From Streptomyces sp. NBC_00461 (GTDB lineage: Bacteria; Actinomycetota; Actinomycetes; Streptomycetales; Streptomycetaceae), in contig NZ_CP107902.1 of the NCBI RefSeq assembly GCF_036013935.1, positions 7,287,001 to 7,351,000 on the forward strand: a stretch of DNA of 64,000 nucleotides, given 5' to 3'. The notes beneath the pieces are model-generated. The model did no database searches. It saw only the letters and a program-made list of their open reading frames with translations, and was not told the DNA's origin. Shown here one piece after another: positions 1 through 64,000 of this stretch; within the stretch, counting starts at the first letter, position 1, and each line of letters begins with the position of its first letter. A program made the position numbers and the translations under genes.

Positions 1-1
1 C

Positions 2-610
2 GAGGTCGACGCGGCCCACGACGGCACCACCGCCCTTCAGCTCGCCGCCGCCCGCCACCCCGACGTGGTCGTCCTCGACCTGGGCCTGCCCGACATGGAC
101 GGCGTCGAGGTGATCAGGGGCCTGCGCGGCTGGACCCGCGTGCCGATCCTGGTGCTCTCGGCCCGGCACACCTCCGACGAGAAGGTCGAGGCGCTGGACG
201 CGGGCGCCGACGACTACGTCACCAAGCCCTTCGGCATGGACGAACTGCTCGCCCGGCTGCGGGCGGCCGTCCGCCGTGCCGAGCCGGTCGGCGCCGGCGA
301 GGACGACGTGACCGCCGTGGAGACCGACGAGTTCACCGTCGACCTGGCCGCGAAGAAGGTCAACCGGGGCGGGCGGGACGTGCGCCTGACGCCCACGGAG
401 TGGCATCTGCTGGAGGTGCTGGTGCGCAACACGGGCCGACTGGTGAGCCAGCGGCAGCTGCTCCAGGAAGTGTGGGGTCCGTCATACGGCACCGAGACCA
501 ACTACCTGCGGGTGTACATGGCCCAGCTGCGCAGGAAGCTGGAGGCGGACCCGTCACACCCCAAACACTTCGTCACGGAGCCCGGGATGGGGTATCGCTT
601 CGAGAAGTGA
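2..610 (+). CDS. kdpE: KdpE-type response regulator, 5' end outside window
   Basis: OmpR/PhoB-class DNA-binding response regulator, most like KdpE, the partner of the KdpD sensor kinase that controls the high-affinity potassium ATPase Kdp. The reading frame is open from base 2, so the first acidic residues of the receiver are missing. The phosphoacceptor aspartate lies in VVVLDLGLPDMDG (Asp codon 77-79), and the conserved lysine in DDYVTKPF (codon 224-226). A winged-helix output domain follows, with KdpE-like TPTEWHLLEVL and a VWGPSYGTETNYLRVYMAQL stretch, ending in GMGYRFEK. kdpD would be expected upstream of the window. Family assignment is firm; the exact KdpE role is inferred from the C-terminal sequence. 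Confidence 0.85.
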   Translation, partial: EVDAAHDGTTALQLAAARHPDVVVLDLGLPDMDGVEVIRGLRGWTRVPILVLSARHTSDEKVEALDAGADDYVTKPFGMDELLARLRAAVRRAEPVGAGEDDVTAVETDEFTVDLAAKKVNRGGRDVRLTPTEWHLLEVLVRNTGRLVSQRQLLQEVWGPSYGTETNYLRVYMAQLRRKLEADPSHPKHFVTEPGMGYRFEK

Positions 611-687
611 GCCGCCGGGCGGGGCACCGGTTCGAGCGCCGGGCCCGCGGGTACGTGGCTGTCGGGGCACCCCGGTACGCTTCAGAC

Positions 688-1086
688 ATGAGTGCTGTTC
701 CTCGTTCCGAAAAGCCGGTGGGCCGGTTCCGGCGCATGCTTGACCGGCTCTCCTCGTCGCAGGAGGACCTGGAGTCCGAGGAGCTGCGGGAGGACACGGT
801 GACCGCGGGCTGTACCCGTATCGGTGACTGTCACGACCGACAGATCGTTACGGTTACTGGTACCTTGCGCACGGTCACCCTGCGGCCGCGCGCGGGCGTC
901 CCCGCCCTGGAGGCCGAGCTGTTCGACGGCTCCGCCGCCTTGGACGTGGTGTGGCTCGGCCGGCGCTCCATCGTGGGCATAGAGCCGGGACGCAGACTGA
1001 TCGCATCGGGCCGGATCTCGATGAGCCGGGGCCGCCGGGTGCTGTTCAATCCGAAATACGAACTGAGACCCCTCGGACGGGAGTAG
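688..1086 (+). CDS. OB-fold nucleic-acid-binding domain protein
   Basis: A 132-residue protein with an N-terminal charged helix and a C-terminal OB fold. The OB strand pattern starts at DCHDRQIVTVTGTLRTVTL and continues through ALDVVWLGRRSIVGIEPGRRL to GRRVLFNPKYEL. It is the actinobacterial orthologue group found next to DUF3159 genes (Rv2694c neighbourhood in M. tuberculosis). Function is unknown; single-stranded nucleic-acid binding is inferred from the fold only. The ATG at 688 is chosen because upstream in-frame residues look non-coding. The DUF3159 gene starts 3 nt after the stop, so the two are probably co-transcribed. Confidence 0.85.
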   Translation: MSAVPRSEKPVGRFRRMLDRLSSSQEDLESEELREDTVTAGCTRIGDCHDRQIVTVTGTLRTVTLRPRAGVPALEAELFDGSAALDVVWLGRRSIVGIEPGRRLIASGRISMSRGRRVLFNPKYELRPLGRE

Positions 1087-1089
1087 CCG

Positions 1090-1836
1090 GTGACGTCGCT
1101 CGACAAGCCGACCGAAGACACTCAAGCCGACGATGCCCGGGCGGTGACCGAGGCCGCCCTGTTCGAGGCGTTCGGCGGAGTGCGGGGCATGGTCGAGACG
1201 GTACTGCCCGGCCTCCTCTTCGTCACCATCTTCACGATCAACAAGGACCTGCACTGGTCGGCCATCGCCGCCCTCGCCGTGTCCCTGCTGCTCGTGGTGG
1301 TCCGCCTGGTCATGCGGGACACCGTCAAGCACGCGTTCAGCGGTGTCTTCGGCGTCGCCTTCGGTGTCGTCTTCGCGATGATGACGGGCAACGCCAAGGA
1401 CTTCTACCTGCCCGGCATGCTCTACACGCTGGGCCTGGCGCTTGCCTACATCGTCACGACCCTGTGCGGAGTACCGCTGCTCGGCCTGATCCTCGGGCCC
1501 GTCTTCAAGGAGAACCTCTCCTGGCGCACCCGCAACCCGGGCCGCAAGAAGGCGTACTCCAAGGCCAGTTGGGCCTGGGGCCTGATCCTGCTCGGCAAGT
1601 GCGCGATCCTCTTCCCGCTGTACTGGTGGGCGAACACGGCTCAGCTGGGCTGGGTGCTGGTCGCCCTGAAGATCCCGCCGTTCCTGCTCGCCGTATGGCT
1701 GACCTGGGTCTTCCTGGCTAAAGCGCCTGCTCCCATCGACGTGTTCGCGGAGATGGAGGCCGAGGAGCAGGCCGAGAAGGAGCGGGCCGCTGCGGGACGT
1801 GAGGCGAGTGCCGGGCGGCACCGTCGGGAGGCGTAG
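1090..1836 (+). CDS. DUF3159 family integral membrane protein
   Basis: A 248-residue polytopic membrane protein with a GTG start 3 nt behind the OB-fold gene. A soluble N-terminus with the family motif ALFEAFGGVRGMVETVLPGL precedes about six hydrophobic segments (FVTIF, AIAALAVSLLLVVV, FGVAFGVVFAMM, YTLGLALAYIV, LILLGKCAILFPLYW, LAVWLTWVFL). A charged tail of about 35 residues, rich in Glu, Lys and Arg, ends the protein. The family is restricted to actinobacteria and has no proven function. Its constant neighbourhood with TrkA-type proteins suggests a link to ion homeostasis, which is inference. Transcription runs toward the trkA pair and stops at the hairpin at 1998. Confidence 0.9.
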   Translation: MTSLDKPTEDTQADDARAVTEAALFEAFGGVRGMVETVLPGLLFVTIFTINKDLHWSAIAALAVSLLLVVVRLVMRDTVKHAFSGVFGVAFGVVFAMMTGNAKDFYLPGMLYTLGLALAYIVTTLCGVPLLGLILGPVFKENLSWRTRNPGRKKAYSKASWAWGLILLGKCAILFPLYWWANTAQLGWVLVALKIPPFLLAVWLTWVFLAKAPAPIDVFAEMEAEEQAEKERAAAGREASAGRHRREA

Positions 1837-1846
1837 TGCTCGGCAT

Positions 1847-1996
1847 CTGCGCGGCCGTCCCTGGGGGCTGCCGCCCCCAGACCCCCGCTTCGGCCTGAAC
1901 GGCCTCGTCCTCAAACGCCGGACGGGCTGAAGAGAACAAAGAACAGCCGGACGCGCTGAAGGACAACGGACAGCCGGACGGATTGAAGAACAAACA
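1847..1996. repeat. Degenerate intergenic repeat block
   Basis: Between the DUF3159 stop and the terminator lies a GC-rich block (GGGGCTGCCGCCCCCAGA) followed by three imperfect tandem units of about 27 bp. Each unit begins with GCCGGACG and contains a variant of CTGAAG plus an A-rich piece (about 1918-1996). Sequence of this kind is dispersed in Streptomyces intergenic regions, to my knowledge. No gene is visible. Confidence 0.55.
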
Positions 1997-1997
1997 G

Positions 1998-2030
1998 CGA
2001 GGGCGCCCCCGGAATCCGGGGGCGCCCTCG
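1998..2030. terminator. Bidirectional hairpin terminator
   Basis: A perfect 15-bp GC-rich stem (arms 1998-2012 and 2016-2030) closes a 3-nt loop. It lies between the convergent ends of the DUF3159 gene and the second trkA-type gene, so it can terminate transcription from both sides. There is no U tract, as is usual in Streptomyces. Confidence 0.8.
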
Positions 2031-2051
2031 TCGTCGTAGCGGCCGAAACGA

Positions 2052-2729
2052 TCAGCCCGCCGCGTCCTCCCGTCGCACCGACAGCAGGTCCTCCAGCTGT
2101 TCCTCCCTGGCCTGCGCGGCGACGAACAGCAGCTCGTCGCCCGCTTCCAGGGAGTCCTCGCGGGACGGGGTGAGGACTCGGGTGCCGCGGATGATGGTGA
2201 CCAGGGACGTGTCCTCGGGCCATTCGACGTCGCCGACCTGGGTGCCGGCCAGCGCCGACTCCTCGGGCAGCGTCAGCTCCACCAGGTTGGCGTCGCCGTG
2301 GCTGAAGCGGAGCAGTCGGACCAGGTCGCCGACGCTCACCGCCTCCTCGACCAGGGCGGACATCAGACGCGGGGTGGAGACGGCGACGTCGACGCCCCAG
2401 GACTCGTTGAAGAGCCACTCGTTCTTGGGGTTGTTGACGCGGGCCACGACGCGCGGGACGCCGTACTCCGTCTTCGCCAGCAGCGAGACGACCAGGTTGA
2501 CCTTGTCGTCGCCCGTCGCGGCGATCACGACGTTGCAGCGCTGGAGCGCCGCCTCGTCCAGCGCCGTGATCTCGCAGGCGTCGGCGAGCAGCCACTCCGC
2601 CCGCGGGACGCGCTCGACCGAGATGGCGGTCGGCGCCTTGTCGATGAGCAGGACCTCGTGGCCGTTCTCCAGCAGCTCGCCCGCGATCGAGCGGCCCACC
2701 GCACCGGCACCGGCAATGGCGACCCTCAT
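2052..2729 (-). CDS. TrkA-family potassium-transport regulatory protein (CeoC-like)
   Basis: A 225-residue cytoplasmic protein of the TrkA/KTN family. The Rossmann N-terminus (MRVAIAGAGAVGRSIAGEL) carries the GxGxxG dinucleotide-binding loop, and a TrkA_C (RCK_C) domain fills the last 70-80 residues (SALAGTQVGDVEWP to GDELLFVAA). Such subunits gate K+ channels or transporters in response to NAD(H)/ATP. The ATG at 2729 is chosen because it gives the canonical RCK N-terminus, and TGATG couples it to the upstream trkA-type gene. It corresponds to ceoC in M. tuberculosis by position. No TrkH/TrkG channel gene is nearby; the divergent APC permease is the likely membrane partner by context. Confidence 0.85.
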   Translation of the reverse strand: MRVAIAGAGAVGRSIAGELLENGHEVLLIDKAPTAISVERVPRAEWLLADACEITALDEAALQRCNVVIAATGDDKVNLVVSLLAKTEYGVPRVVARVNNPKNEWLFNESWGVDVAVSTPRLMSALVEEAVSVGDLVRLLRFSHGDANLVELTLPEESALAGTQVGDVEWPEDTSLVTIIRGTRVLTPSREDSLEAGDELLFVAAQAREEQLEDLLSVRREDAAG

Positions 2730-3400
2730 CAGTGACCGCCCTCCTCTTCGGGACCCTTGGCGAAGGACGCCTCGACCTTGTCGACCTCGTCGGTGCGCAT
2801 CATCACGTGCACCAGGTCGCCCTCCTGCAGCACCGTCTGCGAGGTGGGCAGCATCGTCTCGCCGAGCCGGGTCAGGAACGCCACGCGGACACCGGTCTCC
2901 TCCTGCAGCGTGCTGATCTTGTGGCCGACCCAGGCGGCCGAGGCGTGTACCTCGGCGAGCTGGACACCACCGGTCGGATCGCGCCACAGGGGCTCCGCTC
3001 CCGAGGGGAGCAGCCGGCGCAGCATCTGGTCGGCCGTCCAGCGGACCGTCGCGACGGTGGGGATGCCCAGACGCTGGTAGACCTCGGCACGACGCGGGTC
3101 GTAGATGCGGGCCGCGACGTTCTCCACGCCGAACATCTCGCGGGCCACGCGTGCGGAGATGATGTTCGAGTTGTCGCCGCTGGACACGGCGGCGAAGGCG
3201 CCGGCCTCCTCGATGCCGGCCTCACGCAGGGTGTCCTGATCGAAGCCGATCCCGGTGACCCGGCGGCCGCCGAATCCCGGGCCGAGGCGGCGGAAGGCCG
3301 TGGGGTCCTGGTCGATCACTGCGACCGTGTGCCCCTGTTGCTCCAGGGTCTGGGCCAGAGCGGAACCCACTCTTCCGCAGCCCATGATGACGATGTGCAC
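2729..3400 (-). CDS. TrkA-family potassium-transport regulatory protein (CeoB-like)
   Basis: A 223-residue TrkA/KTN protein. The nucleotide-binding N-terminus is HIVIMGCGRVGSALAQTL, followed by DQDPTAFRRL and, at the C-terminal end, the RCK_C domain (VAFLTRLGETMLP to GDLVHVMM). It starts with GTG at 3400 behind a GGAAGG ribosome-binding site and shares one base with the next gene (TGATG). It corresponds to ceoB in M. tuberculosis by order. The two proteins probably assemble together as a ligand-gated regulatory ring, which is inference from the family. The gene is divergent from the APC permease at 3802, with about 400 bp between starts. Confidence 0.85.
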   Translation of the reverse strand: MHIVIMGCGRVGSALAQTLEQQGHTVAVIDQDPTAFRRLGPGFGGRRVTGIGFDQDTLREAGIEEAGAFAAVSSGDNSNIISARVAREMFGVENVAARIYDPRRAEVYQRLGIPTVATVRWTADQMLRRLLPSGAEPLWRDPTGGVQLAEVHASAAWVGHKISTLQEETGVRVAFLTRLGETMLPTSQTVLQEGDLVHVMMRTDEVDKVEASFAKGPEEEGGH

Positions 3401-3521
3401 GACCGTCCTTCCGGTGTCCTAAAACTACTGCTCAGCAAAGGGTCTCAGACCGACGCCAAAGCTACACACGCGCGGTAGGACGTCGGCACCCCTGTGCACG
3501 GTTGCCGTGCGGACCGTGATG

Positions 3522-3617
3522 TCAGCGGCGGCTGATGCTGCGGACGCTGGCAAGTGTCAGGATTCCGAGGCCGACGAGGGCCGCCGCGGCGCCGATCAAC
3601 TCTGCGGTGGCATGCAT
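3522..3617 (-). CDS. Small single-pass membrane protein, 31 residues
   Basis: An ATG at 3617 follows a strong GGAGG ribosome-binding site (3623-3627, 5-nt spacer) and opens a 31-residue frame ending at 3522. The translation has a short polar N-terminus (MHATAEL), one hydrophobic helix (IGAAAALVGLGILTLASV) and a basic tail (RSISRR), a typical positive-inside single-span protein. It lies in the trkA/APC intergenic region, antisense to the permease promoter side. Function is unknown. A role as an accessory peptide of the K+ transport module is only a guess from position. Confidence 0.55.
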   Translation of the reverse strand: MHATAELIGAAAALVGLGILTLASVRSISRR

Positions 3618-3766
3618 GGGAACCTCCGGGGGACGGCGACAGGGCGTGACAGCCGGGGGAAAGTGCGGTGCTTGTCATATAGACATGACGCCGCGACGAC
3701 CTGCGGAATCCGCAGCCGGACCCTCCTCTCTTTTCACCCGGAGGGCAGATGTGGGGTGGCAGGTGG

Positions 3767-3801
3767 TTGAGCACGCGTTCGAACGCCTACGATTACCTGT
3801 T
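3767..3801 (+). promoter_or_regulatory. Possible promoter of the APC permease, leaderless transcript
   Basis: TTGAGC (3767-3772) and TACGAT (3788-3793) resemble -35 and -10 boxes, with a short 15-bp spacer. The implied start point falls at or just before the GTG at 3802, and no ribosome-binding site precedes it, so a leaderless mRNA is plausible. Confidence 0.3.
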
Positions 3802-5892
3802 GTGTCCAAACTGACCGACGTGCCCAAACGGATTCTGATCGGGCGCGCACTGCGCAGTGACCGGCTGGGCGAAACGCTCCTGCCGAAGCGCATCGCCCTC
3901 CCCGTCTTCGCCTCCGACCCGCTGTCCTCCGTGGCGTACGCCCCCGGTGAGGTGCTGCTGGTCCTGTCCATCGCGGGTGTGTCGGCGTACCACTTCAGCC
4001 CCTGGATCGCTCTCGCGGTCGTCGTGCTGATGTTCACCGTGGTCGCCTCCTACCGGCAGAACGTGCACGCCTACCCCAGCGGCGGTGGCGACTACGAGGT
4101 CGCGACGACCAACCTGGGCCCCAAGGCGGGACTCACGGTCGCCAGCGCCCTGCTCGTCGACTACGTCCTCACCGTCGCCGTCTCGATCGCCTCCGGCATC
4201 GAGAACCTCGGCTCGGCGGTCCCGTTCGTCGTCGAGCACAAGGTGCTCTGTGCCGTCGCCGTGATCGTGCTGCTCACGCTGATGAACCTGCGGGGCGTCA
4301 AGGAGTCCGGCAAGCTCTTCGCGATCCCGACCTACGTCTTCGTGGGCGGCGTGTTCATCATGATCGCCTGGGGCGCGTTCCGCGGGCTGGTGCTCGACGA
4401 CACCATGCAGGCGCCCACGGCGCACTACACGATCAAGGCCGAGCACCAGGGCCTGGCCGGATTCGCCCTGGTCTTCCTGATGCTGCGCGCCTTCTCCTCC
4501 GGTTGTGCGGCGCTCACCGGTGTCGAGGCGATCTCCAACGGCGTGCCCGCCTTCCGCAAGCCCAAGTCGAAGAACGCGGCGACCACGCTCGCCGCGATGG
4601 GCCTGCTCGCCGTCACCATGTTCTGCGGGATCATCGTCCTCGCCCTGACGACCAAGGTCCGCATGGCGGAGAACCCGGCCACCGACCTGCTGAAGAACGG
4701 CGTCGGGGTCGGCTCCGGCTACGTCCAGAACCCGGTGATCACACAGGTCGCCGAGGCTGTCTTCGGCAAGGGCAGCTTCCTGTTCGTGGTGCTCGCCACG
4801 GCCACGGCGCTGGTGCTGTTCCTCGCCGCCAACACCGCCTACAACGGCTTCCCGGTCCTCGGCTCCATCCTCGCCCAGGACCGCTATCTGCCCCGCCAGC
4901 TGCACACCCGCGGCGACCGCCTCGCCTTCTCCAACGGCATCGTGCTGCTGGCCGGCGCGGCAACCCTGCTGGTCGTGATCTACGGCGCCGACTCGACCCG
5001 GCTGATCCAGCTGTACATCGTCGGCGTGTTCGTGTCCTTCACGCTCAGCCAGACCGGCATGGTCCGCCACTGGAACCGCCACCTGGCCACCGAGAAGGAC
5101 CCGGCCAAGCGCAGCCACATGATCCGCTCCCGCGCGATCAACACCTTCGGCGCCTTCTTCACCGGCCTGGTCCTGGTCGTCGTCCTCGTCACCAAGTTCA
5201 CGCACGGTGCCTGGGTCGCGCTGCTGGGCATGTGCATCTTCTACGCGACGATGACGGCCATCCGTAAGCACTACGACGGCGTGGCCGCGGAGATCGCGGC
5301 GCCCGAGGGCCCGAGCGACGACAGCGTACGGCCGTCCCGGGTGCACTCGGTCGTCCTGATCTCGAAGATCCACCGGCCCACGCTGCGGGCCCTCGCCTAC
5401 GCCAAGCTCATGCGCTCGGACACCCTGGAGGCGCTGACCGTCAACGTCGACGCGGCGGAGACGAAGGCGCTGAAGGAGGAGTGGGAGCGGCGCGGCATCG
5501 ACGTACCGCTGAAGGTCCTTGATTCGCCGTACCGCGAGATCACGCGGCCGGTCATCGAGTACGTGAAGGGCCTGCGCAGCCAGTCCCCGCGCGACGCGGT
5601 CTCCGTGATCATCCCCGAGTACGTGGTGGGCCGCTGGTACGAGCATCTGCTGCACAACCAGAGCGCGCTCAGGCTGAAGGGCCGGCTGCTGTTCACGCCG
5701 GGTGTCATGGTCACCTCGGTGCCCTACCAGCTGGAGTCCTCCGAGGCGGCGAAGCTGCGGGCCCGCAGGCGGCAGGACTGGAACGCGCCGGGTTCGGTGC
5801 GGCGCGGTCCGGCCCACCACGGCCGGCCGAAGGAGCCCACGGGCGCGTCGGGACCGTCCGGCTCGTCCGGCTCGTCCGACGGCAAGAGCTGA
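3802..5892 (+). CDS. APC-superfamily permease
   Basis: A 696-residue membrane transporter of the amino acid-polyamine-organocation superfamily. The core (residues 40-480) has about twelve hydrophobic segments with family motifs such as FASDPLSSVAYAPGEVL in TM1 and YPSGGGDYEVATTNLGPKAG. A cytoplasmic C-terminal domain of about 200 residues follows and ends in a disordered Gly/Ser tail (SGPSGSSGSSDGKS). The start is GTG at 3802 (SKLTDVPKRILIG), where conserved coding sequence begins; upstream in-frame residues are low-complexity. The orthologue in M. tuberculosis is Rv2690c, also next to ceoB. The substrate is unproven. Neighbouring TrkA-type proteins suggest potassium or another cation, though annotation often says amino acid permease. 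Confidence 0.85.
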   Translation: MSKLTDVPKRILIGRALRSDRLGETLLPKRIALPVFASDPLSSVAYAPGEVLLVLSIAGVSAYHFSPWIALAVVVLMFTVVASYRQNVHAYPSGGGDYEVATTNLGPKAGLTVASALLVDYVLTVAVSIASGIENLGSAVPFVVEHKVLCAVAVIVLLTLMNLRGVKESGKLFAIPTYVFVGGVFIMIAWGAFRGLVLDDTMQAPTAHYTIKAEHQGLAGFALVFLMLRAFSSGCAALTGVEAISNGVPAFRKPKSKNAATTLAAMGLLAVTMFCGIIVLALTTKVRMAENPATDLLKNGVGVGSGYVQNPVITQVAEAVFGKGSFLFVVLATATALVLFLAANTAYNGFPVLGSILAQDRYLPRQLHTRGDRLAFSNGIVLLAGAATLLVVIYGADSTRLIQLYIVGVFVSFTLSQTGMVRHWNRHLATEKDPAKRSHMIRSRAINTFGAFFTGLVLVVVLVTKFTHGAWVALLGMCIFYATMTAIRKHYDGVAAEIAAPEGPSDDSVRPSRVHSVVLISKIHRPTLRALAYAKLMRSDTLEALTVNVDAAETKALKEEWERRGIDVPLKVLDSPYREITRPVIEYVKGLRSQSPRDAVSVIIPEYVVGRWYEHLLHNQSALRLKGRLLFTPGVMVTSVPYQLESSEAAKLRARRRQDWNAPGSVRRGPAHHGRPKEPTGASGPSGSSGSSDGKS

Positions 5893-5904
5893 CGCTCGCT
5901 GGTC

Positions 5905-5953
5905 AACGGCCGGACGGCGCCCACGTAGACTGGTGGGCTGTTGTCCGGCCGTT
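5905..5953 (+). promoter_or_regulatory. Hairpin and promoter region before the RNA methyltransferase gene
   Basis: An 11-bp perfect stem (5905-5915 with 5943-5953) encloses an inner GCCCAC/GTGGGC pair. The loop carries TAGACT, a good Streptomyces -10 box. The element could terminate permease transcription or fold in the 5' end of the methyltransferase mRNA. Confidence 0.4.
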
Positions 5954-5983
5954 TCCCATTCGATGTTGTGGAGTCACCCCGCC

Positions 5984-7312
5984 ATGCAGGCAGAACCGAA
6001 GAAGTCGCTGGTGGGGGAGGAGTACGAGGTCGAGATCGGCCCCGTCGCCCACGGCGGGCACTGCATCGCCCGTACGTCCGAGGGCCAGGTGCTGTTCGTC
6101 CGGCACGCGCTGCCCGGTGAGCGGGTCGTGGCGCGGGTGACCGAGGGCGAGGAGGGGGCCCGCTTCCTGCGCGCGGACGCGGTGTCCGTGCTCTCGGCCT
6201 CGAAGGACCGTATCGAGGCGCCCTGTCCGTATGCCGGCCCCGGCCGCTGCGGCGGCTGCGACTGGCAGCACGCCAAGCCGGGGGCGCAGCGCCGGCTGAA
6301 GGGCGAGGTCATCGCCGAGCAACTGCAGCGGCTCGCGGGTCTCACCCCCGAGGACGTCGGCTGGGACGGCACGGTGATGCCGGCCGAGGGGGACAAGCTG
6401 CCGGCAGGCGAGGTGCCGCAGTGGCGGACGCGCGTGCAGTACGCGGTGGACGCCGACGGCAACGCCGGTCTGCGCCGCCACCGTTCGCACGAGGTCGAGC
6501 CGATCGAGCACTGCATGATCGCGGCGCCGGGCGTGAGCGAGCTGGGCATCGAGGACCGCGACTGGTCGGGCATGGCGTCGGTGGAGGCGATCGCGGCGAC
6601 CGGCTCCCAGGACCGCATGGTGATCCTGGAGCCGCAGCCGGACGCCCGGCTCCCGCTGGTCGAACTCGACAAGCCGGTCTCCGTGATGCGCGTCGAGGAG
6701 AAGGACGGCGGCATCCACCGCGTTCACGGCCGCGCCTTCGTCCGCGAGCGGGCCGACGGCCGTACCCACCGGGTCGGCAGCGGCGGCTTCTGGCAGGTCC
6801 ACCCGATGGCCGCCGACACCCTCGTCAAGGCCGTCATGCAGGGCCTGCTGCCGCGCAAGGGCGACATGGCGCTCGACCTGTACTGCGGTGTGGGCCTGTT
6901 CGCCGGCGCGCTCGCCGACCGGCTCGGCGACAAGGGGGCGGTCCTCGGCATCGAGTCCGGCAAGCGCGCCGTCGAGGACGCCCGGCACAACCTCGCCGAC
7001 TTCGATCGGGTGCGGATCGAGCAGGGCAAGGTGGAGTCCGTCCTGCCGCGCACCGGCATCAACGAGGTCGACCTGATCGTCCTGGACCCGCCGAGGGCCG
7101 GCGCGGGCCGGAAGACGGTCGAGCAGCTGGCACGGCTGGGGGCGCGGAAGATCGCGTACGTGGCGTGCGATCCGGCCGCGCTGGCCCGGGACTTGGGGTA
7201 CTTCCGGGACGGGGGGTACCGGGTGCGGACGTTGCGGGCGTTCGATCTGTTTCCGATGACGTCGCACGTGGAGTGCGTGGCAATTCTTGAGCCTGCCTCA
7301 AAGGCCCTCTGA
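5984..7312 (+). CDS. TrmA/RlmC/RlmD-family RNA (uracil-5-)-methyltransferase
   Basis: A 442-residue SAM-dependent RNA m5U methyltransferase. An N-terminal TRAM domain (EEYEVEIGPVAHGGHCIAR, about residues 10-65) is followed by a cysteine cluster CPYAGPGRCGGC that fits the [4Fe-4S] site. The C-terminal Rossmann methyltransferase has the SAM motif LDLYCGVGLFAGALADRL, the DPPRAG motif and the catalytic cysteine loop VACDPAALARDLGYF. The start ATG at 5984 matches the family N-terminus. Whether it modifies tRNA U54 or a 23S rRNA uridine cannot be told. The last 62 bases recur twice downstream as repeats, so this gene end looks like an integration target. The orthologue Rv2689c is likewise next to an APC permease. 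Confidence 0.9.
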   Translation: MQAEPKKSLVGEEYEVEIGPVAHGGHCIARTSEGQVLFVRHALPGERVVARVTEGEEGARFLRADAVSVLSASKDRIEAPCPYAGPGRCGGCDWQHAKPGAQRRLKGEVIAEQLQRLAGLTPEDVGWDGTVMPAEGDKLPAGEVPQWRTRVQYAVDADGNAGLRRHRSHEVEPIEHCMIAAPGVSELGIEDRDWSGMASVEAIAATGSQDRMVILEPQPDARLPLVELDKPVSVMRVEEKDGGIHRVHGRAFVRERADGRTHRVGSGGFWQVHPMAADTLVKAVMQGLLPRKGDMALDLYCGVGLFAGALADRLGDKGAVLGIESGKRAVEDARHNLADFDRVRIEQGKVESVLPRTGINEVDLIVLDPPRAGAGRKTVEQLARLGARKIAYVACDPAALARDLGYFRDGGYRVRTLRAFDLFPMTSHVECVAILEPASKAL

Positions 7313-7353
7313 CCTGCGGGTTCTCCTTGGCGGTCGGGCGTGGTCGGTGGCAC

Positions 7354-7426
7354 TCGATCTGTTTCCCCGAAGTCCACCACGTGAGGCATGGCGCACGCTA
7401 CCGCCGCCTGTCTGACCTGCGGCTTC
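7354..7426 (+). repeat. Degenerate second copy of the methyltransferase gene end
   Basis: TCGATCTGTTTCC at 7354-7366 is identical to 7242-7254 inside the methyltransferase gene. The stretch ends in TCTGACCTGCGG at 7411, matching the stop region at 7308. It is about 9 bp shorter in between and not open. A further motif at 7482-7499 (TGACGCTCGTTCGACGCT) recurs before the two other tail copies (16547, 23938). Otherwise 7313-7665 holds nothing recognisable. Confidence 0.5.
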
Positions 7427-7665
7427 GCGTAAGGGGGGTGCAGGTTGACTCGACTTACGCGGGCCGGTTGGGGAAACGTCTTGACGCTCGTTCGACGCTG
7501 ATTCTGACGGAGCGTCATGCGGTCGTCCCGGGTCAGCCGGCGCGGCTCAATCGGAGTGTCGGGCAGCATGCTTCTAGCGATGCACACCGGGCGGGCGGCG
7601 GCTGCTCGAGCACGGCGGGATCGTGCACGCCGAGTCGGCCTGGCGGGGGCTTCATCCTGTTCGAG

Positions 7666-7836
7666 TCAGGCGTCCAGGAGGCGGAGGCGGCCCGCCAACT
7701 CCGTGCCGTCACCGCACACGACGGGCCCGCCGCCTTGGTCCCGGGCCTTGATTACGCCCTCTGGACAGAACGCGCCGCCCTCCAACTGCTCGACGAACAC
7801 CGCGCCCTGGACCGGTGTCCCCTCGATCTCCACCAC
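7666..7836 (-). CDS. Small hypothetical protein, possibly a gene remnant
   Basis: A minus-strand frame reads as a plausible protein end (VEIEGTPVQGAVFVEQLEGG, then AFCPEGVIKARDQGGGPVV, ending in LAGRLRLLDA). It stays open upstream to the stop at 7879 with ETAPQG before the GTG at 7836. A good GGAGGAG motif precedes the frame, but the codon at the right distance is ATT, not a start, so the true start may have been lost. It is unlike any family I can name. It follows the AbiEii remnant on the same strand and may be debris. Confidence 0.35.
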   Translation of the reverse strand: MVEIEGTPVQGAVFVEQLEGGAFCPEGVIKARDQGGGPVVCGDGTELAGRLRLLDA

Positions 7837-7878
7837 GCCCTGCGGCGCAGTTTCAAATGTGCTCTCCTCCGGACGCGC

Positions 7879-8180
7879 TCAGTCGATGTCCAGCTCACGG
7901 GCCTCTTCGAGGAGACGGGCCGCGAGGTCGTCGGCCCAATTTGCGGCCCAGGTGCGCAGGGCGGTGATGGTGGCGTCATCGAGTCCATAGGCGGCGAAGG
8001 CTTCATCGTCGGTCCAGTCGGCGCCCGTGAGGTTCGCCTGCAGGTCGCGCTCGAAGCGCCCACGGGCGTGGCGGCGGCCGAACTCCTCGAGCTCGGCATT
8101 GGTCCTGTGGCGGGAGGCCGCGAACACGTCGATCAGGTCGCGAGGTGCTCCGCGGCCGGCGAGGGCGCGGACTTTGGTCG
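7879..8180 (-). pseudogene. C-terminal remnant of an AbiEii/AbiGii-type nucleotidyltransferase
   Basis: The minus-strand frame from about 8180 down to the stop at 7879 encodes KVRALAGRGAPRDLIDVFAA, then RTNAELEEFGRRHARGRFE, and ends LLEEARELDID. This resembles the C-terminal helical part of Streptomyces AbiEii/AbiGii toxin-family nucleotidyltransferases. The catalytic N-terminal two thirds are gone; the frame runs into the DUF302 remnant in another phase. No AbiEi-like antitoxin gene remains. Family assignment is from memory of the C-terminal pattern and is moderate. Confidence 0.5.
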
Positions 8181-8279
8181 GGTGAGGACGCCGAAGCCCT
8201 GCTCGGCGAGGGCCTCGCGGACGCGGCTGACTGTGGTGGCGAAGTCGGTGTCGAGGTGCACGGTGCGGTCGTAGCGCAT
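8133..8279 (-). pseudogene. N-terminal remnant of a DUF302 protein
   Basis: An ATG at 8279 with a GGAAGG ribosome-binding site begins MRYDRTVHLDTDFATTVSRV, then REALAEQGFGVLT, the standard start of DUF302 proteins. After about 31 residues homology stops and the frame ends at 8133 in unrelated residues, because the sequence becomes the AbiEii remnant in a different phase. DUF302 genes often accompany rhodanese/sulfur genes, which fits the neighbours. The original gene was truncated by a deletion or insertion near 8180. Confidence 0.65.
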
Positions 8280-8381
8280 GGCAGGGGTCCTTCCGGTCGG
8301 CTCGCACGGCGCGGACCGGGTGTCCGGCCGTGTGCGAGGTGCTCGTGAGGTGTTCCCCGGGGCTTTCCCTGCCCTTGGAAA

Positions 8382-8395
8382 TACCCCCCGGGGTA
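8382..8395. promoter_or_regulatory. CsoR/CstR-type operator 1
   Basis: Perfect palindrome TACCCCCCGGGGTA in the space between the DUF302 remnant and the dioxygenase gene. It is one of six sites of this form in the sulfur island and lies 35 bp (centre to centre) from operator 2. Confidence 0.75.
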
Positions 8396-8416
8396 CTCGT
8401 GTTACGGTCGTAAGCA

Positions 8417-8430
8417 TACCCCCTGGGGTA
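8417..8430. promoter_or_regulatory. CsoR/CstR-type operator 2
   Basis: TACCCCCTGGGGTA, 25 bp before the GTG of the persulfide dioxygenase gene. A repressor here would sit on the promoter or start point of the operon. Confidence 0.8.
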
Positions 8431-8455
8431 ATTCTTCATTGGAAGGGAGTACCTC

Positions 8456-9823
8456 GTGTTCTTCGTCGACACGATCGAGGTGGCCGGGCTCGGCAACCGC
8501 AGTTACCTGGCGGGCGGCGAGCGGACGGCGGTGGCGGTCGACCCGCCCCGTGACGTGGATCAGGTGATCGCGGTGGCCGCCCGGCGCGGGGTGCGGATCT
8601 CGCACGTCGTCGAGACGCACGTCCACAACGACTACGTCACCGGCGGCCTGGAGCTGGCCCGGATCACGGGTGCGGCCTATCTCGTCCCTGCCGGGGCCAG
8701 GGTCTCCTTCGAGCGCACGCCGGTGCACGACGGCGACCACGCGGAGATCGACTCGGACGCGGGCCTGACCCTGCGCGCCGTGGCGACCCCCGGTCACACC
8801 CCGCACCACACCTCCTATGCGCTGGAGGAGAACGGCACGGCGGTCGCGGTGTTCACCGGCGGTTCGCTGCTGATCGGCACGGTGGGCCGCCCGGACCTGG
8901 TCGAGCCGCGGCTGACGGAGCAGCTGGCCCGCGCCCAGCACGCCTCCGCGCACCGCCTGGCCGCCGAGCTGCCCGACGACACGGCCGTGCTGCCCACGCA
9001 CGGATTCGGCAGCTTCTGCTCGTCCTCCCAGGCGGAGGGCAGCGACACGAGCATCGGCAAGGAGAAGGCGTCCAACGAAGCCCTCACCAGGGACGTCGAC
9101 ACTTTCGTCGCCGACCTGCTGGCCGGCCTCGACGACATCCCCGCCTACTACACGCACATGGGCCCTGCCAACGCGGCCGGACCCGCGCCCGTCGATCTGA
9201 CGCCGCCCGCCGTCGCCGACGCCGAGGAGATCGCAGCCCGGCTGGCGGCGGGGGAGTGGGTGGTGGACCTGCGCAACCGCGTCGCGTTCGCCGCCGGGCA
9301 TGTCTCCGGCTCGTTCAACTTCGAGGCTGAAGGGCAGCTCGCGACGTATCTGGCCTGGCTGATCCCGTGGGGCAAACCGGTCGCGCTGCTCGCCGAGTCA
9401 CCTGAGCAACTCGCCACCGCCCAGCGCGAACTGGTCCGCGTGGGCATCGACCGCCCCGCTGCCGCGGCCACCGGCGAACCCGGCGACTGGGTCCGGGAGG
9501 GGGAGGCCCAGGCTTCCTTCCCGCGCGCCACCTTCGCCGATCTCGCCGGCCGGCACCCGGCGGAGGGAGTCGTCGTCCTCGACGTCCGGCGCGGCTCGGA
9601 GCGGGCGGCGGGATACATCGAGGGCTCGGTCCACATCCCAGTCCACGCCCTGCACCGCCGCCTCGGCGAGGTTCCTGACGGTGAGGTATGGGTGCACTGT
9701 GCGGGCGGCATGCGGGCCGCCATCGCCGCCTCGCTGCTGGACGCCGCCGGCCGTCGTGTCGTCGCCGTCGACGACTCCTTCGACGCGGCCGAGAAGGCGG
9801 GACTCACCCTCCGGACCCTCTGA
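8456..9823 (+). CDS. MBL-fold persulfide dioxygenase with C-terminal rhodanese domains (CstB-like)
   Basis: A 455-residue cytoplasmic enzyme built like staphylococcal CstB. The N-terminal metallo-beta-lactamase domain (residues 1-240) has ETHVHNDYVTGG, TPGHTPHHTSY, FTGGSLLIGTVGRPDLV and LPTHGFGSFC. The usual last His of HxHxDH is Tyr, which I believe is common in this subgroup. A rhodanese-like domain without catalytic Cys follows (VVDLRNRVAFAAGHVSGSFN), then a complete rhodanese with loop VHCAGGMRA. Expected reaction: oxidation of low-molecular-weight persulfides to sulfite or thiosulfate. The GTG start at 8456 lies just behind operator 2. It leads a three-gene operon with the rhodanese and the TauE exporter. 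No sulfide:quinone oxidoreductase gene is seen. Confidence 0.85.
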   Translation: MFFVDTIEVAGLGNRSYLAGGERTAVAVDPPRDVDQVIAVAARRGVRISHVVETHVHNDYVTGGLELARITGAAYLVPAGARVSFERTPVHDGDHAEIDSDAGLTLRAVATPGHTPHHTSYALEENGTAVAVFTGGSLLIGTVGRPDLVEPRLTEQLARAQHASAHRLAAELPDDTAVLPTHGFGSFCSSSQAEGSDTSIGKEKASNEALTRDVDTFVADLLAGLDDIPAYYTHMGPANAAGPAPVDLTPPAVADAEEIAARLAAGEWVVDLRNRVAFAAGHVSGSFNFEAEGQLATYLAWLIPWGKPVALLAESPEQLATAQRELVRVGIDRPAAAATGEPGDWVREGEAQASFPRATFADLAGRHPAEGVVVLDVRRGSERAAGYIEGSVHIPVHALHRRLGEVPDGEVWVHCAGGMRAAIAASLLDAAGRRVVAVDDSFDAAEKAGLTLRTL

Positions 9824-9894
9824 CGGCATCGGACGCGCCGCAGACGTCCCACCGATCTTCGCCGCCGACATGGAAACAGGAGCGAGACACCGAC

Positions 9895-10284
9895 ATGAGC
9901 ATCTTCCGACGAGACCGGCGTGGTCCGGGTCGCGTGACCGTGCAGGAGGCGGCCGCGCGCACCGGCCACGGCAACGCCGTCGACAGCGGCGATGACGCCG
10001 TGCTGCTGGATGTGCGCGAGCCGTACGAGTGGCAGGCCGGGCATGCGCCGCGCGCCGTGCACCTGCCCTTGTCCGCGCTGGCCGCCGGGGCGGGGCTGCC
10101 CGCTCACGCGCAGGCGCGGCCCCTGGTCGTGATCTGCCGCTCCGGCAACCGGTCCCGGCAGGCCGCGGAACTGCTGGCCACCCGCGGCGCGCAGGCCGTG
10201 GACGTGATCGGGGGGATGCGGGACTGGGCGGGGGCGGGGCTGCCGGTGGTGGACGCACGCGGTGGGAACGGCACCGTCGCGTGA
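9895..10284 (+). CDS. Rhodanese-domain sulfurtransferase
   Basis: A 129-residue single-domain rhodanese. It has the LLDVREPYEWQAGHAP substrate-loop motif, the active loop VICRSGNRSRQAA with catalytic Cys, and the closing helix VIGGMRDWAGAGLPV. It moves sulfane sulfur between small thiols and proteins. It lies 71 nt behind the dioxygenase gene, and its stop overlaps the exporter start by 4 nt (GTGA), so translation is coupled. It plausibly supplies persulfide to the dioxygenase or takes sulfite to thiosulfate, as CstA/CstB partners do; that role is inferred from context. Confidence 0.85.
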   Translation: MSIFRRDRRGPGRVTVQEAAARTGHGNAVDSGDDAVLLDVREPYEWQAGHAPRAVHLPLSALAAGAGLPAHAQARPLVVICRSGNRSRQAAELLATRGAQAVDVIGGMRDWAGAGLPVVDARGGNGTVA

Positions 10285-11027
10285 GCGCGGTCATACTCGC
10301 CCTGGCCGCCGGCGCGGTCATCGGCCTGGCGCTCGGCGCGCTCGGGGGCGGCGGCAGTGTGCTGGCCGTTCCCGCCCTGATCTACCTGCTCGGCTTCAGC
10401 CCGGTCGCGGCGACGACCGCGAGTCTGGTCATCGTCACGCTCACCTCGGTCACCGCGCTGGTCGCGCACGCCCGCGACGGCCACGTCCGCTGGCGGACCG
10501 GGCTGCTGTTCGCGGCGGCCGGGATCGGCCCGGCGATGCTGGGCGGCGCGCTCTCCACCCGTATCCCGGCGGCCGTACTGACGGCGGCCTTCGCCGTGGT
10601 CGCGGGAGTGGCCGCCCTGCGTATGCTGCGGTCCCGGCCGGCTGCGGAGGGCGCCGTGACGGTGCGGCCGGGGCGGGTGGCGATCGCCGGCGGCGGGCTC
10701 GGCGCGGTCACCGGTGTCCTCGGTGTCGGCGGCGGTTTCCTCGCCGTACCGGCCCTGGTGAGCGTGCTGGGCCTGCGGATGCGGAACGCGGTGGGTACCA
10801 GCCTGCTGGTCATCACCGTCAACTCGCTGGCCGCGCTGGCGACGCGCGCCGGCACGGTCGAGGGGCTGGACTGGGCGGTCGTCGGGCCGTTGGTCGGGGC
10901 CGCGATCCTCGGCGCCTGGGACGGCAAGCGGGTGGCCGCGAAGATCTCGGGACACACGCTTCAGCGGATATTCGCGCTGGTGCTGCTGGCGGTGGCGGCC
11001 TTCATGCTGATCGACGCGGCGCTGTGA
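10281..11027 (+). CDS. TauE/SafE-family sulfite/sulfur-anion exporter
   Basis: A 248-residue integral membrane protein with the two-fold TauE/SafE repeat. GALGGGGSVLAVPALIYLLG appears near the N-terminus and GVLGVGGGFLAVPALVSVLG in the second half, each followed by an AVGTSL/TTASL helix. About eight hydrophobic segments are present. It begins with a GTG overlapping the rhodanese stop. In cst-type operons such proteins export sulfite or related sulfur anions formed by the dioxygenase, which fits here. It ends 21 bp before the converging csoR gene. Confidence 0.85.
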   Translation: MSAVILALAAGAVIGLALGALGGGGSVLAVPALIYLLGFSPVAATTASLVIVTLTSVTALVAHARDGHVRWRTGLLFAAAGIGPAMLGGALSTRIPAAVLTAAFAVVAGVAALRMLRSRPAAEGAVTVRPGRVAIAGGGLGAVTGVLGVGGGFLAVPALVSVLGLRMRNAVGTSLLVITVNSLAALATRAGTVEGLDWAVVGPLVGAAILGAWDGKRVAAKISGHTLQRIFALVLLAVAAFMLIDAAL

Positions 11028-11048
11028 CGGCCGCCGTGGCGAGAGTCC

Positions 11049-11345
<297 letters not shown>

Positions 11346-11355
11346 TCAAAGAAAA

Positions 11356-11369
11356 TACCCCTAGGGGTA
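11356..11369. promoter_or_regulatory. CsoR/CstR-type operator 3
   Basis: Perfect palindrome TACCCCTAGGGGTA in the divergent region between the repressor gene and the rhodanese-DUF2892 gene, so one site can control both. Confidence 0.85.
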
Positions 11370-11419
11370 CTGTACGTCCCGGTTCGGGACGGCGTCGACC
11401 ATTAAGGATCACATCTGTC

Positions 11420-12007
11420 ATGGCCAACACCTCCGCCCCCGTCACCCTCGCCACCGAGCAGGCCCGCACCAGGCTGCACGAACTCACCGTCATCGACGTG
11501 CGCACGCCCGCCGAGTACGCCTCCGGCCACCTGCCCGGCGCCCTGAACATTCCGCTCGACCACGTCCGCCGCGCCCTGCCGGAGATACGGCACGCCGCCG
11601 GACGCGGTGACGTCCTGGTGGTGTGCGCCTCCGGAGCCCGTTCCGAGAACGCCTGCAAGCTGCTGGCAGAGCAGGGCATCACCACGGCCACGCTTGCAGG
11701 TGGCACCGGCGCCTGGGCCGCCGAGGGGCACGACCTGCACACACCGGCCGCCTGCGACACGCGGGCCGGCTGGAGCATGGAACGCCAGGTCCGCTTCACC
11801 GCCGGCAGCCTGGTCCTGCTCGGCCTCCTGTTCGGCCTGCTCGTGCACCCGGCCCTCCTGCTGCTCTCGGCCGGCGTCGCGGGCGGCCTGGTGTTCTCCG
11901 CCCTTACGAACACCTGCGGCATGGCGGTCGTGCTCGGCAAGCTGCCGCACAACCGCCCGCGCGCGGCCGATCTCGACGCCACGCTGGCCGCTCTGCGCAG
12001 CCGCTGA
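11420..12007 (+). CDS. Rhodanese with C-terminal DUF2892 membrane anchor (YgaP-like)
   Basis: A 195-residue protein. The N-terminal rhodanese domain (residues 5-115) has VIDVRTPAEYASGHLPGALN and active loop VVCASGARS. A DUF2892 module with two hydrophobic helices (FTAGSLVLLGLLFGLLV and LLLLSAGVAGGLVFSAL) follows and contains the conserved NTCGMA. E. coli YgaP has the same layout and is a membrane-bound sulfurtransferase. The gene is divergent from cstR, with operator 3 between them, and stands alone up to the terminator at 12016. Confidence 0.85.
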   Translation: MANTSAPVTLATEQARTRLHELTVIDVRTPAEYASGHLPGALNIPLDHVRRALPEIRHAAGRGDVLVVCASGARSENACKLLAEQGITTATLAGGTGAWAAEGHDLHTPAACDTRAGWSMERQVRFTAGSLVLLGLLFGLLVHPALLLLSAGVAGGLVFSALTNTCGMAVVLGKLPHNRPRAADLDATLAALRSR

Positions 12008-12015
12008 ACCCGTGT

Positions 12016-12052
12016 TCCGGGGCGCCCGTGGAGACTTCATGGGCACCCCGGA
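12016..12052. terminator. Bidirectional terminator hairpin
   Basis: A 15-nt arm (12016-12030) pairs with 12038-12052 with two imperfect pairs over a 7-nt loop. It lies between the convergent rhodanese-DUF2892 and thioredoxin genes. Confidence 0.65.
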
Positions 12053-12054
12053 CG

Positions 12055-12426
12055 TCAGTTCGCTCCCGTCGAGCCCGCGGCGGCCTTCCGGCGCACGTCC
12101 TCCATGTCGACGGCCCGGATCCTGCCGATGAGCTCTTCCAGGGCCTGCGGCGGCAGCGCGCCCGGTTGTGAGTGCAGGACGGTCCGGTCTCGGACGGCCA
12201 TGAGTGTGGGGATGGAGGAGATCTGGAAGGCGCCCGCCAGTTCGGGCTGTGCCTCGGTGTCGACCTTGCCGAAGACGATGTCCGGGTGGCGCGCGGCCGC
12301 CTTCTCGTAGACGGGGCCGAACATCCGGCACGGTCCGCACCAGGCCGCCCAGAAGTCGATCAGCGCGATCTCCGAACCGGTGACGGTTTCCTCGAAGTTG
12401 TCCTTGGTCAGTTCCACGGTGGGCAT
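12055..12426 (-). CDS. trxA: Thioredoxin
   Basis: A 123-residue thioredoxin with the active site FWAAWCGPCRMFGP, the cis-Pro motif SSIPTLMAV and an extended charged C-terminal tail (RKAAAGSTGAN). It reduces protein disulfides and can release sulfane sulfur as H2S from persulfides. The ATG at 12426 follows GGAGAG with good spacing. Operator 4 lies 22 bp upstream of the start, which places this thioredoxin in the sulfur regulon; its role is probably reducing persulfidated rhodanese or repressor. It is a single gene. Confidence 0.85.
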   Translation of the reverse strand: MPTVELTKDNFEETVTGSEIALIDFWAAWCGPCRMFGPVYEKAAARHPDIVFGKVDTEAQPELAGAFQISSIPTLMAVRDRTVLHSQPGALPPQALEELIGRIRAVDMEDVRRKAAAGSTGAN

Positions 12427-12447
12427 GGCTACCGCTCTCCTCTCTTA

Positions 12448-12461
12448 TACCCGGCGGGGTA
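12448..12461. promoter_or_regulatory. CsoR/CstR-type operator 4
   Basis: TACCCGGCGGGGTA (wider: ATACCC-GGCG-GGGTAT) directly upstream of the thioredoxin gene. It is a slightly imperfect version of the six-site set. Confidence 0.7.
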
Positions 12462-12475
12462 TTCGGGTACACGGT

Positions 12476-13010
12476 TCAACCGGTGCCGGTCCGAGTTTGT
12501 TCCAGGCGGACGGGCGGCAGCGGGAACCAACGCATGCGCTCGAAGTCGGCCGGCAGCCCGGTGGGGCCGTTGTCGAGACGGCCGGAACAAGCGGTGAACA
12601 CCTCGCGGGCGCGGTTGAGTTGACCTGCCGGTGCCTCCGCCCAGCCGACGGTGACGGGGTGCCGGGGCGCTGATCCGACCGTCCGCCGAGTACCGCACGT
12701 CGGTCAGGCGCAGCGGGGGATCGGTGGCGCCGGCATGGTGGCGCCACTGCCCGGTGTGCGGGTCGAAGCGGAAGTCGGGCAGGAGTCGGTGGCCGTGCGT
12801 GGCGATCAGGTCGACGGCGGCGATGAGGTAGTCGCGGACGGTATCGCTGATGAAGTAGTTGAAGTTGATGCGGGTCCAGCCGGGTTTGATGCCGTCGCAG
12901 CCGTGGACGACCTCGTCGAGCAAGGCGTGGGAGGTGGCCGTTTCGATGGCGAGCAGGCGGTGGCTGTCGGGGCCTGCGCAGGAGCAGCCGGAGGGCGTCA
13001 CCGGACACCG
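12476..13010 (-). pseudogene. Remnant of a class V PLP aminotransferase (cysteine-desulfurase superfamily)
   Basis: The minus strand from about 13010 encodes GCSCAGPDSHRLLAIETAT, then GIKPGWTRINFNYFISDTVR and LPDFRFDPHTGQWRHHA, the C-terminal domain of class V aminotransferases of the selenocysteine-lyase/cysteine-desulfurase group. After SADGRI the frame shifts, and the family C-terminus reappears as LPADFERMRWFPLPPVR, ending at the stop at 12476. The PLP-binding N-terminal two thirds are missing. It is dead by truncation and at least one frameshift. Its original job may have been sulfur mobilisation next to the rhodaneses. Confidence 0.7.
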
Positions 13011-13340
13011 GGACCACCAACTGGCCACCAGCGCGGCGCGGTTCGTCGCCGGCCAGGCCGGTATCGCGCTGCTGGGCCGGACCCTGCCCCAGGAGGTGGC
13101 GGACCGGTTGAACGCCGAGTTCGGCACGTCCTTCACCGGGCGTGACCCGGCCGCGTGCCGAGTCGTCGAGCCGATGCCGCGGGAGCGGCAGTATCGTCCC
13201 GTTGCCTGTCATGCCGGCCAGTCGTCCGACACCCCGGTGCTCTGGCGTCGTCTGGAACTCCTCGGCGACCATGAACACCTGCGGATCCCGGAGTGACGCG
13301 TCGGCCACCGAGGTCAGAAGGAACGGTCGCTCTTCCGTGG
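13011..13340. other. Unrecognised decayed coding region
   Basis: A plus-strand stretch (about 13010-13180) reads protein-like as LATSAARFVAGQAGIALLGR, then TLPQEVADRLNAEFGTSFTG. It has no start or domain I can place and abuts the aminotransferase remnant head to head. The rest, to 13340, shows no convincing gene on either strand. It is probably debris of one or two genes. Confidence 0.35.
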
Positions 13341-13553
13341 CTACCCGAGGGGCGCGGTGTCGCGCTCGGCCAGGCCGGCGTGCGCGAGGAGCAGACGAGC
13401 CAGGTCGCGTGCCTCGTCGGCGGTGAGCGCCGCCCACACTCCCGGCTCGCCGCCCTGGTCCTGGCCCACGTCCAGGGTGATCCGGGTGATGGGACGGTCC
13501 GCGGGAGCGAGCCGCAGACACCGCACAGCGATCCTGTGCCCGCAGGTCGTCAC
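13341..13553 (-). CDS. Hypothetical protein, about 70 residues
   Basis: The GTG at 13553 follows AGGAGGG at 11 nt and gives VTTCGHRIAVRCLRLAPADR, then ITRITLDVGQDQGGEPGVWA and ALTADEARDLARLLLAHAG. The mix of a short beta-rich part and an amphipathic helix looks like a real small Streptomyces protein. I do not recognise the family. Its first bases overlap the response-regulator fragment on the other strand, so one of the two is a remnant. Confidence 0.45.
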   Translation of the reverse strand: MTTCGHRIAVRCLRLAPADRPITRITLDVGQDQGGEPGVWAALTADEARDLARLLLAHAGLAERDTAPLG

Positions 13554-13560
13554 AAGACAT

Positions 13561-13659
13561 GTGTCCCTCCTGGTCGTGGACGACGACACCAGAGTCGCGC
13601 GGGTCAACGCCGCCTACGTCGAGAAAGTGCCGGGCTTCCACGTCGCCGGCGCAACGCAC
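13561..13659 (+). pseudogene. N-terminal fragment of a CitB/DcuR-type response regulator
   Basis: From GTG 13561 the plus strand encodes VSLLVVDDDTRVARVNAAYV, then EKVPGFHVAGA, the first 31 residues of a receiver domain of the citrate/C4-dicarboxylate regulator type, with its acidic DDD cluster. Then homology ends and the frame runs into noise. The phosphoacceptor and the output domain are absent. It is a truncated relic in the debris zone. Confidence 0.6.
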
Positions 13660-13672
13660 TTCGGCGTCGGTC

Positions 13673-13984
13673 TCACGCCACGCCGCCTGCAGCGTCCCGG
13701 GTGCCGTAGCGGCCGGACAGTTGCCGCGAGGCGCGTTTGAAGGCCAGAACGGGAACGTAGTGGCGCACGCGCGCGTCGGCGAAGTACGCGAACGACGCTG
13801 CCGCTGTGGTCTCCAGCGTCTCGGACGGGGCATCCGGGAATCGGCGCTCGAGCCGCGTCCGGACGTCCTGGCGGGCGCGTTGCTCTGCCGCTGGTGTCGA
13901 CGGGCCGGCCGGCCGGGTGTCGGGGCAGTGGTTGCCCGGCGGGACGGCCCTCGAGGTGAGGACGGGGAGAAAGGTCACCTTCAT
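13673..13984 (-). CDS. Three-helix bundle dimerization-domain protein (DUF3562-like)
   Basis: A 103-residue product with an unremarkable N-terminus and a core RTRLERRFPDAPSETLETTA, then AAASFAYFADARVRHYVPVL, matching the small Streptomyces three-helix bundle family. No catalytic residues are expected; the function is unknown. The only reasonable start, ATG 13984, overlaps operator 5, so either the transcript is leaderless or the start has been misjudged. The gene lies 27 nt behind the second csoR gene on the same strand. Its high Arg/Ala N-terminus may be non-native. Confidence 0.55.
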   Translation of the reverse strand: MKVTFLPVLTSRAVPPGNHCPDTRPAGPSTPAAEQRARQDVRTRLERRFPDAPSETLETTAAASFAYFADARVRHYVPVLAFKRASRQLSGRYGTRDAAGGVA

Positions 13985-13997
13985 ACCCCCCGAGGTA
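13984..13997. promoter_or_regulatory. CsoR/CstR-type operator 5
   Basis: TACCCCCCGAGGTA with one mismatch to the palindrome, between the second csoR gene and the three-helix bundle gene, touching the latter's start codon. Confidence 0.65.
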
Positions 13998-14011
13998 TGG
14001 GGTCCGGATGG

Positions 14012-14731
<720 letters not shown>

Positions 14732-14746
<15 letters not shown>

Positions 14747-15154
14747 CGCGATGCCGGTGACCACCACGATGGATCCGGCGACCAGGCGCACCTGGCGTTC
14801 CAGGTCCCAGCGTTCGGGGCCGCGGGTGAGCGGGCCTCCGGCGGTCTCCCACGCCGTGACGCCGCCGTCGAGGACGCGCAGGTTGGGCAGTCCGGCTTCG
14901 GCCAGGGCCTGTTCGGCCTGGGCGGCGCGGGCGCCGGAGCGGCAGATGAGGATGACGTCCTCGTCGAGGTGGTGCAGCAGTTCGGTGCGGTGTTCGCGCA
15001 GGGTGTCGAGGGGGACGTTGTAGGAGCCGGGGATGTGGGCGGTGCGGAACTCGCCGGGCGTGCGCACGTCCAGCAGGCGCGGGCCTTCGCCGTTCCGTGT
15101 CAGGTCGCGCAGGGTGGCGGGATCGAGTCGGGGCTTGTCGGCGTGGATGGTCAT
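14732..15154 (-). CDS. Rhodanese with DUF2892 anchor lost by deletion
   Basis: A 140-residue frame. The rhodanese domain is intact (LLDVRTPGEFRTAHIPGSYN, active loop LICRSGARAAQAE, LDGGVTAWETAGGPL). The start of a DUF2892 module (WDLERQVRLVAGSIVVVTGI) breaks off after one partial helix and stops at 14732. Compared with the gene at 11420, the second helix and NTC motif are missing, because the sequence switches to the TauE stump. The protein may still be a soluble or loosely anchored sulfurtransferase. The ATG at 15154 gives a conventional start. Confidence 0.7.
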
Positions 15155-15246
15155 CGAGGGTTCCTTGCTGTCCGTGAAGCGTTCTTCTTGTGAGGGGGAC
15201 CGGGCGGTGGCCGACGGTTTCGGCCGCCGCCCGGGAGCGGTGTGGA

Positions 15247-15939
15247 TCAGACGTCGGCCGGTGCAGGCAGGGCGAGCCAGGCGCCGTAGCCGCCGAGCAG
15301 GTCGGAGACGTCGGTGCGGCCCTGGTGGCGCAGCAGGCTGGCGGCGATGGACGAGCAGTGGCCGCCAGCGCAGTGGACGACCAGGGGGCGGTCAGCCGGG
15401 ATCTCGTCGATACGGCGGGCGAGTTCGGCCAGCGGGATGTGCAGGGAGCCCTCGATGAAGCCCTCTTCGCGTTCGGCGGTGTTGCGCACGTCCAGGACCA
15501 GCGGGGGTTCGTCGCCGTCGAGCAGGTGGCACAGTTCGTCGACGGTCAGCCGGCCGGCCTGTTCCATCTCGTCGGCCAGCGCGGGGAAGGCGCCCTCGGG
15601 CTCGCGGAGGTACCCGCCGACCTTGTCGAAGCCGATCCGGGCGAGTCGGGTGACGACTTCCTCCTCGCGGTCCTGCGGCGCGATGACGACGGCGTCCTGC
15701 TCGGGGGCGACGACCATGCCGGCCTGCTCGGCGAAGCGGCCGTCCGCGGGCACGTTGACCGAGCCGCGCAGGTGCCCGGGTGCGAAGTCCTGCGGCGAAC
15801 GGGCGTCGAGGACGACCGCTCCGGCCGCGCGCCGATCCATGAACTCCGCGGCCGACAGCGGCCGGGGCGCGGCGGCCTCGTCGAACAGGCCGTGCTCCTT
15901 TCGGTTGAGGATGGCGTCGTAGACGAAGTAGGCGGGCAC
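15247..15939 (-). CDS. CstB-like rhodanese protein lacking its MBL domain
   Basis: A 230-residue product homologous to the C-terminal half of MBL-rhodanese dioxygenases. The post-MBL linker VPAYFVYDAILNRKEHGLFD is followed by a cysteine-less rhodanese (VVLDARSPQDFAPGHLRGSV, VVIAPQDREEEVV). A catalytic rhodanese comes last (LVLDVRNTAEREEGFIEGSL, loop VVHCAGGHCSS). The metal-binding MBL domain is gone. The frame begins at GTG 15939 inside operator 6, so a promoter/operator has been joined directly to the middle of the gene. It may function as a pure sulfurtransferase or be a relic. Confidence 0.65.
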   Translation of the reverse strand: MPAYFVYDAILNRKEHGLFDEAAAPRPLSAAEFMDRRAAGAVVLDARSPQDFAPGHLRGSVNVPADGRFAEQAGMVVAPEQDAVVIAPQDREEEVVTRLARIGFDKVGGYLREPEGAFPALADEMEQAGRLTVDELCHLLDGDEPPLVLDVRNTAEREEGFIEGSLHIPLAELARRIDEIPADRPLVVHCAGGHCSSIAASLLRHQGRTDVSDLLGGYGAWLALPAPADV

Positions 15940-15950
15940 CCCTAGGGGTA
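15937..15950. promoter_or_regulatory. CsoR/CstR-type operator 6
   Basis: CACCCCTAGGGGTA (reverse: TACCCCTAGGGGTG), differing by one base from operator 3 and overlapping the GTG of the truncated CstB-like gene. Confidence 0.7.
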
Positions 15951-15954
15951 TTTG

Positions 15955-16440
15955 CCCGGGAGGCAAGTCGCGACTCGACGCCGGGGCAGGGAACGAGCCG
16001 TGATCCATGGGTGCGGCCCTTGGCAGCCGGAGGGTCAAGCGCGTCCCGCCGCTCGGTCCGGAGTCCGCCGTGACCGTGCCGCCGTGGGCGGTGACCAGCT
16101 CCTTGACCACGGCCAAGCCGATGCCGCTACCGCCTCCGGCACGAGCGCGGGCACCGCGCCACAGACGGTCGAAGACGTGCGGCAGCTCTTCGGCGGGGAT
16201 GCCCGGACCGGTGTCCGCCACCTCCACGAGCGCCTCGAAGGGCGTGGTGGAGGTGGTGACCGTGACGGTGTCGCCAGGACGGTAGTGGCGGGCGGCGTTG
16301 CTCAGCAGGTTGCCGAGGGCCTGATGCAGCCGGTCGGCGTCCGCGCGGACCAGCAGGGCGGCTGGGCCGGGGACGGTGCATACGGTCAGCCCGGCGGTAC
16401 GCAGCTCGGCCTCGCGCTCGGCCACGGCGGCTCGTGCCGG
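15955..16440 (-). pseudogene. C-terminal remnant of a sensor histidine kinase
   Basis: The minus strand encodes a HATPase domain: N box DRLHQALGNLLSNAARHYRP, G1 VADTGPGIPAEELPHVFDRL, G2 GGGSGIGLAVVKELVTAHGG, ending RLTLRLPRAAP. The sensor part and the phosphorylated His box are missing. The open frame runs without a stop through operator 6 into the CstB-like fragment, which shows that both ends are recombination junctions. It is a relic and not functional. Confidence 0.75.
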
Positions 16441-16546
16441 GTGTCTGCAGACCGGCGCCGACGGCGATCGGCAGGGCCGGGGAGGTGGAGCTGATGTCGG
16501 CCCGTGCCCCGGGAGTGCCCGAACAGGAAAGACGGACTTGAGGCCG

Positions 16547-16707
16547 TGACGCTCGTTTGACGCTCCGGGCGCCCGCACGCGGCGCGGCAAGCCTAAAAAT
16601 GGGCCCTGACCTGGCCTTTTCCGATACTCGATCAGGCCGACATCCTTCCGATGACGCATCACGTGGAGTGCGCGGCGATCCTTGAGCCGGTGGCCAAGGG
16701 CTCCTGA
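16547..16707 (+). repeat. Second copy of the RNA methyltransferase gene end (att-like repeat)
   Basis: Positions 16646-16707 align without gaps to the last 62 bases of the methyltransferase gene (7251-7312). They encode FPMTHHVECAAILEPVAKGS and a stop. The 62 bases are about 97% identical to the copy at 24037. The similarity to that copy extends about 100 bp upstream, to the motif TGACGCTCGTTTGACGCT at 16547. No methyltransferase coding precedes it. It reads as an attachment-site scar. Confidence 0.65.
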
Positions 16708-16768
16708 ACTGCAGTTTTGTGTGTGCGTCCCCGTGTTCATCCGTTCGTCCCCGGCGGCCTGATAGGCC

Positions 16769-16840
16769 TGGCCCGGCACAGCAACAAGCCCTCTACCTGC
16801 GGGAAACCGCAGGTAGAGGGCTTGTTGCTGTGCCGGGCCA
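16769..16840. other. Perfect 34-bp inverted repeat with GAAA loop
   Basis: Arms 16769-16802 and 16807-16840 are exactly complementary over 34 bp around a GAAA tetraloop. This is far longer than a normal terminator. It lies just behind the gene-tail repeat and has no downstream T-run. It may be a strong terminator, an element end, or a folded RNA; the sequence does not decide. Confidence 0.85.
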
Positions 16841-17207
16841 CGGGGAGTGGGATCTGAATTGATCAACCTGATGGAACGGGTTTCTGATCAACTTCACCGT
16901 CCCACAAGATCAGTTCTGTGTGAACCGACGAGGCGGAAACGAGCGGGGGCATGTCCCGTTCTCGGTCGACCGGACCGCCAATCCGCCCGGAGGATCTCGC
17001 CTCTGTCCCCTTGGGGGACGAGAACGAAAAGTCACTGAACAGACATGGAAAAGGTGCACCAACGATGAAGCTCACGCTGCGCCGGAACGGGCGCAAGCTC
17101 GGGCCAGGCGGGGCTGCGTCGTGAACTGCACAGCGACGACAACCAGAACGCCGCCCCGACCACACGGTTCTCCTCCCAGGTCCGGCTGCCCGTCACGCAG
17201 GCGGCTG
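16841..17207. other. Non-coding or decayed spacer
   Basis: No convincing gene on either strand. A start-like ATG at 17065 opens only a 19-residue frame (MKLTLRRNGRKLGPGGAAS). A short inverted repeat flanks CCCCTTGGGG near 17015. The segment separates the hairpin from the end of rbsD. Confidence 0.4.
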
Positions 17208-17603
17208 TCACGGGGTGAAGGGGACCCCCGCGCGGAGGAGCACGTTGGCGTAGAAGGTGTCCTCGCCCGTCCGTACGGCGAACTTGACGTCCCGGACCCT
17301 GGCCTTGAACTCGTCGTGGTCGATGGGTTCGGGGTCGAGCCCGAAGGAGCGCAGGCCGGTGTGGACGGTGGGGTTGACCTCGCGGATCTTGTCGGTCACC
17401 CAGCTGTGCTCGACGACGATCTCGTTGAGCACGGTCTGGACGACGTCCAGGAACGGGGATTGGCCGTACCGGTAGCCGAGATCCACGACGGGGGTGTCGG
17501 GTGCCAGGGGGAGCCCGGCGTCGCTGATCACGAAGGTGTCGGTGTGGCGGAGACCGGCGATCAGCCCGGCCAGCTCGCGGTGGATGATGCCCTTGCGCTG
17601 CAC
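17208..17603 (-). CDS. rbsD: D-ribose pyranase
   Basis: A 131-residue RbsD/FucU-family mutarotase that interconverts beta-pyranose and furanose forms of D-ribose so that ribokinase can use it. Family features are the N-terminal GIIHRELAGLIAGLRHTD with the catalytic His, ISDAGLPLAPDTPVVDLGYR, and the C-terminal VRTGEDTFYANVLLRAGVPF. It starts with GTG 4 nt behind rbsK and is the last gene of the ribose operon. Confidence 0.93.
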   Translation of the reverse strand: MQRKGIIHRELAGLIAGLRHTDTFVISDAGLPLAPDTPVVDLGYRYGQSPFLDVVQTVLNEIVVEHSWVTDKIREVNPTVHTGLRSFGLDPEPIDHDEFKARVRDVKFAVRTGEDTFYANVLLRAGVPFTP

Positions 17604-17607
17604 GGGT

Positions 17608-18579
17608 TCAGTCCTTTTCGGTAGGGGGAGTGGTGGGGGCGAGGGCGCGCAGCGTGGCCAGGCCGGCGTACTGCTGGGGCGCACCCGAGACCCGTACGGC
17701 CAGGGAGCCCGCGGCGATGCCGAGGCGTGCGGCGTCCAGGAGCGAGTCACCGGCGGCGAGCCGGGCGGCGAGCACTCCGGCGAAGGCGTCACCGGCGCCC
17801 GTGGTGTCCACGACGGTCGCGGGGACGGCCGGGAGCGCCGTGGAGACGCCGTCGGCGTCGGTGACGATGGCGCCCGCCTCGCCCAGGGTGGTGACCACGG
17901 CCTTGGCACCCCGGGCGTGCAGCGCGTCGTGCGCCTTCCGTACGGACGCTTCGTCCGGCGTGACCTCAGCATCTTTGTCCGTCGCCAACTGGCCTGACAC
18001 CACCGCCTGTTCGTGCTCGTTCACGATGAGCACGTCACAGCGGGCGATCAGGTCGTCGGGGAGTTCGGCGGCGGGGGCGGCGTTGAGGAGGAACCGTCCC
18101 CGGCAGGCGTCCGCCGCGCGGCGGACGACGTCCAGCGGGATCTCCAACTGGGCCAGTACGACGGCTGCTTGAGCCCCGAGGCCCTCGGTGGGGTCGCCCT
18201 CGGAGGGCCACTGGTGGTTGGCGCCGGCGACCACCACGATGGTGTTGTCGCCGGCCGCCGTGGTGATCCACGCGGTACCGGTCTCGGCGCCGGGCACCGT
18301 GGTCACCGCCTCGACGTCCACTCCGCCGGCGACCAGCCGGGCACGGGCCCGGTCCGCCTCGGCGTCCTCGCCCACCCGGGCGATCATCGCCGTACGAACG
18401 CCTCCGGAGGCCGCCGCGGCCGCCTGGTTGGCGCCCTTGCCACCGAGGGTGACGTACGCGGTACGGCCGAGGAGGGTCTCGCCGGGGGAGGGGAAGGCGT
18501 CGGCGACGACGACGTGGTCGATGTTCACCGAGCCGATCACCACGACCTGGGGTGACGTACCCGGCACGGCCTCAGGCAT
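17608..18579 (-). CDS. rbsK: Ribokinase
   Basis: A 323-residue PfkB-family kinase that phosphorylates D-ribose at O5. It has the N-terminal GSVNIDHVVVADAFPSPGET, the first PfkB signature GGKGANQAAAAA and the second signature VVDTTGAGDAFAGVLAARLA with the catalytic Asp. Length is normal. It overlaps the ATPase gene by 8 nt and precedes rbsD, a translationally coupled order. Confidence 0.93.
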   Translation of the reverse strand: MPEAVPGTSPQVVVIGSVNIDHVVVADAFPSPGETLLGRTAYVTLGGKGANQAAAAASGGVRTAMIARVGEDAEADRARARLVAGGVDVEAVTTVPGAETGTAWITTAAGDNTIVVVAGANHQWPSEGDPTEGLGAQAAVVLAQLEIPLDVVRRAADACRGRFLLNAAPAAELPDDLIARCDVLIVNEHEQAVVSGQLATDKDAEVTPDEASVRKAHDALHARGAKAVVTTLGEAGAIVTDADGVSTALPAVPATVVDTTGAGDAFAGVLAARLAAGDSLLDAARLGIAAGSLAVRVSGAPQQYAGLATLRALAPTTPPTEKD

Positions 18580-19411
18580 GCGCGTCCCCTTGCACGGCCC
18601 CGGTGATCAGCCCGACCAGCTCGTCACCCGTGGTGGCGGAGACGGTCCGCCGCGCGGCGGACCGGCCTCGGCGCAGTACGTACGCGGTGTCGGCGACCCG
18701 GAGCACCTGCGCCATGTCGTGGCTGATCAGCAGCACGGTCACCGACGCCTCGCGGAGCCGGGCGATGAGCTCCTCCACGGCCGCCGTCTCCCGGACGCCC
18801 AGCGCTGCGGTCGGCTCGTCCATGATGACCAGGGTGCGGCCCCAGTTGGCCGCGCGGGCGATGGCGATGCACTGCCGCTGACCGCCCGACATCCGCCGCA
18901 CGGTGGCCCGTACGTTCGGCACGTTCACGTCCAGCCGGGACAGGATGTCGCTGCTCTGGGCGATCATGGACTTCTTGTCCAGCACCCGGAACGGGCCGAA
19001 GCCGCTGGTCAGCTCGTGGTTGAGGTAGAGGTTCTGCCAGACCGGGAGGTCCTCGATGAGGCCGAGGGTCTGGTACACCGTCTCGATGCCCAACTGCCGG
19101 GCGTCGTCGGGGGAGTGGAACCGGACCTGCTCGCCCCGGAAGCGGATCTCGCCCGCGTCCTGCGGGTGCACACCGGTCAGACAGCGCACCAGCGTGGACT
19201 TGCCCGCGCCGTTGTCGCCGAGGAGCGCGGTGACCTCGCCGGGGGCCAGCTTCAGGTCCACGCCCTGGAGCGCCTGGACCGCGCCGAAGGACTTGCGCAG
19301 CCCGGTGATCTCCACGAGCGGCGAGACGACCTGACTGGCCGAGGCGGCGCTCTGGGTGGCGGCCGGGGCGGCGGAGGATGTGCCCGTCACACGGGCCGGA
19401 GTGTCCGTCAT
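18572..19411 (-). CDS. Sugar ABC transporter ATPase, single-domain (ribose type)
   Basis: A 279-residue ABC ATPase with Walker A GDNGAGKST, signature MSGGQRQCIAIARA, Walker B TLVIMDEPTAALG and switch His ISHD. E. coli RbsA has two such domains in tandem; here there is only one, as in FrcA-type importers, so two copies must pair. The Ala/Ser/Thr-rich N-terminus (first about 30 residues) is likely flexible. It lies between permease and ribokinase genes in the ribose operon. Confidence 0.88.
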   Translation of the reverse strand: MTDTPARVTGTSSAAPAATQSAASASQVVSPLVEITGLRKSFGAVQALQGVDLKLAPGEVTALLGDNGAGKSTLVRCLTGVHPQDAGEIRFRGEQVRFHSPDDARQLGIETVYQTLGLIEDLPVWQNLYLNHELTSGFGPFRVLDKKSMIAQSSDILSRLDVNVPNVRATVRRMSGGQRQCIAIARAANWGRTLVIMDEPTAALGVRETAAVEELIARLREASVTVLLISHDMAQVLRVADTAYVLRRGRSAARRTVSATTGDELVGLITGAVQGDAHA

Positions 19412-19423
19412 GGCTGGCTTCTC

Positions 19424-20383
19424 CTACTTCTGGAACCGGGAGATGAAGGCCGCGCCGAGTACGACGGTGCCGACCGCGATGGGCTGGTAGTACTGCGAGA
19501 TGCCGAGCAGGGTGAACCCGTTGATGAGGCTCTGGAGCAGCAACGCGCCGGTCACCGTGCCGAACACGGAGGCCTTCCCGCCGAACAGGCTGGACCCGCC
19601 GAGGACCACCGCCGCGATGGAGCTGAGCAGCAGGTCGGTCTGGAGGCTGGGGTCGGCGCCGCCCGTGCGGGCCACGAACAGCACGGCCGCGACCCCGCAG
19701 GCCAGCCCGGAACTCGCGTACGCGATCAGCCGGATACGGTTGACGTGGATGCCCACACCCCGCGCGGCCTCGATGTTGCCGCCGGTCGACAGCAGATAGG
19801 TGCCGGTACGGGTGCGGTAGAGAAGGAAGCCCACCAGCACGGCCACCACGAAGGCCAGTACCCAGAACCAGCGCACCGGGCCGATGCCGTTGATCGCCAG
19901 AGCGCGCAGGAAGTCCGAGTTCACGGGGACGGTGTTGCCGCTGGTCAGCAGCAGGGTGAGACCGCTGACCACGGAGAGCGAGCCGAGGGTGACGATGAAG
20001 TCGGTCATGTTCAGCCGGGCCACCAGCAGACCGTTGACCACGCCCACCGCCAGCCCGGCCAGCAGGGCCAGGCCGACGGAGACGGTCAGTCCCCAGCCAC
20101 TGGTGTAGGCGTACCCGAGGACCGCCGCCGACCAGGGCAGGTTGGAGCCCACCGAGAGGTCGATACCGGCGACGGTGACCACCAGCTGCTGGCCCATGGC
20201 GAGGACCAGCAGGATCGAGGCCGACACCAGCAGGTCGCTGATGTTGGACGTCGTGAGGAAGTCGGGCGTGGCGATGAAGAAGATGAGGAACACCACGCCC
20301 AGCCCGATCGGGGCGGCGTAGCGTGCCGCCGCCTCGACCGAGAAGTCCAGGCCGAGCCGGCCCGGCGCCTGAGTGTCAGCCAT
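19424..20383 (-). CDS. rbsC: Sugar ABC transporter permease (RbsC-like)
   Basis: A 319-residue BPD_transp_2-family permease. About ten hydrophobic segments start at YAAPIGLGVVFLIFFIATPD. The conserved GIDLSVGSNLPWSAAVLGYA loop and VNGLLVARLNMTDFIVTLGS are typical of ribose/galactose permeases, with GGSSLFGGKASVFGTVTGAL near the end. It forms the membrane channel with the single-domain ATPase downstream (12-nt gap). Confidence 0.9.
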   Translation of the reverse strand: MADTQAPGRLGLDFSVEAAARYAAPIGLGVVFLIFFIATPDFLTTSNISDLLVSASILLVLAMGQQLVVTVAGIDLSVGSNLPWSAAVLGYAYTSGWGLTVSVGLALLAGLAVGVVNGLLVARLNMTDFIVTLGSLSVVSGLTLLLTSGNTVPVNSDFLRALAINGIGPVRWFWVLAFVVAVLVGFLLYRTRTGTYLLSTGGNIEAARGVGIHVNRIRLIAYASSGLACGVAAVLFVARTGGADPSLQTDLLLSSIAAVVLGGSSLFGGKASVFGTVTGALLLQSLINGFTLLGISQYYQPIAVGTVVLGAAFISRFQK

Positions 20384-20390
20384 GATCAGA

Positions 20391-21464
20391 TCACTTCCCG
20401 GCCGAGAGCGGGTTTTCGAACGGGACGAACGGCTGCGGGACGGAGCTGATCGCCTTGTCCACGTTGGTGGAGTCGATCAGGGCGATCGGGGCGACGATCC
20501 GGCTGGGCACCTTCTTCTTGGCGACCAGGTCGATGCAGGCCTGCACGGCCAACTGGCCCTCGGCGTACGGGTACTGGGAGATCGTGCCGCTGAGGGTGCC
20601 CGCCTTGACCGCCTCCAGCGCGGCGCTGATGCCGTCCACCGAGATGATGGAGACCTTGCCGGTCAGGCCGGCGTTGCGGACCGCCTGCGCGGCGCCCAGA
20701 CCCATGGTGTCGTTGGCGGCGAAGATACCGGTGATCTTCGGGTGGGCCTTGAGGATGGCCTCGGTGACCGTCTGCCCCTTGGCCTGGTCGTAGTCGGCGG
20801 GCTGGGTGGCGACGATGTCCAGCTTGCCCGCGACCTTCTCCGTGAAGCCCTTCTGGCGGTTGATGCCGTTCTGCTCACCGGCGATGCCCTGGAGGATGGC
20901 CACCTCGCCCTTGCCGCCCATGAGCTTCAGCAGGCCCTCGCCCGCCTGCTGACCCGCCGACAGGTTGTCCGAGCCGATGAACGAGGCGTACGACACCCCG
21001 GCCTGCTTCGAGGCGTTCGCGTCGATCTGGGTGTCCAGGTTGAGGATCGGGATCTTCTTCTGGGCGACCGGGACGAGCGGGGTGATCACGTTGGTGGCGT
21101 TGACCGGTACGACGCCGAAGCAGTTGTAGCCCTGGCCCGCGAGGGTGGAGATCTTGGCGTTCTCACCCGTGCTGTCGGTCTCCGACGCGCCCGCCTGGAC
21201 CTCCACCTTGACGCCCTGCTTCTTGCCCTCGGCTATCGCGCCGTCGCGCAGCGCCGCCCAGTAGGGGTTGGTGAAGTTCCGGGTGACGATGGCGATCTTC
21301 GCCTCGCCCGACTTGCTGCCGCTGTCGGAGCTGTCCCCGCCCCGGCCGCAACCGGCCACCACCAGCAGCATCGTCGCGGCGGCGGCGACAGCGGTGGCGG
21401 AACGGACTCTGCGTGCGGTGCGGTTGGCGGTGGCGCCGGAGTCGGCGGTGACGTTGGTGTTCAT
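20391..21464 (-). CDS. rbsB: Sugar-binding lipoprotein of the ribose ABC transporter
   Basis: A 357-residue periplasmic-binding protein of the type I sugar family. A signal peptide ends in the lipobox VVAGC (Cys about 39), so it is membrane-anchored. The mature protein starts with the disordered linker GRGGDSSDSGSKSG and has KIAIVTRNFTNPYWAALRDG, the hinge region GIFAANDTMGLGAAQAV and ISVDGISAALEAVKAG. It leads the transport operon 7 nt before the permease gene. Ribose specificity is inferred from rbsK/rbsD. Confidence 0.88.
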   Translation of the reverse strand: MNTNVTADSGATANRTARRVRSATAVAAAATMLLVVAGCGRGGDSSDSGSKSGEAKIAIVTRNFTNPYWAALRDGAIAEGKKQGVKVEVQAGASETDSTGENAKISTLAGQGYNCFGVVPVNATNVITPLVPVAQKKIPILNLDTQIDANASKQAGVSYASFIGSDNLSAGQQAGEGLLKLMGGKGEVAILQGIAGEQNGINRQKGFTEKVAGKLDIVATQPADYDQAKGQTVTEAILKAHPKITGIFAANDTMGLGAAQAVRNAGLTGKVSIISVDGISAALEAVKAGTLSGTISQYPYAEGQLAVQACIDLVAKKKVPSRIVAPIALIDSTNVDKAISSVPQPFVPFENPLSAGK

Positions 21465-21806
21465 GGGAGTGCCTTTCGTCGCGTCATTGCGTCAAAACGG
21501 GGTGGCGTGGGGTCCGCGCGGGGCGCGGGGCGCGCGGGGTGGCCCGGACTCCGAGGCCGGGGGAGGCTGAGTCGGAGACCGGGAGTCTGGGAGTCCGTAA
21601 GTCCGGGACCGGGGGCCGAGTTTGAGGTCGGGGCCAGGTGAGCCGGGGCGCACGGTGAGGCCGTAGTCCGTCGTACGGATCAGGTGAGTCGTACGAGTCG
21701 TACGGGATGTACGCGGCGTACGGTCGGGCATTTCGGTGCGAGCCGGGAGCCGTGACCGGTCACCCGCTCTGCCCGCTCGCCCGCCGTCGCTATAAGCGCG
21801 CGCCGA
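21465..21806. promoter_or_regulatory. Spacer between lacI and rbsB with phased GTACG repeats
   Basis: The 342-bp gap has a G-rich half and an array of five GTACG motifs starting at 21673, 21691, 21700, 21709 and 21718, spaced 18, 9, 9 and 9 bp. No gene is visible. The array is 209-258 bp upstream of rbsB and may be a regulator-binding region or a simple repeat. Confidence 0.5.
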
Positions 21807-22832
21807 TCATCGAGTCGCCCCGGCGAGGTCCGGGCAGCCGCAGGAGCCGCGGGCGATCAGGGTGGTGGGGTGGGTGATGCGCCGTACCGGGAGGGTGGGG
21901 TCGGCGATCTTGGCCAGGAGCCACTCGACGGCCGAGCGGCCCAGCTCGTCGAAGGGCTGCTGCATGGTGGTGAGCGCGGGCACCGTGTACTCGCTGCCGT
22001 CGATACCGTCGAAGGCGCAGACCGCCACGTCGTCGGGGACGCGCAGTCCCAGTTCGGCGGCGGCGCGCAGGACGCCGATGGCCTGCTCGTCACTCGCCAC
22101 GAAGAGCGCGTCCGGATGCCCCGCCTCCGCGAGCATCCGCCGGCCGGCCCGGTACCCGTCGGCCCGTCCGAACGGCACATGCGTCAGCGACGCGCTCTCC
22201 GGATCCCGCCCGGCCTCGACGAGGGCCCGGCGCCAGCCCGCGACCCGGTCGACCGTCGGATGCACGCCCTCCAGCCCGGCAATGCACCCGATCCGCTGCC
22301 GGCCGTGAGCGAGTAGATGGGAGGTGGCCTGGTACGCGCCGCCCTCGTTGTCGGTGAGCACCTGCGTCGCCCCCGGCAGCTCCAGCTCGCGGTCGAGCAC
22401 CAGCCGGGGCACGGTCGTCTGCTCGGACAGCTCCGCGACCCAACTGTGCGGGCCGTGGATCGGGACCACGATGAGCCCGTCCACCTGCCGGTCGAGCAGG
22501 GTCCGGATGTACGTCGCCTCGCGGGCGTCGTCACCCATCGCGTTGCCCAGCAGCATCGTGTAGCCGGAGGCGAAGCCGACATCCTCGATGACGCGGGCCA
22601 GCTCGGCGAAGAAGGGGTTGGAGTTGTCGGGCACGACCAGCCCGAAGGTCATGGTCCGCGAGGTCTTCAGGGACCGGGCCACCACGTTGGGGCGGTAGCC
22701 GAGCTCGTCTATCGCCGCGAGGATCCGTTCGCGGGTGGCGGGGGCGACCTTGCGGGGGCCGTTGTTGAGGACGTAGCTGACCAGGGCCTCGGAGGTGCCC
22801 GCCAGGCGCGCCACGTCGCGGCGAGTTGCCAT
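21807..22832 (-). CDS. LacI-family transcriptional regulator of the ribose operon
   Basis: A 341-residue repressor with the N-terminal LacI helix-turn-helix TRRDVARLAGTSEALVSYVL followed by the hinge ILAAIDELGYRPNVVARSLK. A periplasmic-binding-like ligand domain follows (TFGLVVPDNSNPFFAELARV; LFVASDEQAIGVLRAAAELG; VCAFDGIDGSEYTVPALTTM). The second position of the recognition helix is Glu (SEALVS) where many LacI proteins have Thr/Pro. Four cysteines sit at the C-terminus (RGSCGCPDLAG). The ATG at 22832 follows GGAGGG. It lies upstream of rbsB on the same strand and probably senses ribose or its phosphate. Confidence 0.9.
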   Translation of the reverse strand: MATRRDVARLAGTSEALVSYVLNNGPRKVAPATRERILAAIDELGYRPNVVARSLKTSRTMTFGLVVPDNSNPFFAELARVIEDVGFASGYTMLLGNAMGDDAREATYIRTLLDRQVDGLIVVPIHGPHSWVAELSEQTTVPRLVLDRELELPGATQVLTDNEGGAYQATSHLLAHGRQRIGCIAGLEGVHPTVDRVAGWRRALVEAGRDPESASLTHVPFGRADGYRAGRRMLAEAGHPDALFVASDEQAIGVLRAAAELGLRVPDDVAVCAFDGIDGSEYTVPALTTMQQPFDELGRSAVEWLLAKIADPTLPVRRITHPTTLIARGSCGCPDLAGATR

Positions 22833-22871
22833 CAGACCCTCCTTCGGCTCGGGGGCTGCGTTCTGGAAGTA

Positions 22872-22898
22872 TCAACTCGTGTTGTCAACACGAGTTGA
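22872..22898. promoter_or_regulatory. 27-bp palindromic operator upstream of lacI
   Basis: A perfect 13-bp inverted repeat (TCAACTCGTGTTG and its complement) surrounds a single T, 40 bp before the LacI start. It is a likely autoregulatory LacI operator. The centre TTGTCAA could also belong to a -35 box. Confidence 0.7.
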
Positions 22899-23015
22899 TT
22901 CGGTTGCGTTGGATGAATATCGACTGCTGATCCGCCGATGCGCAAGAGGTTGCCCGAAATCCTTTGGTAAAGAGTTCGAAACCTTGCTTTGCAGGTGAAA
23001 CTCGGGCGGGACCTT

Positions 23016-23055
23016 GATCACCACCTCGGTGATCACCTGATCACCACCCTGATCA
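23016..23055. repeat. Cluster of GATCACC / GGTGATC motifs
   Basis: GATCACC occurs at 23016, 23031 and 23039 with one GGTGATC at 23028 and a further GATC at 23051. These form overlapping inverted repeats. It lies between the lacI promoter and a decayed gene and may be a regulator site of a lost gene. Confidence 0.4.
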
Positions 23056-23065
23056 TCGCGGCGGG

Positions 23066-23455
23066 ATGAATCCGCCGCCCTCCTGCGTTGGTGTTCGCCG
23101 AGGGCACCCCGGCCTGGACGCACGCTCTATCACCGCGACGAAACAGCCGAGGCCAGTGTTGCGTCGCCTGGCAGACGTCCGCGCGGACCGAGCCGAAGCC
23201 AGTGCCTTCGTCGAGGCGACCGGTGTGCACGTGGCCCCGCTGCTTGCCGCTGGATACTGGGCCCTCGATGATGAGTTCAAGGGCGACCCGTTCGATCTGG
23301 AGGGCGCGGTGACCGCTGTGGCGCTCAAGATCGAGGACGAGGGCGAGGCGCGGTGGATCGTCAACTGCCTAGACGTTCTTCAGGTATTCGACCGTGAAGA
23401 CGTCCAACTGCGCCTGGAACCGCTGTTGCGCCAGTGCGTGACGCTCCGCGTGTGA
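23066..23455 (+). CDS. Hypothetical protein, N-terminus doubtful
   Basis: From about 23160 the plus strand encodes a natural-looking acidic protein: RLADVRADRAEASAFVEATG, APLLAAGYWALDDEFKGDPF, VALKIEDEGEARWIVNCLDV and FDREDVQLRLEPLLRQC, ending at 23455. The first 30 residues of the open frame are low-complexity and no convincing start or ribosome-binding site is seen, so the gene may be 5'-truncated. I do not recognise a functional family. It lies in the debris between the ribose operon and the last tail repeat. Confidence 0.45.
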   Translation: MNPPPSCVGVRRGHPGLDARSITATKQPRPVLRRLADVRADRAEASAFVEATGVHVAPLLAAGYWALDDEFKGDPFDLEGAVTAVALKIEDEGEARWIVNCLDVLQVFDREDVQLRLEPLLRQCVTLRV

Positions 23456-23458
23456 GCG

Positions 23459-23830
23459 TGTGACACCCGGTCCGGCCGCCGGCATGTCCGGGCGGCCGGA
23501 CACCTTGCCGGTAGCCGACCAGACACGGTTGGTCCATCTCCGGGAGGCTCCTTGAGGACGTCGACTTCGCATACCCGCCCGGTGGCCGGGTCGGTCACGG
23601 TGAAGCGGGCCGACAGCGGGGCGGTCTCCAGCGCGTGCACCTTGGTGGTTTCACGACCCCTTGGGTCGGGCCGTGCAGCTGGTCCAGCGATTCCGGCAGA
23701 CGGCGCCGGAACTTCTCCGGTACAGCGCGAGGTCCTCGGCGACCACGCCCGACAGGTCGCTCGGCGTGGGGGCGGGGTGCTGTGGGCTGGAGGGAATGGC
23801 CCCATTCTGGCGGCCGGAGCAGTGGCGCGG
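23459..23830 (-). pseudogene. Frameshifted remnants of one or two small accessory proteins
   Basis: Minus-strand reading gives DLSGVVAEDLALYR, then in another frame KFRRRLPESLDQLHGPTQGV, then in a third VHALETAPLSARFTVTDPAT plus GRVCEVDVLKEPPGDG. The pieces are colinear and separated by frame changes, the pattern of a decayed gene or a fusion of two. The LDxLxGPTxGxV motif reminds me of small Streptomyces accessory proteins, but I cannot name a function. Confidence 0.45.
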
Positions 23831-23937
23831 GTCATGATGTCCGAGCCTGCGTCCGGAGTGAGCGATAGCGAGCTCGTGCGGGCGAGCTGGTCGGGCCGGC
23901 CTGTTCCGCCCGAAGACGAGGGATGGACTGTTGGTCA

Positions 23938-24098
23938 TGACGCTCGTTTGGCGCTCTGGTCGCCCGGGCGCGGCACCGTGAGCCGATAAATCGGCTCTGA
24001 CCTGGTCTTTTCCGTGACTCGCCCAGGCCGACATCCTTCCGATGACGCATCGCGTGGAGTGCGTGGCGATCCTTGAGCCGGTGGCCAAGGGCTCCTGA
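23938..24098 (+). repeat. Third copy of the RNA methyltransferase gene end (att-like repeat)
   Basis: Positions 24037-24098 match the last 62 bases of the methyltransferase gene without gaps (about 77% by eye). They encode FPMTHRVECVAILEPVAKGS and a stop. The block from TGACGCTCGTTTGGCGCT at 23938 is closely related to 16547-16707. It would mark the right end of the accessory zone. Confidence 0.65.
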
Positions 24099-24486
24099 CC
24101 TGTGCTCGTGACGCTCATCCGGTACTCGTTGTGACGGGGTGTCAGGCAGCCTTCGGGCAGCTCAAGCCCTTTCAAGCAGGCCGGAATGGGTGACGCCTGA
24201 CAGGCGTTTCCGCAGTCCACGAATCCGGAGCGTTTCGCGCGTCTCGTCGTGGGGACGGCTCGCAAGCAGCCGCCCCGGAGAGTTCGCCGAGACGCTGGAG
24301 CGGGTCACGAACGCCTGGGTCCGGAGGGCCGGCGGTCGACAGGGCATGACGAGACCATCCGCTCCGACGCACCGGGCGAGCAGTTTTTTGCGCCGCGGGC
24401 GATGCTGCGGTCGCCGTACTGGTCATGGCTACGCTTGGTGATGACACAGGATGCGAACCGCCCGCGTCGGTGGAACTCTCGACGTC
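24099..24486. other. Spacer before the S53 peptidase, no gene seen
   Basis: Both strands carry only low-complexity open frames. An A/T-rich island (AGCAGTTTTTTGCG near 24380) and TGGCTACGCTTGGTGATG before the peptidase start could hold its promoter, but no clear -35/-10 pair is evident. Confidence 0.3.
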
Positions 24487-26052
24487 ATGGACAACACGCG
24501 ACTGGTTCCCCTCCGTGGCAGTGAGCGCAGCGCCCACGCGCATGCGCGCTCGACCGGAGCGGTGAGCGATTCAGAACGCATCGAGGTCACACTGGTCCTG
24601 CGCCGTCGCTCCGAGATCCCGGATGACCTGGTCGAAGGACCCGAGACGATCACGCGTGAGGAACTGGCGGCCCGTTACGGCGCCGGTCCGGCCGACATCG
24701 ACATGGTGAAACGGACAGCGGAGCAGCACGGGCTGACGGTGACTCAAACGGATCCGGCCGCACGTCGGGTCAAGATCTCCGGAACGCTCGGTCAGCTACG
24801 GTCCGTGGTGCAGGCCGACTCACTCACCATGGTCACGACCCCCGACCCGGCGGACGAAGAACGGATGGTGGAGCACCGGCAGCGGACCGGCGACCTGCGC
24901 ATCCTGCCCGAGTGGGACGGCGTGGTGATCGGCGTGACGGGCTTGGACAACCGACCGCAGGCCCGCCCGCACATCCAGCGCATGAAGGCCCATGCCGTCC
25001 ACTCGTCGTACTCGCCCGTCGACCTCGGCAAGATCTACCGCTTCCCCCCGGGCACGGACGGCAGCGGTCACACGATAGGCGTCGTCGAACTCGGCGGCGG
25101 GATCCCGGAAGGCGACCTGGACGCGTACTTCGCCATGCTGGGCATCCCCACGCCGCGCGTGGACGTCGTCGAGGTGGGCAGCGGCAGTAACGCCCCGGGC
25201 GACCCGGCCGACGGGGAGGTGATGCTCGACATCGAGGTGATCGGCGCGCTGGCGCCCGGTGCGCGCCAAGTCGTGTACTTCGCGGAGAACAGCGCGCAGG
25301 GCTTCGCCGACGCCGTCAGCACCGCGGTGTTCGCCGATCCCACGCCCACGGCAGTGAGCATCAGTTGGGGCCAGCGTGAGGACCTGTGGACCGCCCAAGG
25401 CCGCGCGATCCTCGACGCCGCACTGGCCGACGCCGCTGCCATGGGCGTCACCGTCTGCGTGGCTTCCGGTGACAACGGCAGCAGCGACGGCGACCCGACG
25501 GGCAAGCCGCACACCGACTTCCCTGCCTCAAGTCCTCGCGCCCTCGCCTGCGGCGGTACCCACCTGGAAGCCGACCCGGCCACCAGCACCGTCAACTCCG
25601 AGAGCGTGTGGAACAACGGAAACGGTTCCGCCTCCGGCGGCGGCGTCAGCCGCACGTTCATGCAGCCCAGTTGGCAGGCGAACGTCGGCGTACCCAACGG
25701 CAACGGCCAGGACCGCCGACGCGGCGTGCCCGATGTGGCCGCTGACGCCGACCCGAAGACCGGATACAGAGTGCTCATCCACGGCCGGGACGAGATCATC
25801 GGCGGCACCAGCGCCGTGGCCCCGCTCTGGGCCGCGTTGACCGTCCGTCTCGCCGAGGCACTCGGTCACCCGTTCGGCATGCTCCAGCCCGTGCTGTACG
25901 ACGGTGCGGCACCGGGGGTGAGCCCGGCCGGCTTCCGTGACATCACCCTGGGCGACATCGGTGGCTTCGCGGCCACGCCCGGCTGGGACGCCTGCACAGG
26001 ACTCGGTGTCCCGGACGGTCAGGCGCTGCTGGCCCGTCTCGCCTCGGTCTGA
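24487..26052 (+). CDS. S53-family serine-carboxyl peptidase (kumamolisin/sedolisin type)
   Basis: A 521-residue protease. An N-terminal pro-kumamolisin activation domain (residues 30-160) includes LVLRRRSEIPDDL and the ARYGAGPADIDMVKRTAEQH region. The catalytic domain begins around YSPVDLGKIYRFPPG. Catalytic residues visible are Glu and Asp in GEVMLDIEVIGALAPGA, the oxyanion Asp in VASGDNGSSDGD, and the nucleophile Ser in IGGTSAVAPLWAAL. The C-terminal DITLGDIGGFAATPGWDACT is the calcium-site region. No signal peptide is present, as in several kumamolisins, so the export route is unclear. Such enzymes cleave proteins at acidic pH. The start ATG 24487 matches the propeptide length. It is monocistronic. 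Confidence 0.88.
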   Translation: MDNTRLVPLRGSERSAHAHARSTGAVSDSERIEVTLVLRRRSEIPDDLVEGPETITREELAARYGAGPADIDMVKRTAEQHGLTVTQTDPAARRVKISGTLGQLRSVVQADSLTMVTTPDPADEERMVEHRQRTGDLRILPEWDGVVIGVTGLDNRPQARPHIQRMKAHAVHSSYSPVDLGKIYRFPPGTDGSGHTIGVVELGGGIPEGDLDAYFAMLGIPTPRVDVVEVGSGSNAPGDPADGEVMLDIEVIGALAPGARQVVYFAENSAQGFADAVSTAVFADPTPTAVSISWGQREDLWTAQGRAILDAALADAAAMGVTVCVASGDNGSSDGDPTGKPHTDFPASSPRALACGGTHLEADPATSTVNSESVWNNGNGSASGGGVSRTFMQPSWQANVGVPNGNGQDRRRGVPDVAADADPKTGYRVLIHGRDEIIGGTSAVAPLWAALTVRLAEALGHPFGMLQPVLYDGAAPGVSPAGFRDITLGDIGGFAATPGWDACTGLGVPDGQALLARLASV

Positions 26053-26232
26053 CAGCCGCACAACCGGCGTGCCGTCCACCGGGAAGCCTCTGGTGGACGG
26101 CACGGTGAATCCGGGCCTGACACGACTCGGCGAGTCGGGCGTGCGGAACGCACCAGGACGCTATGGCCGATCCGACGATCCGACCGGGAGGGCGTCTGTT
26201 CCCGGCCGTGACCGAACGCGGGGTGCGTGAGG

Positions 26233-26934
26233 TCAGTCGTCGATTGTTGGGATCGAGTCGTCGCGCAGGCTGGTGGCCAGCCACTGCTCAACGGCCGTGA
26301 TGTGGACGGCCGCCGCGGCGGCGGCGTGCAGGGCGTCGCGTGACTGGAGTGCGGTGAGGATCTGTTCGTGGTCCTCGTGGGCTCTGTTCAGGGCGTCACC
26401 GGCCTGGCTGCCGCGGACGATGCGGACGCGCTGTGTGCGCGTGGAGAGCACTTGCAGCAGCATCGACAGCACGGGGTTGCCGACCGCTTCGATGATTCTG
26501 AGGTGGAAGGCGATGTCGTGGGCGACGAACTCCTCCACGGTGGCTACGGTCCGGGACCGGTCGAGGATGTTGCGCAGTTCCTGGAGGTCCTTGGGTTTCA
26601 GGAGCGCGGCGGCGAGCCCTGTCGCCTGCGGTTCCAGCAGTCGGCGCACCTGGAGCAGTTGCAGAGCAGTGTGGCCCTGGGAGACATCGGCGGCGAAGGA
26701 GAGGCTTTCCAGCAGGAGATGGGGTTCCAGGCTGGAGACGTAGGTGCCGTCGCCCTGACGGGTGATCAGGATCCGCATGGCGGTCAGCGCCCGAACGGCC
26801 TCGCGAAGGGAGTTGCGGGACAGGCCGAGTTGCTCGGCGAGGATCTCCTCTCTGGGCAGCCGGGAACCGGGCTCGAGCTCGCCGTCGACGATCATCGTCT
26901 TGATCTTGTCGATCGCATCGTCCGTCAGTGCCAC
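26233..26934 (-). CDS. GntR-family regulator with FCD domain (fucose locus)
   Basis: A 233-residue FadR-subfamily regulator. It has a GntR winged helix (DKIKTMIVDGELEPGSRLPR, EQLGLSRNSLREAVRAL) and a C-terminal FCD ligand domain with its metal-site pattern (EEFVAHDIAFHLRIIEAVGN, RAHEDHEQILTALQSRD). The GTG at 26934 is chosen because GGAGAGGA is 6 nt upstream; the in-frame ATG at 26940 has no spacing. It is the last gene of the minus-strand ABC operon and probably controls both divergent fucose operons through the ACATC(C/G)GA sites. FCD regulators typically release DNA on binding a sugar acid, so a fuconate-derived inducer is likely. Confidence 0.88.
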   Translation of the reverse strand: MALTDDAIDKIKTMIVDGELEPGSRLPREEILAEQLGLSRNSLREAVRALTAMRILITRQGDGTYVSSLEPHLLLESLSFAADVSQGHTALQLLQVRRLLEPQATGLAAALLKPKDLQELRNILDRSRTVATVEEFVAHDIAFHLRIIEAVGNPVLSMLLQVLSTRTQRVRIVRGSQAGDALNRAHEDHEQILTALQSRDALHAAAAAAVHITAVEQWLATSLRDDSIPTIDD

Positions 26935-27019
26935 GAGCATTCCTCTCCGTGCCGGGATGAGTGGGGCGGGCTCTGCCGGGCCCGGTTCTGGGCCGGTAGA
27001 CCCCGCCTGCGGTGCGTGG

Positions 27020-28063
27020 CTATTCCTGCTTCTCGCCGGAGGCGAACCGGGAGATGATCAGGGCGACGATGATGATGGCTCCGTTGAGGAACTGGTTCCA
27101 CAGCGGAGGCACGCCGGCCAGGGTCATGACGTTCACGACCAGCTGGAGGGTGAGGACGCCGGTGAGGGCACCGAACACGGAGCCCTTGCCGCCGTTGAGG
27201 CTGACCCCGCCGATGACGGTCGCGGCGAAGACCTGGAAGATCCAGCCGCTGCCCTGGGTGGCGGAGATGGAGCCGTAGTGGCCGCTGTAGAGGATGCCGG
27301 CGAACGCGGCGAGAACGCTGCCGAGGATGAGGACGATCCACACGATGCGGTCGACGCGGATGCCCGCGGTACGTGCCGCCTCCGCGTTGCCGCCGATCGC
27401 GTACAGCGCCCGGCCGTGCCGGAGCCAGGCCAGTGCACTGCCCCCGATGGCGAAGAGCAGCGCGCACACCCAGATGGCGGCGGGTACGCCCACCCAGGAC
27501 GTCCTGCCCAAGTAGGTGAAGGAGGAAGGCAGTTCGACGATCGACTGCCCCTGGGAGAGGGCGACCTGGAGGCCGCGCAGCATGGTCAGGCCGCCCAGGG
27601 TGACGATGAAGCCGTTGAGGCGCAGCTTGAGGATGAGGAAGCCGTTGACGGCACCGATCAGCGCGCCGACCAGCAGACACAGCGGGATCGCCGTCCACTC
27701 GGGAAAGAGACCCAGCCCGTTGAACCGGCCGCCGCTGGACGGCAGAACGAGCCATACGGCGATGACGGGAGCCACACCGATGGTGGACTCCAGCGACAGG
27801 TCCATCCGCCCGGCGACCAGGATGAACGTCGTGGCCAGCACCAGCAGGCTCAGTTCGGTGGACTGCTGGGCCACACCGATGAGGTTGTCGGCGGTCAGGA
27901 AGGCCGGCGAGACGATGAACCCGATCAGGCCGAGGACGAGGATCGCCGGAACCAGGGACAGTTCACGGAAGCGCCCGAGGTCGACCCGGCGGCGCGCGGT
28001 CTGCGCGTCGGCAGGCTCAGCCTTGCTCACTGCGGGGTCGGTGAGATCTGTGGTGGCGGACAT
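27020..28063 (-). CDS. Sugar ABC transporter permease (fucose locus)
   Basis: A 347-residue BPD_transp_2 permease with about nine to ten membrane segments. Conserved parts are VAGRMDLSLESTIGVAPVIA, VNGFLILKLRLNGFIVTLGG and the C-terminal GGVSLNGGKGSVFGALTGVL. It ends in a soluble FASGEKQE tail. It is 2 nt downstream of the ATPase gene. Together they make a ribose/rhamnose-type importer; L-fucose is inferred as substrate from the divergent pathway. Confidence 0.9.
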   Translation of the reverse strand: MSATTDLTDPAVSKAEPADAQTARRRVDLGRFRELSLVPAILVLGLIGFIVSPAFLTADNLIGVAQQSTELSLLVLATTFILVAGRMDLSLESTIGVAPVIAVWLVLPSSGGRFNGLGLFPEWTAIPLCLLVGALIGAVNGFLILKLRLNGFIVTLGGLTMLRGLQVALSQGQSIVELPSSFTYLGRTSWVGVPAAIWVCALLFAIGGSALAWLRHGRALYAIGGNAEAARTAGIRVDRIVWIVLILGSVLAAFAGILYSGHYGSISATQGSGWIFQVFAATVIGGVSLNGGKGSVFGALTGVLTLQLVVNVMTLAGVPPLWNQFLNGAIIIVALIISRFASGEKQE

Positions 28064-28065
28064 GA

Positions 28066-29667
28066 CTACCTTCCGTGCTCGTCTGCGCCGGTTGAGGCGG
28101 GTACGGCGGATGCGGGGGACGCGGTGGCGGGGGCCGTGTCGCCGCTGACGCCCTCGATGGCGGCGACGACGACCTCGTCCTTCCAGCCGCGGTCGAACTC
28201 GGCGACCACGCGGCCGTGGAACATGACGACGACCCGGTCGCAGACCTTCAGGTCGTCCAGTTCGTCGGAGACGATCAGCGCGGCCCTGCCGCCGTCCGCG
28301 ACCTGCCGGATACGGCCGAGGAGAAATTCCTTGGACTTGACGTCCACCCCGTTGGTGGGCCGGATGGCGACCAGGACGTGCGGATCGGTGGCCAGCGCAC
28401 GGGCGACGACGACCTTCTGCTGGTTGCCGCCCGAGAGGGCGGAGACCGGGGTGGCGGCTCCGGGGGTCTTGATGTCGAGGTCCCGGATCATGCGGGCGGC
28501 GAACGCCTTGGTGCGGGCCGGCAGGACCGTGCCGAAGGGACCGAGCTGGTCGGTGACGGTGAGCGTCGCGTTCTCCGCCACGCTGCGGTTGTTCACCAGT
28601 CCCTGAAGGTGGCGGTCCTCGGGGACCAGACCGACTCCGGCAGTGAGCGCGGACGGCACGCTGCCGGTGCGCACGCTCCGGTCGGCGACCGTGATCCGGC
28701 CGTCCTTGGCGCGGTGCAGACCGGCGATCGCCTCACCCACCTGCACGTTGCCGCTGGCGGTGGCTCCGGCGAGCCCGACGACCTCGCCGGAGCGGACCGA
28801 GAGGGAGATGTCCTCGCAGACGTCGGGCAGTGTCAGGCCGTCGATCGTCAGCAGTTCCTTGGCGTCGGACCGCGCGGCCCGGGGCCCGCCCGCGGTGGCG
28901 GTGACCATGGAGGCGGACTCGCCGGTCATGGCCTCCACCAGTGCCTGGTGGCCGAGTTCGGCGACGGGCGCGGTGAGGATGTGGCCCGCGTCGCGGTAGA
29001 CCGTGACCGTGGTGCAGAGGTCGTACACCTCTTGCAGGTGGTGCGAGATGAAGAGGAAGGCGACGCCCTGCTGCTGGAGGTCGCGGAGTTTCTCGAAGAG
29101 CCGGTCGATGCCGCGGGCATCGAGTTTGGCGGTCGGCTCGTCGAGGATGATGAAGCGTGCGCCGAAGGACAGGGCTCGTGCGATCTCCACGAACTGCCGC
29201 TGCTCGACGGTGAGGTCCCTGGCCCGAGCGGCGGGGTCGACGGCCACGCCGTACTCGCCGAGCAGTTCCTCGGCACGCCGGCGCAGCAGCTTCCAGCGGA
29301 TGGGCTGCATCGCCCTGCCGCTCTGCCGGTTCAGGAAGAGGTTCTCGGCGACGGTCAGCTCACCGATGATGGTGGAGCGCTGGTAGACACAGGCGACGCG
29401 GGAGCGCCAGGCGTCGATGTCGCCGAAGGCGGGCGCGGGCTCACCGGAGAAGCGCAGGGTTCCGGTGTCCGGTTGCTGGAGGCCGGTGAGGACGGACACC
29501 AGCGTGGACTTGCCGGCGCCGTTGCGTCCGACCAGGGCGTGCGACTCGCCCGGGGCGACGGTGATGCGGGCTTCGCGCAGTGCGACGGTCGCGCCGAAGC
29601 GTTTGCTGATGCCGGTCGCCTCGGCCACCGGGGCCGGGGTGCCGGGGCCGGTCGCGGTGTCCGCCAT
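28066..29667 (-). CDS. Sugar ABC transporter ATPase with two ABC domains (fucose locus)
   Basis: A 533-residue tandem ABC ATPase of the RbsA/MglA type. Domain 1 has Walker A GRNGAGKST, Walker B FIILDEPTAKLD and switch His FISHH. Its signature is reduced to DLTVEQRQFVEIARALS. Domain 2 has Walker A-like GATASGNVQVGEA and signature ALSGGNQQKVVVARAL. Walker B is changed to HVLVAIRPTNGVD (Arg-Pro instead of Asp-Glu-Pro), so the second site is degenerate, as in other RbsA-like proteins. The ATG at 29667 gives the expected N-terminus. It contrasts with the single-domain ATPase of the ribose operon. Confidence 0.9.
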   Translation of the reverse strand: MADTATGPGTPAPVAEATGISKRFGATVALREARITVAPGESHALVGRNGAGKSTLVSVLTGLQQPDTGTLRFSGEPAPAFGDIDAWRSRVACVYQRSTIIGELTVAENLFLNRQSGRAMQPIRWKLLRRRAEELLGEYGVAVDPAARARDLTVEQRQFVEIARALSFGARFIILDEPTAKLDARGIDRLFEKLRDLQQQGVAFLFISHHLQEVYDLCTTVTVYRDAGHILTAPVAELGHQALVEAMTGESASMVTATAGGPRAARSDAKELLTIDGLTLPDVCEDISLSVRSGEVVGLAGATASGNVQVGEAIAGLHRAKDGRITVADRSVRTGSVPSALTAGVGLVPEDRHLQGLVNNRSVAENATLTVTDQLGPFGTVLPARTKAFAARMIRDLDIKTPGAATPVSALSGGNQQKVVVARALATDPHVLVAIRPTNGVDVKSKEFLLGRIRQVADGGRAALIVSDELDDLKVCDRVVVMFHGRVVAEFDRGWKDEVVVAAIEGVSGDTAPATASPASAVPASTGADEHGR

Positions 29668-29804
29668 GGTGGATACCGTCCTTTGCGTACGGGGGCTGGG
29701 GCCAAGGGGCGCGGGCGTGGACCCGGGCCTGCGGGGCAGGGGGCGCCGGGAGACGGAGGCGGTGCTCCACGTCTCCCGGCGCGGCGGGCGGGACCCTGCC
29801 GTCA

Positions 29805-30851
29805 TCAGCCGACGTTGTTGCCCCACAGGGCCTTGTCGTCGACGTTCTTCTTGGTGACCAGCGGCGCGGGGAGCTGGTCCTCAAGGCCGTTGGGCAGCTT
29901 GATGATGGTGGAGTCGTGGTCGGTCGCACCCGGCTTGAAGGTCTTGCCCTCGGCCGCGGCCTTGGCGTAGTACAGCGCGTACTTGGCGTAGAGGTCGGCG
30001 GGCTGGGAGATCGTGGCGTCGATCTGGCCCTTGCGGATGGCGTCGAACTCCTGCGGGATGCCGTCGTTGGAGACGATGCTGATGTGGCCCTTCTGCCCGG
30101 CGGGCTTGAGCAGGCCCTTCTGCTCCAGCAGGGCGAGGGTCGGCTGGAGGAAGACGCCGCCGGCCTGCATGTAGATGCCGTTCAGGTCCTTGTTCTGGGC
30201 GAGGAGCGACTGCAGCTTCGCGGAGGCCACGTCGCCCTTCCAGTCGGTGGGCAGCTCGAAGACCTTGATCTTCGGGAACTCCGTCTTCATGCACTCCGCG
30301 AAGGCCTCGGAGCGGTCACGTCCGTTGATCGAGTCCAGCGCACCCTGCAGCTCGGCCACCTTGCCCTTGCCGCCCAGCTGCTTGCCGAGGAACTCGCAGG
30401 CCTTGGTGCCGTAGGCCCGGTTGTCGGCGCGGACCACCATGTAGACATCGCCCTTGTCGGGCCTGGTGTCGACGCTGATCACGGGGATCTTCTTCGACGC
30501 GAGGGTGTCGAGGGTGGAGGCGATCGCGCCGGTGTCCTGCGGGGCCATGACGACGGCCTTGGCGCCGGTGTTCTGGAACACCTGGACGTTGGCGACCAGC
30601 TTGGTCACGTCGTTCTGCGAGTTGCTCAGCGGCAGGGCGTTGATGCCGTCGGTCTTGATGTCCTTCTTCACGTACTGGGCGTACGAGTTCCAGAAGTCGG
30701 AGTCGGAGCGCGGCAGGTCGATACCGATGGCGGGCTTGTCACCGCCCGAGGCGACCGAGGCGGTGCTCGCGCGGTTGCAAGCGGTGGCGAGGGTCAGCAC
30801 CGCGACGACGGTGACGGCTGCGGCGGCGGAACGGGTGTGAGCGAGCTTCAT
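29805..30851 (-). CDS. Sugar-binding lipoprotein (fucose locus)
   Basis: A 348-residue type I sugar-binding protein. A signal peptide with lipobox LATAC (Cys about 25) anchors it. The mature part has AIGIDLPRSDSDFWNSYAQY, VISVDTRPDKGDVYMVVRAD, a GRDRSEAFAECMKT loop and HISIVSNDGIPQEFDAIRKG. It is the first gene of the importer operon, behind an apparent promoter at 31111-31140 with an operator just downstream of the start point. L-fucose or an L-fucosyl sugar is the likely ligand by context. Confidence 0.88.
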   Translation of the reverse strand: MKLAHTRSAAAAVTVVAVLTLATACNRASTASVASGGDKPAIGIDLPRSDSDFWNSYAQYVKKDIKTDGINALPLSNSQNDVTKLVANVQVFQNTGAKAVVMAPQDTGAIASTLDTLASKKIPVISVDTRPDKGDVYMVVRADNRAYGTKACEFLGKQLGGKGKVAELQGALDSINGRDRSEAFAECMKTEFPKIKVFELPTDWKGDVASAKLQSLLAQNKDLNGIYMQAGGVFLQPTLALLEQKGLLKPAGQKGHISIVSNDGIPQEFDAIRKGQIDATISQPADLYAKYALYYAKAAAEGKTFKPGATDHDSTIIKLPNGLEDQLPAPLVTKKNVDDKALWGNNVG

Positions 30852-31078
30852 GGCCGTGATCTCTCCTTAGCCAGGGGCACAGGGCCGCAGGGCGACGGTG
30901 GGAGGGGGCGTACCTGCCTGTGGGGAGGGGCGAGGTCGTCAGACGGGCAGGTGCCGATCCGGCGCGGAAAACGCGTAGATCGTCCCTGAGAGGGGCGGGT
31001 GTGAGGGTCGAGCGGAGACCGAGAACCGGAGGTGAAGCGACCGGCCGGATGGGGCCGAACAGGCGAGCTGGATGGCGG

Positions 31079-31094
31079 GGTATTCCTCCGATGT
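31079..31094. promoter_or_regulatory. Operator of the importer operon
   Basis: On the minus strand it reads ACATCGGAGGAATACC and matches ACATCCGAGGAATCC at 31490. It lies about 17 bp downstream of the importer -10 box, a road-block position for the GntR repressor. Confidence 0.65.
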
Positions 31095-31110
31095 CTCTCG
31101 GACGACGAGG

Positions 31111-31140
31111 ACGTTACGACGACGTTGCCGCCGTTGACAA
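31111..31140 (-). promoter_or_regulatory. Promoter of the fucose importer operon
   Basis: Minus-strand TTGTCA (31135-31140) and TAACGT (31111-31116) with an 18-bp spacer resemble a HrdB-type promoter. The leader to the binding-protein start is about 250 nt. Confidence 0.5.
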
Positions 31141-31392
31141 GAGTTCACAGCCAGAGATTTACCGGGCATCCTGCGCAGGGCGTCGCGGCGCCGTTCCGGC
31201 CTTGTGGCGCCGCGCTGGCTCCCATCTGGCCTGTGTGTTCACGGAACCCGCGGGTGGGGGCGACGCGCCGCGGCAGCTTACGATTCGGCAACGGGAGGCG
31301 CGCCCCTGGTGCCCATCGCCGCACATCGGCCCATCCGTAGGCCGACTCCACCCGCTCTCACCAGGGCAGGGAGGCTTGTGGTTCGCCTATGG

Positions 31393-31404
31393 ATTCATCG
31401 GATG
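31393..31404. promoter_or_regulatory. Additional operator-like site
   Basis: ATTCATCGGATG carries the same CATC(C/G)GAT core as the other sites in the divergent region. It lies between the two promoters. The stretch 31141-31489 otherwise shows no gene. Confidence 0.4.
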
Positions 31405-31489
31405 GCGGATTGGGTGCCCACCTCTCCGGTCGCGTGTGATGGCGGGAGATGTGCCCCTTGTGCGGCTTGACCGGCAACGCCCGAGAAAT

Positions 31490-31504
31490 ACATCCGAGGA
31501 ATCC
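31490..31504. promoter_or_regulatory. Operator of the fucose catabolic operon
   Basis: ACATCCGAGGAATCC, nearly identical to the importer site in reverse orientation, immediately upstream of the -35 box at 31506. Confidence 0.65.
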
Positions 31505-31505
31505 A

Positions 31506-31535
31506 TTGCCAGGGGTGATCTCTGCGATCTAAGGT
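31506..31535 (+). promoter_or_regulatory. Promoter of the fucose catabolic operon
   Basis: TTGCCA (31506-31511) and TAAGGT (31530-31535) with an 18-bp spacer. It is flanked by operators on both sides (31490 and 31549). Confidence 0.45.
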
Positions 31536-31548
31536 CTCCGTGCCGTCA

Positions 31549-31560
31549 TTCATCCGATGA
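31549..31560. promoter_or_regulatory. Downstream operator of the fucose catabolic operon
   Basis: TTCATCCGATGA just behind the predicted start point shares the CATCCGATG core with the fucosidase site at 36236. Confidence 0.55.
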
Positions 31561-31676
31561 CTGGTGAGGCGCAGGAGCGAGGCTCTTCGAGACCTCCCGT
31601 CCGGCGCATCGCAGGCGGCCCGGCCCGCGGCCGGCCACCTCTGAGACGAAACCCGCATGGCAAGGGAGCTCCCCCA

Positions 31677-32528
31677 GTGAAACTGCTACGAGTCGGCGCC
31701 CCCGGTGAGGAGCGGCCGGCCGTCCGCACCGACGACGGCCGACTGCTGGACCTGTCCTCCGTGACCCCGGACATCGACGGCGCCTTCCTCGCCTCCGGGG
31801 GAGTCGACCGGGCCCGCGCGGCTGTCACGGCGGGAGAGCTGCCCCGACTCGACCCGGAGGGTCTGCGCGTCGGCGCACCCGTCGCCCGCCCCGGCAAGAT
31901 CGTCTGCGTCGGTCTGAACTACCGCGACCACGCCGCCGAGACCGGCGCGGCGATCCCCGCCCGCCCGGTGGTCTTCATGAAGGACCCGGGGACGGTCGTC
32001 GGCCCGTACGACGAGGTGCTGATCCCCCGGGGGTCGGTGAAGACCGACTGGGAGGTCGAACTCGCCGTCGTCATCGGACAGCGGGCCCGCTACCTCGACG
32101 GACCCGAGGCCGCGCGGAACGTGATCGCGGGATACGCGATCAGCCATGACGTCTCGGAGCGCGAGTTCCAGCTGGAGTACTCCTCGCAGTGGGACCTGGG
32201 CAAGTCCTGCGAGACCTTCAACCCGCTCGGTCCGTGGCTGGTCACCGCCGACGAGGCCGGCGACCCGCAGAACCTCGGCCTGCACCTGAGCGTCAACGGC
32301 GTGAAGCGGCAGGACGGCCACACCAGCGACATGATCTTCCCGGTCGAGCACATCGTGTCGTACCTGAGCCAGTACATGGTCCTGGAGCCGGGTGACGTGA
32401 TCAACACCGGTACGCCCGCGGGCGTGGCCCTCGGCCTTCCCGGCACCCCCTTCCTGCGATCCGGCGACACCGTCGAGCTCTCCGTCGACGGCCTCGGCAG
32501 CCAGCGCCAGACCTTCGCCCAAGCGTGA
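31677..32528 (+). CDS. Fumarylacetoacetate hydrolase-family enzyme (2,4-diketo-3-deoxy-L-fuconate hydrolase)
   Basis: A 283-residue FAH-family hydrolase that, by pathway context, splits 2,4-diketo-3-deoxy-L-fuconate to pyruvate and L-lactate. Family motifs are [39 protein letters not shown], metal ligands in [11 protein letters not shown], and [20 protein letters not shown] followed by [15 protein letters not shown]. The GTG at 31677 follows AGGGAG. It is the first gene of a five-gene operon in which the next four starts overlap or closely follow the previous stop. Confidence 0.88.
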
Positions 32529-32542
32529 AAGGCACCACCACC

Positions 32543-33889
32543 GTGACTGCAAACTCCGCCCGGATCACGGCCGTCGACACCTATGACGTCCGCTTCCCCA
32601 CCTCGCGGGAACTGGACGGGTCCGACGCCATGAACCCGGACCCCGACTACTCCGCCGCCTATGCGGTGCTGCGCACCGACGCCGGCGACGGACACGAAGG
32701 CCACGGCTTCACCTTCACCATCGGACGCGGCAACGACGTCCAGGTCGCCGCGATCGACGCCCTGCGGCCCCATCTCGTGGGCCGCAGCGTCCAGGAGCTG
32801 TGCGCCGACCCCGGCTCCGTCAGCCGCGACCTGATCGGTGACAGTCAGCTGCGCTGGCTGGGACCCGAGAAGGGCGTGATGCACATGGCGATCGGCGCCG
32901 TCGTCAACGCCGTGTGGGACCTCGCCGCCAAGCGCGCCGGACAGCCCCTGTGGCGGCTGCTCGCCCACGCCGACCCCGAGTGGCTGGTCTCCCAGGTCGA
33001 CTTCCGCTACATCGCCGACGTCCTCACCCCCGAGGACGCCCTCCAACTGCTGCGCGACGGCAGAGACGGGGTCGCGGAGCGCGAGGCCGTCCTGCTGGAG
33101 CGCGGCTACCCCGGCTACACCACCTCCCCGGGCTGGCTGGGCTACTCCGACGACAAGCTCACCCGGCTGGCCAAGCAGGCCGTCGCCGACGGCTTCACCC
33201 AGATCAAGCTCAAGGTCGGCGCGGACCTGGCCGACGACATCCGGCGCCTGCGTACCGCCCGTACCGCCGTCGGCGACGGCATCCGCATCGCCATCGACGC
33301 CAACCAGCGGTGGAACGTGGGCGACGCGATCGAGTGGACCAAGGCGCTCGCCGAGTACGACCCGTACTGGATCGAGGAGCCCACCAGCCCCGACGACGTC
33401 CTCGGCCACGCCGCCGTACGGCAGGCGGTGGCCCCCGTGAAGGTCGCCACCGGCGAGCACGTCCAGAACCGCATCGTCTTCAAGCAGCTGCTCCAGGCCG
33501 GCGCCATCGACGTCCTCCAGATCGACGCGGCCCGGGTCGGCGGGGTCAACGAGAACCTCGCGATCCTGCTGCTCGCCGCGAAGTTCGGGGTGCCCGTCTG
33601 CCCGCACGCCGGCGGAGTGGGCCTGTGCGAGCTGGTGCAGCACCTGTCGATGTTCGACTACCTGGCGCTGTCCGGCACCACCGAGAACCGGGTCATCGAG
33701 TACGTCGACCACCTCCACCAGCACTTCACCGCGCCCGTGGTGATCCGCGACGGCCACTACACCGCGCCGCTCGCCGCCGGCTTCTCCGCCACCATGCGGG
33801 AGGAGTCCATCGCCGAGTTCCGCTACCCGGACGGTACGTTCTGGCTGGCCGACGGCGCCGCACAGGGAGAGCAGGGAGAGACCGCATGA
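32543..33889 (+). CDS. L-fuconate dehydratase
   Basis: A 448-residue enolase-superfamily dehydratase turning L-fuconate into 2-keto-3-deoxy-L-fuconate. Signature residues are the N-terminal [20 protein letters not shown], the catalytic Lys pair in [12 protein letters not shown], Mg ligands in [19 protein letters not shown] and [10 protein letters not shown], and the catalytic His in [15 protein letters not shown] 32543 is preferred because GAAAGG precedes it at about 10 nt and the product then starts like the family. An in-frame GTG at 32525 overlaps the previous stop and is an alternative. It distinguishes this locus as a fucose, rather than rhamnose, pathway. Confidence 0.88.
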
Positions 33890-34644
33890 CCGATCTGTCG
33901 GGCCTCAGGGCCGTCGTCACCGGGGGCGCGTCCGGCATCGGGCTCGCCACGGCCCGCGCACTGGCGGAGCGGGGCGCGGCGGTGGCCGTGCTCGACCTCG
34001 ATCCGGGCGCGGTCCCCGAACCGCTGCTCGGCTTCCGGGCCGACGTCACGGACGACGCCTCGGTGCGCGCCGCCGTGGAACAGGCCGCCGAACGGTTCGG
34101 CGGTCTGGACATCGTCGTGAACAACGCCGGTATCGGCGCCATCGGAACCATCGAGGACAACCCGGACGAGGACTGGCACCGGGTCCTGGACGTCAACGTC
34201 CTCGGTGTCGTACGCACCACCCGTGCCGCGCTGCCGTATCTGCGGCGTTCGTCCCATGCGGCGGTCGTCAACACCTGCTCGATCGGCGCCACCGCGGGCC
34301 TGCCCCAGCGCGCCCTGTACTGCGCCAGCAAGGGCGCGGTCCTCTCGTTGACCCTCGCCATGGCCGCCGACCACGTCCGCGAGGGCATCCGGGTCAACTG
34401 CGTCAACCCCGGCACCGCCGACACCCCGTGGGTCGGCCGGCTCCTCGACGCCGCGGACGACCCCGAGGCCGAGCGCGCGGCACTCAACGCCCGGCAGCCC
34501 TCGGGGCGCCTGGTCACCGCTGACGAGGTCGCCGCGGCCATCGTCTACCTGGCGAGTCCGGCCGCCGCGTCCGTCACCGGCACCTCGCTCGCGGTGGACG
34601 GCGGTATGCAGGGGCTGAGGCTGCGCCCGGTGGACCGGTCATGA
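33886..34644 (+). CDS. Short-chain dehydrogenase, probable 2-keto-3-deoxy-L-fuconate dehydrogenase
   Basis: A 252-residue classical SDR: cofactor motif [23 protein letters not shown] at [15 protein letters not shown], catalytic Ser-Tyr-Lys ([20 protein letters not shown] followed by K), and the C-terminal [11 protein letters not shown]. Asp after the second beta-strand (VLDLD) favours NAD. It overlaps the dehydratase stop by 4 nt. By order it oxidises 2-keto-3-deoxy-L-fuconate at C4; L-fucose dehydrogenase activity is the alternative. Confidence 0.85.
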
Positions 34645-35687
34645 GGACCACCACGCTGGGCGGCGGCGCGGTACCGGTCACGGAGCTGTCGCTGGGCTGC
34701 GCCGCCCTCGGCAACCTCTTCCACCCGGTCACCGACGAGGCCGCCCGTGCGACGGTGGACGCGGCCTGGGACGCCGGCATCCGCACGTTCGACACCGCGC
34801 CCCACTACGGTCTCGGCCTGTCGGAGCGGCGGCTCGGGGCCGCGCTGCGCGAACGCCCCCGTGACGCCTACACCCTCTCCACCAAGGTGGGCCGGCTTCT
34901 CGTGCCGGACCCGGAGGGCGGCGCCGGCGACGACCTCGCCGATGGCTTCGCCGTCCCGGCCACCCACCGCCGCGTCTGGGACTTCAGCGCCGACGGGGTG
35001 CTGCGCTCCCTGGAGGCGAGTCTGGAACGCCTCGGCGTCGACCGCGTCGACGTGGCCCTGCTGCACGACCCGGACGACCACGCCGACCAGGCGTTGCGCG
35101 AGGCGTACCCGGCGCTGGAGCGGCTGCGCGCCGAAGGCGTGATCGGGGCGATCGGCGTCGGGATGAACCAGTGCGCGCTGCCCACCCGGTTCCTGCGCGA
35201 GACCGACATCGACGTGGTGCTGCTCGCCGGCCGCTACACCCTTCTCGAACAGGACGGGCTGAGCGAACTGCTCCCGGAGGCGGCCGCCCGCGGCCGCAGT
35301 GTCGTCATCGGCGGGGTGTTCAACTCCGGGCTGCTCACCGCGCCCCGGCCCGGCGCCACGTACGACTACGCACCCGCTCCGCAGCCGGTGCTCGACCGGG
35401 CGCTGCGGCTGCTGGAGGTCTCCGAACGCCACGGTGTGCCGCTGCGGGCCGCCGCGCTGCGCTTCCCCTTCGGCCATCCCGCGGTGGCGAGCGTCCTGAC
35501 CGGCGCGCGGTCGCCGCAGGAGGTGCGCGACACGGTGGAGCAGCTGCGACGCCCCATCCCGCAGGCCCTGTGGGACGAGCTGCGCGCCGAGGGCCTGCTG
35601 GACCCGGACACCCCCGTCCCGCAGGCCGCATGGACCGGTCAGGCCGTGCCGGCCGGGGAGGCCGCGCAGACGAGGGAGCCGTCATGA
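34641..35687 (+). CDS. Aldo/keto reductase, probable L-fucose dehydrogenase
   Basis: A 348-residue AKR of the D-threo-aldose 1-dehydrogenase type, which oxidises L-fucose to L-fucono-lactone with NAD(P). Visible residues are Asp in TFDTAPHYGLGLSERRLGAA (Tyr follows in the same motif), Lys in YTLSTKVGRLL, and His in VDVALLHDPDDHADQ. Overlap with the SDR gene is 4 nt. Family assignment is firm; substrate is inferred from the operon. Confidence 0.85.
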   Translation: MRTTTLGGGAVPVTELSLGCAALGNLFHPVTDEAARATVDAAWDAGIRTFDTAPHYGLGLSERRLGAALRERPRDAYTLSTKVGRLLVPDPEGGAGDDLADGFAVPATHRRVWDFSADGVLRSLEASLERLGVDRVDVALLHDPDDHADQALREAYPALERLRAEGVIGAIGVGMNQCALPTRFLRETDIDVVLLAGRYTLLEQDGLSELLPEAAARGRSVVIGGVFNSGLLTAPRPGATYDYAPAPQPVLDRALRLLEVSERHGVPLRAAALRFPFGHPAVASVLTGARSPQEVRDTVEQLRRPIPQALWDELRAEGLLDPDTPVPQAAWTGQAVPAGEAAQTREPS

Positions 35688-35995
35688 GGGTCGCCCTGCA
35701 CACCAGGGTCCGCGCCGACCGCGTCGAGGAGTACGACGCCGCGCACCGCGAAGTGCCCGAGGAGCTGACCGCCGCCATCCGCGCCGCGGGGGTGAGCGAG
35801 TGGACGATCTGGCGAAGCGGCACCGACCTCTTCCACCTGCTGGAGGTCGCGGACTACCCGGCGATGATCGCGGAACTGGACAAGCTGCCCGTCAACATCG
35901 CCTGGCAGGCGCGGATGGCCGAACTCCTCGACGTCGTCCACGACTACTCCGCGCGGGGCGCGGACGCCTCGCTGCCGGTGGTGTGGAAGCTGTAA
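35684..35995 (+). CDS. L-rhamnose mutarotase-family protein, probable L-fucose mutarotase
   Basis: A 103-residue dimeric alpha/beta-barrel of the RhaM family. Motifs are VALHTRVRADRVEEYDAAHR with the catalytic His region, WTIWRSGTDLFHLLEVADYP and NIAWQARMAELLDVVHDYS. It accelerates anomer exchange of 6-deoxy-hexoses. ATG 35684 overlaps the previous stop. In this operon the substrate should be L-fucose, although the family name is rhamnose mutarotase. Confidence 0.88.
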   Translation: MRVALHTRVRADRVEEYDAAHREVPEELTAAIRAAGVSEWTIWRSGTDLFHLLEVADYPAMIAELDKLPVNIAWQARMAELLDVVHDYSARGADASLPVVWKL

Positions 35996-36235
35996 CCGGA
36001 GCAGCCGGTCCTGACGCCGGCTCAGGCGCCTTGAGCCGCCGTACGGTCCGGCGGCGCCTCGCACGGGCGGTACGCGCCCGTGCGAAGCCATGTCCGCCAC
36101 CTACCGACGGCTGCGATAGATCCCATCTATTTTTCGTCGCCATCTTCGTCTGAGGGGTGCGGGCAGGGTATTTCTCTGTAATTTCCTTGATTCTGCCCCC
36201 GGCTCTAGACAAGACATAGAAGCGTGTCACTTAAT

Positions 36236-36246
36236 ACATCCGATGT
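36236..36246. promoter_or_regulatory. Operator before the fucosidase gene
   Basis: Palindrome-like ACATCCGATGT within TAATACATCCGATGTCCGAG, 118 bp before the fucosidase start. It shares its core with the sites at 31490 and 31549, which puts the secreted enzyme in the same regulon. The rest of 35996-36363 holds no gene; AT-rich sequence at 36120-36190 may contain the promoter. Confidence 0.6.
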
Positions 36247-36363
36247 CCGAGTGAGTAGCTCTGGCCTCAAGCGGACGCGAGCCGCGTACCCGCCGCCTGG
36301 TCTGCGCCACGGACGAACAGTTGCAGACATGTCTGTGTCCTTCACCCCTCCTGGAGCCGCACG

Positions 36364-38160
36364 ATGTCCTCCGCTCACCTCAGCAGACGCTCCCTCATCA
36401 AGGCCGCCGCCCTCGCCGGCGGTACCGTGGCGTTCGGGCTGCCGCAGGCACTGTGGGCCACCCCCGCCGAGGCGTACTCGGTCTCCTCGAAGATGGACTG
36501 GTGGTACCAGGCCCGGTTCGGGATGTTCATCCACTTCGGGTCCTACTCCTACCTCGGCCACGGGGAGTGGGCCTTCAGCGCCGAGAACTGGACCAAGGCC
36601 AACTACCAGTCCCAGGTGACCTCCCAGTTCAACCCCTCCAGCTTCAACGCCGCCACCATCGCCGAACTGGCCAAGAACGCCGGCATGAAGTACCTGGTGA
36701 TCACCGCCAAGCACCACGAGGGCTTCGCGATGTGGGACTCCAACGTCGCAAGCTTCACCGACACCACGGGTACCAAGCAGTACAACCTGCACGACTACAA
36801 CGGCTTCCAGCCCGACCTGCTCGCCCAGCTGAAGACCGAGTGCGAGAGCCGCGGCGTCAAGTTCGGGATCTACTACTCGATCCTGGACTGGAACCACCCC
36901 TCGCAGACCTGCGACAACAACACCCTGTACTCCGACATGGCCTCGCAGGCCGCTCGCACCGGCTACATCAACGACATGAAGGCCCAGCTGCAGGAGATCC
37001 TGGACCGCTACGACCCGGCCATCCTGTGGTTCGACGGCGACTGGTGCGGCAACCCCGTGCCCCCCACGCTCACCGACTGGTGGACCCAGGCCGACGGCCA
37101 GGACCTGTACAACTGGCTGATCGCCCGCAAGCCCAACCTCGTCGTCAACGAGCGGGTCAAGCGCGACCTCGGCATGGGTGACTTCGCCTGCCCGGAGCAG
37201 ACCGTGCCCGCCGCGCCGCTGGACCGGCCCTGGGAGACCTGCGCCACCATGAACGGCGCCTGGGGATACACCAGTTGGGCGGAGAACTCCTACCGCCCCG
37301 TGTCGACCATCATCCAGGAGATGGTCACGGTCGTCTCCCGCGACGGCAACTACCTGCTCAACATCGGCCCCAAGGGCGACGGCACCGTGACCCCGGGAGC
37401 CGTGAACGTCCTGGGCGGCCTGGCGTCCTGGATGGCCACCTACTCCGACAGCATCTACGGCACCAGCGGCAGCCCCTTCGCCACCGAACCCTCCTGGGGG
37501 AAGATCACCAAGAAGAGCGGCAAGCTCTTCGCGCACGTCCTGACCTGGCCCACGAACGGCACGCTGCAGATCCCGGCCGTCTACAACACCATCAACCGCG
37601 TCTACCTGATGAACAACCCCTCCACGTCGCTCTCCTACACCGTCAGCGGCGGCACCATCAACGTCGCCGTGCCGGCCACCGCGCCGAACGCGAGCGACTC
37701 GGTGGTCTGCGTGGAGGTCAACGGCATGCCGGCCGTCCTCGCCGACGGCGTCTACCGCCTGGTCAGCGCCCGCAGCGGCAAGGCCCTCGACAACGGCAAC
37801 GTCACCAACGACGGCGCCCAGGTCATCCAGTGGACCCAGAACGGCGGCTCCCCGCAGCAGTGGACGGTCACCAGCCTGGAGCACGGCTACTACAAGCTGG
37901 TCAGCGTGCGCAGCGGAAAGGCCCTGGACGACGACGGCGTCACCAGCGACGGCGCGGCGATCGTGCAGCGGAGCGACAACGGCGGCAAGCAGCAGCAGTG
38001 GGCCGTCACCGCGCTGGGCAACGGCGCGTACCGGCTCGTCAACCGGCACAGCGGAAAGGTGCTGGACAACGGCAACGTCGACGGGGACGGGGCCACGGTC
38101 ATCCAGTGGACCGCCAACGGCGGCTCCCCGCAGCAGTGGAACGCGACGAAGATCGGATGA
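36364..38160 (+). CDS. Secreted GH29 alpha-L-fucosidase with ricin-type lectin domain
   Basis: A 598-residue extracellular glycosidase releasing terminal L-fucose. The N-terminal Tat signal (SRRSLIKAAALAGGTVAFGL) ends near ATPAEA. The GH29 barrel (about residues 45-380) shows WWYQARFGMFIHFGSYSYLG, KYLVITAKHHEGFAMWDS and the nucleophile region PAILWFDGDWCGN. The last 130 residues form a RICIN_B beta-trefoil with repeated QW motifs (QWTQNGGSPQQW, QRSDNGGKQQQW, QWTANGGSPQQW). ATG 36364 follows GGAG. It supplies fucose for the importer and pathway upstream. Confidence 0.92.
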   Translation: MSSAHLSRRSLIKAAALAGGTVAFGLPQALWATPAEAYSVSSKMDWWYQARFGMFIHFGSYSYLGHGEWAFSAENWTKANYQSQVTSQFNPSSFNAATIAELAKNAGMKYLVITAKHHEGFAMWDSNVASFTDTTGTKQYNLHDYNGFQPDLLAQLKTECESRGVKFGIYYSILDWNHPSQTCDNNTLYSDMASQAARTGYINDMKAQLQEILDRYDPAILWFDGDWCGNPVPPTLTDWWTQADGQDLYNWLIARKPNLVVNERVKRDLGMGDFACPEQTVPAAPLDRPWETCATMNGAWGYTSWAENSYRPVSTIIQEMVTVVSRDGNYLLNIGPKGDGTVTPGAVNVLGGLASWMATYSDSIYGTSGSPFATEPSWGKITKKSGKLFAHVLTWPTNGTLQIPAVYNTINRVYLMNNPSTSLSYTVSGGTINVAVPATAPNASDSVVCVEVNGMPAVLADGVYRLVSARSGKALDNGNVTNDGAQVIQWTQNGGSPQQWTVTSLEHGYYKLVSVRSGKALDDDGVTSDGAAIVQRSDNGGKQQQWAVTALGNGAYRLVNRHSGKVLDNGNVDGDGATVIQWTANGGSPQQWNATKIG

Positions 38161-38164
38161 GCGC

Positions 38165-38200
38165 AGCCGGGGGGCGCGCCCTGCGGGCCGCCCCCCGGCT
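38165..38200. terminator. Terminator between fucosidase and pucR
   Basis: A 12-bp G/C stem (38165-38176 with 38189-38200) and a 12-nt loop between the convergent gene ends. Confidence 0.75.
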
Positions 38201-39874
38201 CTACGTACCCTGACCGCCGTCCGCGCGGAATCTGAGGACGTCGAGTGCGGTGAGGGCCACATGCAGTTCCGTGCGGTTCTCGCCGGATTCGAGGTCGCAG
38301 TCCACAAGGCGCTCGATGGTGCGCAGGCGTTGGTAGACGGTCTCCCGCGACAGCCCGCCCCGGCGCGCGGCCGTGGTCTTGTTGCCTGCCGCGTCCAGAT
38401 AGAGGCGCAGGGTCGTCAGCAGCTCGCTGCCGTGCCGGGAGTCGTGGTCGATGAGGCGGCCGAGCCGTCGCTCGGCATAGTCCTGGATACGGGTGTCCTC
38501 ACGGAGTGCGTACAGCAGGCGCCGCAGGCCGATGTCGGACAGCTCGTGGAAGGAGCGGTCCGGAGGGAGGGGCTGGCCGGGTGGGGTGGCCTCGGCGACG
38601 CGGGCCGCCTCGTGGAAGGAGCGGGCGCTGTCCCGGAGGTCCGTGACCTCCGAGCCGACGGTCACGATCGCCTGTGATGCCAGGGCACGCGTGGAGCCGC
38701 CCACCTGTTCGACGGCGGGCCGCCACGGCTGGGTGGGACGCAGGGCCAGCAGGACACCGAGACGGCCCGGAGCCAGCTCGCCGACGAGCGCCTGAGCCCC
38801 CGCCGCCTGGAGCTCCTGGGAAAGACGGCCCTCCAGCACCGCGCTCTCGTCCGCCGTGGGGAGGCCGACGAGGATGGCGCGGTACCGCCTGTCTTCGGTG
38901 GGCAGGCCCAGTGCGGCAATGCGGGCCTGGGCGTCCCCGGGTGAGCGGTGGCGCTGGCCCGCCAGGTCCTGCAAGGCGTTTCGGTGCGCTGTGCGTTCCC
39001 AGGGCGTGGAGTGAATGAGGCGGGCCACGGTCAGGGCCATCGCCGTCCTCTCCAGCACCGTGACGGGCTCCGGCGCGAAGGCCTGCCCGTCGGCTCCTGG
39101 GGCCGGGAGCATGACCACCCGGCCCCAGCGCTCGCCCTGGTACTCCACGGGAGCGACGAGCCGGCCGGCCGTGCCGCTTCCGCCGGCTCCGAACGGGATC
39201 TCCCGGGAGCGCTCCTCCCAGTCGCAGAGTGCCTCTTCCACCGTGATGCCGGAGGGCTCGCACATCAGGGCCTGGTGCATCAGGTTTTCCAGGACGACGG
39301 TGTGGCCGCTCATCTCGGCCGCCGCGCGCACCACCTCCTCCGGGCCCGCCCCGCGCAAGGTCAGGGCGGTGAATGCCTCGTGGATCCGCTGGGTCCGGCG
39401 CATCGCCTCGGCCTGGTTGCCGAGGATGAGGCTGTGGACGACCTGAGTGACCTCAAGGAAGTTGACGTCCTTGGCGAGGGTGATCAGCGGGAGGCCGCGC
39501 GCGTGGCAGGCGTGCACGAGCGCGTCCGGCGGGCGGTGGTAGCGCCGTACGAGTTCGATCACCAGGGCCGCCGCCGGTACGTCGGCGAGTTCGTCGACGT
39601 ACCGGCGCACGCCCGCGGTGTCGTCGGGCAGGGGCATGCCGGTGGTCAGGACGAGTTCGCCGCCCTTGAGGAAGGAGGCGGGGTCCGTCAGCTCGGTGAT
39701 GTGGACCCAGCGCACCGGCCGGTCGAGGTGGGCGACGCCGGTGACCACGTGCGGCTGTCCGGCGGCCAGGACGGGAAGGGCGAGCACATCGGCGACGGTC
39801 GGCGGGTGGCCCGCGGTGGCCGCGGCGAGGCCGTCCGTCAGCGCTGGATGAGCCGTAGTGCGGTGGTCGTTCAC
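38201..39874 (-). CDS. PucR-family transcriptional regulator
   Basis: A 557-residue regulator. It has an N-terminal PucR domain (TVADVLALPVLAAGQPHVVT, WVHITELTDPASFLKGGELV), a central GGDEF-like region and a C-terminal PucR helix-turn-helix (LLTTLRLYLDAAGNKTTAAR, GGLSRETVYQRLRTIERLV). The GTG at 39874 follows GGAG. It is divergent from the gabT operon with a 276-bp gap. PucR proteins control purine, GABA or polyamine catabolism in actinobacteria, so it is the likely regulator of the gabT operon. I see no clear operator in the gap. Confidence 0.9.
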   Translation of the reverse strand: MNDHRTTAHPALTDGLAAATAGHPPTVADVLALPVLAAGQPHVVTGVAHLDRPVRWVHITELTDPASFLKGGELVLTTGMPLPDDTAGVRRYVDELADVPAAALVIELVRRYHRPPDALVHACHARGLPLITLAKDVNFLEVTQVVHSLILGNQAEAMRRTQRIHEAFTALTLRGAGPEEVVRAAAEMSGHTVVLENLMHQALMCEPSGITVEEALCDWEERSREIPFGAGGSGTAGRLVAPVEYQGERWGRVVMLPAPGADGQAFAPEPVTVLERTAMALTVARLIHSTPWERTAHRNALQDLAGQRHRSPGDAQARIAALGLPTEDRRYRAILVGLPTADESAVLEGRLSQELQAAGAQALVGELAPGRLGVLLALRPTQPWRPAVEQVGGSTRALASQAIVTVGSEVTDLRDSARSFHEAARVAEATPPGQPLPPDRSFHELSDIGLRRLLYALREDTRIQDYAERRLGRLIDHDSRHGSELLTTLRLYLDAAGNKTTAARRGGLSRETVYQRLRTIERLVDCDLESGENRTELHVALTALDVLRFRADGGQGT

Positions 39875-40150
39875 GGTGTCTCCAGGGGCCCTGCTCGCGC
39901 GGAGCCGCGAGTTCGGGGGACTGCCCGGTCACTCTGACAAGCGCCGCTGACCTGCGCAAGAGGCAGACCGCGGTGGCTGCCGCGGCGAAGAGCGACGGCT
40001 GCCGTGCCGCGAGGTTGACACAACGTCCGGACGCGGTGCCCTGGCTGGACACATCACGCGTTGTGGTGCTCGGGCCCGCTCGGGATGCTCGGTGTGTCGG
40101 AGCGCACCACGCAGGTCGCGCGACCCATGACACACGGCCGGGAGACGAAC

Positions 40151-41419
40151 ATGACCGCACTGTCGCCGCACCTTCGCCAGGCCACGCCCGTCGTGGCGGT
40201 CAGGGGCGAGGGCGTCCATCTCCACGGCGAGGACGGCCGCCGCTATCTCGACTTCACCGCCGGTATCGGTGTCACCAGTACCGGCCACTGCCACCCCAGG
40301 GTCGTCGCGGCGGCGCAGGAGCAGGTCGGCACGCTCGTCCACGGCCAGTACACGACGGTCATGCACCAGCCGCTGCGGCAGCTCGTCGACAAGCTGGGCG
40401 AGGTGCTGCCGGCGGGCCTGGACAGCCTGTTCTTCACCAACTCCGGCAGCGAGGCCGTCGAGGCCGCACTGCGGCTGGCCCGCCAGGCCACCGGCCGGCC
40501 GAACGTCCTGGTGTGCCACGGCGGCTTCCACGGCCGTACCGTCGCCGCCGCCTCCATGACCACCTCCGGCACCCGTTTCCGCTCCGGCTTCTCCCCGCTG
40601 ATGAGCGGCGTGGTCGTCACCCCCTTCCCGACGGCCTACCGCTACGGCTGGGACGAGGAGACCGCGACCCGATTCGCCCTGAGGGAACTCGACTACACGC
40701 TCCAGACGATCTCCTCGCCCGCCGACACGGCCGCGGTCATCGTCGAACCGGTCCTCGGCGAGGGCGGCTACGTCCCCGCGACCCGTGCCTTCATGGAGGG
40801 GCTGCGGGAGCGCGCCGACCGGCACGGCTTCCTGTTGATCCTGGACGAGGTACAGACGGGCGTCGGCCGCACCGGCCGCTTCTGGGGCCACGACCACTTC
40901 GGCGTCACCCCCGACATCCTCGTCACCGCAAAGGGCCTGGCCAGCGGCTTCCCGCTGTCCGGCATCGCGGCCTCCGAGGAACTGATGACCAAGGCGTGGC
41001 CCGGCTCGCAGGGCGGCACCTACGGCGCCAACGCCGTCGCCTGCGCGGCGGCCTGCGCCACCCTCGACGTCGTACGCGACGAGAAGCTCGTGGAGAACGC
41101 CGAGGCGATGGGCAAGCGGCTGCGGCAGGGATTGGAGGCGGTGGCCGACCGGACGCCGGGCATCGGCGACGTGCGCGGTCTCGGGCTCATGCTGGCCAGC
41201 GAGTTCGTCACCGAGGACGGCAGCCCCGACCCCGAGACCGCCGCCCGCGTCCAGCGCGCCGCCATCGACGAGGGCCTGCTCCTGCTGCTGTGCGGGGCCT
41301 GGAACCAGGTCGTACGGATGATTCCCGCGCTCGTGATCGACGAGACGGCCGTGGACGAGGGCCTCCAGGCCTGGGCGACCGCGGTCGAGGTCGGCACATC
41401 GGGAGCGGCAGGGCGATGA
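40151..41419 (+). CDS. gabT: 4-aminobutyrate aminotransferase
   Basis: A 422-residue class III PLP aminotransferase. Motifs are YLDFTAGIGVTSTGHCHPRV, the PLP phosphate site FFTNSGSEAVEAALRLARQ, HGGFHGRTVAA, the Asp in LILDEVQTGVGRTGRFW and the PLP Lys in ILVTAKGLASGFPLSGIAA. It transfers the omega-amino group of GABA (or a related omega-amino acid) to 2-oxoglutarate, giving succinate semialdehyde. ATG 40151 follows GGGAGA; an upstream in-frame ATG at 40127 is less likely. It overlaps the next gene by 4 nt. Confidence 0.88.
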   Translation: MTALSPHLRQATPVVAVRGEGVHLHGEDGRRYLDFTAGIGVTSTGHCHPRVVAAAQEQVGTLVHGQYTTVMHQPLRQLVDKLGEVLPAGLDSLFFTNSGSEAVEAALRLARQATGRPNVLVCHGGFHGRTVAAASMTTSGTRFRSGFSPLMSGVVVTPFPTAYRYGWDEETATRFALRELDYTLQTISSPADTAAVIVEPVLGEGGYVPATRAFMEGLRERADRHGFLLILDEVQTGVGRTGRFWGHDHFGVTPDILVTAKGLASGFPLSGIAASEELMTKAWPGSQGGTYGANAVACAAACATLDVVRDEKLVENAEAMGKRLRQGLEAVADRTPGIGDVRGLGLMLASEFVTEDGSPDPETAARVQRAAIDEGLLLLLCGAWNQVVRMIPALVIDETAVDEGLQAWATAVEVGTSGAAGR

Positions 41420-44316
41420 CGGACACCACCACGGCCCTGGAGCCGCTGGTCGCGCGGCTCGCCGAGACCGCTCCCGGCCTGCGGGTGGAGACCGGCGCGG
41501 GCCCCACCGGCCCCTACGCCTACGACGCCTCCAACTACCGGGTCCCGCCGCGGGCCGTGGTCTTCCCCCGCAGCGCCGATGACGTGGTCGCGGTGCTGCG
41601 GGCCTGCCGCGAGGCACACGTTCCGGTCACTGCGCGAGGCGGCGGCACCAGCATGGCCGGCAACGCGGTCGGGCCCGGAGCCGTCCTGGACTTCTCCCGG
41701 TACATGAACCGGATCCTGGACATCGACCCGACGGCGCGCACCGCGCGCGTCGAGGCCGGAGTGATCCTGGACGCGCTGCGCGGTGCGACCGCCCTGCACG
41801 GACTCACCTTCGGCCCCGACCCGTCCTCGCACAGCCGCTGCACCCTCGGCGGCATGATCGGCAACGACGCCTGCGGCAACCGCTCCGTGCGGCACGGGCG
41901 GACCAGCGGCCACATCGAGGCGCTGGAGATCGTGACAGCCGACGGCGTGCGGGCCGTCGCCGACCGAACCGGCCTGCGCGCGGCCGACCCGGGCGACCCG
42001 GACGCGGTCCGTCGAGTCGCCCACCTCGAAGCGGACCTACGACGCCTCATCGACGGGAACCTCGCGGCGATCCGCACCGAGCTGGGCCGGGTACCGCGCC
42101 AGGTCTCCGGCTACCAGCTGCACCACCTGCTGCCCGAGCACGGCTTCGACGTGGCTCGCGCGCTGGTGGGCACCGAGGGCACCTGTGCGGTCGTCACCGC
42201 GGCGACGGTCCGCCTGATGGCGACCGCACAGGCATCGGCGTTGCTCGCGCTCGGCTACGACGACGTGGTCGACGCCGCCGAGGACGTGCCGGAGATCCTG
42301 CGTTGGAACCCCACCGCCGTGGAGGGCATGGACGAGGCGATCGTCGCCACCATGCGTGCCCGCCGCGGCCCCGGCGCCGTCACCGGGCTGCCCGAGGGAC
42401 GCGCCTGGCTCTACGTCGAGCTCGACGGCGACGACCAGGCGGCCGTCGACGCCCGCGCCGCCGAACTGCTGGACGTGCTCAAGGCCCGGGGCCGGATGAC
42501 CGGCGGGCGGGTCGTGCACAGCCCGGCCGAGCGGCGCTCGCTGTGGCGGGTGAGGGAGGACGGGGCGGGGCTGGCCGCGCGACTCGTCGACGGCGGGGAG
42601 TCCTGGCCCGGCTGGGAGGACGCGGCGGTCGCACCCGAGAACCTGGCCACCTACCTGCGCGACTTCCGCGGACTACTGGCCGCGCACGGCCTGACCGGCG
42701 TGCTGTACGGGCACTTCGGCGCGGGCTGCGTCCACGTACGCATCGACTTCGACCTCGCCACGGACACGGGGCGTGCCGCCACCCGCCGGTTCCTGACGGA
42801 GGCGGCCGCCCTCGTCGTCGAGCACGGCGGAAGCCTGTCGGGCGAGCACGGCGACGGGCGGGCGCGCGGTGAGCTGCTGGAGGTGATGTACAGCCACCGG
42901 CTGATCCGGGCGTTCGCCGCCTTCAAGGAGATCTTCGACCCCGAGGGGCTGCTCAACCCCGGTGTCATCGTGGCCCCGGCACCGCTGGACGCCGACCTGG
43001 CGCTGCACACGCCCGACGTGCTGCCCGTCGACACGCTGTTCTCCTTCCCGCACGACGAGGACGGTTTCGCCGGAGCGGTCCGCCGCTGTGTCGGAGTCGG
43101 CCGCTGCCGCAGCGACGCCGGCGGAGTGATGTGTCCCAGCTACCGGGCCACGGGGGAGGAGAACGACTCGACACGAGGCCGGGCCCGCCTGCTCCAGGAG
43201 ATGGTGCGCGGCGGAACCGTCCAGGACGGCTGGCGCTCCGCGGACGTACGTGACGCCCTCGACCTGTGCCTGTCCTGCAAGGCCTGCTCCAGCGACTGCC
43301 CGGTCGGCGTCGACATGGCCACGTACAAGGCGGAGTTCCTGCACCAGCACTACAAAGGCAGAGCCAGACCCCGCTCCCACTACTCCCTGGGCTGGCTGCC
43401 CCTGACGTCCAGGCTCGTCGGATACGCGGCCCGCCCGGTGAACGCGCTGCTGCGCGGGCCCCTCGGGAAGCTGCTCGCCCGCCTCGGCGGCGTGACCACG
43501 AAACGCCGGATCCCCGCCTTCGCCTCCCGGCGCGCGCTGCGCCAGGGCCTGCGGACGGCGAGAACCGGTGAACCGGCGAAGACCCTTCTCTTCGTGGACA
43601 GCTTCACCCGGGCCTTCCGCCCCGAGGTGGCCGGGGCGGCGAGCCGGGTTCTCGCCGACGCGGGCATTCCCTGCACGACGGAGGACGGCCAGTGCTGCGG
43701 CCTGACCTGGGTGAGCACCGGCCAGCTGTCGATCGCGCGCCGCATCATGGCCCGTACGGTCGCCCGCCTGGACAACGGCGACGACCGGCCCATCGTCGTG
43801 GCCGAACCCAGCTGCGCCGCGGCCCTCAAGCGTGACGTGCCCGAACTCCTCGGCACCGACGCCGCCCGCCGTGTCGCGGCCCGGGTCCACACCCTCACCG
43901 GAGCCCTGACCGACCTCGCCGCACCCGGCTGGGCGCCGCCGGAGCTGCCGGACACCGTCGTCCTGCAGACCCACTGCCACGAGTACGCCACCTTCAAGGG
44001 CCGCCACCCCCGCGACCTGCTCGGCAGCCTCGGCGTACGGCGGGTCGACGAGGCCGAGGGCTGCTGCGGACTCGCAGGCAACTTCGGCTTCGAGGAACAG
44101 CACTACGACACCTCGATGGCCGTCGCCGACCTCGCTCTCAAACCCCGCCTCGACCAACTCCCGGACGCCACGCGGGCCGTCGTCGTGGCCGACGGCTTCA
44201 GCTGCGCCACCCAGATCGACCACCTCGCCTCAGAGCGCGGCATCCGTGCCCTGCACCTCGCGGAACTCCTCGACCCCGCCGCCGACCGACCCGGACCACC
44301 AGGAGAGACCTCATGA
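41416..44316 (+). CDS. FAD/4Fe-4S D-2-hydroxyacid dehydrogenase (fused GlcD-GlcF type)
   Basis: A 966-residue fusion enzyme. It has an N-terminal FAD_binding_4 domain (ARGGGTSMAGNAVGPGAVLD, LGGMIGNDACGNRSVRHGRT) and an FAD-oxidase C domain (SGEHGDGRARGELL, FDPEGLLNPGVIV). Two ferredoxin-type clusters follow (VGRCRSDAGGVMCPSY; LDLCLSCKACSSDCPVG), then two CCG domains (GQCCGLTW; EGCCGLAGNFGFEEQ). Such enzymes oxidise D-lactate, D-2-hydroxyglutarate or glycolate and pass electrons to the membrane chain. Its place between gabT and the semialdehyde dehydrogenase suggests a hydroxy acid linked to GABA metabolism; the exact substrate is unknown. Confidence 0.88.
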   Translation: MTDTTTALEPLVARLAETAPGLRVETGAGPTGPYAYDASNYRVPPRAVVFPRSADDVVAVLRACREAHVPVTARGGGTSMAGNAVGPGAVLDFSRYMNRILDIDPTARTARVEAGVILDALRGATALHGLTFGPDPSSHSRCTLGGMIGNDACGNRSVRHGRTSGHIEALEIVTADGVRAVADRTGLRAADPGDPDAVRRVAHLEADLRRLIDGNLAAIRTELGRVPRQVSGYQLHHLLPEHGFDVARALVGTEGTCAVVTAATVRLMATAQASALLALGYDDVVDAAEDVPEILRWNPTAVEGMDEAIVATMRARRGPGAVTGLPEGRAWLYVELDGDDQAAVDARAAELLDVLKARGRMTGGRVVHSPAERRSLWRVREDGAGLAARLVDGGESWPGWEDAAVAPENLATYLRDFRGLLAAHGLTGVLYGHFGAGCVHVRIDFDLATDTGRAATRRFLTEAAALVVEHGGSLSGEHGDGRARGELLEVMYSHRLIRAFAAFKEIFDPEGLLNPGVIVAPAPLDADLALHTPDVLPVDTLFSFPHDEDGFAGAVRRCVGVGRCRSDAGGVMCPSYRATGEENDSTRGRARLLQEMVRGGTVQDGWRSADVRDALDLCLSCKACSSDCPVGVDMATYKAEFLHQHYKGRARPRSHYSLGWLPLTSRLVGYAARPVNALLRGPLGKLLARLGGVTTKRRIPAFASRRALRQGLRTARTGEPAKTLLFVDSFTRAFRPEVAGAASRVLADAGIPCTTEDGQCCGLTWVSTGQLSIARRIMARTVARLDNGDDRPIVVAEPSCAAALKRDVPELLGTDAARRVAARVHTLTGALTDLAAPGWAPPELPDTVVLQTHCHEYATFKGRHPRDLLGSLGVRRVDEAEGCCGLAGNFGFEEQHYDTSMAVADLALKPRLDQLPDATRAVVVADGFSCATQIDHLASERGIRALHLAELLDPAADRPGPPGETS

Positions 44317-45752
44317 CCGACACACCCACGCAGTTGTTCATCGGCGGCGCCTGGGTGGACGCCGCGGACGGCGCCACCATGTCCGTCGACGACCCGGCGA
44401 CCGGCGAGATCCTCTGCCATGTCGCCGACGCGGGGCCCAAGGAGGCCCGGCTCGCCGAGGAGGCGGCCGTGCGGGCGCAGACGGAGTGGGCCCGTACGGC
44501 ACCCCGGGTGCGCAGCGAGATCCTGCGCCGCGCCTACGAGATCATCATCGAGCGCACCGACGAGCTCGCCCACCTGATGACGTCCGAGATGGGCAAGCCG
44601 TTGGCCGAGGCCAGGGGGGAGGTGGTGTACGCGGCCGAGTTCTTCCGCTGGTTCTCGGAGGAGGCCGTCCGCATCGACGGCGGCTACGGCACCCTCCCGG
44701 ACGGCCGCAACCGCATGCTGCTCTCCCGCCGCCCGGTCGGCCCCTGCCTGCTGATCACCCCGTGGAACTTCCCCCTGGCCATGGGCACCCGCAAGATCGG
44801 CCCGGCCATCGCGGCCGGTTGCACGATGGTGCTCAAGCCGGCCCCGCAGACCCCGCTGTCCAGCCTGGCGCTCGCCGCGATCCTCAAGGAGGCCGGGCTG
44901 CCGGACGGTGTACTGAACGTCGTCACGACCTCTCGTGCGGGGGAGGTGTGCGAGCCGCTCCTGCGCGGCGGGCGGATCCGCAAGCTCTCCTTCACGGGTT
45001 CCACTGCCGTCGGGCAGCTACTCCTCGCCCAGAGCGCGGAGGCGGTCGTACGGACCTCGATGGAGCTGGGCGGCAACGCGCCGTTCATCGTCTTCGAGGA
45101 CGCCGACCTGGACAAGGCCGTGGACGGCGCGATGGTCGCCAAGATGCGCAACATGGGCGAGGCGTGCACGGCGGCGAACCGCTTCTTCGTGCACCGGTCG
45201 GTGGCGGAGGAGTTCGGGCGGCGCCTGGCCGAGCGCATGGGCGCGCTCGTCGTGGGCCCCGGCACCCGGGAAGGTGTCGACGTCGGCCCTCTGATCGACA
45301 GGACGGGACGCGGCAAGGTGGAGGAACTGGTCGCCGACGCTGTGGAGCGCGGGGCCCGGGTGCTCGTCGGCGGCAGGACCCCCGAGGGCCCCGGCTGCTT
45401 CTACCCGCCGACCGTGCTGGCCGGCGTCGATCCCGCAAGCCGCCTGATGGGCACGGAGATCTTCGGCCCCGTCGCCGCGATCCTCACCTTCGACGACGAG
45501 GACGAGGTGGTGAGCCGCGCGAACGACACCCCCTGGGGCCTCGTCGGCTACGTCTTCACCGAGGGCCTCGACCGTGCCCTGCGCGTCAGCGAGCGGCTGG
45601 AGGTGGGCATGGTGGGGCTGAACACGGGCCTCGTGTCCAACCCGGCCGCTCCCTTCGGCGGGATCAAGCAGTCCGGCCTCGGTCGCGAGGGCGGCCGGAT
45701 GGGCCTCGACGAGTTCCTGGAGTACCAGTACCTCGCGGTGCCCGTGGGATGA
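44313..45752 (+). CDS. gabD: Succinate-semialdehyde dehydrogenase
   Basis: A 479-residue aldehyde dehydrogenase with ITPWNFPLAMGTRKIGPAIA, KPAPQTPLSSL, the glycine loop SFTGSTAVGQLL, the general-base Glu in MELGGNAPFIVFEDADL, the catalytic Cys in NMGEACTAANRFF and EIFGPVAAILTF. SSADH assignment comes from similarity to GabD and from gabT in the operon. It completes GABA to succinate conversion. It overlaps the oxidoreductase gene by 4 nt; CAGGAGAG precedes the ATG. Confidence 0.87.
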   Translation: MTDTPTQLFIGGAWVDAADGATMSVDDPATGEILCHVADAGPKEARLAEEAAVRAQTEWARTAPRVRSEILRRAYEIIIERTDELAHLMTSEMGKPLAEARGEVVYAAEFFRWFSEEAVRIDGGYGTLPDGRNRMLLSRRPVGPCLLITPWNFPLAMGTRKIGPAIAAGCTMVLKPAPQTPLSSLALAAILKEAGLPDGVLNVVTTSRAGEVCEPLLRGGRIRKLSFTGSTAVGQLLLAQSAEAVVRTSMELGGNAPFIVFEDADLDKAVDGAMVAKMRNMGEACTAANRFFVHRSVAEEFGRRLAERMGALVVGPGTREGVDVGPLIDRTGRGKVEELVADAVERGARVLVGGRTPEGPGCFYPPTVLAGVDPASRLMGTEIFGPVAAILTFDDEDEVVSRANDTPWGLVGYVFTEGLDRALRVSERLEVGMVGLNTGLVSNPAAPFGGIKQSGLGREGGRMGLDEFLEYQYLAVPVG

Positions 45753-45863
45753 GCGGAGAGGCCCCGACTCCACCGCATCACGCACCGTGACCTGTCTCCT
45801 GCCCAGGCCCATGGACCGACCGGGGCCGCGGCGGCAAACTTCTCGACCCCAGGAAGAAAGAAC

Positions 45864-46217
45864 ATGTCGTTCCTCAAAACCATCGACACCCGTCCCTCCT
45901 CCGCGCCGCACCGCTCCGGCCCGCTCCCGGAACGTCTGGTCTCCGGCGACCCCGCGTTCATGACCTGGCCCCAGGACATCGCCCGCGGGGAGATGATCCA
46001 CACGGGGGTCTGGGAGGCGACGCCCGGCGAGACGCTCTCGGTCAAGGGCGAGACCTTCGAGTTCTGCCACATCCTCGCCGGCATCGTCGAACTCACGCCG
46101 GAGGGTGGCGAGCCGGTGGTCTACAAGGCGGGCGACAGCTTCGTCATGAAGCCTGGCTTCGTCGGTGTCTGGAGGACCGTCGAAACCGTGCGCAAGATCT
46201 ACGTGATCGTGAAGTGA
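45864..46217 (+). CDS. Cupin-domain protein (DUF861 type)
   Basis: A 117-residue single-domain cupin. GVWEATPGETLSVKGETFEF and FCHILAGIVELTPEGGEPVV form the two cupin motifs, and AGDSFVMKPGFVGVWRTVET closes the barrel. Most metal-binding His of classical cupins are replaced, as is usual for the DUF861/EutQ-like group. It lies 111 nt behind gabD on the same strand and may belong to that operon. A role in amine or ureide turnover is possible but unproven. It converges with the first IclR gene. Confidence 0.8.
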   Translation: MSFLKTIDTRPSSAPHRSGPLPERLVSGDPAFMTWPQDIARGEMIHTGVWEATPGETLSVKGETFEFCHILAGIVELTPEGGEPVVYKAGDSFVMKPGFVGVWRTVETVRKIYVIVK

Positions 46218-46256
46218 CGCGTCGCTCAGCCGCGCACTGAGCCGCCGGGACCGTCG

Positions 46257-47006
46257 TCAGGCCAGGTGCCGGGCGGTGATCTCCGCCGCCGTCTCGGCTA
46301 CCAGCCGGCCCAGGCCGGGCAGCCGGCGGGGCTCGAAGCGGGAGTCGGGCAGGGAGGCGGCCACGGCGGCCAGCGGTGTGCCCTCACCGTCGAGTACGGG
46401 TGCCGCGATGGCGCAGACGCCCTGAAGGTACTGGTTGTGGTTGACGGCGTAGCCACGCTCCCGCACGCGCCGGAGTTCCGCCCGCAGCTCTTCCGGGTCG
46501 GTGATGGTCTCCTCGCCGTACCCCTCCAGCGTGCCCGCGGTGACCTCGTCCATCTCGGACTTGTCCAGGTGGGCGAGGACGGAGTTCCCGGCGGCGGTGG
46601 CGTGCAAGGGTGAGGTGTCGCCGATGGCGTGGAAGGTGCGTACCGGGTGGTCGCAGTCGACGCGGTCGACGACGACCATGCCGTGCAGGGCGTCCGGCAC
46701 GGACAGGTGGATGGTCTCGTTCAGCTCGTCACGGAGCCGGATCATGGGCTCACGCGCTGCGGCGAACAGGCTGGAGCCCTGTAGGGCGGCGGGTCGTACG
46801 GCCAGTACGCGGGCGCCGATCTCCCAGCGGGTGGTGTCCTTGCGGTTCGCGCGCAGCCAGCCGGCCTCGGCCAGGGTGACCAGAGTGCGCTGCACGGTGG
46901 ACTTCGGCAGTCCGAAGAGCTTCGTCAGCTCCCCGACGGTCACGGGCTGATGCCGGGCGACCGCCTCCAGGACGCGCAGCGACCTCGTGACGCTCTTCAT
47001 TTCCAT
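46257..47006 (-). CDS. IclR-family transcriptional regulator, copy 1
   Basis: A 249-residue IclR protein: winged helix KSVTRSLRVLEAVARHQPVT, LTKLFGLPKSTVQRTLVTLA, then the GAF-like effector domain (ETIHLSVPDALHGMVVVDRV, GDTSPLHATAAGNSVLAHLD, GYAVNHNQYLQGVCAIAAPV). It is a tandem paralogue of the gene at 47234; 46761-47006 and 47741-47986 differ at only three bases. A palindromic operator-like site lies upstream at 47097. It probably responds to a substrate of the neighbouring amine operon. Confidence 0.9.
   Translation of the reverse strand: MEMKSVTRSLRVLEAVARHQPVTVGELTKLFGLPKSTVQRTLVTLAEAGWLRANRKDTTRWEIGARVLAVRPAALQGSSLFAAAREPMIRLRDELNETIHLSVPDALHGMVVVDRVDCDHPVRTFHAIGDTSPLHATAAGNSVLAHLDKSEMDEVTAGTLEGYGEETITDPEELRAELRRVRERGYAVNHNQYLQGVCAIAAPVLDGEGTPLAAVAASLPDSRFEPRRLPGLGRLVAETAAEITARHLA
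46761..47006 (-). repeat. Near-identical 246-bp repeat shared by the two iclR genes
   Basis: Aligned by eye with 47741-47986 (offset 980 bp), 243 of 246 bases agree, covering the whole DNA-binding domain. Farther into the genes similarity drops but stays high in patches (for example 46629-46680). It marks a tandem duplication of about 980 bp that is recent or homogenised by gene conversion. Confidence 0.9.
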
Positions 47007-47045
47007 GCGATGCCCCCTCAGACCTGTGGATTCTCGTTCTCACCT

Positions 47046-47111
47046 CGTGACTCCGTGTGGAGTCACGACAAGATCATGCCGGATTCTAGCATGCTGTTCC
47101 ACAATGCGGCA
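47046..47111. promoter_or_regulatory. Upstream region of iclR copy 1 with hairpin and operator
   Basis: A 9-bp hairpin (47046-47054 with 47059-47067) lies in the leader. TTCCACAATGCGGCA at 47097-47111, preceded by TTCTAGCATGC, matches the block before copy 2 (48084) and is probably the IclR operator. Confidence 0.55.
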
Positions 47112-47161
47112 TGGAGTCCGGGGGTGGCCGGTCGGGGCGGTGGCTGTGGTGACAAAAGGCC

Positions 47162-47203
47162 GGAGGCCGGCTCCGCGCGCGTCAGCGTGCGAAGCCGGCC
47201 TCC
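47162..47203. terminator. Terminator behind iclR copy 2
   Basis: An 11-bp stem (GGAGGCCGGCT at 47162 with its complement at 47193) between the two iclR genes. Confidence 0.6.
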
Positions 47204-47233
47204 CGTGGCGGGTGGCCGGCAGCCGGCCTCCGT

Positions 47234-47986
47234 TCAGGCGCCCAGGCGGCGCTGTGTGATGTCCGTGGCCGTTTCGGCGACGAGGCGGCCCCACTTGGGG
47301 GCGCGTTCGCCGTCGTACCGGGCTTCGGGCATGGAGATGGCCACGGCGGCCAGCGGGGTGCCGTCCTCGTCGAGAACGGCGGCGGCGACGGCGCAGACTC
47401 CCGGCCGGTACTGGTTGCGGTTGACGGCGTAGCCGTCAGCGCGGACCCGGTCCAGCTCGGCGCGCAGCTCGTCGGGGTCGATGGGGGTCGTGTCGCTGAA
47501 CCGCTCCAGCCCCGCCGTGATGAGTTCTTCGACGTCCCGCCTCGGCAGGTGGGCGAGAACGGCCCGCCCGACGGCGGTGGCGTGCAGGGGCGAGGTGTCG
47601 CCGATCGTGTGGAAGGTGCGTACCGGGTGGTCGCAGTCGACGCGGTCGACGACGACCATGCAGTCCAGCGCGTCCGGGACCGACAGGTGGATGGTCTCGT
47701 TCACCGCGTCCCGAAGGCGAACCATGGGCTCCCGTGCCGCGGCGAACAGGCTGGAGCCCTGTAGGGCGGCGGGTCGTACGGCCAGTACGCGGGCGCCGAT
47801 CTCCCAGCGGGTGGTGTCCTTGCGATTGGCGCGCAGCCAGCCGGCCTCGGCCAGGGTGACCAGAGTGCGCTGCACGGTGGACTTCGGCAGTCCGAAGAGC
47901 TTCGTCAGCTCCCCGACGGTCACGGGCTGATGCTGGGCGACCGCCTCCAGGACGCGCAGCGACCTCGTGACGCTCTTCATTTCCAT
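47234..47986 (-). CDS. IclR-family transcriptional regulator, copy 2
   Basis: A 250-residue IclR protein whose first about 100 residues are almost identical to copy 1 (VLEAVAQHQPVT versus VLEAVARHQPVT). The effector domain is more diverged (AVGRAVLAHLPRRDVEELIT, VNRNQYRPGVCAVAAAVLDE), so the two may bind the same DNA but different ligands. The ATG at 47986 corresponds to the start of copy 1. It is divergent from the large amine operon that starts at 48266, with the palindrome at 48084 between. Confidence 0.9.
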   Translation of the reverse strand: MEMKSVTRSLRVLEAVAQHQPVTVGELTKLFGLPKSTVQRTLVTLAEAGWLRANRKDTTRWEIGARVLAVRPAALQGSSLFAAAREPMVRLRDAVNETIHLSVPDALDCMVVVDRVDCDHPVRTFHTIGDTSPLHATAVGRAVLAHLPRRDVEELITAGLERFSDTTPIDPDELRAELDRVRADGYAVNRNQYRPGVCAVAAAVLDEDGTPLAAVAISMPEARYDGERAPKWGRLVAETATDITQRRLGA

Positions 47987-48083
47987 CCGGTTTCCCCCCG
48001 TTAATCCTCGAAATTTCTGCTGGACACCCTCTTGACTCCCTTCCGGGCCACTGCCATTGTCTGTGCCAGATTCTAGCACAGCA

Positions 48084-48098
48084 TTCCACAATGTGGCA
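48084..48098. promoter_or_regulatory. IclR operator in front of the amine operon
   Basis: TTCCACAATGTGGCA contains the palindrome CCACA-A-TGTGG and is preceded by TTCTAGCACAG. The same arrangement precedes iclR copy 1. It sits between iclR copy 2 and the FAD oxidase gene. Confidence 0.65.
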
Positions 48099-48265
48099 CG
48101 GCCTCGCGGAGGATCCCGACGAGGTGAGTGAGCCGGACTGCGAGACGCGGCGGTCAAGAGCTGCGGGCCCCACCGAAGGGCACGGCTCCCGTCAAACCAT
48201 CTCGAATCGAACAGCCTCACGTCGAGGGCCCAGGATGCGCCCCGGCGATACGAAAGGAAAGCCCT

Positions 48266-49402
48266 GTGTCAGCTGCCAGGAAGCGCGTCGCGGTGGTCGG
48301 CGTCGGAACGATGGGCAGCCAGGCCGCCTGGCGGCTGGCGGCCCGCGGCGCCGAGGTCGTCGGATACGACCGGTACGCACCCGGCCACGACCGCAGCGCC
48401 GCCGGCGGCGAGTCCCGGATCTTCCGCAGCGCGCACTTCGAGGACTCCCGGTACGTCCCGCTGCTCAAGCACGCCGACGTCCTGTGGGACCGGCTTCAGC
48501 TGGAAACGGGCCGGGAACTGCGGCGGCTGACCGGGTGCCTGCTCATGGGGCCGACCGAGCACCAGCAGATGGCGACCGTCCTGGAGTCCATCGCCGAGCA
48601 CGGCCTCGACCACGAGGTGCTGGACGCCGAGTCGCTCGCCAAGCGCTTCCCGCAGTACCGCATCGAGGACGGCGACGCGGCCGTGCTCGACCGTCACGCG
48701 GGCCTCATCCGGCCGGAGCTGACCGTCCAGGCCGCCGCCCGCCGCGCCGAGGAGCTGGGTGCCGTCATCCAGCGCTACACCGCCGTCCGCGAGATCGTCC
48801 CCGTGGCGAACGGCGTGGAGATCCGCACCGACGCCGGCAGCGAGCACTTCGACACGGCCGTCGTCACCCCCGGCCCCTGGGTCAACGACCTGCTGCCCGA
48901 CCTGCCGTGGCAGGTGGACGTCCGCCGCCTGGTCAGCGCCTGGTACGTGCCCACCACCGGGGCCTGGTTCGGCGAGGAGCGCCCGGCGTTCATCCGCACG
49001 GCACCCACCCACTGCTACGGCCTGCCCTCCCCGGACGGTGTCTCCGTCAAGCTCGGCCTGTCCCGCGCACTGCACCGGCCGGCCGGCGACCCGAACCAGC
49101 TGGACCGGACCGTGCAGCCGGAGGAGCTGGAGATCTTCGCCGAGCTGATGGGGCGCCACATGCCGGACCTCAACCCCGACCCGATCCGCCTCTCCGTGTT
49201 CATGGAGGGCTACACCGAGAGCAGCCGTCCCCTGGTCGGTCCGCTGCCCGGCGCCGAGAACGTCATCCTGCTCGCCGGATTCTCCGGCCACGGCTTCAAG
49301 CTCTCGCCCGCCTTCGGCGACATCGCCGCGGACCTCGCGCTGGACGACGTCTCGTCCCAGCCCATCGACTTCATCTCCACCCTCGACCGCGCGGAGGCAT
49401 GA
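48266..49402 (+). CDS. FAD-dependent amine oxidase (SolA/monomeric sarcosine oxidase-like)
   Basis: A 378-residue DAO-fold oxidase with FAD motif VAVVGVGTMGSQAAWRLAAR, the GESRIFRSAHFED loop typical of N-methyltryptophan/sarcosine oxidases and the C-terminal LLAGFSGHGFKLSPAFGDI. In monomeric sarcosine oxidase FAD is bound to a Cys near GAVCMYT; the aligned segment here is LSVFMEGYT, so the Cys is replaced and FAD should be non-covalent. It would oxidise a secondary or N-methyl amine, giving H2O2. GTG 48266 follows AAAGGAAA. It is the first gene of the 13-kb operon. Confidence 0.85.
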   Translation: MSAARKRVAVVGVGTMGSQAAWRLAARGAEVVGYDRYAPGHDRSAAGGESRIFRSAHFEDSRYVPLLKHADVLWDRLQLETGRELRRLTGCLLMGPTEHQQMATVLESIAEHGLDHEVLDAESLAKRFPQYRIEDGDAAVLDRHAGLIRPELTVQAAARRAEELGAVIQRYTAVREIVPVANGVEIRTDAGSEHFDTAVVTPGPWVNDLLPDLPWQVDVRRLVSAWYVPTTGAWFGEERPAFIRTAPTHCYGLPSPDGVSVKLGLSRALHRPAGDPNQLDRTVQPEELEIFAELMGRHMPDLNPDPIRLSVFMEGYTESSRPLVGPLPGAENVILLAGFSGHGFKLSPAFGDIAADLALDDVSSQPIDFISTLDRAEA

Positions 49403-49404
49403 CC

Positions 49405-50466
49405 ATGAACGACACCACGCTCTCCGTGGGCACCCTGCGCGCCGAGCCCGGCACCAAGACTCGCGGCACCGTGCGCGCCGACCTCGGCACGCTCACCGCC
49501 GACATCCCGGTCACCCTGGTCAACGGCACCCGCCCCGGCCCCCGCGTCGTGATCACCGCCGGCGTCCACGGCGGTGAGTTCACGCCCGTCGACGCGGCCG
49601 TACGGCTCACCGCGCTGCTGGAACCCGGCGAGGTGTGCGGGCAGGTGGTCATCTGCCCGGTCGCCAACCCCCCGGCGGTGTACCAGGGCCGGCTCAACGT
49701 CTCCCCGGCCGACGGCGTGAACATCAACCGTGTCTTCCCCGGCGACCCCGACGGCAGCCCCACCGAGCGGCTCGCCGCCTGGCTCTTCACCCACCTGATC
49801 GACGGCGCCGACGTCTACGTCGACCTGCACTGCGGCGGCATCGACCAGGTCCTGCGCGACTTCGTCGGCTACCGCCTCACCGGCGACCCGGACCTCGACA
49901 AGGCGACATCCCAACTGGCGGGCTCCTTCGGCATCGAGGACGTCATCCTCGGGCTGAAGCCCGACGGCGGCAACAGCCACGCGGCCGCCGCCCGCCGGGG
50001 CATCTCGGCGGTGCTCGTCGAGGTGGGCGCACTCGGGCAGCGTGACGCGGCCACGGCCCGCCGCCGCGTCGACGGCCTGTACCGGGCGCTGCGCCGGCTC
50101 GGCGTGCTGGACCCGGACGGCTCCGCCCCGGTGCCGATCCGCGAGTGGGTCTGGTCCGCGGGCGTCACGGCCGAGGCCACGGGCCTGTGGTACCCGGAGT
50201 TCTCCTTCGACGCCGACGTCATCGGCGAAGTGGCGGAAGGTGACGTCCTCGGCCGCATCGTCGACCCGGCCGACGGCCGGGAGCACACGGTCCACGCCCC
50301 GGCCGGCGGGCGGATCTTCTACGGCATGCACGGTCTGACCGTCGCCCCCGGCGCCGAACTGGCCGCCCTGGCCGTCCCCTGGGACCCCGACCCGGCCACG
50401 CGAACCGGCACCCTCCGCACCCCCGGCACGGGCGTCGGATCCGACGAGGTGGCCCCCCGCCCCTAG
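49405..50466 (+). CDS. AstE/aspartoacylase-family zinc deacylase, first copy
   Basis: A 353-residue M14-like deacylase. Zinc ligands are in TAGVHGGEFTPVDA (His-x2-Glu) and VYVDLHCGGIDQVL (His); the catalytic Glu is in AVLVEVGALGQ. The C-terminal barrel (EVAEGDVLGRIVDPADGREH) resembles succinylglutamate desuccinylase/DoeB-type proteins. It should remove an acyl group from an N-acyl amino acid or diamine. ATG 49405 is preferred to 49399 because GGAGG is then 7 nt away. An 86-nt gap with a CCCCA run separates it from the transporter genes. Confidence 0.85.
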   Translation: MNDTTLSVGTLRAEPGTKTRGTVRADLGTLTADIPVTLVNGTRPGPRVVITAGVHGGEFTPVDAAVRLTALLEPGEVCGQVVICPVANPPAVYQGRLNVSPADGVNINRVFPGDPDGSPTERLAAWLFTHLIDGADVYVDLHCGGIDQVLRDFVGYRLTGDPDLDKATSQLAGSFGIEDVILGLKPDGGNSHAAAARRGISAVLVEVGALGQRDAATARRRVDGLYRALRRLGVLDPDGSAPVPIREWVWSAGVTAEATGLWYPEFSFDADVIGEVAEGDVLGRIVDPADGREHTVHAPAGGRIFYGMHGLTVAPGAELAALAVPWDPDPATRTGTLRTPGTGVGSDEVAPRP

Positions 50467-50552
50467 ACCCCACCCCACCCCACCCCAGCCGCTCTTCACT
50501 CACGTCCCCCCGGCCACTCCCTTCCAGGGCCGGCAGTACCAGGAGGCACACG

Positions 50553-51656
50553 ATGAACGATGCCCGGATCGACCGCAGACTGTTCCTGCGCGGAATAGGC
50601 GGGGTCACGGCGGGTGTCGCCGCCACCACCGTCCTCAGCGGCTGCGGCACCGGCACCAGCCGGTCCGTCACCGGCGGAGGCAAGGGCTCCAAGACGCTGG
50701 TCGTCCGCGACAGCGGCGGCACGTACGGCGACGCCAACCAGAAGGCGATCTACGAGCCGTTCACCAAGGAGACCGGCATCCGGATCGAGGTGGTGAACAT
50801 CCAGTACGCGCAGATGCTCGCCCAGGTCCAGCAGGGCCGCCCCCAGTTCGACGTCATCGACGACTCCATGTCCGACTTCCTGCGCTTCAAGAAGGCGGGC
50901 GCGACCCAGGACCTGGACTACGACAGGCTGAAGAACTTCAAGAACGCCGGCATCGCCAAGACCCTGGTCACCTCCAACGCGCTCGGCAAGAACTACTGGG
51001 CCAGCGTGATGGCGTACCGCACCGACGTCTGGGGCGGCAAGAAGCCCTCCTCCTGGGCCGACTTCTGGGACACCAAGGCCTTCCCCGGTGACCGTGCCCT
51101 CCAGGGCCTGGACGCGGACCGGCCCGTGCTGGAGTTCGCCCTGCTCGCCGACGGGGTGCCCCTGGACAAGCTGTACCCCCTGGACCTGGACCGCGCCTTC
51201 AAGTCCCTGGACCAGATCAAGGGATCCATCAAGAAGTACTGGGACACCGGCGCCCTGCCCGGCGTGCTGCTGGGCCGCAAGGAGGTCGTCGCCACCGACG
51301 TCTGGCACGGCCGCCTCGACGCCCTGATCAAGCAGGGCTCACCGCTCGCCTACCAGTGGAACGGCGCGCGCCGGCAGAGCAACGCCCTGGGCATCCCCAA
51401 GGGCACGGCCAACCTGGACGCCGCCTACCAGCTCATCGACTTCGCGCTGCGGCCGGACGTTCAGGCGCACTACGCGGAGCTGTACCCGATGGCGCCGACC
51501 GTGCCCGCCGCCTTCAAGAAGCTCTCCCCGACCACCGCCGCGAACCTGGGCAGTTCCCCGGAGCACCTGAAGGCCGGCTTCGACATGGACGTCGAGTGGT
51601 GGGCCGAGCACCAGGACGCGGTCGCCAAGCGCTGGCAGGAGTGGACGCATGCCTGA
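50553..51656 (+). CDS. ABC transporter substrate-binding protein, polyamine/Fe-type (SBP 8)
   Basis: A 367-residue extracellular binding protein. The Tat-type signal DRRLFLRGIGGVTAG is followed by lipobox LSGC, so it is a lipoprotein. The mature sequence TLVVRDSGGTYGDANQKAIY, FDVIDDSMSDFLRFKKAGAT and AYQLIDFALRPDVQAHYAEL fits PotD/PotF-like proteins. The ligand is likely a cationic amine. Its stop overlaps the ATPase start by 8 nt. Confidence 0.87.
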   Translation: MNDARIDRRLFLRGIGGVTAGVAATTVLSGCGTGTSRSVTGGGKGSKTLVVRDSGGTYGDANQKAIYEPFTKETGIRIEVVNIQYAQMLAQVQQGRPQFDVIDDSMSDFLRFKKAGATQDLDYDRLKNFKNAGIAKTLVTSNALGKNYWASVMAYRTDVWGGKKPSSWADFWDTKAFPGDRALQGLDADRPVLEFALLADGVPLDKLYPLDLDRAFKSLDQIKGSIKKYWDTGALPGVLLGRKEVVATDVWHGRLDALIKQGSPLAYQWNGARRQSNALGIPKGTANLDAAYQLIDFALRPDVQAHYAELYPMAPTVPAAFKKLSPTTAANLGSSPEHLKAGFDMDVEWWAEHQDAVAKRWQEWTHA

Positions 51657-52794
51657 GACACACGTGGTGCCCGAGCCGTCGCTCGCCGCTCCCGCGGCAC
51701 TGGCCGGCAGCGGCAAAGCCCTGTCCGTGCAGCGACTGCGCAAGACGTACGCGGGAGTGACGGCCGTCGACGAGGTCTCCATGGAGATCGCGGCGGGCGA
51801 GTTCGTCACCTTCCTGGGCTCCTCCGGCTCCGGCAAGACCACCACCCTGATGATGATCGCCGGGTTCTGCGAGCCGGACTCCGGCAGCATCGTCGTCGGC
51901 GGCAACGACGTGACCCACCTGGCCCCGCAGAAGCGCGGACTGGGCTTCGTCTTCCAGCAGTACCTGCTCTTCCCGCACATGACGGTGTGGGAGAACGTCG
52001 CCTTCCCGCTGCAACTGCGCGGCGTGTCCAAGGCGGAGCAGCGTCGACGGGTCGGCGAGACGCTGGAGATGGCCGGCCTGTCCAAGATGGCCCGCCGCCG
52101 GCCGCGAGAGCTGTCCGGCGGCCAGCAGCAGCGCGTCGCGCTGTGCCGGGCCCTGGTCTACCGGCCACCGGTGATCCTCATGGACGAGCCGCTGGGCGCC
52201 CTCGACAAGAAGCTGCGCGACCAGCTCCAGACCGAGATCAAACGCATCCAGCAGGAACTCGGCCTGACCGTCATCTATGTGACGCACGATCAGGAGGAGG
52301 CCCTCGTCCTGTCCGACCGCATCGCCGTCATGCGGGACGGGCGGATCGACCAGTTCGACACCCCGCAGGAACTCTTCGAGCGCCCCCGCACCCCGTTCGT
52401 CGCCGACTTCCTCGGCGCGGCCAACTTCCTCTCGGGCCGCGTCGAGGAGCGGCCCGACGGTGGCGCGTACACGCTCGTACGGCTCGACACCGGAGGGCTC
52501 ATCAAGGCCCGCCCGTACACGGGGCCGTCCTCGGCGAAGGTACGCGCGGCGGTCCAGCCAGGGCGGCTGTACCTGTGTCCCGCCGGCGACGGCTTCTGTA
52601 CCGGGACCGTCGAGACGGTCACCTACGTCGGCACCCTCGTCCGGGTCACCGTCCGCCCCGACGGCGGCACGGCGACCGACCTCGTACGGCTGGAGCTGCC
52701 CGCGGGCCGCGCCCCGGCCCTCGGTGAGCGCGTCGACCTCGCGGCGGATCCCGAGAACGTCAGCGTGTTCGCCGACGCGGAAGACGGGGGCTGA
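51649..52794 (+). CDS. ABC transporter ATPase (PotA-like)
   Basis: A 381-residue ATPase: Walker A GSSGSGKTTTLMMIAGF, Q loop FVFQQYLLFPHMTVWENVAF, signature ELSGGQQQRVALCRAL, Walker B VILMDEPLGALDKK and switch VTHDQEEALVLS. The C-terminal TOBE domain (from about residue 280: KVRAAVQPGRLYLCPAGDGF) is typical of spermidine/putrescine importers. It works with the two permeases downstream. Confidence 0.92.
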   Translation: MPETHVVPEPSLAAPAALAGSGKALSVQRLRKTYAGVTAVDEVSMEIAAGEFVTFLGSSGSGKTTTLMMIAGFCEPDSGSIVVGGNDVTHLAPQKRGLGFVFQQYLLFPHMTVWENVAFPLQLRGVSKAEQRRRVGETLEMAGLSKMARRRPRELSGGQQQRVALCRALVYRPPVILMDEPLGALDKKLRDQLQTEIKRIQQELGLTVIYVTHDQEEALVLSDRIAVMRDGRIDQFDTPQELFERPRTPFVADFLGAANFLSGRVEERPDGGAYTLVRLDTGGLIKARPYTGPSSAKVRAAVQPGRLYLCPAGDGFCTGTVETVTYVGTLVRVTVRPDGGTATDLVRLELPAGRAPALGERVDLAADPENVSVFADAEDGG

Positions 52795-52799
52795 GGACG

Positions 52800-53720
52800 A
52801 TGGCCGTGCTCGCTCCGGCACCGGGCTCCGCAGCCCCGGTGGCCCGCAGGAAACCACCGGGCCGTCTGCTGTCCGACCGCCGCACCCGCTTCGGACTGCT
52901 CAACGCCGCACCCATCGTCGTATACCTGCTCGTCCTCTTCGTCTATCCGATCTTCAGCATCCTGATGCTGAGCCTCAAGGGCGAGAGCGGAGGCTTCACC
53001 CTCCACTGGTACACCGACGCCTTCCAGGGCGCCAACCTGGAGATCCTTTTCACCACGCTGCGGATCTCCGCCGAGACGTCGCTGCTCAGCCTGGTCATCG
53101 GCTTCGTCCTGGCCGCCGCGGTCTCCCGGCTCAAGCCCCTGTGGGCGGGCCTGGTGATGGTCATCGTGGTCGTCCCGCACTTCATCAGCGCGCTCGTGCG
53201 CACCTACGGCTGGATCATCCTGCTCGGTGAACACGGCGTCGTGAACAACGCCCTGACCGGCCTTCACGTCCCGGGCGCACCCTTCCAACTGCTCTACAAC
53301 GAGCTGGGAGTCGTCATCGGCACCACCTCGGTGATGCTGCCGTACACCGTGCTGCTGCTGTACGCGGTCATGAAGGGCATCGACCGCCGGCTGATGGCCG
53401 CCGCGGCCAGCATGGGCGCCGGCCGGATCACCATCTTCCGCCGGGTCTACGTGCCGCTGGTCGCTCCCGGCCTCGTCAACGCCGGCGTGCTGTGCTTCAT
53501 CCTCTGCCTCGGCTACTACATCACCCCAGCCCTCATGGGCGGCCCGAAGCAGACCATGGTCGCCTCGCTCATCGACACGCAGGTCATGAAGCAGGACCAG
53601 TGGAACGGCGCCTCCGCCCTGGGCATCATCCTGCTCCTGCTCACCTTCGCCGGACTGCTGCTGCTCAGGCTGCTGAAGTCGGCGGTCGAGGCGTACCGGA
53701 ACCGAGGTACGACGTCATGA
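52800..53720 (+). CDS. ABC transporter permease (PotB-like)
   Basis: A 306-residue BPD_transp_1 permease with six membrane segments (IVVYLLVLFVYPIFSILMLS; LVIGFVLAAAV; LVMVIVVVPHFISALVRTYG) and the EAA loop AAAASMGAGRITIFRRVYVP that contacts the ATPase. It lies 5 nt behind the ATPase gene. Confidence 0.92.
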   Translation: MAVLAPAPGSAAPVARRKPPGRLLSDRRTRFGLLNAAPIVVYLLVLFVYPIFSILMLSLKGESGGFTLHWYTDAFQGANLEILFTTLRISAETSLLSLVIGFVLAAAVSRLKPLWAGLVMVIVVVPHFISALVRTYGWIILLGEHGVVNNALTGLHVPGAPFQLLYNELGVVIGTTSVMLPYTVLLLYAVMKGIDRRLMAAAASMGAGRITIFRRVYVPLVAPGLVNAGVLCFILCLGYYITPALMGGPKQTMVASLIDTQVMKQDQWNGASALGIILLLLTFAGLLLLRLLKSAVEAYRNRGTTS

Positions 53721-54586
53721 CCGAACTCCGCTCCACCCTGGCCGGACGCATCACCCTGGCCGTCCTGTCCACGCTGATCCTGCTGTTCCTGGTGCTGCCG
53801 ATCGTCGTCATCGTCATCACCTCCTTCGGCAAGGACGCCTTCGGCTCCTTCCCGCCCAGCTCCTGGACGCTCAACTGGTACAAGGTGCTGTTCGCCGACG
53901 GCAGCAAGTGGCCGGCCGCGCTGTCGCTCAGCGTCCTCGTGGCCTGCCTGACCACCGTCTTCTCCCTCGTCCTGGGGATGACGGCGGCCACGGCCCTGGC
54001 CCGCAGCCACCTGCCGCTGCGGACGGCGGTCTACGGCCTGGTCCTGGCCCCCCTGGTGATCCCCCAGGTCGTCATCGCCCTCGGCCTGTTCCTCTTCTTC
54101 GAACCGGCCGCGATGCTGGGCAGCCCGATCGCCATCGCGCTCGGCCACACCGTGCTGGCCTCGCCGATCGCGGTGATGATCCTCGTGGCCACGCTGCAGG
54201 GCATCGACGAACGGCTGGAGGACGCGGCCGCCAGCATGGGCGCGGGCCGGCTGACCGTCGCCCGGCGCATCACCTTCCCGCTGGCCATGCCCGGCCTGAT
54301 CGCCGCGGCGATCTTCTCCTTCATCACCAGCTTCGACGAGTTCTTCATCTCCCAGTTCCTGTCCTCCGTCGACACCGTGACCCTGCCGGTCCAGGTGTTC
54401 AACGTCCTCCAGTACGACGTCGACCCGTCGGTGACGGCCGTCAGCGCCATCCTCATCGGGATCGCCGTCGTCGCCCTCACCCTGGTCGGCGTGGTCCGCC
54501 GGCTCAGCGGCGTCGGCCGGCAGGACGGCCTGCTGCCCACCGAGCCCGGTGCGGGACTCGGCGCGGGAAGCGAGGCCGCGTCATGA
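53717..54586 (+). CDS. ABC transporter permease (PotC-like)
   Basis: A 289-residue BPD_transp_1 permease. It has the N-terminal helix LAVLSTLILLFLVLPIVVIV, LVLAPLVIPQVVIALGLFLF, the EAA loop DAAASMGAGRLTVARRITFP and SFDEFFISQFLSSVDTVTLP, which is typical of PotC. It overlaps the PotB-like gene by 4 nt and the aminotransferase gene by 4 nt. Confidence 0.92.
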   Translation: MTELRSTLAGRITLAVLSTLILLFLVLPIVVIVITSFGKDAFGSFPPSSWTLNWYKVLFADGSKWPAALSLSVLVACLTTVFSLVLGMTAATALARSHLPLRTAVYGLVLAPLVIPQVVIALGLFLFFEPAAMLGSPIAIALGHTVLASPIAVMILVATLQGIDERLEDAAASMGAGRLTVARRITFPLAMPGLIAAAIFSFITSFDEFFISQFLSSVDTVTLPVQVFNVLQYDVDPSVTAVSAILIGIAVVALTLVGVVRRLSGVGRQDGLLPTEPGAGLGAGSEAAS

Positions 54587-55974
54587 CCACCGGCACCCGG
54601 GCGGCGGCCGGTGACCTGTCCGCCACGGCGGCCAGACACCTCCTGCTCCACATGACCCCCAACGGTTCGCTCGCCCCCCAAGGCGAGGACCTCCTCGTCG
54701 TCCAACGGGGGGAGGGCCCGTACGTCGAGGACGCGGACGGCAGGCGCTACATCGACGGCCTGTCGGGGCTGTACTGCTGCCAACTCGGCTACTCCTACGG
54801 CCCCGAGTTCGCCGAGGCCGCCGAACGGCAACTGCGCGAGCTGTGCTACAGCCCGCTGTGGACCGGCTCCGCGCACCCCACGGCCATCGAACTCGCCGAG
54901 CGGCTGTCGCGGATCGCCCCCGTCGACATCGAGCACACCTTCTTCTCCAGCGGCGGCGCCGAAGCCGTCGAGACCGCCTGGAAGATAGCCCGCCGCTACC
55001 ACGCCCTGCGCGGCGAGCCGGGCCGCACCAAGGCGATCGCCCGGCGCGGCGCCTACCACGGCCTGACCATCGGCGCCCTGTCGTTCACCGACGACCCGGG
55101 GCTGACGGAGCCGTACGGCCCACCGGCGATCGACACCCGCTTCGTGTCGAACACCAACCGGCACGGCCTCGCACCGGAGTTCGCGGACGACGAGGTGTTC
55201 ACGGCGTGGCTGCTCGCCGAGTTGGAGGCCGCGATCCTGGCCGAGGGCCCGGAGACCGTCGCGATGCTCATCGCCGAGCCGGTGCAGAACCGGGGCGGCT
55301 GCATCACCCCGCCCCAGGGGTACTGGCAGGGACTGCGGGCACTGGCCGACCGGTACGGCTTCCTGCTGGTCGCCGACGAGGTGATCACGGGCTTCGGCCG
55401 GGTCGGGGAGTGGTTCGGCGGGGACCGATACGGCGCCCGCCCGGACCTGGTCACCGTCGCCAAGGGCATCACCGCCGGATACGCCCCCCTGGGCGCGACC
55501 CTGGTCGGCACCAAGGTCACCGAGGTCATCAACCGGCCCGGCGCGGTCCTCAACCACGGCTACACCTTCGCCGGTCACCCGCTGAGCGCAGCCATCGCCC
55601 TGCGCAACCTGGAGATCATGGAGCGGGACGGGATCCTGGAGAACGTCCGCGCCCTCCAGGACGACCTGGCCAGGCGCATGGCGGCCCTCACGGACCTGCC
55701 GATCGTCGGCGACGTACGCGGCGCGGGGTTCTTCTGGTCCTGCGAACTCGTCGGCGACCTCGACGGCGGCGGCTTCAGCGACACCGCCCGCAAGGAACTC
55801 ATCGCCGGCCTGATCCCGCGTCGACTGCGGGAGGCCGGCCTGCTGGTCCGCGTCTACGACCGCTCGGCGCCGCTGGTCCAGATCGCGCCCCCGCTGATCA
55901 GCGACCGCGCCGTCCTCGACCGTATCGCCGCGATCATCGCGGGCACCCTCGCCGAGGCGTCCGCCCGCCTCTGA
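54583..55974 (+). CDS. Class III omega-aminotransferase
   Basis: A 463-residue PLP enzyme with YIDGLSGLYCCQLGYSYGPE, FFSSGGAEAVETAWKIARRY, YHGLTIGALSFTD, LLVADEVITGFGRVGEWFGG and the PLP Lys in LVTVAKGITAGYAPLGATLV. It resembles beta-alanine/putrescine-type pyruvate aminotransferases. It would convert a terminal amine to an aldehyde for the dehydrogenase downstream. It is translationally coupled to the permease gene. Confidence 0.87.
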   Translation: MTTGTRAAAGDLSATAARHLLLHMTPNGSLAPQGEDLLVVQRGEGPYVEDADGRRYIDGLSGLYCCQLGYSYGPEFAEAAERQLRELCYSPLWTGSAHPTAIELAERLSRIAPVDIEHTFFSSGGAEAVETAWKIARRYHALRGEPGRTKAIARRGAYHGLTIGALSFTDDPGLTEPYGPPAIDTRFVSNTNRHGLAPEFADDEVFTAWLLAELEAAILAEGPETVAMLIAEPVQNRGGCITPPQGYWQGLRALADRYGFLLVADEVITGFGRVGEWFGGDRYGARPDLVTVAKGITAGYAPLGATLVGTKVTEVINRPGAVLNHGYTFAGHPLSAAIALRNLEIMERDGILENVRALQDDLARRMAALTDLPIVGDVRGAGFFWSCELVGDLDGGGFSDTARKELIAGLIPRRLREAGLLVRVYDRSAPLVQIAPPLISDRAVLDRIAAIIAGTLAEASARL

Positions 55975-56005
55975 TCCACGCATTCCCGTATTGGAAAGGA
56001 ACGAC

Positions 56006-56959
56006 ATGTACTCCATCGGTTCGCTGACCGTCGCCCCCGGCGAGCGCGCCCAGGGCCTCATCCCGGTCGGCACCAGCACCTACGGCGTGGAGCTCGGCAT
56101 TCCGCTGATCGTCGTCAACGGTGTGCAGGACGGCCCGGTCCTGTGCGTGGACGCGGGTGTGCACGGCGACGAGTACGACGGCCAGGAGGCCATCCGGCGC
56201 GCCCTGGCCGAGCTCGACCCGGCCACGCTGCGCGGCACCGTCGTCGGCATCCCCTGCATGAACACCCCGGCCTTCGAGGCGGCCGCCCGCGCGAGCGGCA
56301 TCGACCACCTCAACCTCAACCGCATCTTCCCGGGTGACGCCGAGGGCTCGTACTCGCAGCGGCTGGCCGCCACCTTCGTCGAGCAGGTCGTCCCCGCCGT
56401 CGACGCCCTGGTCGACCTGCACACCGGTGGTGCCTACGGCGAGATCGCCCCGCTGGTCATCCTCCAGGGCGGCTACGAGGACCTGGCGACGGACCTCGCC
56501 CTCGCCGCCGGGCACGAACTGGTCTGGAAGGGCGGCAAGTGGGGCGGCACGGTCCGCCACCCCGTCCTCGCGGCCGGCAAGCCCGCCATCACCATCGAGT
56601 GCGGCGGCGCCACCTACCGCGAGACCAACGTCGAGCACCACCTGCACTCGATCCGCAACATCCTGCGCCGGCTCGGGATGACCGACGGCGAGCCGGAGCT
56701 GCGGGACACCTACACGACCGTCTCGGGCACCTTCGCCCGCTCCGCCGCCGGCGGCTTCTTCGTCGCCCGCGCCGAGCCGGGGGAGACCTGCAAGGAAGGC
56801 GACCTGATCGCCACCATCACCGACCACTACGGCAACACGCTGGAAGAGGTCAGCGCGCCGCAGGACGGAATCGTGCTCTGGGTGCGCCGGATCCGCACGG
56901 TTCGCCCCGGCGACGAGGTCGTCATCTTCGGCGAGGTGCTCGGGGAGATCCGGCCGTGA
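56006..56959 (+). CDS. AstE/aspartoacylase-family zinc deacylase, second copy
   Basis: A 317-residue deacylase of the same superfamily as the one at 49405 but clearly diverged. It has zinc motifs DAGVHGDEYDGQEA and ALVDLHTGGAYGE, catalytic Glu in AITIECGGATYRE and a C-terminal barrel FFVARAEPGETCKEGDLIAT. ATG 56006 follows AAAGGA. Two such enzymes in one operon suggest two different N-acyl intermediates or a branched substrate. Overlap with the next gene is 4 nt. Confidence 0.85.
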   Translation: MYSIGSLTVAPGERAQGLIPVGTSTYGVELGIPLIVVNGVQDGPVLCVDAGVHGDEYDGQEAIRRALAELDPATLRGTVVGIPCMNTPAFEAAARASGIDHLNLNRIFPGDAEGSYSQRLAATFVEQVVPAVDALVDLHTGGAYGEIAPLVILQGGYEDLATDLALAAGHELVWKGGKWGGTVRHPVLAAGKPAITIECGGATYRETNVEHHLHSIRNILRRLGMTDGEPELRDTYTTVSGTFARSAAGGFFVARAEPGETCKEGDLIATITDHYGNTLEEVSAPQDGIVLWVRRIRTVRPGDEVVIFGEVLGEIRP

Positions 56960-58416
56960 GCGGCGAAATGCAGCTGACCGAGCTGCTCATCGACGGCAAG
57001 CAGGTCCCCGCCGCCGACGGCCGCTCCTTCACCGTCCTCGACCCGTCGAACGGGACGGCCATCGCTCAGGTGGCCCTGGCCGGCACGGCGGACGTGGACC
57101 GGGCGGTGGCTGCCGCGCGCGCGGCCTTCACCACTCCCGAGTGGGCCGGGATGCGCGCCGCCGACCGGGGCCGCATCCTCCACCGGATCGCCGAGACCAT
57201 CCGCTACCAGGGCGAACGACTGGCGCGCCTGGAGAGCCAGGACGTCGGCAAGCCCCTGAGGCAGGCCAAGGCCGATGTCGAGGCGGCGGCCCGCTACTTC
57301 GAGTTCTACGCGGGCGTCGCCGACAAGCTCGGCGGTTCGACGATTCCCCTCGGCCCCGGCCTGATCGACTACACCGTCCGTGAGCCGATCGGCGTTTCCG
57401 GCCACATCATCCCGTTCAACTACCCGCTGCAGAACACCGCGAGAGGCTCCGCCCCGGCGCTGGCCGCGGGCTGCACGGTGGTGCTCAAGCCGTCACCGGA
57501 GGCGCCGCTCACCCCGCTGGAGATCGGCAGGATCGCCCTTGAGTGCGGTCTTCCGCCGGGTGTGCTCAACGTGGTGCCCGGTGACGGCGAGACCGGCGCG
57601 GCCCTGGCCGGCCACCCGGACATCGACCAGGTGACCTTCACCGGCTCGGTGCCCACCGGCATCAAGGTCGCCCAGGCCGCCGCCGCCAACGTGGTGCCCA
57701 CTGTCACGGAACTCGGCGGCAAGTCGCCGGTCGTCGTCTTCGCCGACGCCGATTTCGACCTGGCGCTCGGCGCTGTCGCCGCCTCCGTGTTCGGGAACGC
57801 CGGACAGACCTGCTCGGCAGGAACCCGGCTGCTGCTCCAGCGCGGCGCCGAGGAGTTCCTGGACAAGCTCGTCGCGCACGCCGCGTCCCTGCGTCTGGGC
57901 CCGGGTCTCACCGATCCGGACGTCGGCCCTCTCGTCGCGGCACGGCAGCGGGACCGGGTCCTCGGCTACCTGGAGCTGGCGCGGCAGGAGGGCGCCGTGG
58001 CACGGGCCGGGGGAGGAGCCCCTTCGGACCCTGATCTGGCCGACGGCTACTACGTCCAGCCGACCGTCCTGACCGGGCTGGACAACGAGGCCCGTTGCGC
58101 CCGCGAGGAGATCTTCGGTCCGGTCGTCACGGTCATCGAGTTCGACGACGCGGCCGAGGCACTCCGGATCGCCAACGACAGCCCGTACGGCCTCGCCTCG
58201 TATGTGTGGACCCGTGACATCGACAAGGCGATGCGCATGGCCGAGGGCATCCGGGCCGGCCAGGTCTATGTCAACGCCACCGGCGTCGGCACCGGCGTCG
58301 AGCTGCCCTTCGGCGGCTACAAGCACAGCGGCTGGGGCCGGGAGAAGGGCCTCGAAGGCCTGGCCAGCTACCTGCAGACCAAGAACGTCTGCATCGGATT
58401 CGGAAACCGGTCATGA
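56956..58416 (+). CDS. NAD(P)-dependent aldehyde dehydrogenase
   Basis: A 486-residue ALDH with IPFNYPLQNTARGSAPALAA, KPSPEAPLTPLEIG, glycine loop FTGSVPTGIKVAQAAA, Glu in TELGGKSPVVVFADADFDLA, Cys in NAGQTCSAGTRLL and EEIFGPVVTVIEFDD. It is betaine-aldehyde/gamma-aminobutyraldehyde-like by general similarity. It probably oxidises the aldehyde made by the amine oxidases or aminotransferase. It starts with a GTG overlapping the deacylase stop. Confidence 0.87.
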   Translation: MSGEMQLTELLIDGKQVPAADGRSFTVLDPSNGTAIAQVALAGTADVDRAVAAARAAFTTPEWAGMRAADRGRILHRIAETIRYQGERLARLESQDVGKPLRQAKADVEAAARYFEFYAGVADKLGGSTIPLGPGLIDYTVREPIGVSGHIIPFNYPLQNTARGSAPALAAGCTVVLKPSPEAPLTPLEIGRIALECGLPPGVLNVVPGDGETGAALAGHPDIDQVTFTGSVPTGIKVAQAAAANVVPTVTELGGKSPVVVFADADFDLALGAVAASVFGNAGQTCSAGTRLLLQRGAEEFLDKLVAHAASLRLGPGLTDPDVGPLVAARQRDRVLGYLELARQEGAVARAGGGAPSDPDLADGYYVQPTVLTGLDNEARCAREEIFGPVVTVIEFDDAAEALRIANDSPYGLASYVWTRDIDKAMRMAEGIRAGQVYVNATGVGTGVELPFGGYKHSGWGREKGLEGLASYLQTKNVCIGFGNRS

Positions 58417-59351
58417 GATACCGCACGCTCGGTGAGCGCGGCCCGACCGTCTCGGTGGTCGGCGTGGGCGGCAACAACTTCGGCGCCCGCCTCGACGAGG
58501 ACGGCACGAAGGCCGTCGTCCACGTCGCCCTCGACGCGGGGATCACCCTGTTCGACACAGCCGACATGTACGGCGGTTCCGGCGAACTGGGCGGCTCCCG
58601 CGGCGACGGCGAACGGCTCCTGGGCGCCGCCCTCAAGGGCCACCGTGACCACGTGGTGCTGGCCACCAAGTTCGGCATGGAGGTGGGCCGGGACGCCGAC
58701 CTGTACGGTCCGCGCGGAGGCCGCGCCTACATCCGGTACGCGGTCGAGGCATCGCTGACCCGGCTCGGCACCGACCGGATCGACCTGTACCAGTACCACG
58801 AGCCGGACGGCGTCACGGCACTGGAGGAGACGGTCGCCGCCCTGCGCGAACTCGTCGACGAGGGCAAGATCCGGTACATCGGCTGCTCCAACCTCCCGGC
58901 GGAGCACCTCACCGACGCCTTCGTGTCCGTCCAGGCCCGCTACCACCTGCTCGACCGCGGCGTGGAGCAGGACCTGATCCCCGCCTGCCTGCGCGACGGC
59001 GTCGGTCTGCTGCCGTACTACCCGCTGGCCAACGGCCTGCTCAGCGGCAAGTACCGGCGCGGTGAGGAGCCCCCGCCCGGCAGTCGTCTGTCGTGGCGGC
59101 AGGGCTGGCTCACCGACGCGGCCCTCGACCGGGCCGAGGCGCTCACCGAGTACGGCGCCGAACGCGGCCTGACCCTCCTCCAGGTCGCGGTCGGCGCACT
59201 GGCGGCCCTGCCCGCCGTCGGCTCCGTCATCTGCGGAGCCATGACCCCCCATCAGGTCGCCGCCAACGCGGCGGCGGCCGCCTGGATCCCGAGCCCGGCC
59301 GACCTGGCCGCGCTGGACGCGATCGTCGCCCCCGGCGAACGCGTCGTCTGA
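58413..59351 (+). CDS. Aldo/keto reductase
   Basis: A 312-residue AKR with catalytic Asp/Tyr in LFDTADMYGGSGELGGS, Lys in VVLATKFGMEVG, His in IDLYQYHEPDGVTALEETVA, and the cofactor segment VGSVICGAMTPHQVAANAA. It starts 4 nt inside the ALDH stop. It may reduce or detoxify aldehyde intermediates; the substrate is unknown. Confidence 0.85.
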   Translation: MRYRTLGERGPTVSVVGVGGNNFGARLDEDGTKAVVHVALDAGITLFDTADMYGGSGELGGSRGDGERLLGAALKGHRDHVVLATKFGMEVGRDADLYGPRGGRAYIRYAVEASLTRLGTDRIDLYQYHEPDGVTALEETVAALRELVDEGKIRYIGCSNLPAEHLTDAFVSVQARYHLLDRGVEQDLIPACLRDGVGLLPYYPLANGLLSGKYRRGEEPPPGSRLSWRQGWLTDAALDRAEALTEYGAERGLTLLQVAVGALAALPAVGSVICGAMTPHQVAANAAAAAWIPSPADLAALDAIVAPGERVV

Positions 59352-59420
59352 AGCCCCCGACCCCCTCCCTATGAAGCCCCCAACTCCCTCCCGAAACGCG
59401 CGAGATCGAGGTTGAACACC

Positions 59421-60086
59421 ATGCGAGAGATCGTCACTTTCGACGCCTACGGAACCCTGGTCGACTTCCAGCTCGGCCCCACCACCCTCAAGGTCATCTC
59501 CGACCGGCTGAACCTGGACAACCTGGACGTCGACGAATTCCTCGACGACTTCCGCGTCATGCGCTTCCAGGCCGTCCTGGAGGCCTACCGCCCCTACCAC
59601 GAGATCCTGCACTCCAGCCTGCGCAACGCCATGCGCCTGCACGGCCTGGAGTACCGCGAGTCCGACGGCGACGCCCTGGTCGAGGCCGTCCCCACCTTCG
59701 GCCCCTTCCCGGAGGTCCCGGACGCGCTGCGCGCCCTGAAGACCAAGTACGAGATCGCCATCATCTCCAACAGCGACGACAACCTGATCGCGCGGAACGT
59801 CGAGAACATCGGCGTCGAGTTCGACCACGTCATCACCGCCCAGCAGGCCGGCGCCTACAAGCCGGACCGGCAGACCTTCGAGCACGCCTTCAAGACGATG
59901 GGCGTCGAGCCGTCCCAGGTCATCCACACCGCGCAGGGCTGGGAGTACGACCACATCCCGACCCGCGACCTCGGCCTGAAGCGCCGGGTGTGGATCAACC
60001 GCTACGGCCGCCCGGGCAGCGCCGACTACCAGCCGTACGACGAGCTGCGTGACCTGTCGGGCCTGCCGAAGCTCCTCGGCTGCTGA
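59421..60086 (+). CDS. HAD-superfamily haloacid dehalogenase type II-like hydrolase
   Basis: A 221-residue HAD protein: nucleophile Asp in VTFDAYGTLVDFQLG, motif II IAIISNSDDNLI, motif III Lys in AGAYKPDRQTFEHAF, motif IV GWEYDHIPTRDLG, and RVWINRYGRPGS. It is annotated in this family as 2-haloacid dehalogenase, but many members are phosphatases or have other C-X hydrolase roles. ATG 59421 is preferred to the TTG at 59412, which touches the GAGG ribosome-binding site. Confidence 0.83.
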   Translation: MREIVTFDAYGTLVDFQLGPTTLKVISDRLNLDNLDVDEFLDDFRVMRFQAVLEAYRPYHEILHSSLRNAMRLHGLEYRESDGDALVEAVPTFGPFPEVPDALRALKTKYEIAIISNSDDNLIARNVENIGVEFDHVITAQQAGAYKPDRQTFEHAFKTMGVEPSQVIHTAQGWEYDHIPTRDLGLKRRVWINRYGRPGSADYQPYDELRDLSGLPKLLGC

Positions 60087-60138
60087 CGGCTACGGCGCAC
60101 CGGCGAAACAGGACTGAGAGACACAGAGGACGCACGCC

Positions 60139-61422
60139 ATGAAGCAGATCCCCTACTGGCTGGACACAGCCCCCACCCTGCCGGACCGTACCGGACAGGA
60201 CCTGCCCGACGAGGCGGACGTGGTGGTGATCGGCGGCGGTCTCACCGGCCTGTCCACCGCCTACCACACCGCCCGCAAGGGAGCCCGGACCGTCCTCGTC
60301 GAGAAGGACAAGGTCGGCTCGGGCGCCTCCGGGCGCAACGGCAGCATGTGCACGCAGGGCATCACGATCAGCCCCGCCGAGGCTCGCAAGCGCTTCGGGC
60401 AGGAGCGCGCACTTGAGCTGTACAACGCCTTCCGCGAGGCAGTCGACGTCGTCGAGGACCTCACACAGAAGGAACGGATCGACTGCGACTTCCACCGTTC
60501 CGGGCGCCTCGGCCTGGTCTGCAAGCCCCAGCACTTCGAGGGCCTGCGGGCCAAGCAGCGCGACCTGGCCGAGAACTTCGGCCACGAGACGGTCGTCCTG
60601 AGCAGGAGCGAACTGCGGGCCGAGATCGGCTCCGACTACTACCACGGCGCCCTGCTCGACCCGCTCAGCGCGGGCCTGCACGTGGGCAAGTTCGTCAGCG
60701 GCTTGGCGGACGCCGCCGAGCGTGCGGGCGCCGAGATCCACGAGCGCAACGCCGCCACCGGCCTTACCCGCCTGTCCGGCGGCGGCTTCCTGGTGGAGAC
60801 CCTGCACGGCACCATCCGTGCCAAGCAGGTCATGGCGGCGACGGACGCCTACACCGACAAGTCGATGCCGTGGTTCCGCAAGCGGCTGATCAACGTCGGC
60901 AGCTTCATCATCGTCACCGAGCCGCTGGGTGAGGCACGCGCCAAGGAACTCATCCCGAACGGCCGCCTGCTGGTCGCCCACAAGAATGTCGGCCACTACG
61001 TCCGCCTCACCCCGGACAACCGCCTCGCCTTCGGCGGCCGGGCCCGCTTCGCACCCTCCAACCCGGCCTCCGACGTCAAGAGCGGTGACATCCTCAAGCG
61101 GGAGATGACCGAGATCTTCCCGCAGCTGGCGGGGGTGAAGATCGACTACGTGTGGGGCGGCATGGTGGGCTTCTCCTGGGACCGCATCCCGCACGCGGGA
61201 GAGGTCAACGGCCTGTACTACTCCATGGGTTACTGCGGCCACGGCGTCCAGATGGCCACTTACATGGGCCGCGCGATCGCCGAGATGATGGACGGCAAGC
61301 CGGAGGCCAACCCGCTGCGCGGCTTCGGTTTCCCGAAGGTCCCCGTCCCCTTCTACAACGGCACACCTTGGTTCCTGCCGTTCGGCGGCGCCTACTACAA
61401 GGCGAAGGATCGCCTGTTCTGA
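60139..61422 (+). CDS. FAD-dependent oxidoreductase (DAO family, PuuB-like)
   Basis: A 427-residue oxidase with FAD motif VVVIGGGLTGLSTAYHTARK, GSGASGRNGSMCTQG, and the C-terminal VDYVWGGMVGFSWDR-like segment (here DYVWGGMVGFSWDRIPHAGE) followed by YSMGYCGHGVQMATYMGR. It resembles gamma-glutamylputrescine oxidase and related amine oxidases. It is the last gene of the operon, 52 nt behind the HAD gene. It probably oxidises an amine to an aldehyde with release of H2O2 and ammonia. Confidence 0.85.
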   Translation: MKQIPYWLDTAPTLPDRTGQDLPDEADVVVIGGGLTGLSTAYHTARKGARTVLVEKDKVGSGASGRNGSMCTQGITISPAEARKRFGQERALELYNAFREAVDVVEDLTQKERIDCDFHRSGRLGLVCKPQHFEGLRAKQRDLAENFGHETVVLSRSELRAEIGSDYYHGALLDPLSAGLHVGKFVSGLADAAERAGAEIHERNAATGLTRLSGGGFLVETLHGTIRAKQVMAATDAYTDKSMPWFRKRLINVGSFIIVTEPLGEARAKELIPNGRLLVAHKNVGHYVRLTPDNRLAFGGRARFAPSNPASDVKSGDILKREMTEIFPQLAGVKIDYVWGGMVGFSWDRIPHAGEVNGLYYSMGYCGHGVQMATYMGRAIAEMMDGKPEANPLRGFGFPKVPVPFYNGTPWFLPFGGAYYKAKDRLF

Positions 61423-61621
61423 GCGGTACCGACACCGGTGACACCACGGGGGCCTTTTGCGCAGCGGCGCGGAAGGCCCCACCAGGCCTCCCGGGACAAG
61501 GCCCGCGGTCGTTGCCGTCCCCATGGCCGCCGTCGCAAACGCGTCGGCGGATGATGGGCGGCACGGACGCCGAGGACCGGCGGCGTCACCGAGGCGGGAA
61601 TCAAGGAGGGAATCCACGTCC

Positions 61622-62854
61622 ATGACAGCCCCGAAAGCCCATGCGGTCCCGGCATCACCGACCCGGATGCGCCCCTGGCGGTTCGTGGTGTGGTTCGGCA
61701 CGGTCAGCCTGCTCGCGGACTTCGTGTACGAGGGTGCCCGCTCGATCACCGGACCACTGCTCGCCTCGCTGGGCGCGTCGGCCCTGGTGGTGGGCGTGGT
61801 CACCGGCGCCGGAGAGGCGGCGGCGCTCGGACTGCGGCTGGTCTCGGGGCCGTTGGCGGACCGCACCCGGCGCTTCTGGGGGCTGGCGATCGCCGGATAC
61901 GCGCTGACAGTGATCTCCGTACCCCTCCTGGGCGTCGTAGGAGCCCTGTGGGCGGCCTGCGCGCTGGTGATCGCCGAAAGGGTCGGCAAGGCGGTCCGCT
62001 CACCCGCGAAGGACACCCTGCTGTCGCATGCCACGGCAGTGACCGGGCGGGGGCGCGGCTTCGCCGTGCACGAGGCGATGGACCAGGTCGGCGCACTCAT
62101 CGGCCCGCTCGTCGTGGCCGGCATGCTCGCGCTGACCGGCGGCGACTACGGACCGGCCCTCGGGGTGCTCGCCGCCCCGGGCGTAGCGGTACTTGGGCTG
62201 CTGGTCTGGCTGCGGGCGCGCGTGCCCGATCCGGAGGCGTACGAGCGGGAGGCAACCCCTCCCGCGAACGCACCCGCGCCCGACGGCCGCCTGCCGCGCG
62301 CGTTCTGGACGTACGCGACGTTCACCGCCGCCACCACCGCAGGCTTCACCACCTTCGGCCTGCTCTCCTACCACCTCGTCCAGCGCCACCTCATGACGAC
62401 GGCATGGGTGCCGGTGCTGTACGCCGCCGCCATGGCCGTCGACGCCCTCGCCGCACTGGCGACCGGCTGGCTGTACGACCGTGTCGGGCCGCGGGTGCTG
62501 GTCGCCCTGCCGGTGCTGACCGCCGCCGTCCCGATGCTGGCGTTCACGAACACGGTGGCGGTGGCCGTGGTCGGCTCCCTGGTATGGGGCGCGGCCATGG
62601 GCATCCAGGAGTCCACGTTGCGCGCCACGGTCGCCGACCTCGTGCCGTCAGGGCGGCGCGCGACGGCCTATGGCATCTTCGCGGGGGTGGTCGGCGCGGC
62701 GAGTCTGGTGGGCGGCGCCGTGACCGGCGCCCTGTACGGCGTGTCGATCCCGGCCCTGATCGGCGTGGTCGTGACCGCGCAGGTGCTGGCCCTCGTCCTG
62801 CTGGCGGTCAGCGGGACCGGACGGCGGCGTCAGCGCGGGGACTCGATCGCGTAA
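61622..62854 (+). CDS. MFS transporter
   Basis: A 410-residue major-facilitator protein with twelve predicted helices in two halves. RFVVWFGTVSLLADFVYEGA is TM1, GLRLVSGPLADRTRRFWGLA the loop 2-3 motif, and ERVGKAVRSPAKDTLLSHAT a conserved TM4-5 loop of this subgroup. ATG 61622 follows AAGGAGGG. The in-frame sequence upstream is Arg/Ala-rich and likely non-coding. The substrate cannot be predicted. It stands 199 bp behind the amine operon and may be separately transcribed. Confidence 0.85.
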   Translation: MTAPKAHAVPASPTRMRPWRFVVWFGTVSLLADFVYEGARSITGPLLASLGASALVVGVVTGAGEAAALGLRLVSGPLADRTRRFWGLAIAGYALTVISVPLLGVVGALWAACALVIAERVGKAVRSPAKDTLLSHATAVTGRGRGFAVHEAMDQVGALIGPLVVAGMLALTGGDYGPALGVLAAPGVAVLGLLVWLRARVPDPEAYEREATPPANAPAPDGRLPRAFWTYATFTAATTAGFTTFGLLSYHLVQRHLMTTAWVPVLYAAAMAVDALAALATGWLYDRVGPRVLVALPVLTAAVPMLAFTNTVAVAVVGSLVWGAAMGIQESTLRATVADLVPSGRRATAYGIFAGVVGAASLVGGAVTGALYGVSIPALIGVVVTAQVLALVLLAVSGTGRRRQRGDSIA

Positions 62855-62874
62855 AGGACACCGATGTTTACATT

Positions 62875-62888
62875 GTGATGCACGTCAC
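62875..62888. promoter_or_regulatory. Crp-type binding site
   Basis: GTGATGCACGTCAC is a perfect GTGA-N6-TCAC palindrome as bound by Streptomyces Crp, 105 bp before the small membrane protein gene at 62994. Confidence 0.65.
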
Positions 62889-62993
62889 GATTAGGTGTCG
62901 GAACTCTGGGCCTCGTGCGGCCGACTCCTGGAGCGATATGGCTTCAACCGCTGTATTTCGTACGACGGTTCGATGCGACCAGGAAGGTCGAGC

Positions 62994-63251
62994 ATGGCCG
63001 AGTTCCGACAGTCGTCCCCCCTTGCCGGAGAGGTTCCCCGCAGGCTGCTGCCCCCGCCGGCGCTCTGCGGCTTCCTGCTGCTGCTCGTCCTGATCTTCTC
63101 GGTGGCGTACGCCGTCGGATCGGCCGTGGGACCTGTGGCGCCCGGCATCCACGGCACCGGGAACTCGGGGAGCGGGAGCGGGAGCGGCGGTGGCGGTGGC
63201 AGTGGCGGTGGCGTGGAGGACATGCCGGGGATGCACGGGAGTGGTCAGTGA
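62994..63251 (+). CDS. Small membrane protein with Gly/Ser linker and His/Met tail
   Basis: An 85-residue protein. A basic N-terminus precedes one transmembrane helix (ALCGFLLLLVLIFSVAYAVG). An extracytoplasmic part GPVAPGIHGTGNS follows, then a repetitive Gly/Ser stretch and the tail VEDMPGMHGSGQ. Met and His spaced as in copper-binding tails suggest that it hands copper to or from the P-type ATPase that follows with a TGATG overlap. ATG 62994 has GGAAGG 6 nt upstream. I recognise no named family. Confidence 0.65.
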   Translation: MAEFRQSSPLAGEVPRRLLPPPALCGFLLLLVLIFSVAYAVGSAVGPVAPGIHGTGNSGSGSGSGGGGGSGGGVEDMPGMHGSGQ

Positions 63252-64000
63252 TGGCGGGCGAACCGGTGGCGAGCCTGGTGGTCACGGACATCACCGTCGC
63301 CGGGATGACCTGTGCGGCGTGCGTGCGGCGGGTGGAGAAGAAACTCGCCAAGCTGGAGGGCGTCACGGCGACCGTGAACCTGGCCACCGGGCTCGCCCGG
63401 GTCAGTCATCCGGAGAGCCTTCCGCAGGACGAACTCGTCGCCGCGGTCGAGCAGGCCGGCTACCAGGCGGCACTGCCCGCGCCGCCCTCCCGTGAGGGCG
63501 AGGGGGAAGCGGACGCCGGCACAGACGGGTCCGAGGCCACGGCCCGGCAGGAACGCGAACGGCTCCTGGTCACCGCCATCCTCGCCGTACCGGTCCTGGT
63601 GCTGTCCATGGTGCCGGCCCTGCAGTTCCGCAACTGGCAGTGGCTGTGCTTCGCACTGGCCGCCCCGGTGGCGGTGTGGAGTGCCTGGCCCTTCCACGAG
63701 CGAGCGGTACGGGGGCTGCGCCACTCCACCGCCACCATGGACACCCTCGTCTCGCTGGGCGTCGTGGCGTCCTTCTCCTGGTCGGCGTACGCGCTGTTCC
63801 TCGGGGGAGCGGGCGAACCCGGAATGCGGATGCCGTTCAGTCTCCTGCCGTCCGGGTCGGACGGAACGGCGCACGTCTATCTGGAAGCCGCGGTGAGTGT
63901 GCCGCTGTTCGTGCTGACCGGGCGGTTCTTCGAGGCGCGGGCCCGCCGGGGGACCGGAGCGGCTCTGTGGTCGCTGGCGGAGCTGGGGGCGAAGGAGGTG
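63251..64000 (+). CDS. Copper-type heavy-metal P-type ATPase, 3' end outside window
   Basis: The first 250 residues of a CopA-like ATPase. It has an N-terminal heavy-metal-associated domain with VAGMTCAACVRRVEKKLAKL (CxxC metal site), then an acidic linker (GEGEADAGTDGSEA). Membrane helices begin with LLVTAILAVPVLVLSMVPAL, and the motif STATMDTLVSLGVVASFSWS is typical of Cu-ATPases. The catalytic DKTGT and CPC motifs lie beyond the window. It exports Cu(I). It starts on the ATG overlapping the previous stop. Confidence 0.9.
   Translation, partial: MAGEPVASLVVTDITVAGMTCAACVRRVEKKLAKLEGVTATVNLATGLARVSHPESLPQDELVAAVEQAGYQAALPAPPSREGEGEADAGTDGSEATARQERERLLVTAILAVPVLVLSMVPALQFRNWQWLCFALAAPVAVWSAWPFHERAVRGLRHSTATMDTLVSLGVVASFSWSAYALFLGGAGEPGMRMPFSLLPSGSDGTAHVYLEAAVSVPLFVLTGRFFEARARRGTGAALWSLAELGAKEV

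What the first reader, a model, noticed from the sequence alone, without database searches (positions are those of the whole stretch)
7251..24098. Gene-tail repeats suggest an island built by serial integration at the RNA methyltransferase 3' end
Seen: the terminal 62 bases of the gene (7251-7312) recur without indels at 16646-16707 and 24037-24098, both keeping the reading frame and stop. A degenerate copy lies at 7354-7426, and TGACGCTCGTTYG-type motifs at 7482, 16547 and 23938. The two distal copies are about 97% alike and only about 77% like the gene. Inference: att scars from at least two elements that regenerate the gene end; integrases have been lost.
Basis: partly seen in the sequence, partly recalled or inferred. 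Interest (0 to 1): 0.7.

Follow-up and report, generated by a model that had tools for sequence, protein, structure and literature searches.

The report
Serial gene-island insertions at rumA's end
Two stretches of borrowed genes, apparently for sulfur and for ribose use, sit one behind the other at the end of an RNA-methylating gene, and the repeats around them look like scars of mobile islands whose matching insertion enzyme lies beside the same scars in related bacteria.

Summary
The last 62 bases of a RumA/RlmD-like gene (7251-7312) recur at 16646 and 24037, and nowhere else found in this genome. Both distal copies are right ends (attR) of one island family: arm repeats TGACGCTCGTTTGACGCTC lie 99 bases before each. 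Such right ends occur in at least 63 of 150 genus genomes (hand count). A tyrosine integrase lies 0.2-11 kb inside such an end in 34 of 46 integrase loci. The island delivers the gene end: 10 of 32 variable tail columns follow the left-arm type, against 0 of 98 upstream. So the window holds two tandem, integrase-less elements, E1 (sulfur) and E2 (ribose), each with a relic of the family's AbiEii-like gene, and a trace of a third. The 'degenerate copy' at 7354 is a conserved part of one left-arm type. No empty site was found, and 12 of 46 integrase loci showed no attR. The logic is known (tandem accretion, cis-mobilizable elements); the papers searched do not describe this site or integrase.

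The parts
5702..7312 (+). RumA/RlmD-like 23S rRNA uracil methyltransferase gene, the target gene (start codon uncertain)
   Evidence: TIGR00479 201.8 bits, cut-off 183.55; TRAM and tRNA_U5-meth_tr domains
7251..7312 (+). gene-end half of attL: core plus 3' coding tail, by inference supplied by the last element
   Evidence: repeat D3; tail-arm association starts at 7262
7313..7515 (+). type-B left arm (P') of E1, with the 'degenerate tail' 7354-7426 and TGACGCTC-like repeats from 7482; right limit approximate
7313..16645 (.). element E1: rhodanese-domain proteins (8456-9823, 11420-12007, 14732-15154, 15247-16866; the last ORF as listed overlaps attR, so its true start is probably lower), TauE (10029-11027), thioredoxin (12055-12426)
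   Evidence: Pfam; boundaries from att sites
7882..8178 (-). relic of the family's AbiEii-like nucleotidyltransferase (C-terminal 100 residues)
   Evidence: 82-87% identity; PF08843 in a relative
16542..16708 (+). attR of E1: P arm 16547-16565 and tail copy 16646-16707
   Evidence: nhmmer E 1e-46; genome-wide model E 4.1e-38; both models include this site
16708..16728 (+). remnant of a type-A left arm (start of E2)
   Evidence: 4 mismatches in 21 bases, only place in the window (+ strand) with 5 or fewer
16708..24036 (.). element E2: PfkB kinase (17608-18579), ABC ATPase, permease, sugar-binding protein, LacI regulator (to 22832)
   Evidence: Pfam
23548..23797 (-). fragments of AbiEii-like gene and its partner, in different frames, just inside the P arm as in some intact elements
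   Evidence: 64-73% identity
23933..24100 (+). attR of E2: P arm 23938-23956 (one mismatch) and tail copy 24037-24098
   Evidence: nhmmer E 1.9e-44; E 6.4e-38; both models include this site
24108..24146 (+). remnant of a type-A left arm: trace of a third, older element or site
   Evidence: 7 mismatches in 39 bases, only place in the window (+ strand) with 7 or fewer

Best explanation
The region is a tandem array of two decayed, integrase-less islands of a family that inserts by a lambda-type tyrosine integrase into the 3' end of a rumA-like gene (genus taken to be Streptomyces: named matches; the genomes searched are unnamed). The circular element would carry attP = P arm (TGACGCTC repeats), core plus a copy of the last ~60 bases of rumA, then P' arm. 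Exchange occurs near the start of the repeat, most simply between 7252 and 7262, so the incoming element completes the gene with its own tail and pushes the old tail to its far end. Elements carrying type-A tails came first; the type-B element E1 came last, next to the gene. Integrase and helper genes were then lost; cargo and att sites remain. Shown from sequence: att architecture, integrase linkage, tail exchange, relics. Inferred: direction and order of events, and that this integrase acts on these sites. Not tested: excision and transfer.
For: (1) 48 distinct attR sequences, collected by requiring arm and tail 92-106 bases apart; attR reaching the P arm in at least 63 of 150 genus genomes, own genome counted (hand count of the cut list). 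(2) Of 61 gene ends, 24 have left arm A, 20 arm B (window included), 17 neither. (3) Integrase at 70% identity or more in 19 of 150 genomes; attR downstream on the same strand, 0.2-11 kb away, in 34 of 46 loci. (4) Second arm repeat reads GACGCA[CT] in 7 of 7 loci with attR whose integrase is 69-73% identical to the query, and in 0 of 25 with integrases of 86% or more (Fisher p 3e-7; bands chosen after seeing the data, relatedness ignored; two loci at 63% and 75% do not have it). (5) Tail columns associated with arm type: 10 of 32 variable in the repeat, 0 of 98 variable in the 178 columns upstream; tail identity effect 0 of 2000 permutations, upstream control 1165 of 2000. (6) Window gene tail nearer type-B tails (0.806 v 0.754), both distal tails nearer type-A (0.825 v 0.777); type-A arm remnants follow both distal tails. 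(7) Integrase more alike than the host gene in 32 of 45 pairs of ten genomes, rank correlation -0.32: horizontal spread. (8) AbiEii relics in both window elements.
Against: No empty site shown: flanks after attR match other species only in part, and the window's right flank from about 26.2 kb lies far from this gene in the genomes with the longest matches. 12 of 46 integrase loci had no attR in the DNA fetched; of these G076 has a P arm at its contig edge and G324 only 606 bases of room; in G109 the nearest listed attR is 43 kb away. L079 has sulfur-gene relatives beside the gene without detected repeats. Some attR sites lie hundreds of kb from the gene or on plasmids without it. With G015 the integrase is more alike in 32 of 55 pairs only. 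Permutation tests ignore phylogeny except through the upstream control.
Confidence: 0.9

Rival explanations
1. Homologous recombination or segmental duplication of the gene end, without site-specific insertion.
For: The repeated tail is coding sequence, and tandem copies could arise by duplication (inference).
Against: Tails in the window resemble different arm types; the profile of attR matches the gene only from model position 97, so the P arm is absent there; the same architecture recurs in at least 63 of 150 genomes; linked integrase.
Confidence: 0.04
2. A dispersed repeat family (intergenic regulatory or IS-derived) that happens to contain the gene end.
For: Copies occur far from the gene and on linear plasmids.
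Against: Own genome has three places only, all here; 41 of 48 copies keep frame to the same stop; integrase linkage.
Confidence: 0.03
3. One composite element entered as a block carrying both att copies, rather than two successive insertions.
For: The two distal tails differ at only 2 of 62 bases; composite transfer of CIME-ICE tandems is reported (passage of PMC5704250).
Against: E1 brings a type-B arm and tail whereas both distal tails resemble type A, which fits separate arrivals.
Confidence: 0.2

Closest known systems
Dehalococcoides ssrA-specific genomic islands (PMC3146451, passages read)
   Same: tandem islands between copies of a gene's 3' end, conserved integration module in some (16 of 31) and not in others (15), metabolic cargo, considered by the authors as possible cis-mobilizable elements
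   Different: target is ssrA with a 20-bp repeat; other integration genes (DsiB); other phylum
Cis-mobilizable elements and tandem accretion (PMC5704250, passages read)
   Same: att sites kept, integration genes lost, arrays formed by later arrivals
   Different: no mobilization has been tested here
Streptomyces AICE accretion, including a 23S methyltransferase site rlmN (PMC9513070, passages read)
   Same: genus (as inferred), repeated insertion at one site, decay of elements
   Different: no TraB or relaxase domain among the 40 cargo proteins scanned here; target is rumA-like, not rlmN or tRNA
IMEs in rumA of streptococci (PMC5704250, passages read)
   Same: related target gene
   Different: serine integrase and internal site there; tyrosine integrase and 3' end here

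Membership tests
Tyrosine-integrase genomic island at a gene 3' end | direct repeat of the gene end at both borders | tested here: met
Tyrosine-integrase genomic island at a gene 3' end | cognate integrase linked to the att site | tested here: met
   met for the family, 34 of 46 loci; for the window's elements themselves not met: none in the window nor in this genome at 1e-40, read as decay
Tyrosine-integrase genomic island at a gene 3' end | empty site in a relative | tested here: inconclusive
Cis-mobilizable element (CIME) | attL and attR kept, integration and transfer genes absent | tested here: met
   att sites; no match to the family integrase in the window; no integrase or transfer domain among 17 ORFs of E1 and E2 scanned
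Cis-mobilizable element (CIME) | moves with help of an intact element | not testable with these tools
   needs bench work
AICE | TraB translocase and replication genes | tested here: inconclusive
   none among 40 of 75 ORFs (100 residues or more) of five integrase-bearing elements (ORFs listed; scans)
Integron cassette array | one integrase gene fixed beside the primary site | tested here: not met
   integrase lies inside elements towards attR; attC-like hairpins were not tested

The most novel reading that the evidence does not exclude
A family-wide cassette economy in streptomycetes: most elements at the rumA end are integrase-free cargo units (metabolism, defence, phosphonate- or NRPS-type clusters, toxin-antitoxin pairs) that are captured, reordered and moved, also on linear plasmids, by a minority of integrase-bearing relatives, while the 3' end of a conserved rRNA-modification gene is continually replaced by incoming DNA.
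Probability: 0.35. Interest if true: 0.72.

Novelty: new member of a known kind. Interest (0 to 1): 0.5.

Why it matters
It names an insertion hot spot and its integrase family in what are probably antibiotic-producing bacteria, explains how unrelated cargo (sulfur, ribose, a Lamassu-like defence set, a cluster with PEP-mutase, AMP-binding and condensation domains) comes to lie behind one conserved gene, and gives a sequence signature (attR model) by which such islands can be found even when the integrase is gone. The exchange of a gene's last codons by mobile DNA is visible column by column.

Tried and rejected
Empty site: post-attR flanks of 28 elements compared with the DNA behind the gene in 60 loci gave shared segments but no clean joint; the flank of G013 was sought in 6 genomes and the window's right flank in 150, without a conserved neighbour beside the gene. 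Conserved neighbour genes: the commonest family is in 7 of 61 loci. The exact arm motif gave no viral contig and the attR no phage record at E 0.01; the integrase had no plasmid match at 1e-40 and in phages only relatives below 60% identity (453 records). Idea that 7354-7426 is a decayed scar: rejected. A general integrase profile from 27 sequences gave 8 hits in the 60 loci plus the window, some of them antisense to others; it led to the real family. Paper searches on this site found none that describes it; I saw listings, and passages of five papers. Most listed papers were not opened.

Full report
WHAT IS THERE. The gene at 5702-7312 is RumA/RlmD-like (TIGR00479 above cut-off). Its last 62 bases recur at 16646 and 24037 with frame and stop kept. 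A genome search found these three places; a longer query counted four matches, not all listed. The two distal copies share more than the tail: 195 bases at 84%, including the arm TGACGCTCGTTTGACGCTC (one mismatch in the second) 99 bases before the tail.

COMPARATIVE SET. All 150 genus genomes sampled have a match to the gene. I fetched 60 loci with about 18.5 kb behind it (60 of 150, chosen by similarity and room on the contig). A profile built from 48 distinct attR sequences found a full distal attR in 15 of these 60 stretches; longer arrays exist, for instance five distal tails in G136, one of them without a recognised arm. A genome-wide model (18 sites, two of them the window's) found attR with its P arm in at least 63 of 150 genomes, own genome counted (the list was cut, I counted handles by hand; only counted that typed list). 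In a family-level sample 21 of 121 genomes matched at 1e-14, in 6 of 17 genera; some of these matches are tails only, but five genera other than the window's have a match that reaches into the P arm.

TWO LEFT ARMS. Behind the gene stop lies arm type A (24 of 61 loci), type B (20, including the window) or neither (17). Many arms of both types go on to TGACGCTC-like repeats; in some the repeats are poor.

THE INTEGRASE. A tyrosine integrase of about 362-372 residues was found first in L070, L045 and, truncated, in L042. It is in 19 of 150 genomes at 70% identity or more (22 at the 1e-40 limit, three of them at 30-34%) and in 45 of 392 at 1e-100 with a second query. The window's genome has none at these limits. 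Of 46 loci examined, 34 have attR downstream on the same strand (only that strand and side were counted). Integrases 69-73% identical to the query are mostly 198-390 bases from attR (6 of 7 loci with attR), and their second arm repeat reads GACGCA[CT] in 7 of 7, against 0 of 25 for integrases of 86% or more; the bands were set after seeing the data and relatedness is ignored. Two further loci, with integrases at 63% and 75%, have TGACGCTC and a changed repeat.

ELEMENT ANATOMY. In the 19 integrase loci compared by tblastn (10, 9) an HTH_17 gene stands before the integrase in 17. An Int-like helper (weak PF00589) was matched in 9 of 19, and a 480-residue protein without Pfam or NCBIfam match in 10 of 19, in one of these as a fragment; both are frequent in the first ten and rare in the other nine. 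An AbiEii-like gene or part of it stands between integrase and attR in six (G007, G104, G108, G122, G021, G024). Some elements have a Fic/DOC gene with a small putative antitoxin gene behind the tail. Cargo differs: LmuB, LmuC and LmuA/HamA-like proteins in G031; AMP-binding, condensation, PEP-mutase and carbamoyltransferase domains in the 35-kb element of G104; an NB-ARC protein in G105. No transfer gene was seen among the 40 of 75 ORFs scanned in five elements.

THE GENE END IS EXCHANGED. Among 44 typed loci, sharing an arm type raises identity of the last 50 bases beyond what the gene body predicts (0 of 2000 permutations), while the 50 bases just upstream of the repeat show no effect (1165 of 2000). 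By column, 10 of 32 variable tail columns are associated with arm type at p 0.01 or less and none of 98 variable upstream columns; the first is window 7262. The variable column at 7252 is not associated, so the exchange most simply lies between 7252 and 7262.

READING THE WINDOW. Gene with type-B tail and arm; E1 with sulfur cargo; attR with A-like tail; type-A arm remnant (16708-16728); E2 with ribose cargo; attR with A-like tail; second type-A arm remnant (24108-24146). AbiEii relics at 7882-8178 and 23548-23797 tie both elements to the family. The simplest history is type-A insertions first, E1 last, integrase lost (inference).

LIMITS. No empty site was found; the region behind the gene differs greatly between species. 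Integrase was more alike than the host gene in 32 of 45 pairs of ten genomes (32 of 55 with G015), with a negative rank correlation (-0.32), which fits horizontal spread (11 genomes for which both genes had been fetched whole or nearly so). L079 (and at +15 kb L055) carry relatives of the sulfur genes; L079 has an AbiEii relic but no detected repeat within the stretch fetched. Recombination itself is untested.

NOVELTY. The logic equals that of ssrA islands in Dehalococcoides and of tandem accretion in general (passages). The target, att structure and integrase family appear undescribed in the papers searched, which cover open-licence papers only.

Noticed in passing
NZ_CP108566.1 227839-263004; NZ_CP120984.1 (L155): Tandem attR sites (four, the last one partial, and two) on linear Streptomyces plasmids whose records gave no match to the rumA-like protein at 1e-60.
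   Followed up: partly
L129 around 1500-1750 (G124:C1:7208382); L131: P arm - tail junctions about 0.6 Mb from the gene, with alike upstream sequence in two genomes; in L129 a type-A arm follows, in L131 the tail is changed.
   Followed up: no
window 26220-32500: Conserved block that in G104, G013, G124 and G141 lies 1.6-6.8 Mb from the rumA-like gene, so the window's right flank may mark a rearrangement.
   Followed up: partly
window 16769-16840: Perfect 34-base inverted repeat with a 4-base loop just behind the first distal tail, terminator-like.
   Followed up: no
L070:10271-11719: 480-residue protein conserved beside the integrase in 8 of the 9 integrase-bearing elements, but only as a fragment in 1 of 9 further loci; no Pfam or NCBIfam match.
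   Followed up: partly
L070:13355-13984: Second, short tyrosine-recombinase-like protein upstream of the HTH gene and integrase; possible recombination helper.
   Followed up: no
L038 and L179 (G104 element): A 35-kb element with PEP-mutase, two AMP-binding, condensation, carbamoyltransferase and LuxR-type genes: looks like a natural-product cluster carried as island cargo.
   Followed up: partly
L062 / L187 (G022:C68): Smallest element seen, about 1.5 kb: left arm, AbiEii-like gene and partner, P arm.
   Followed up: no
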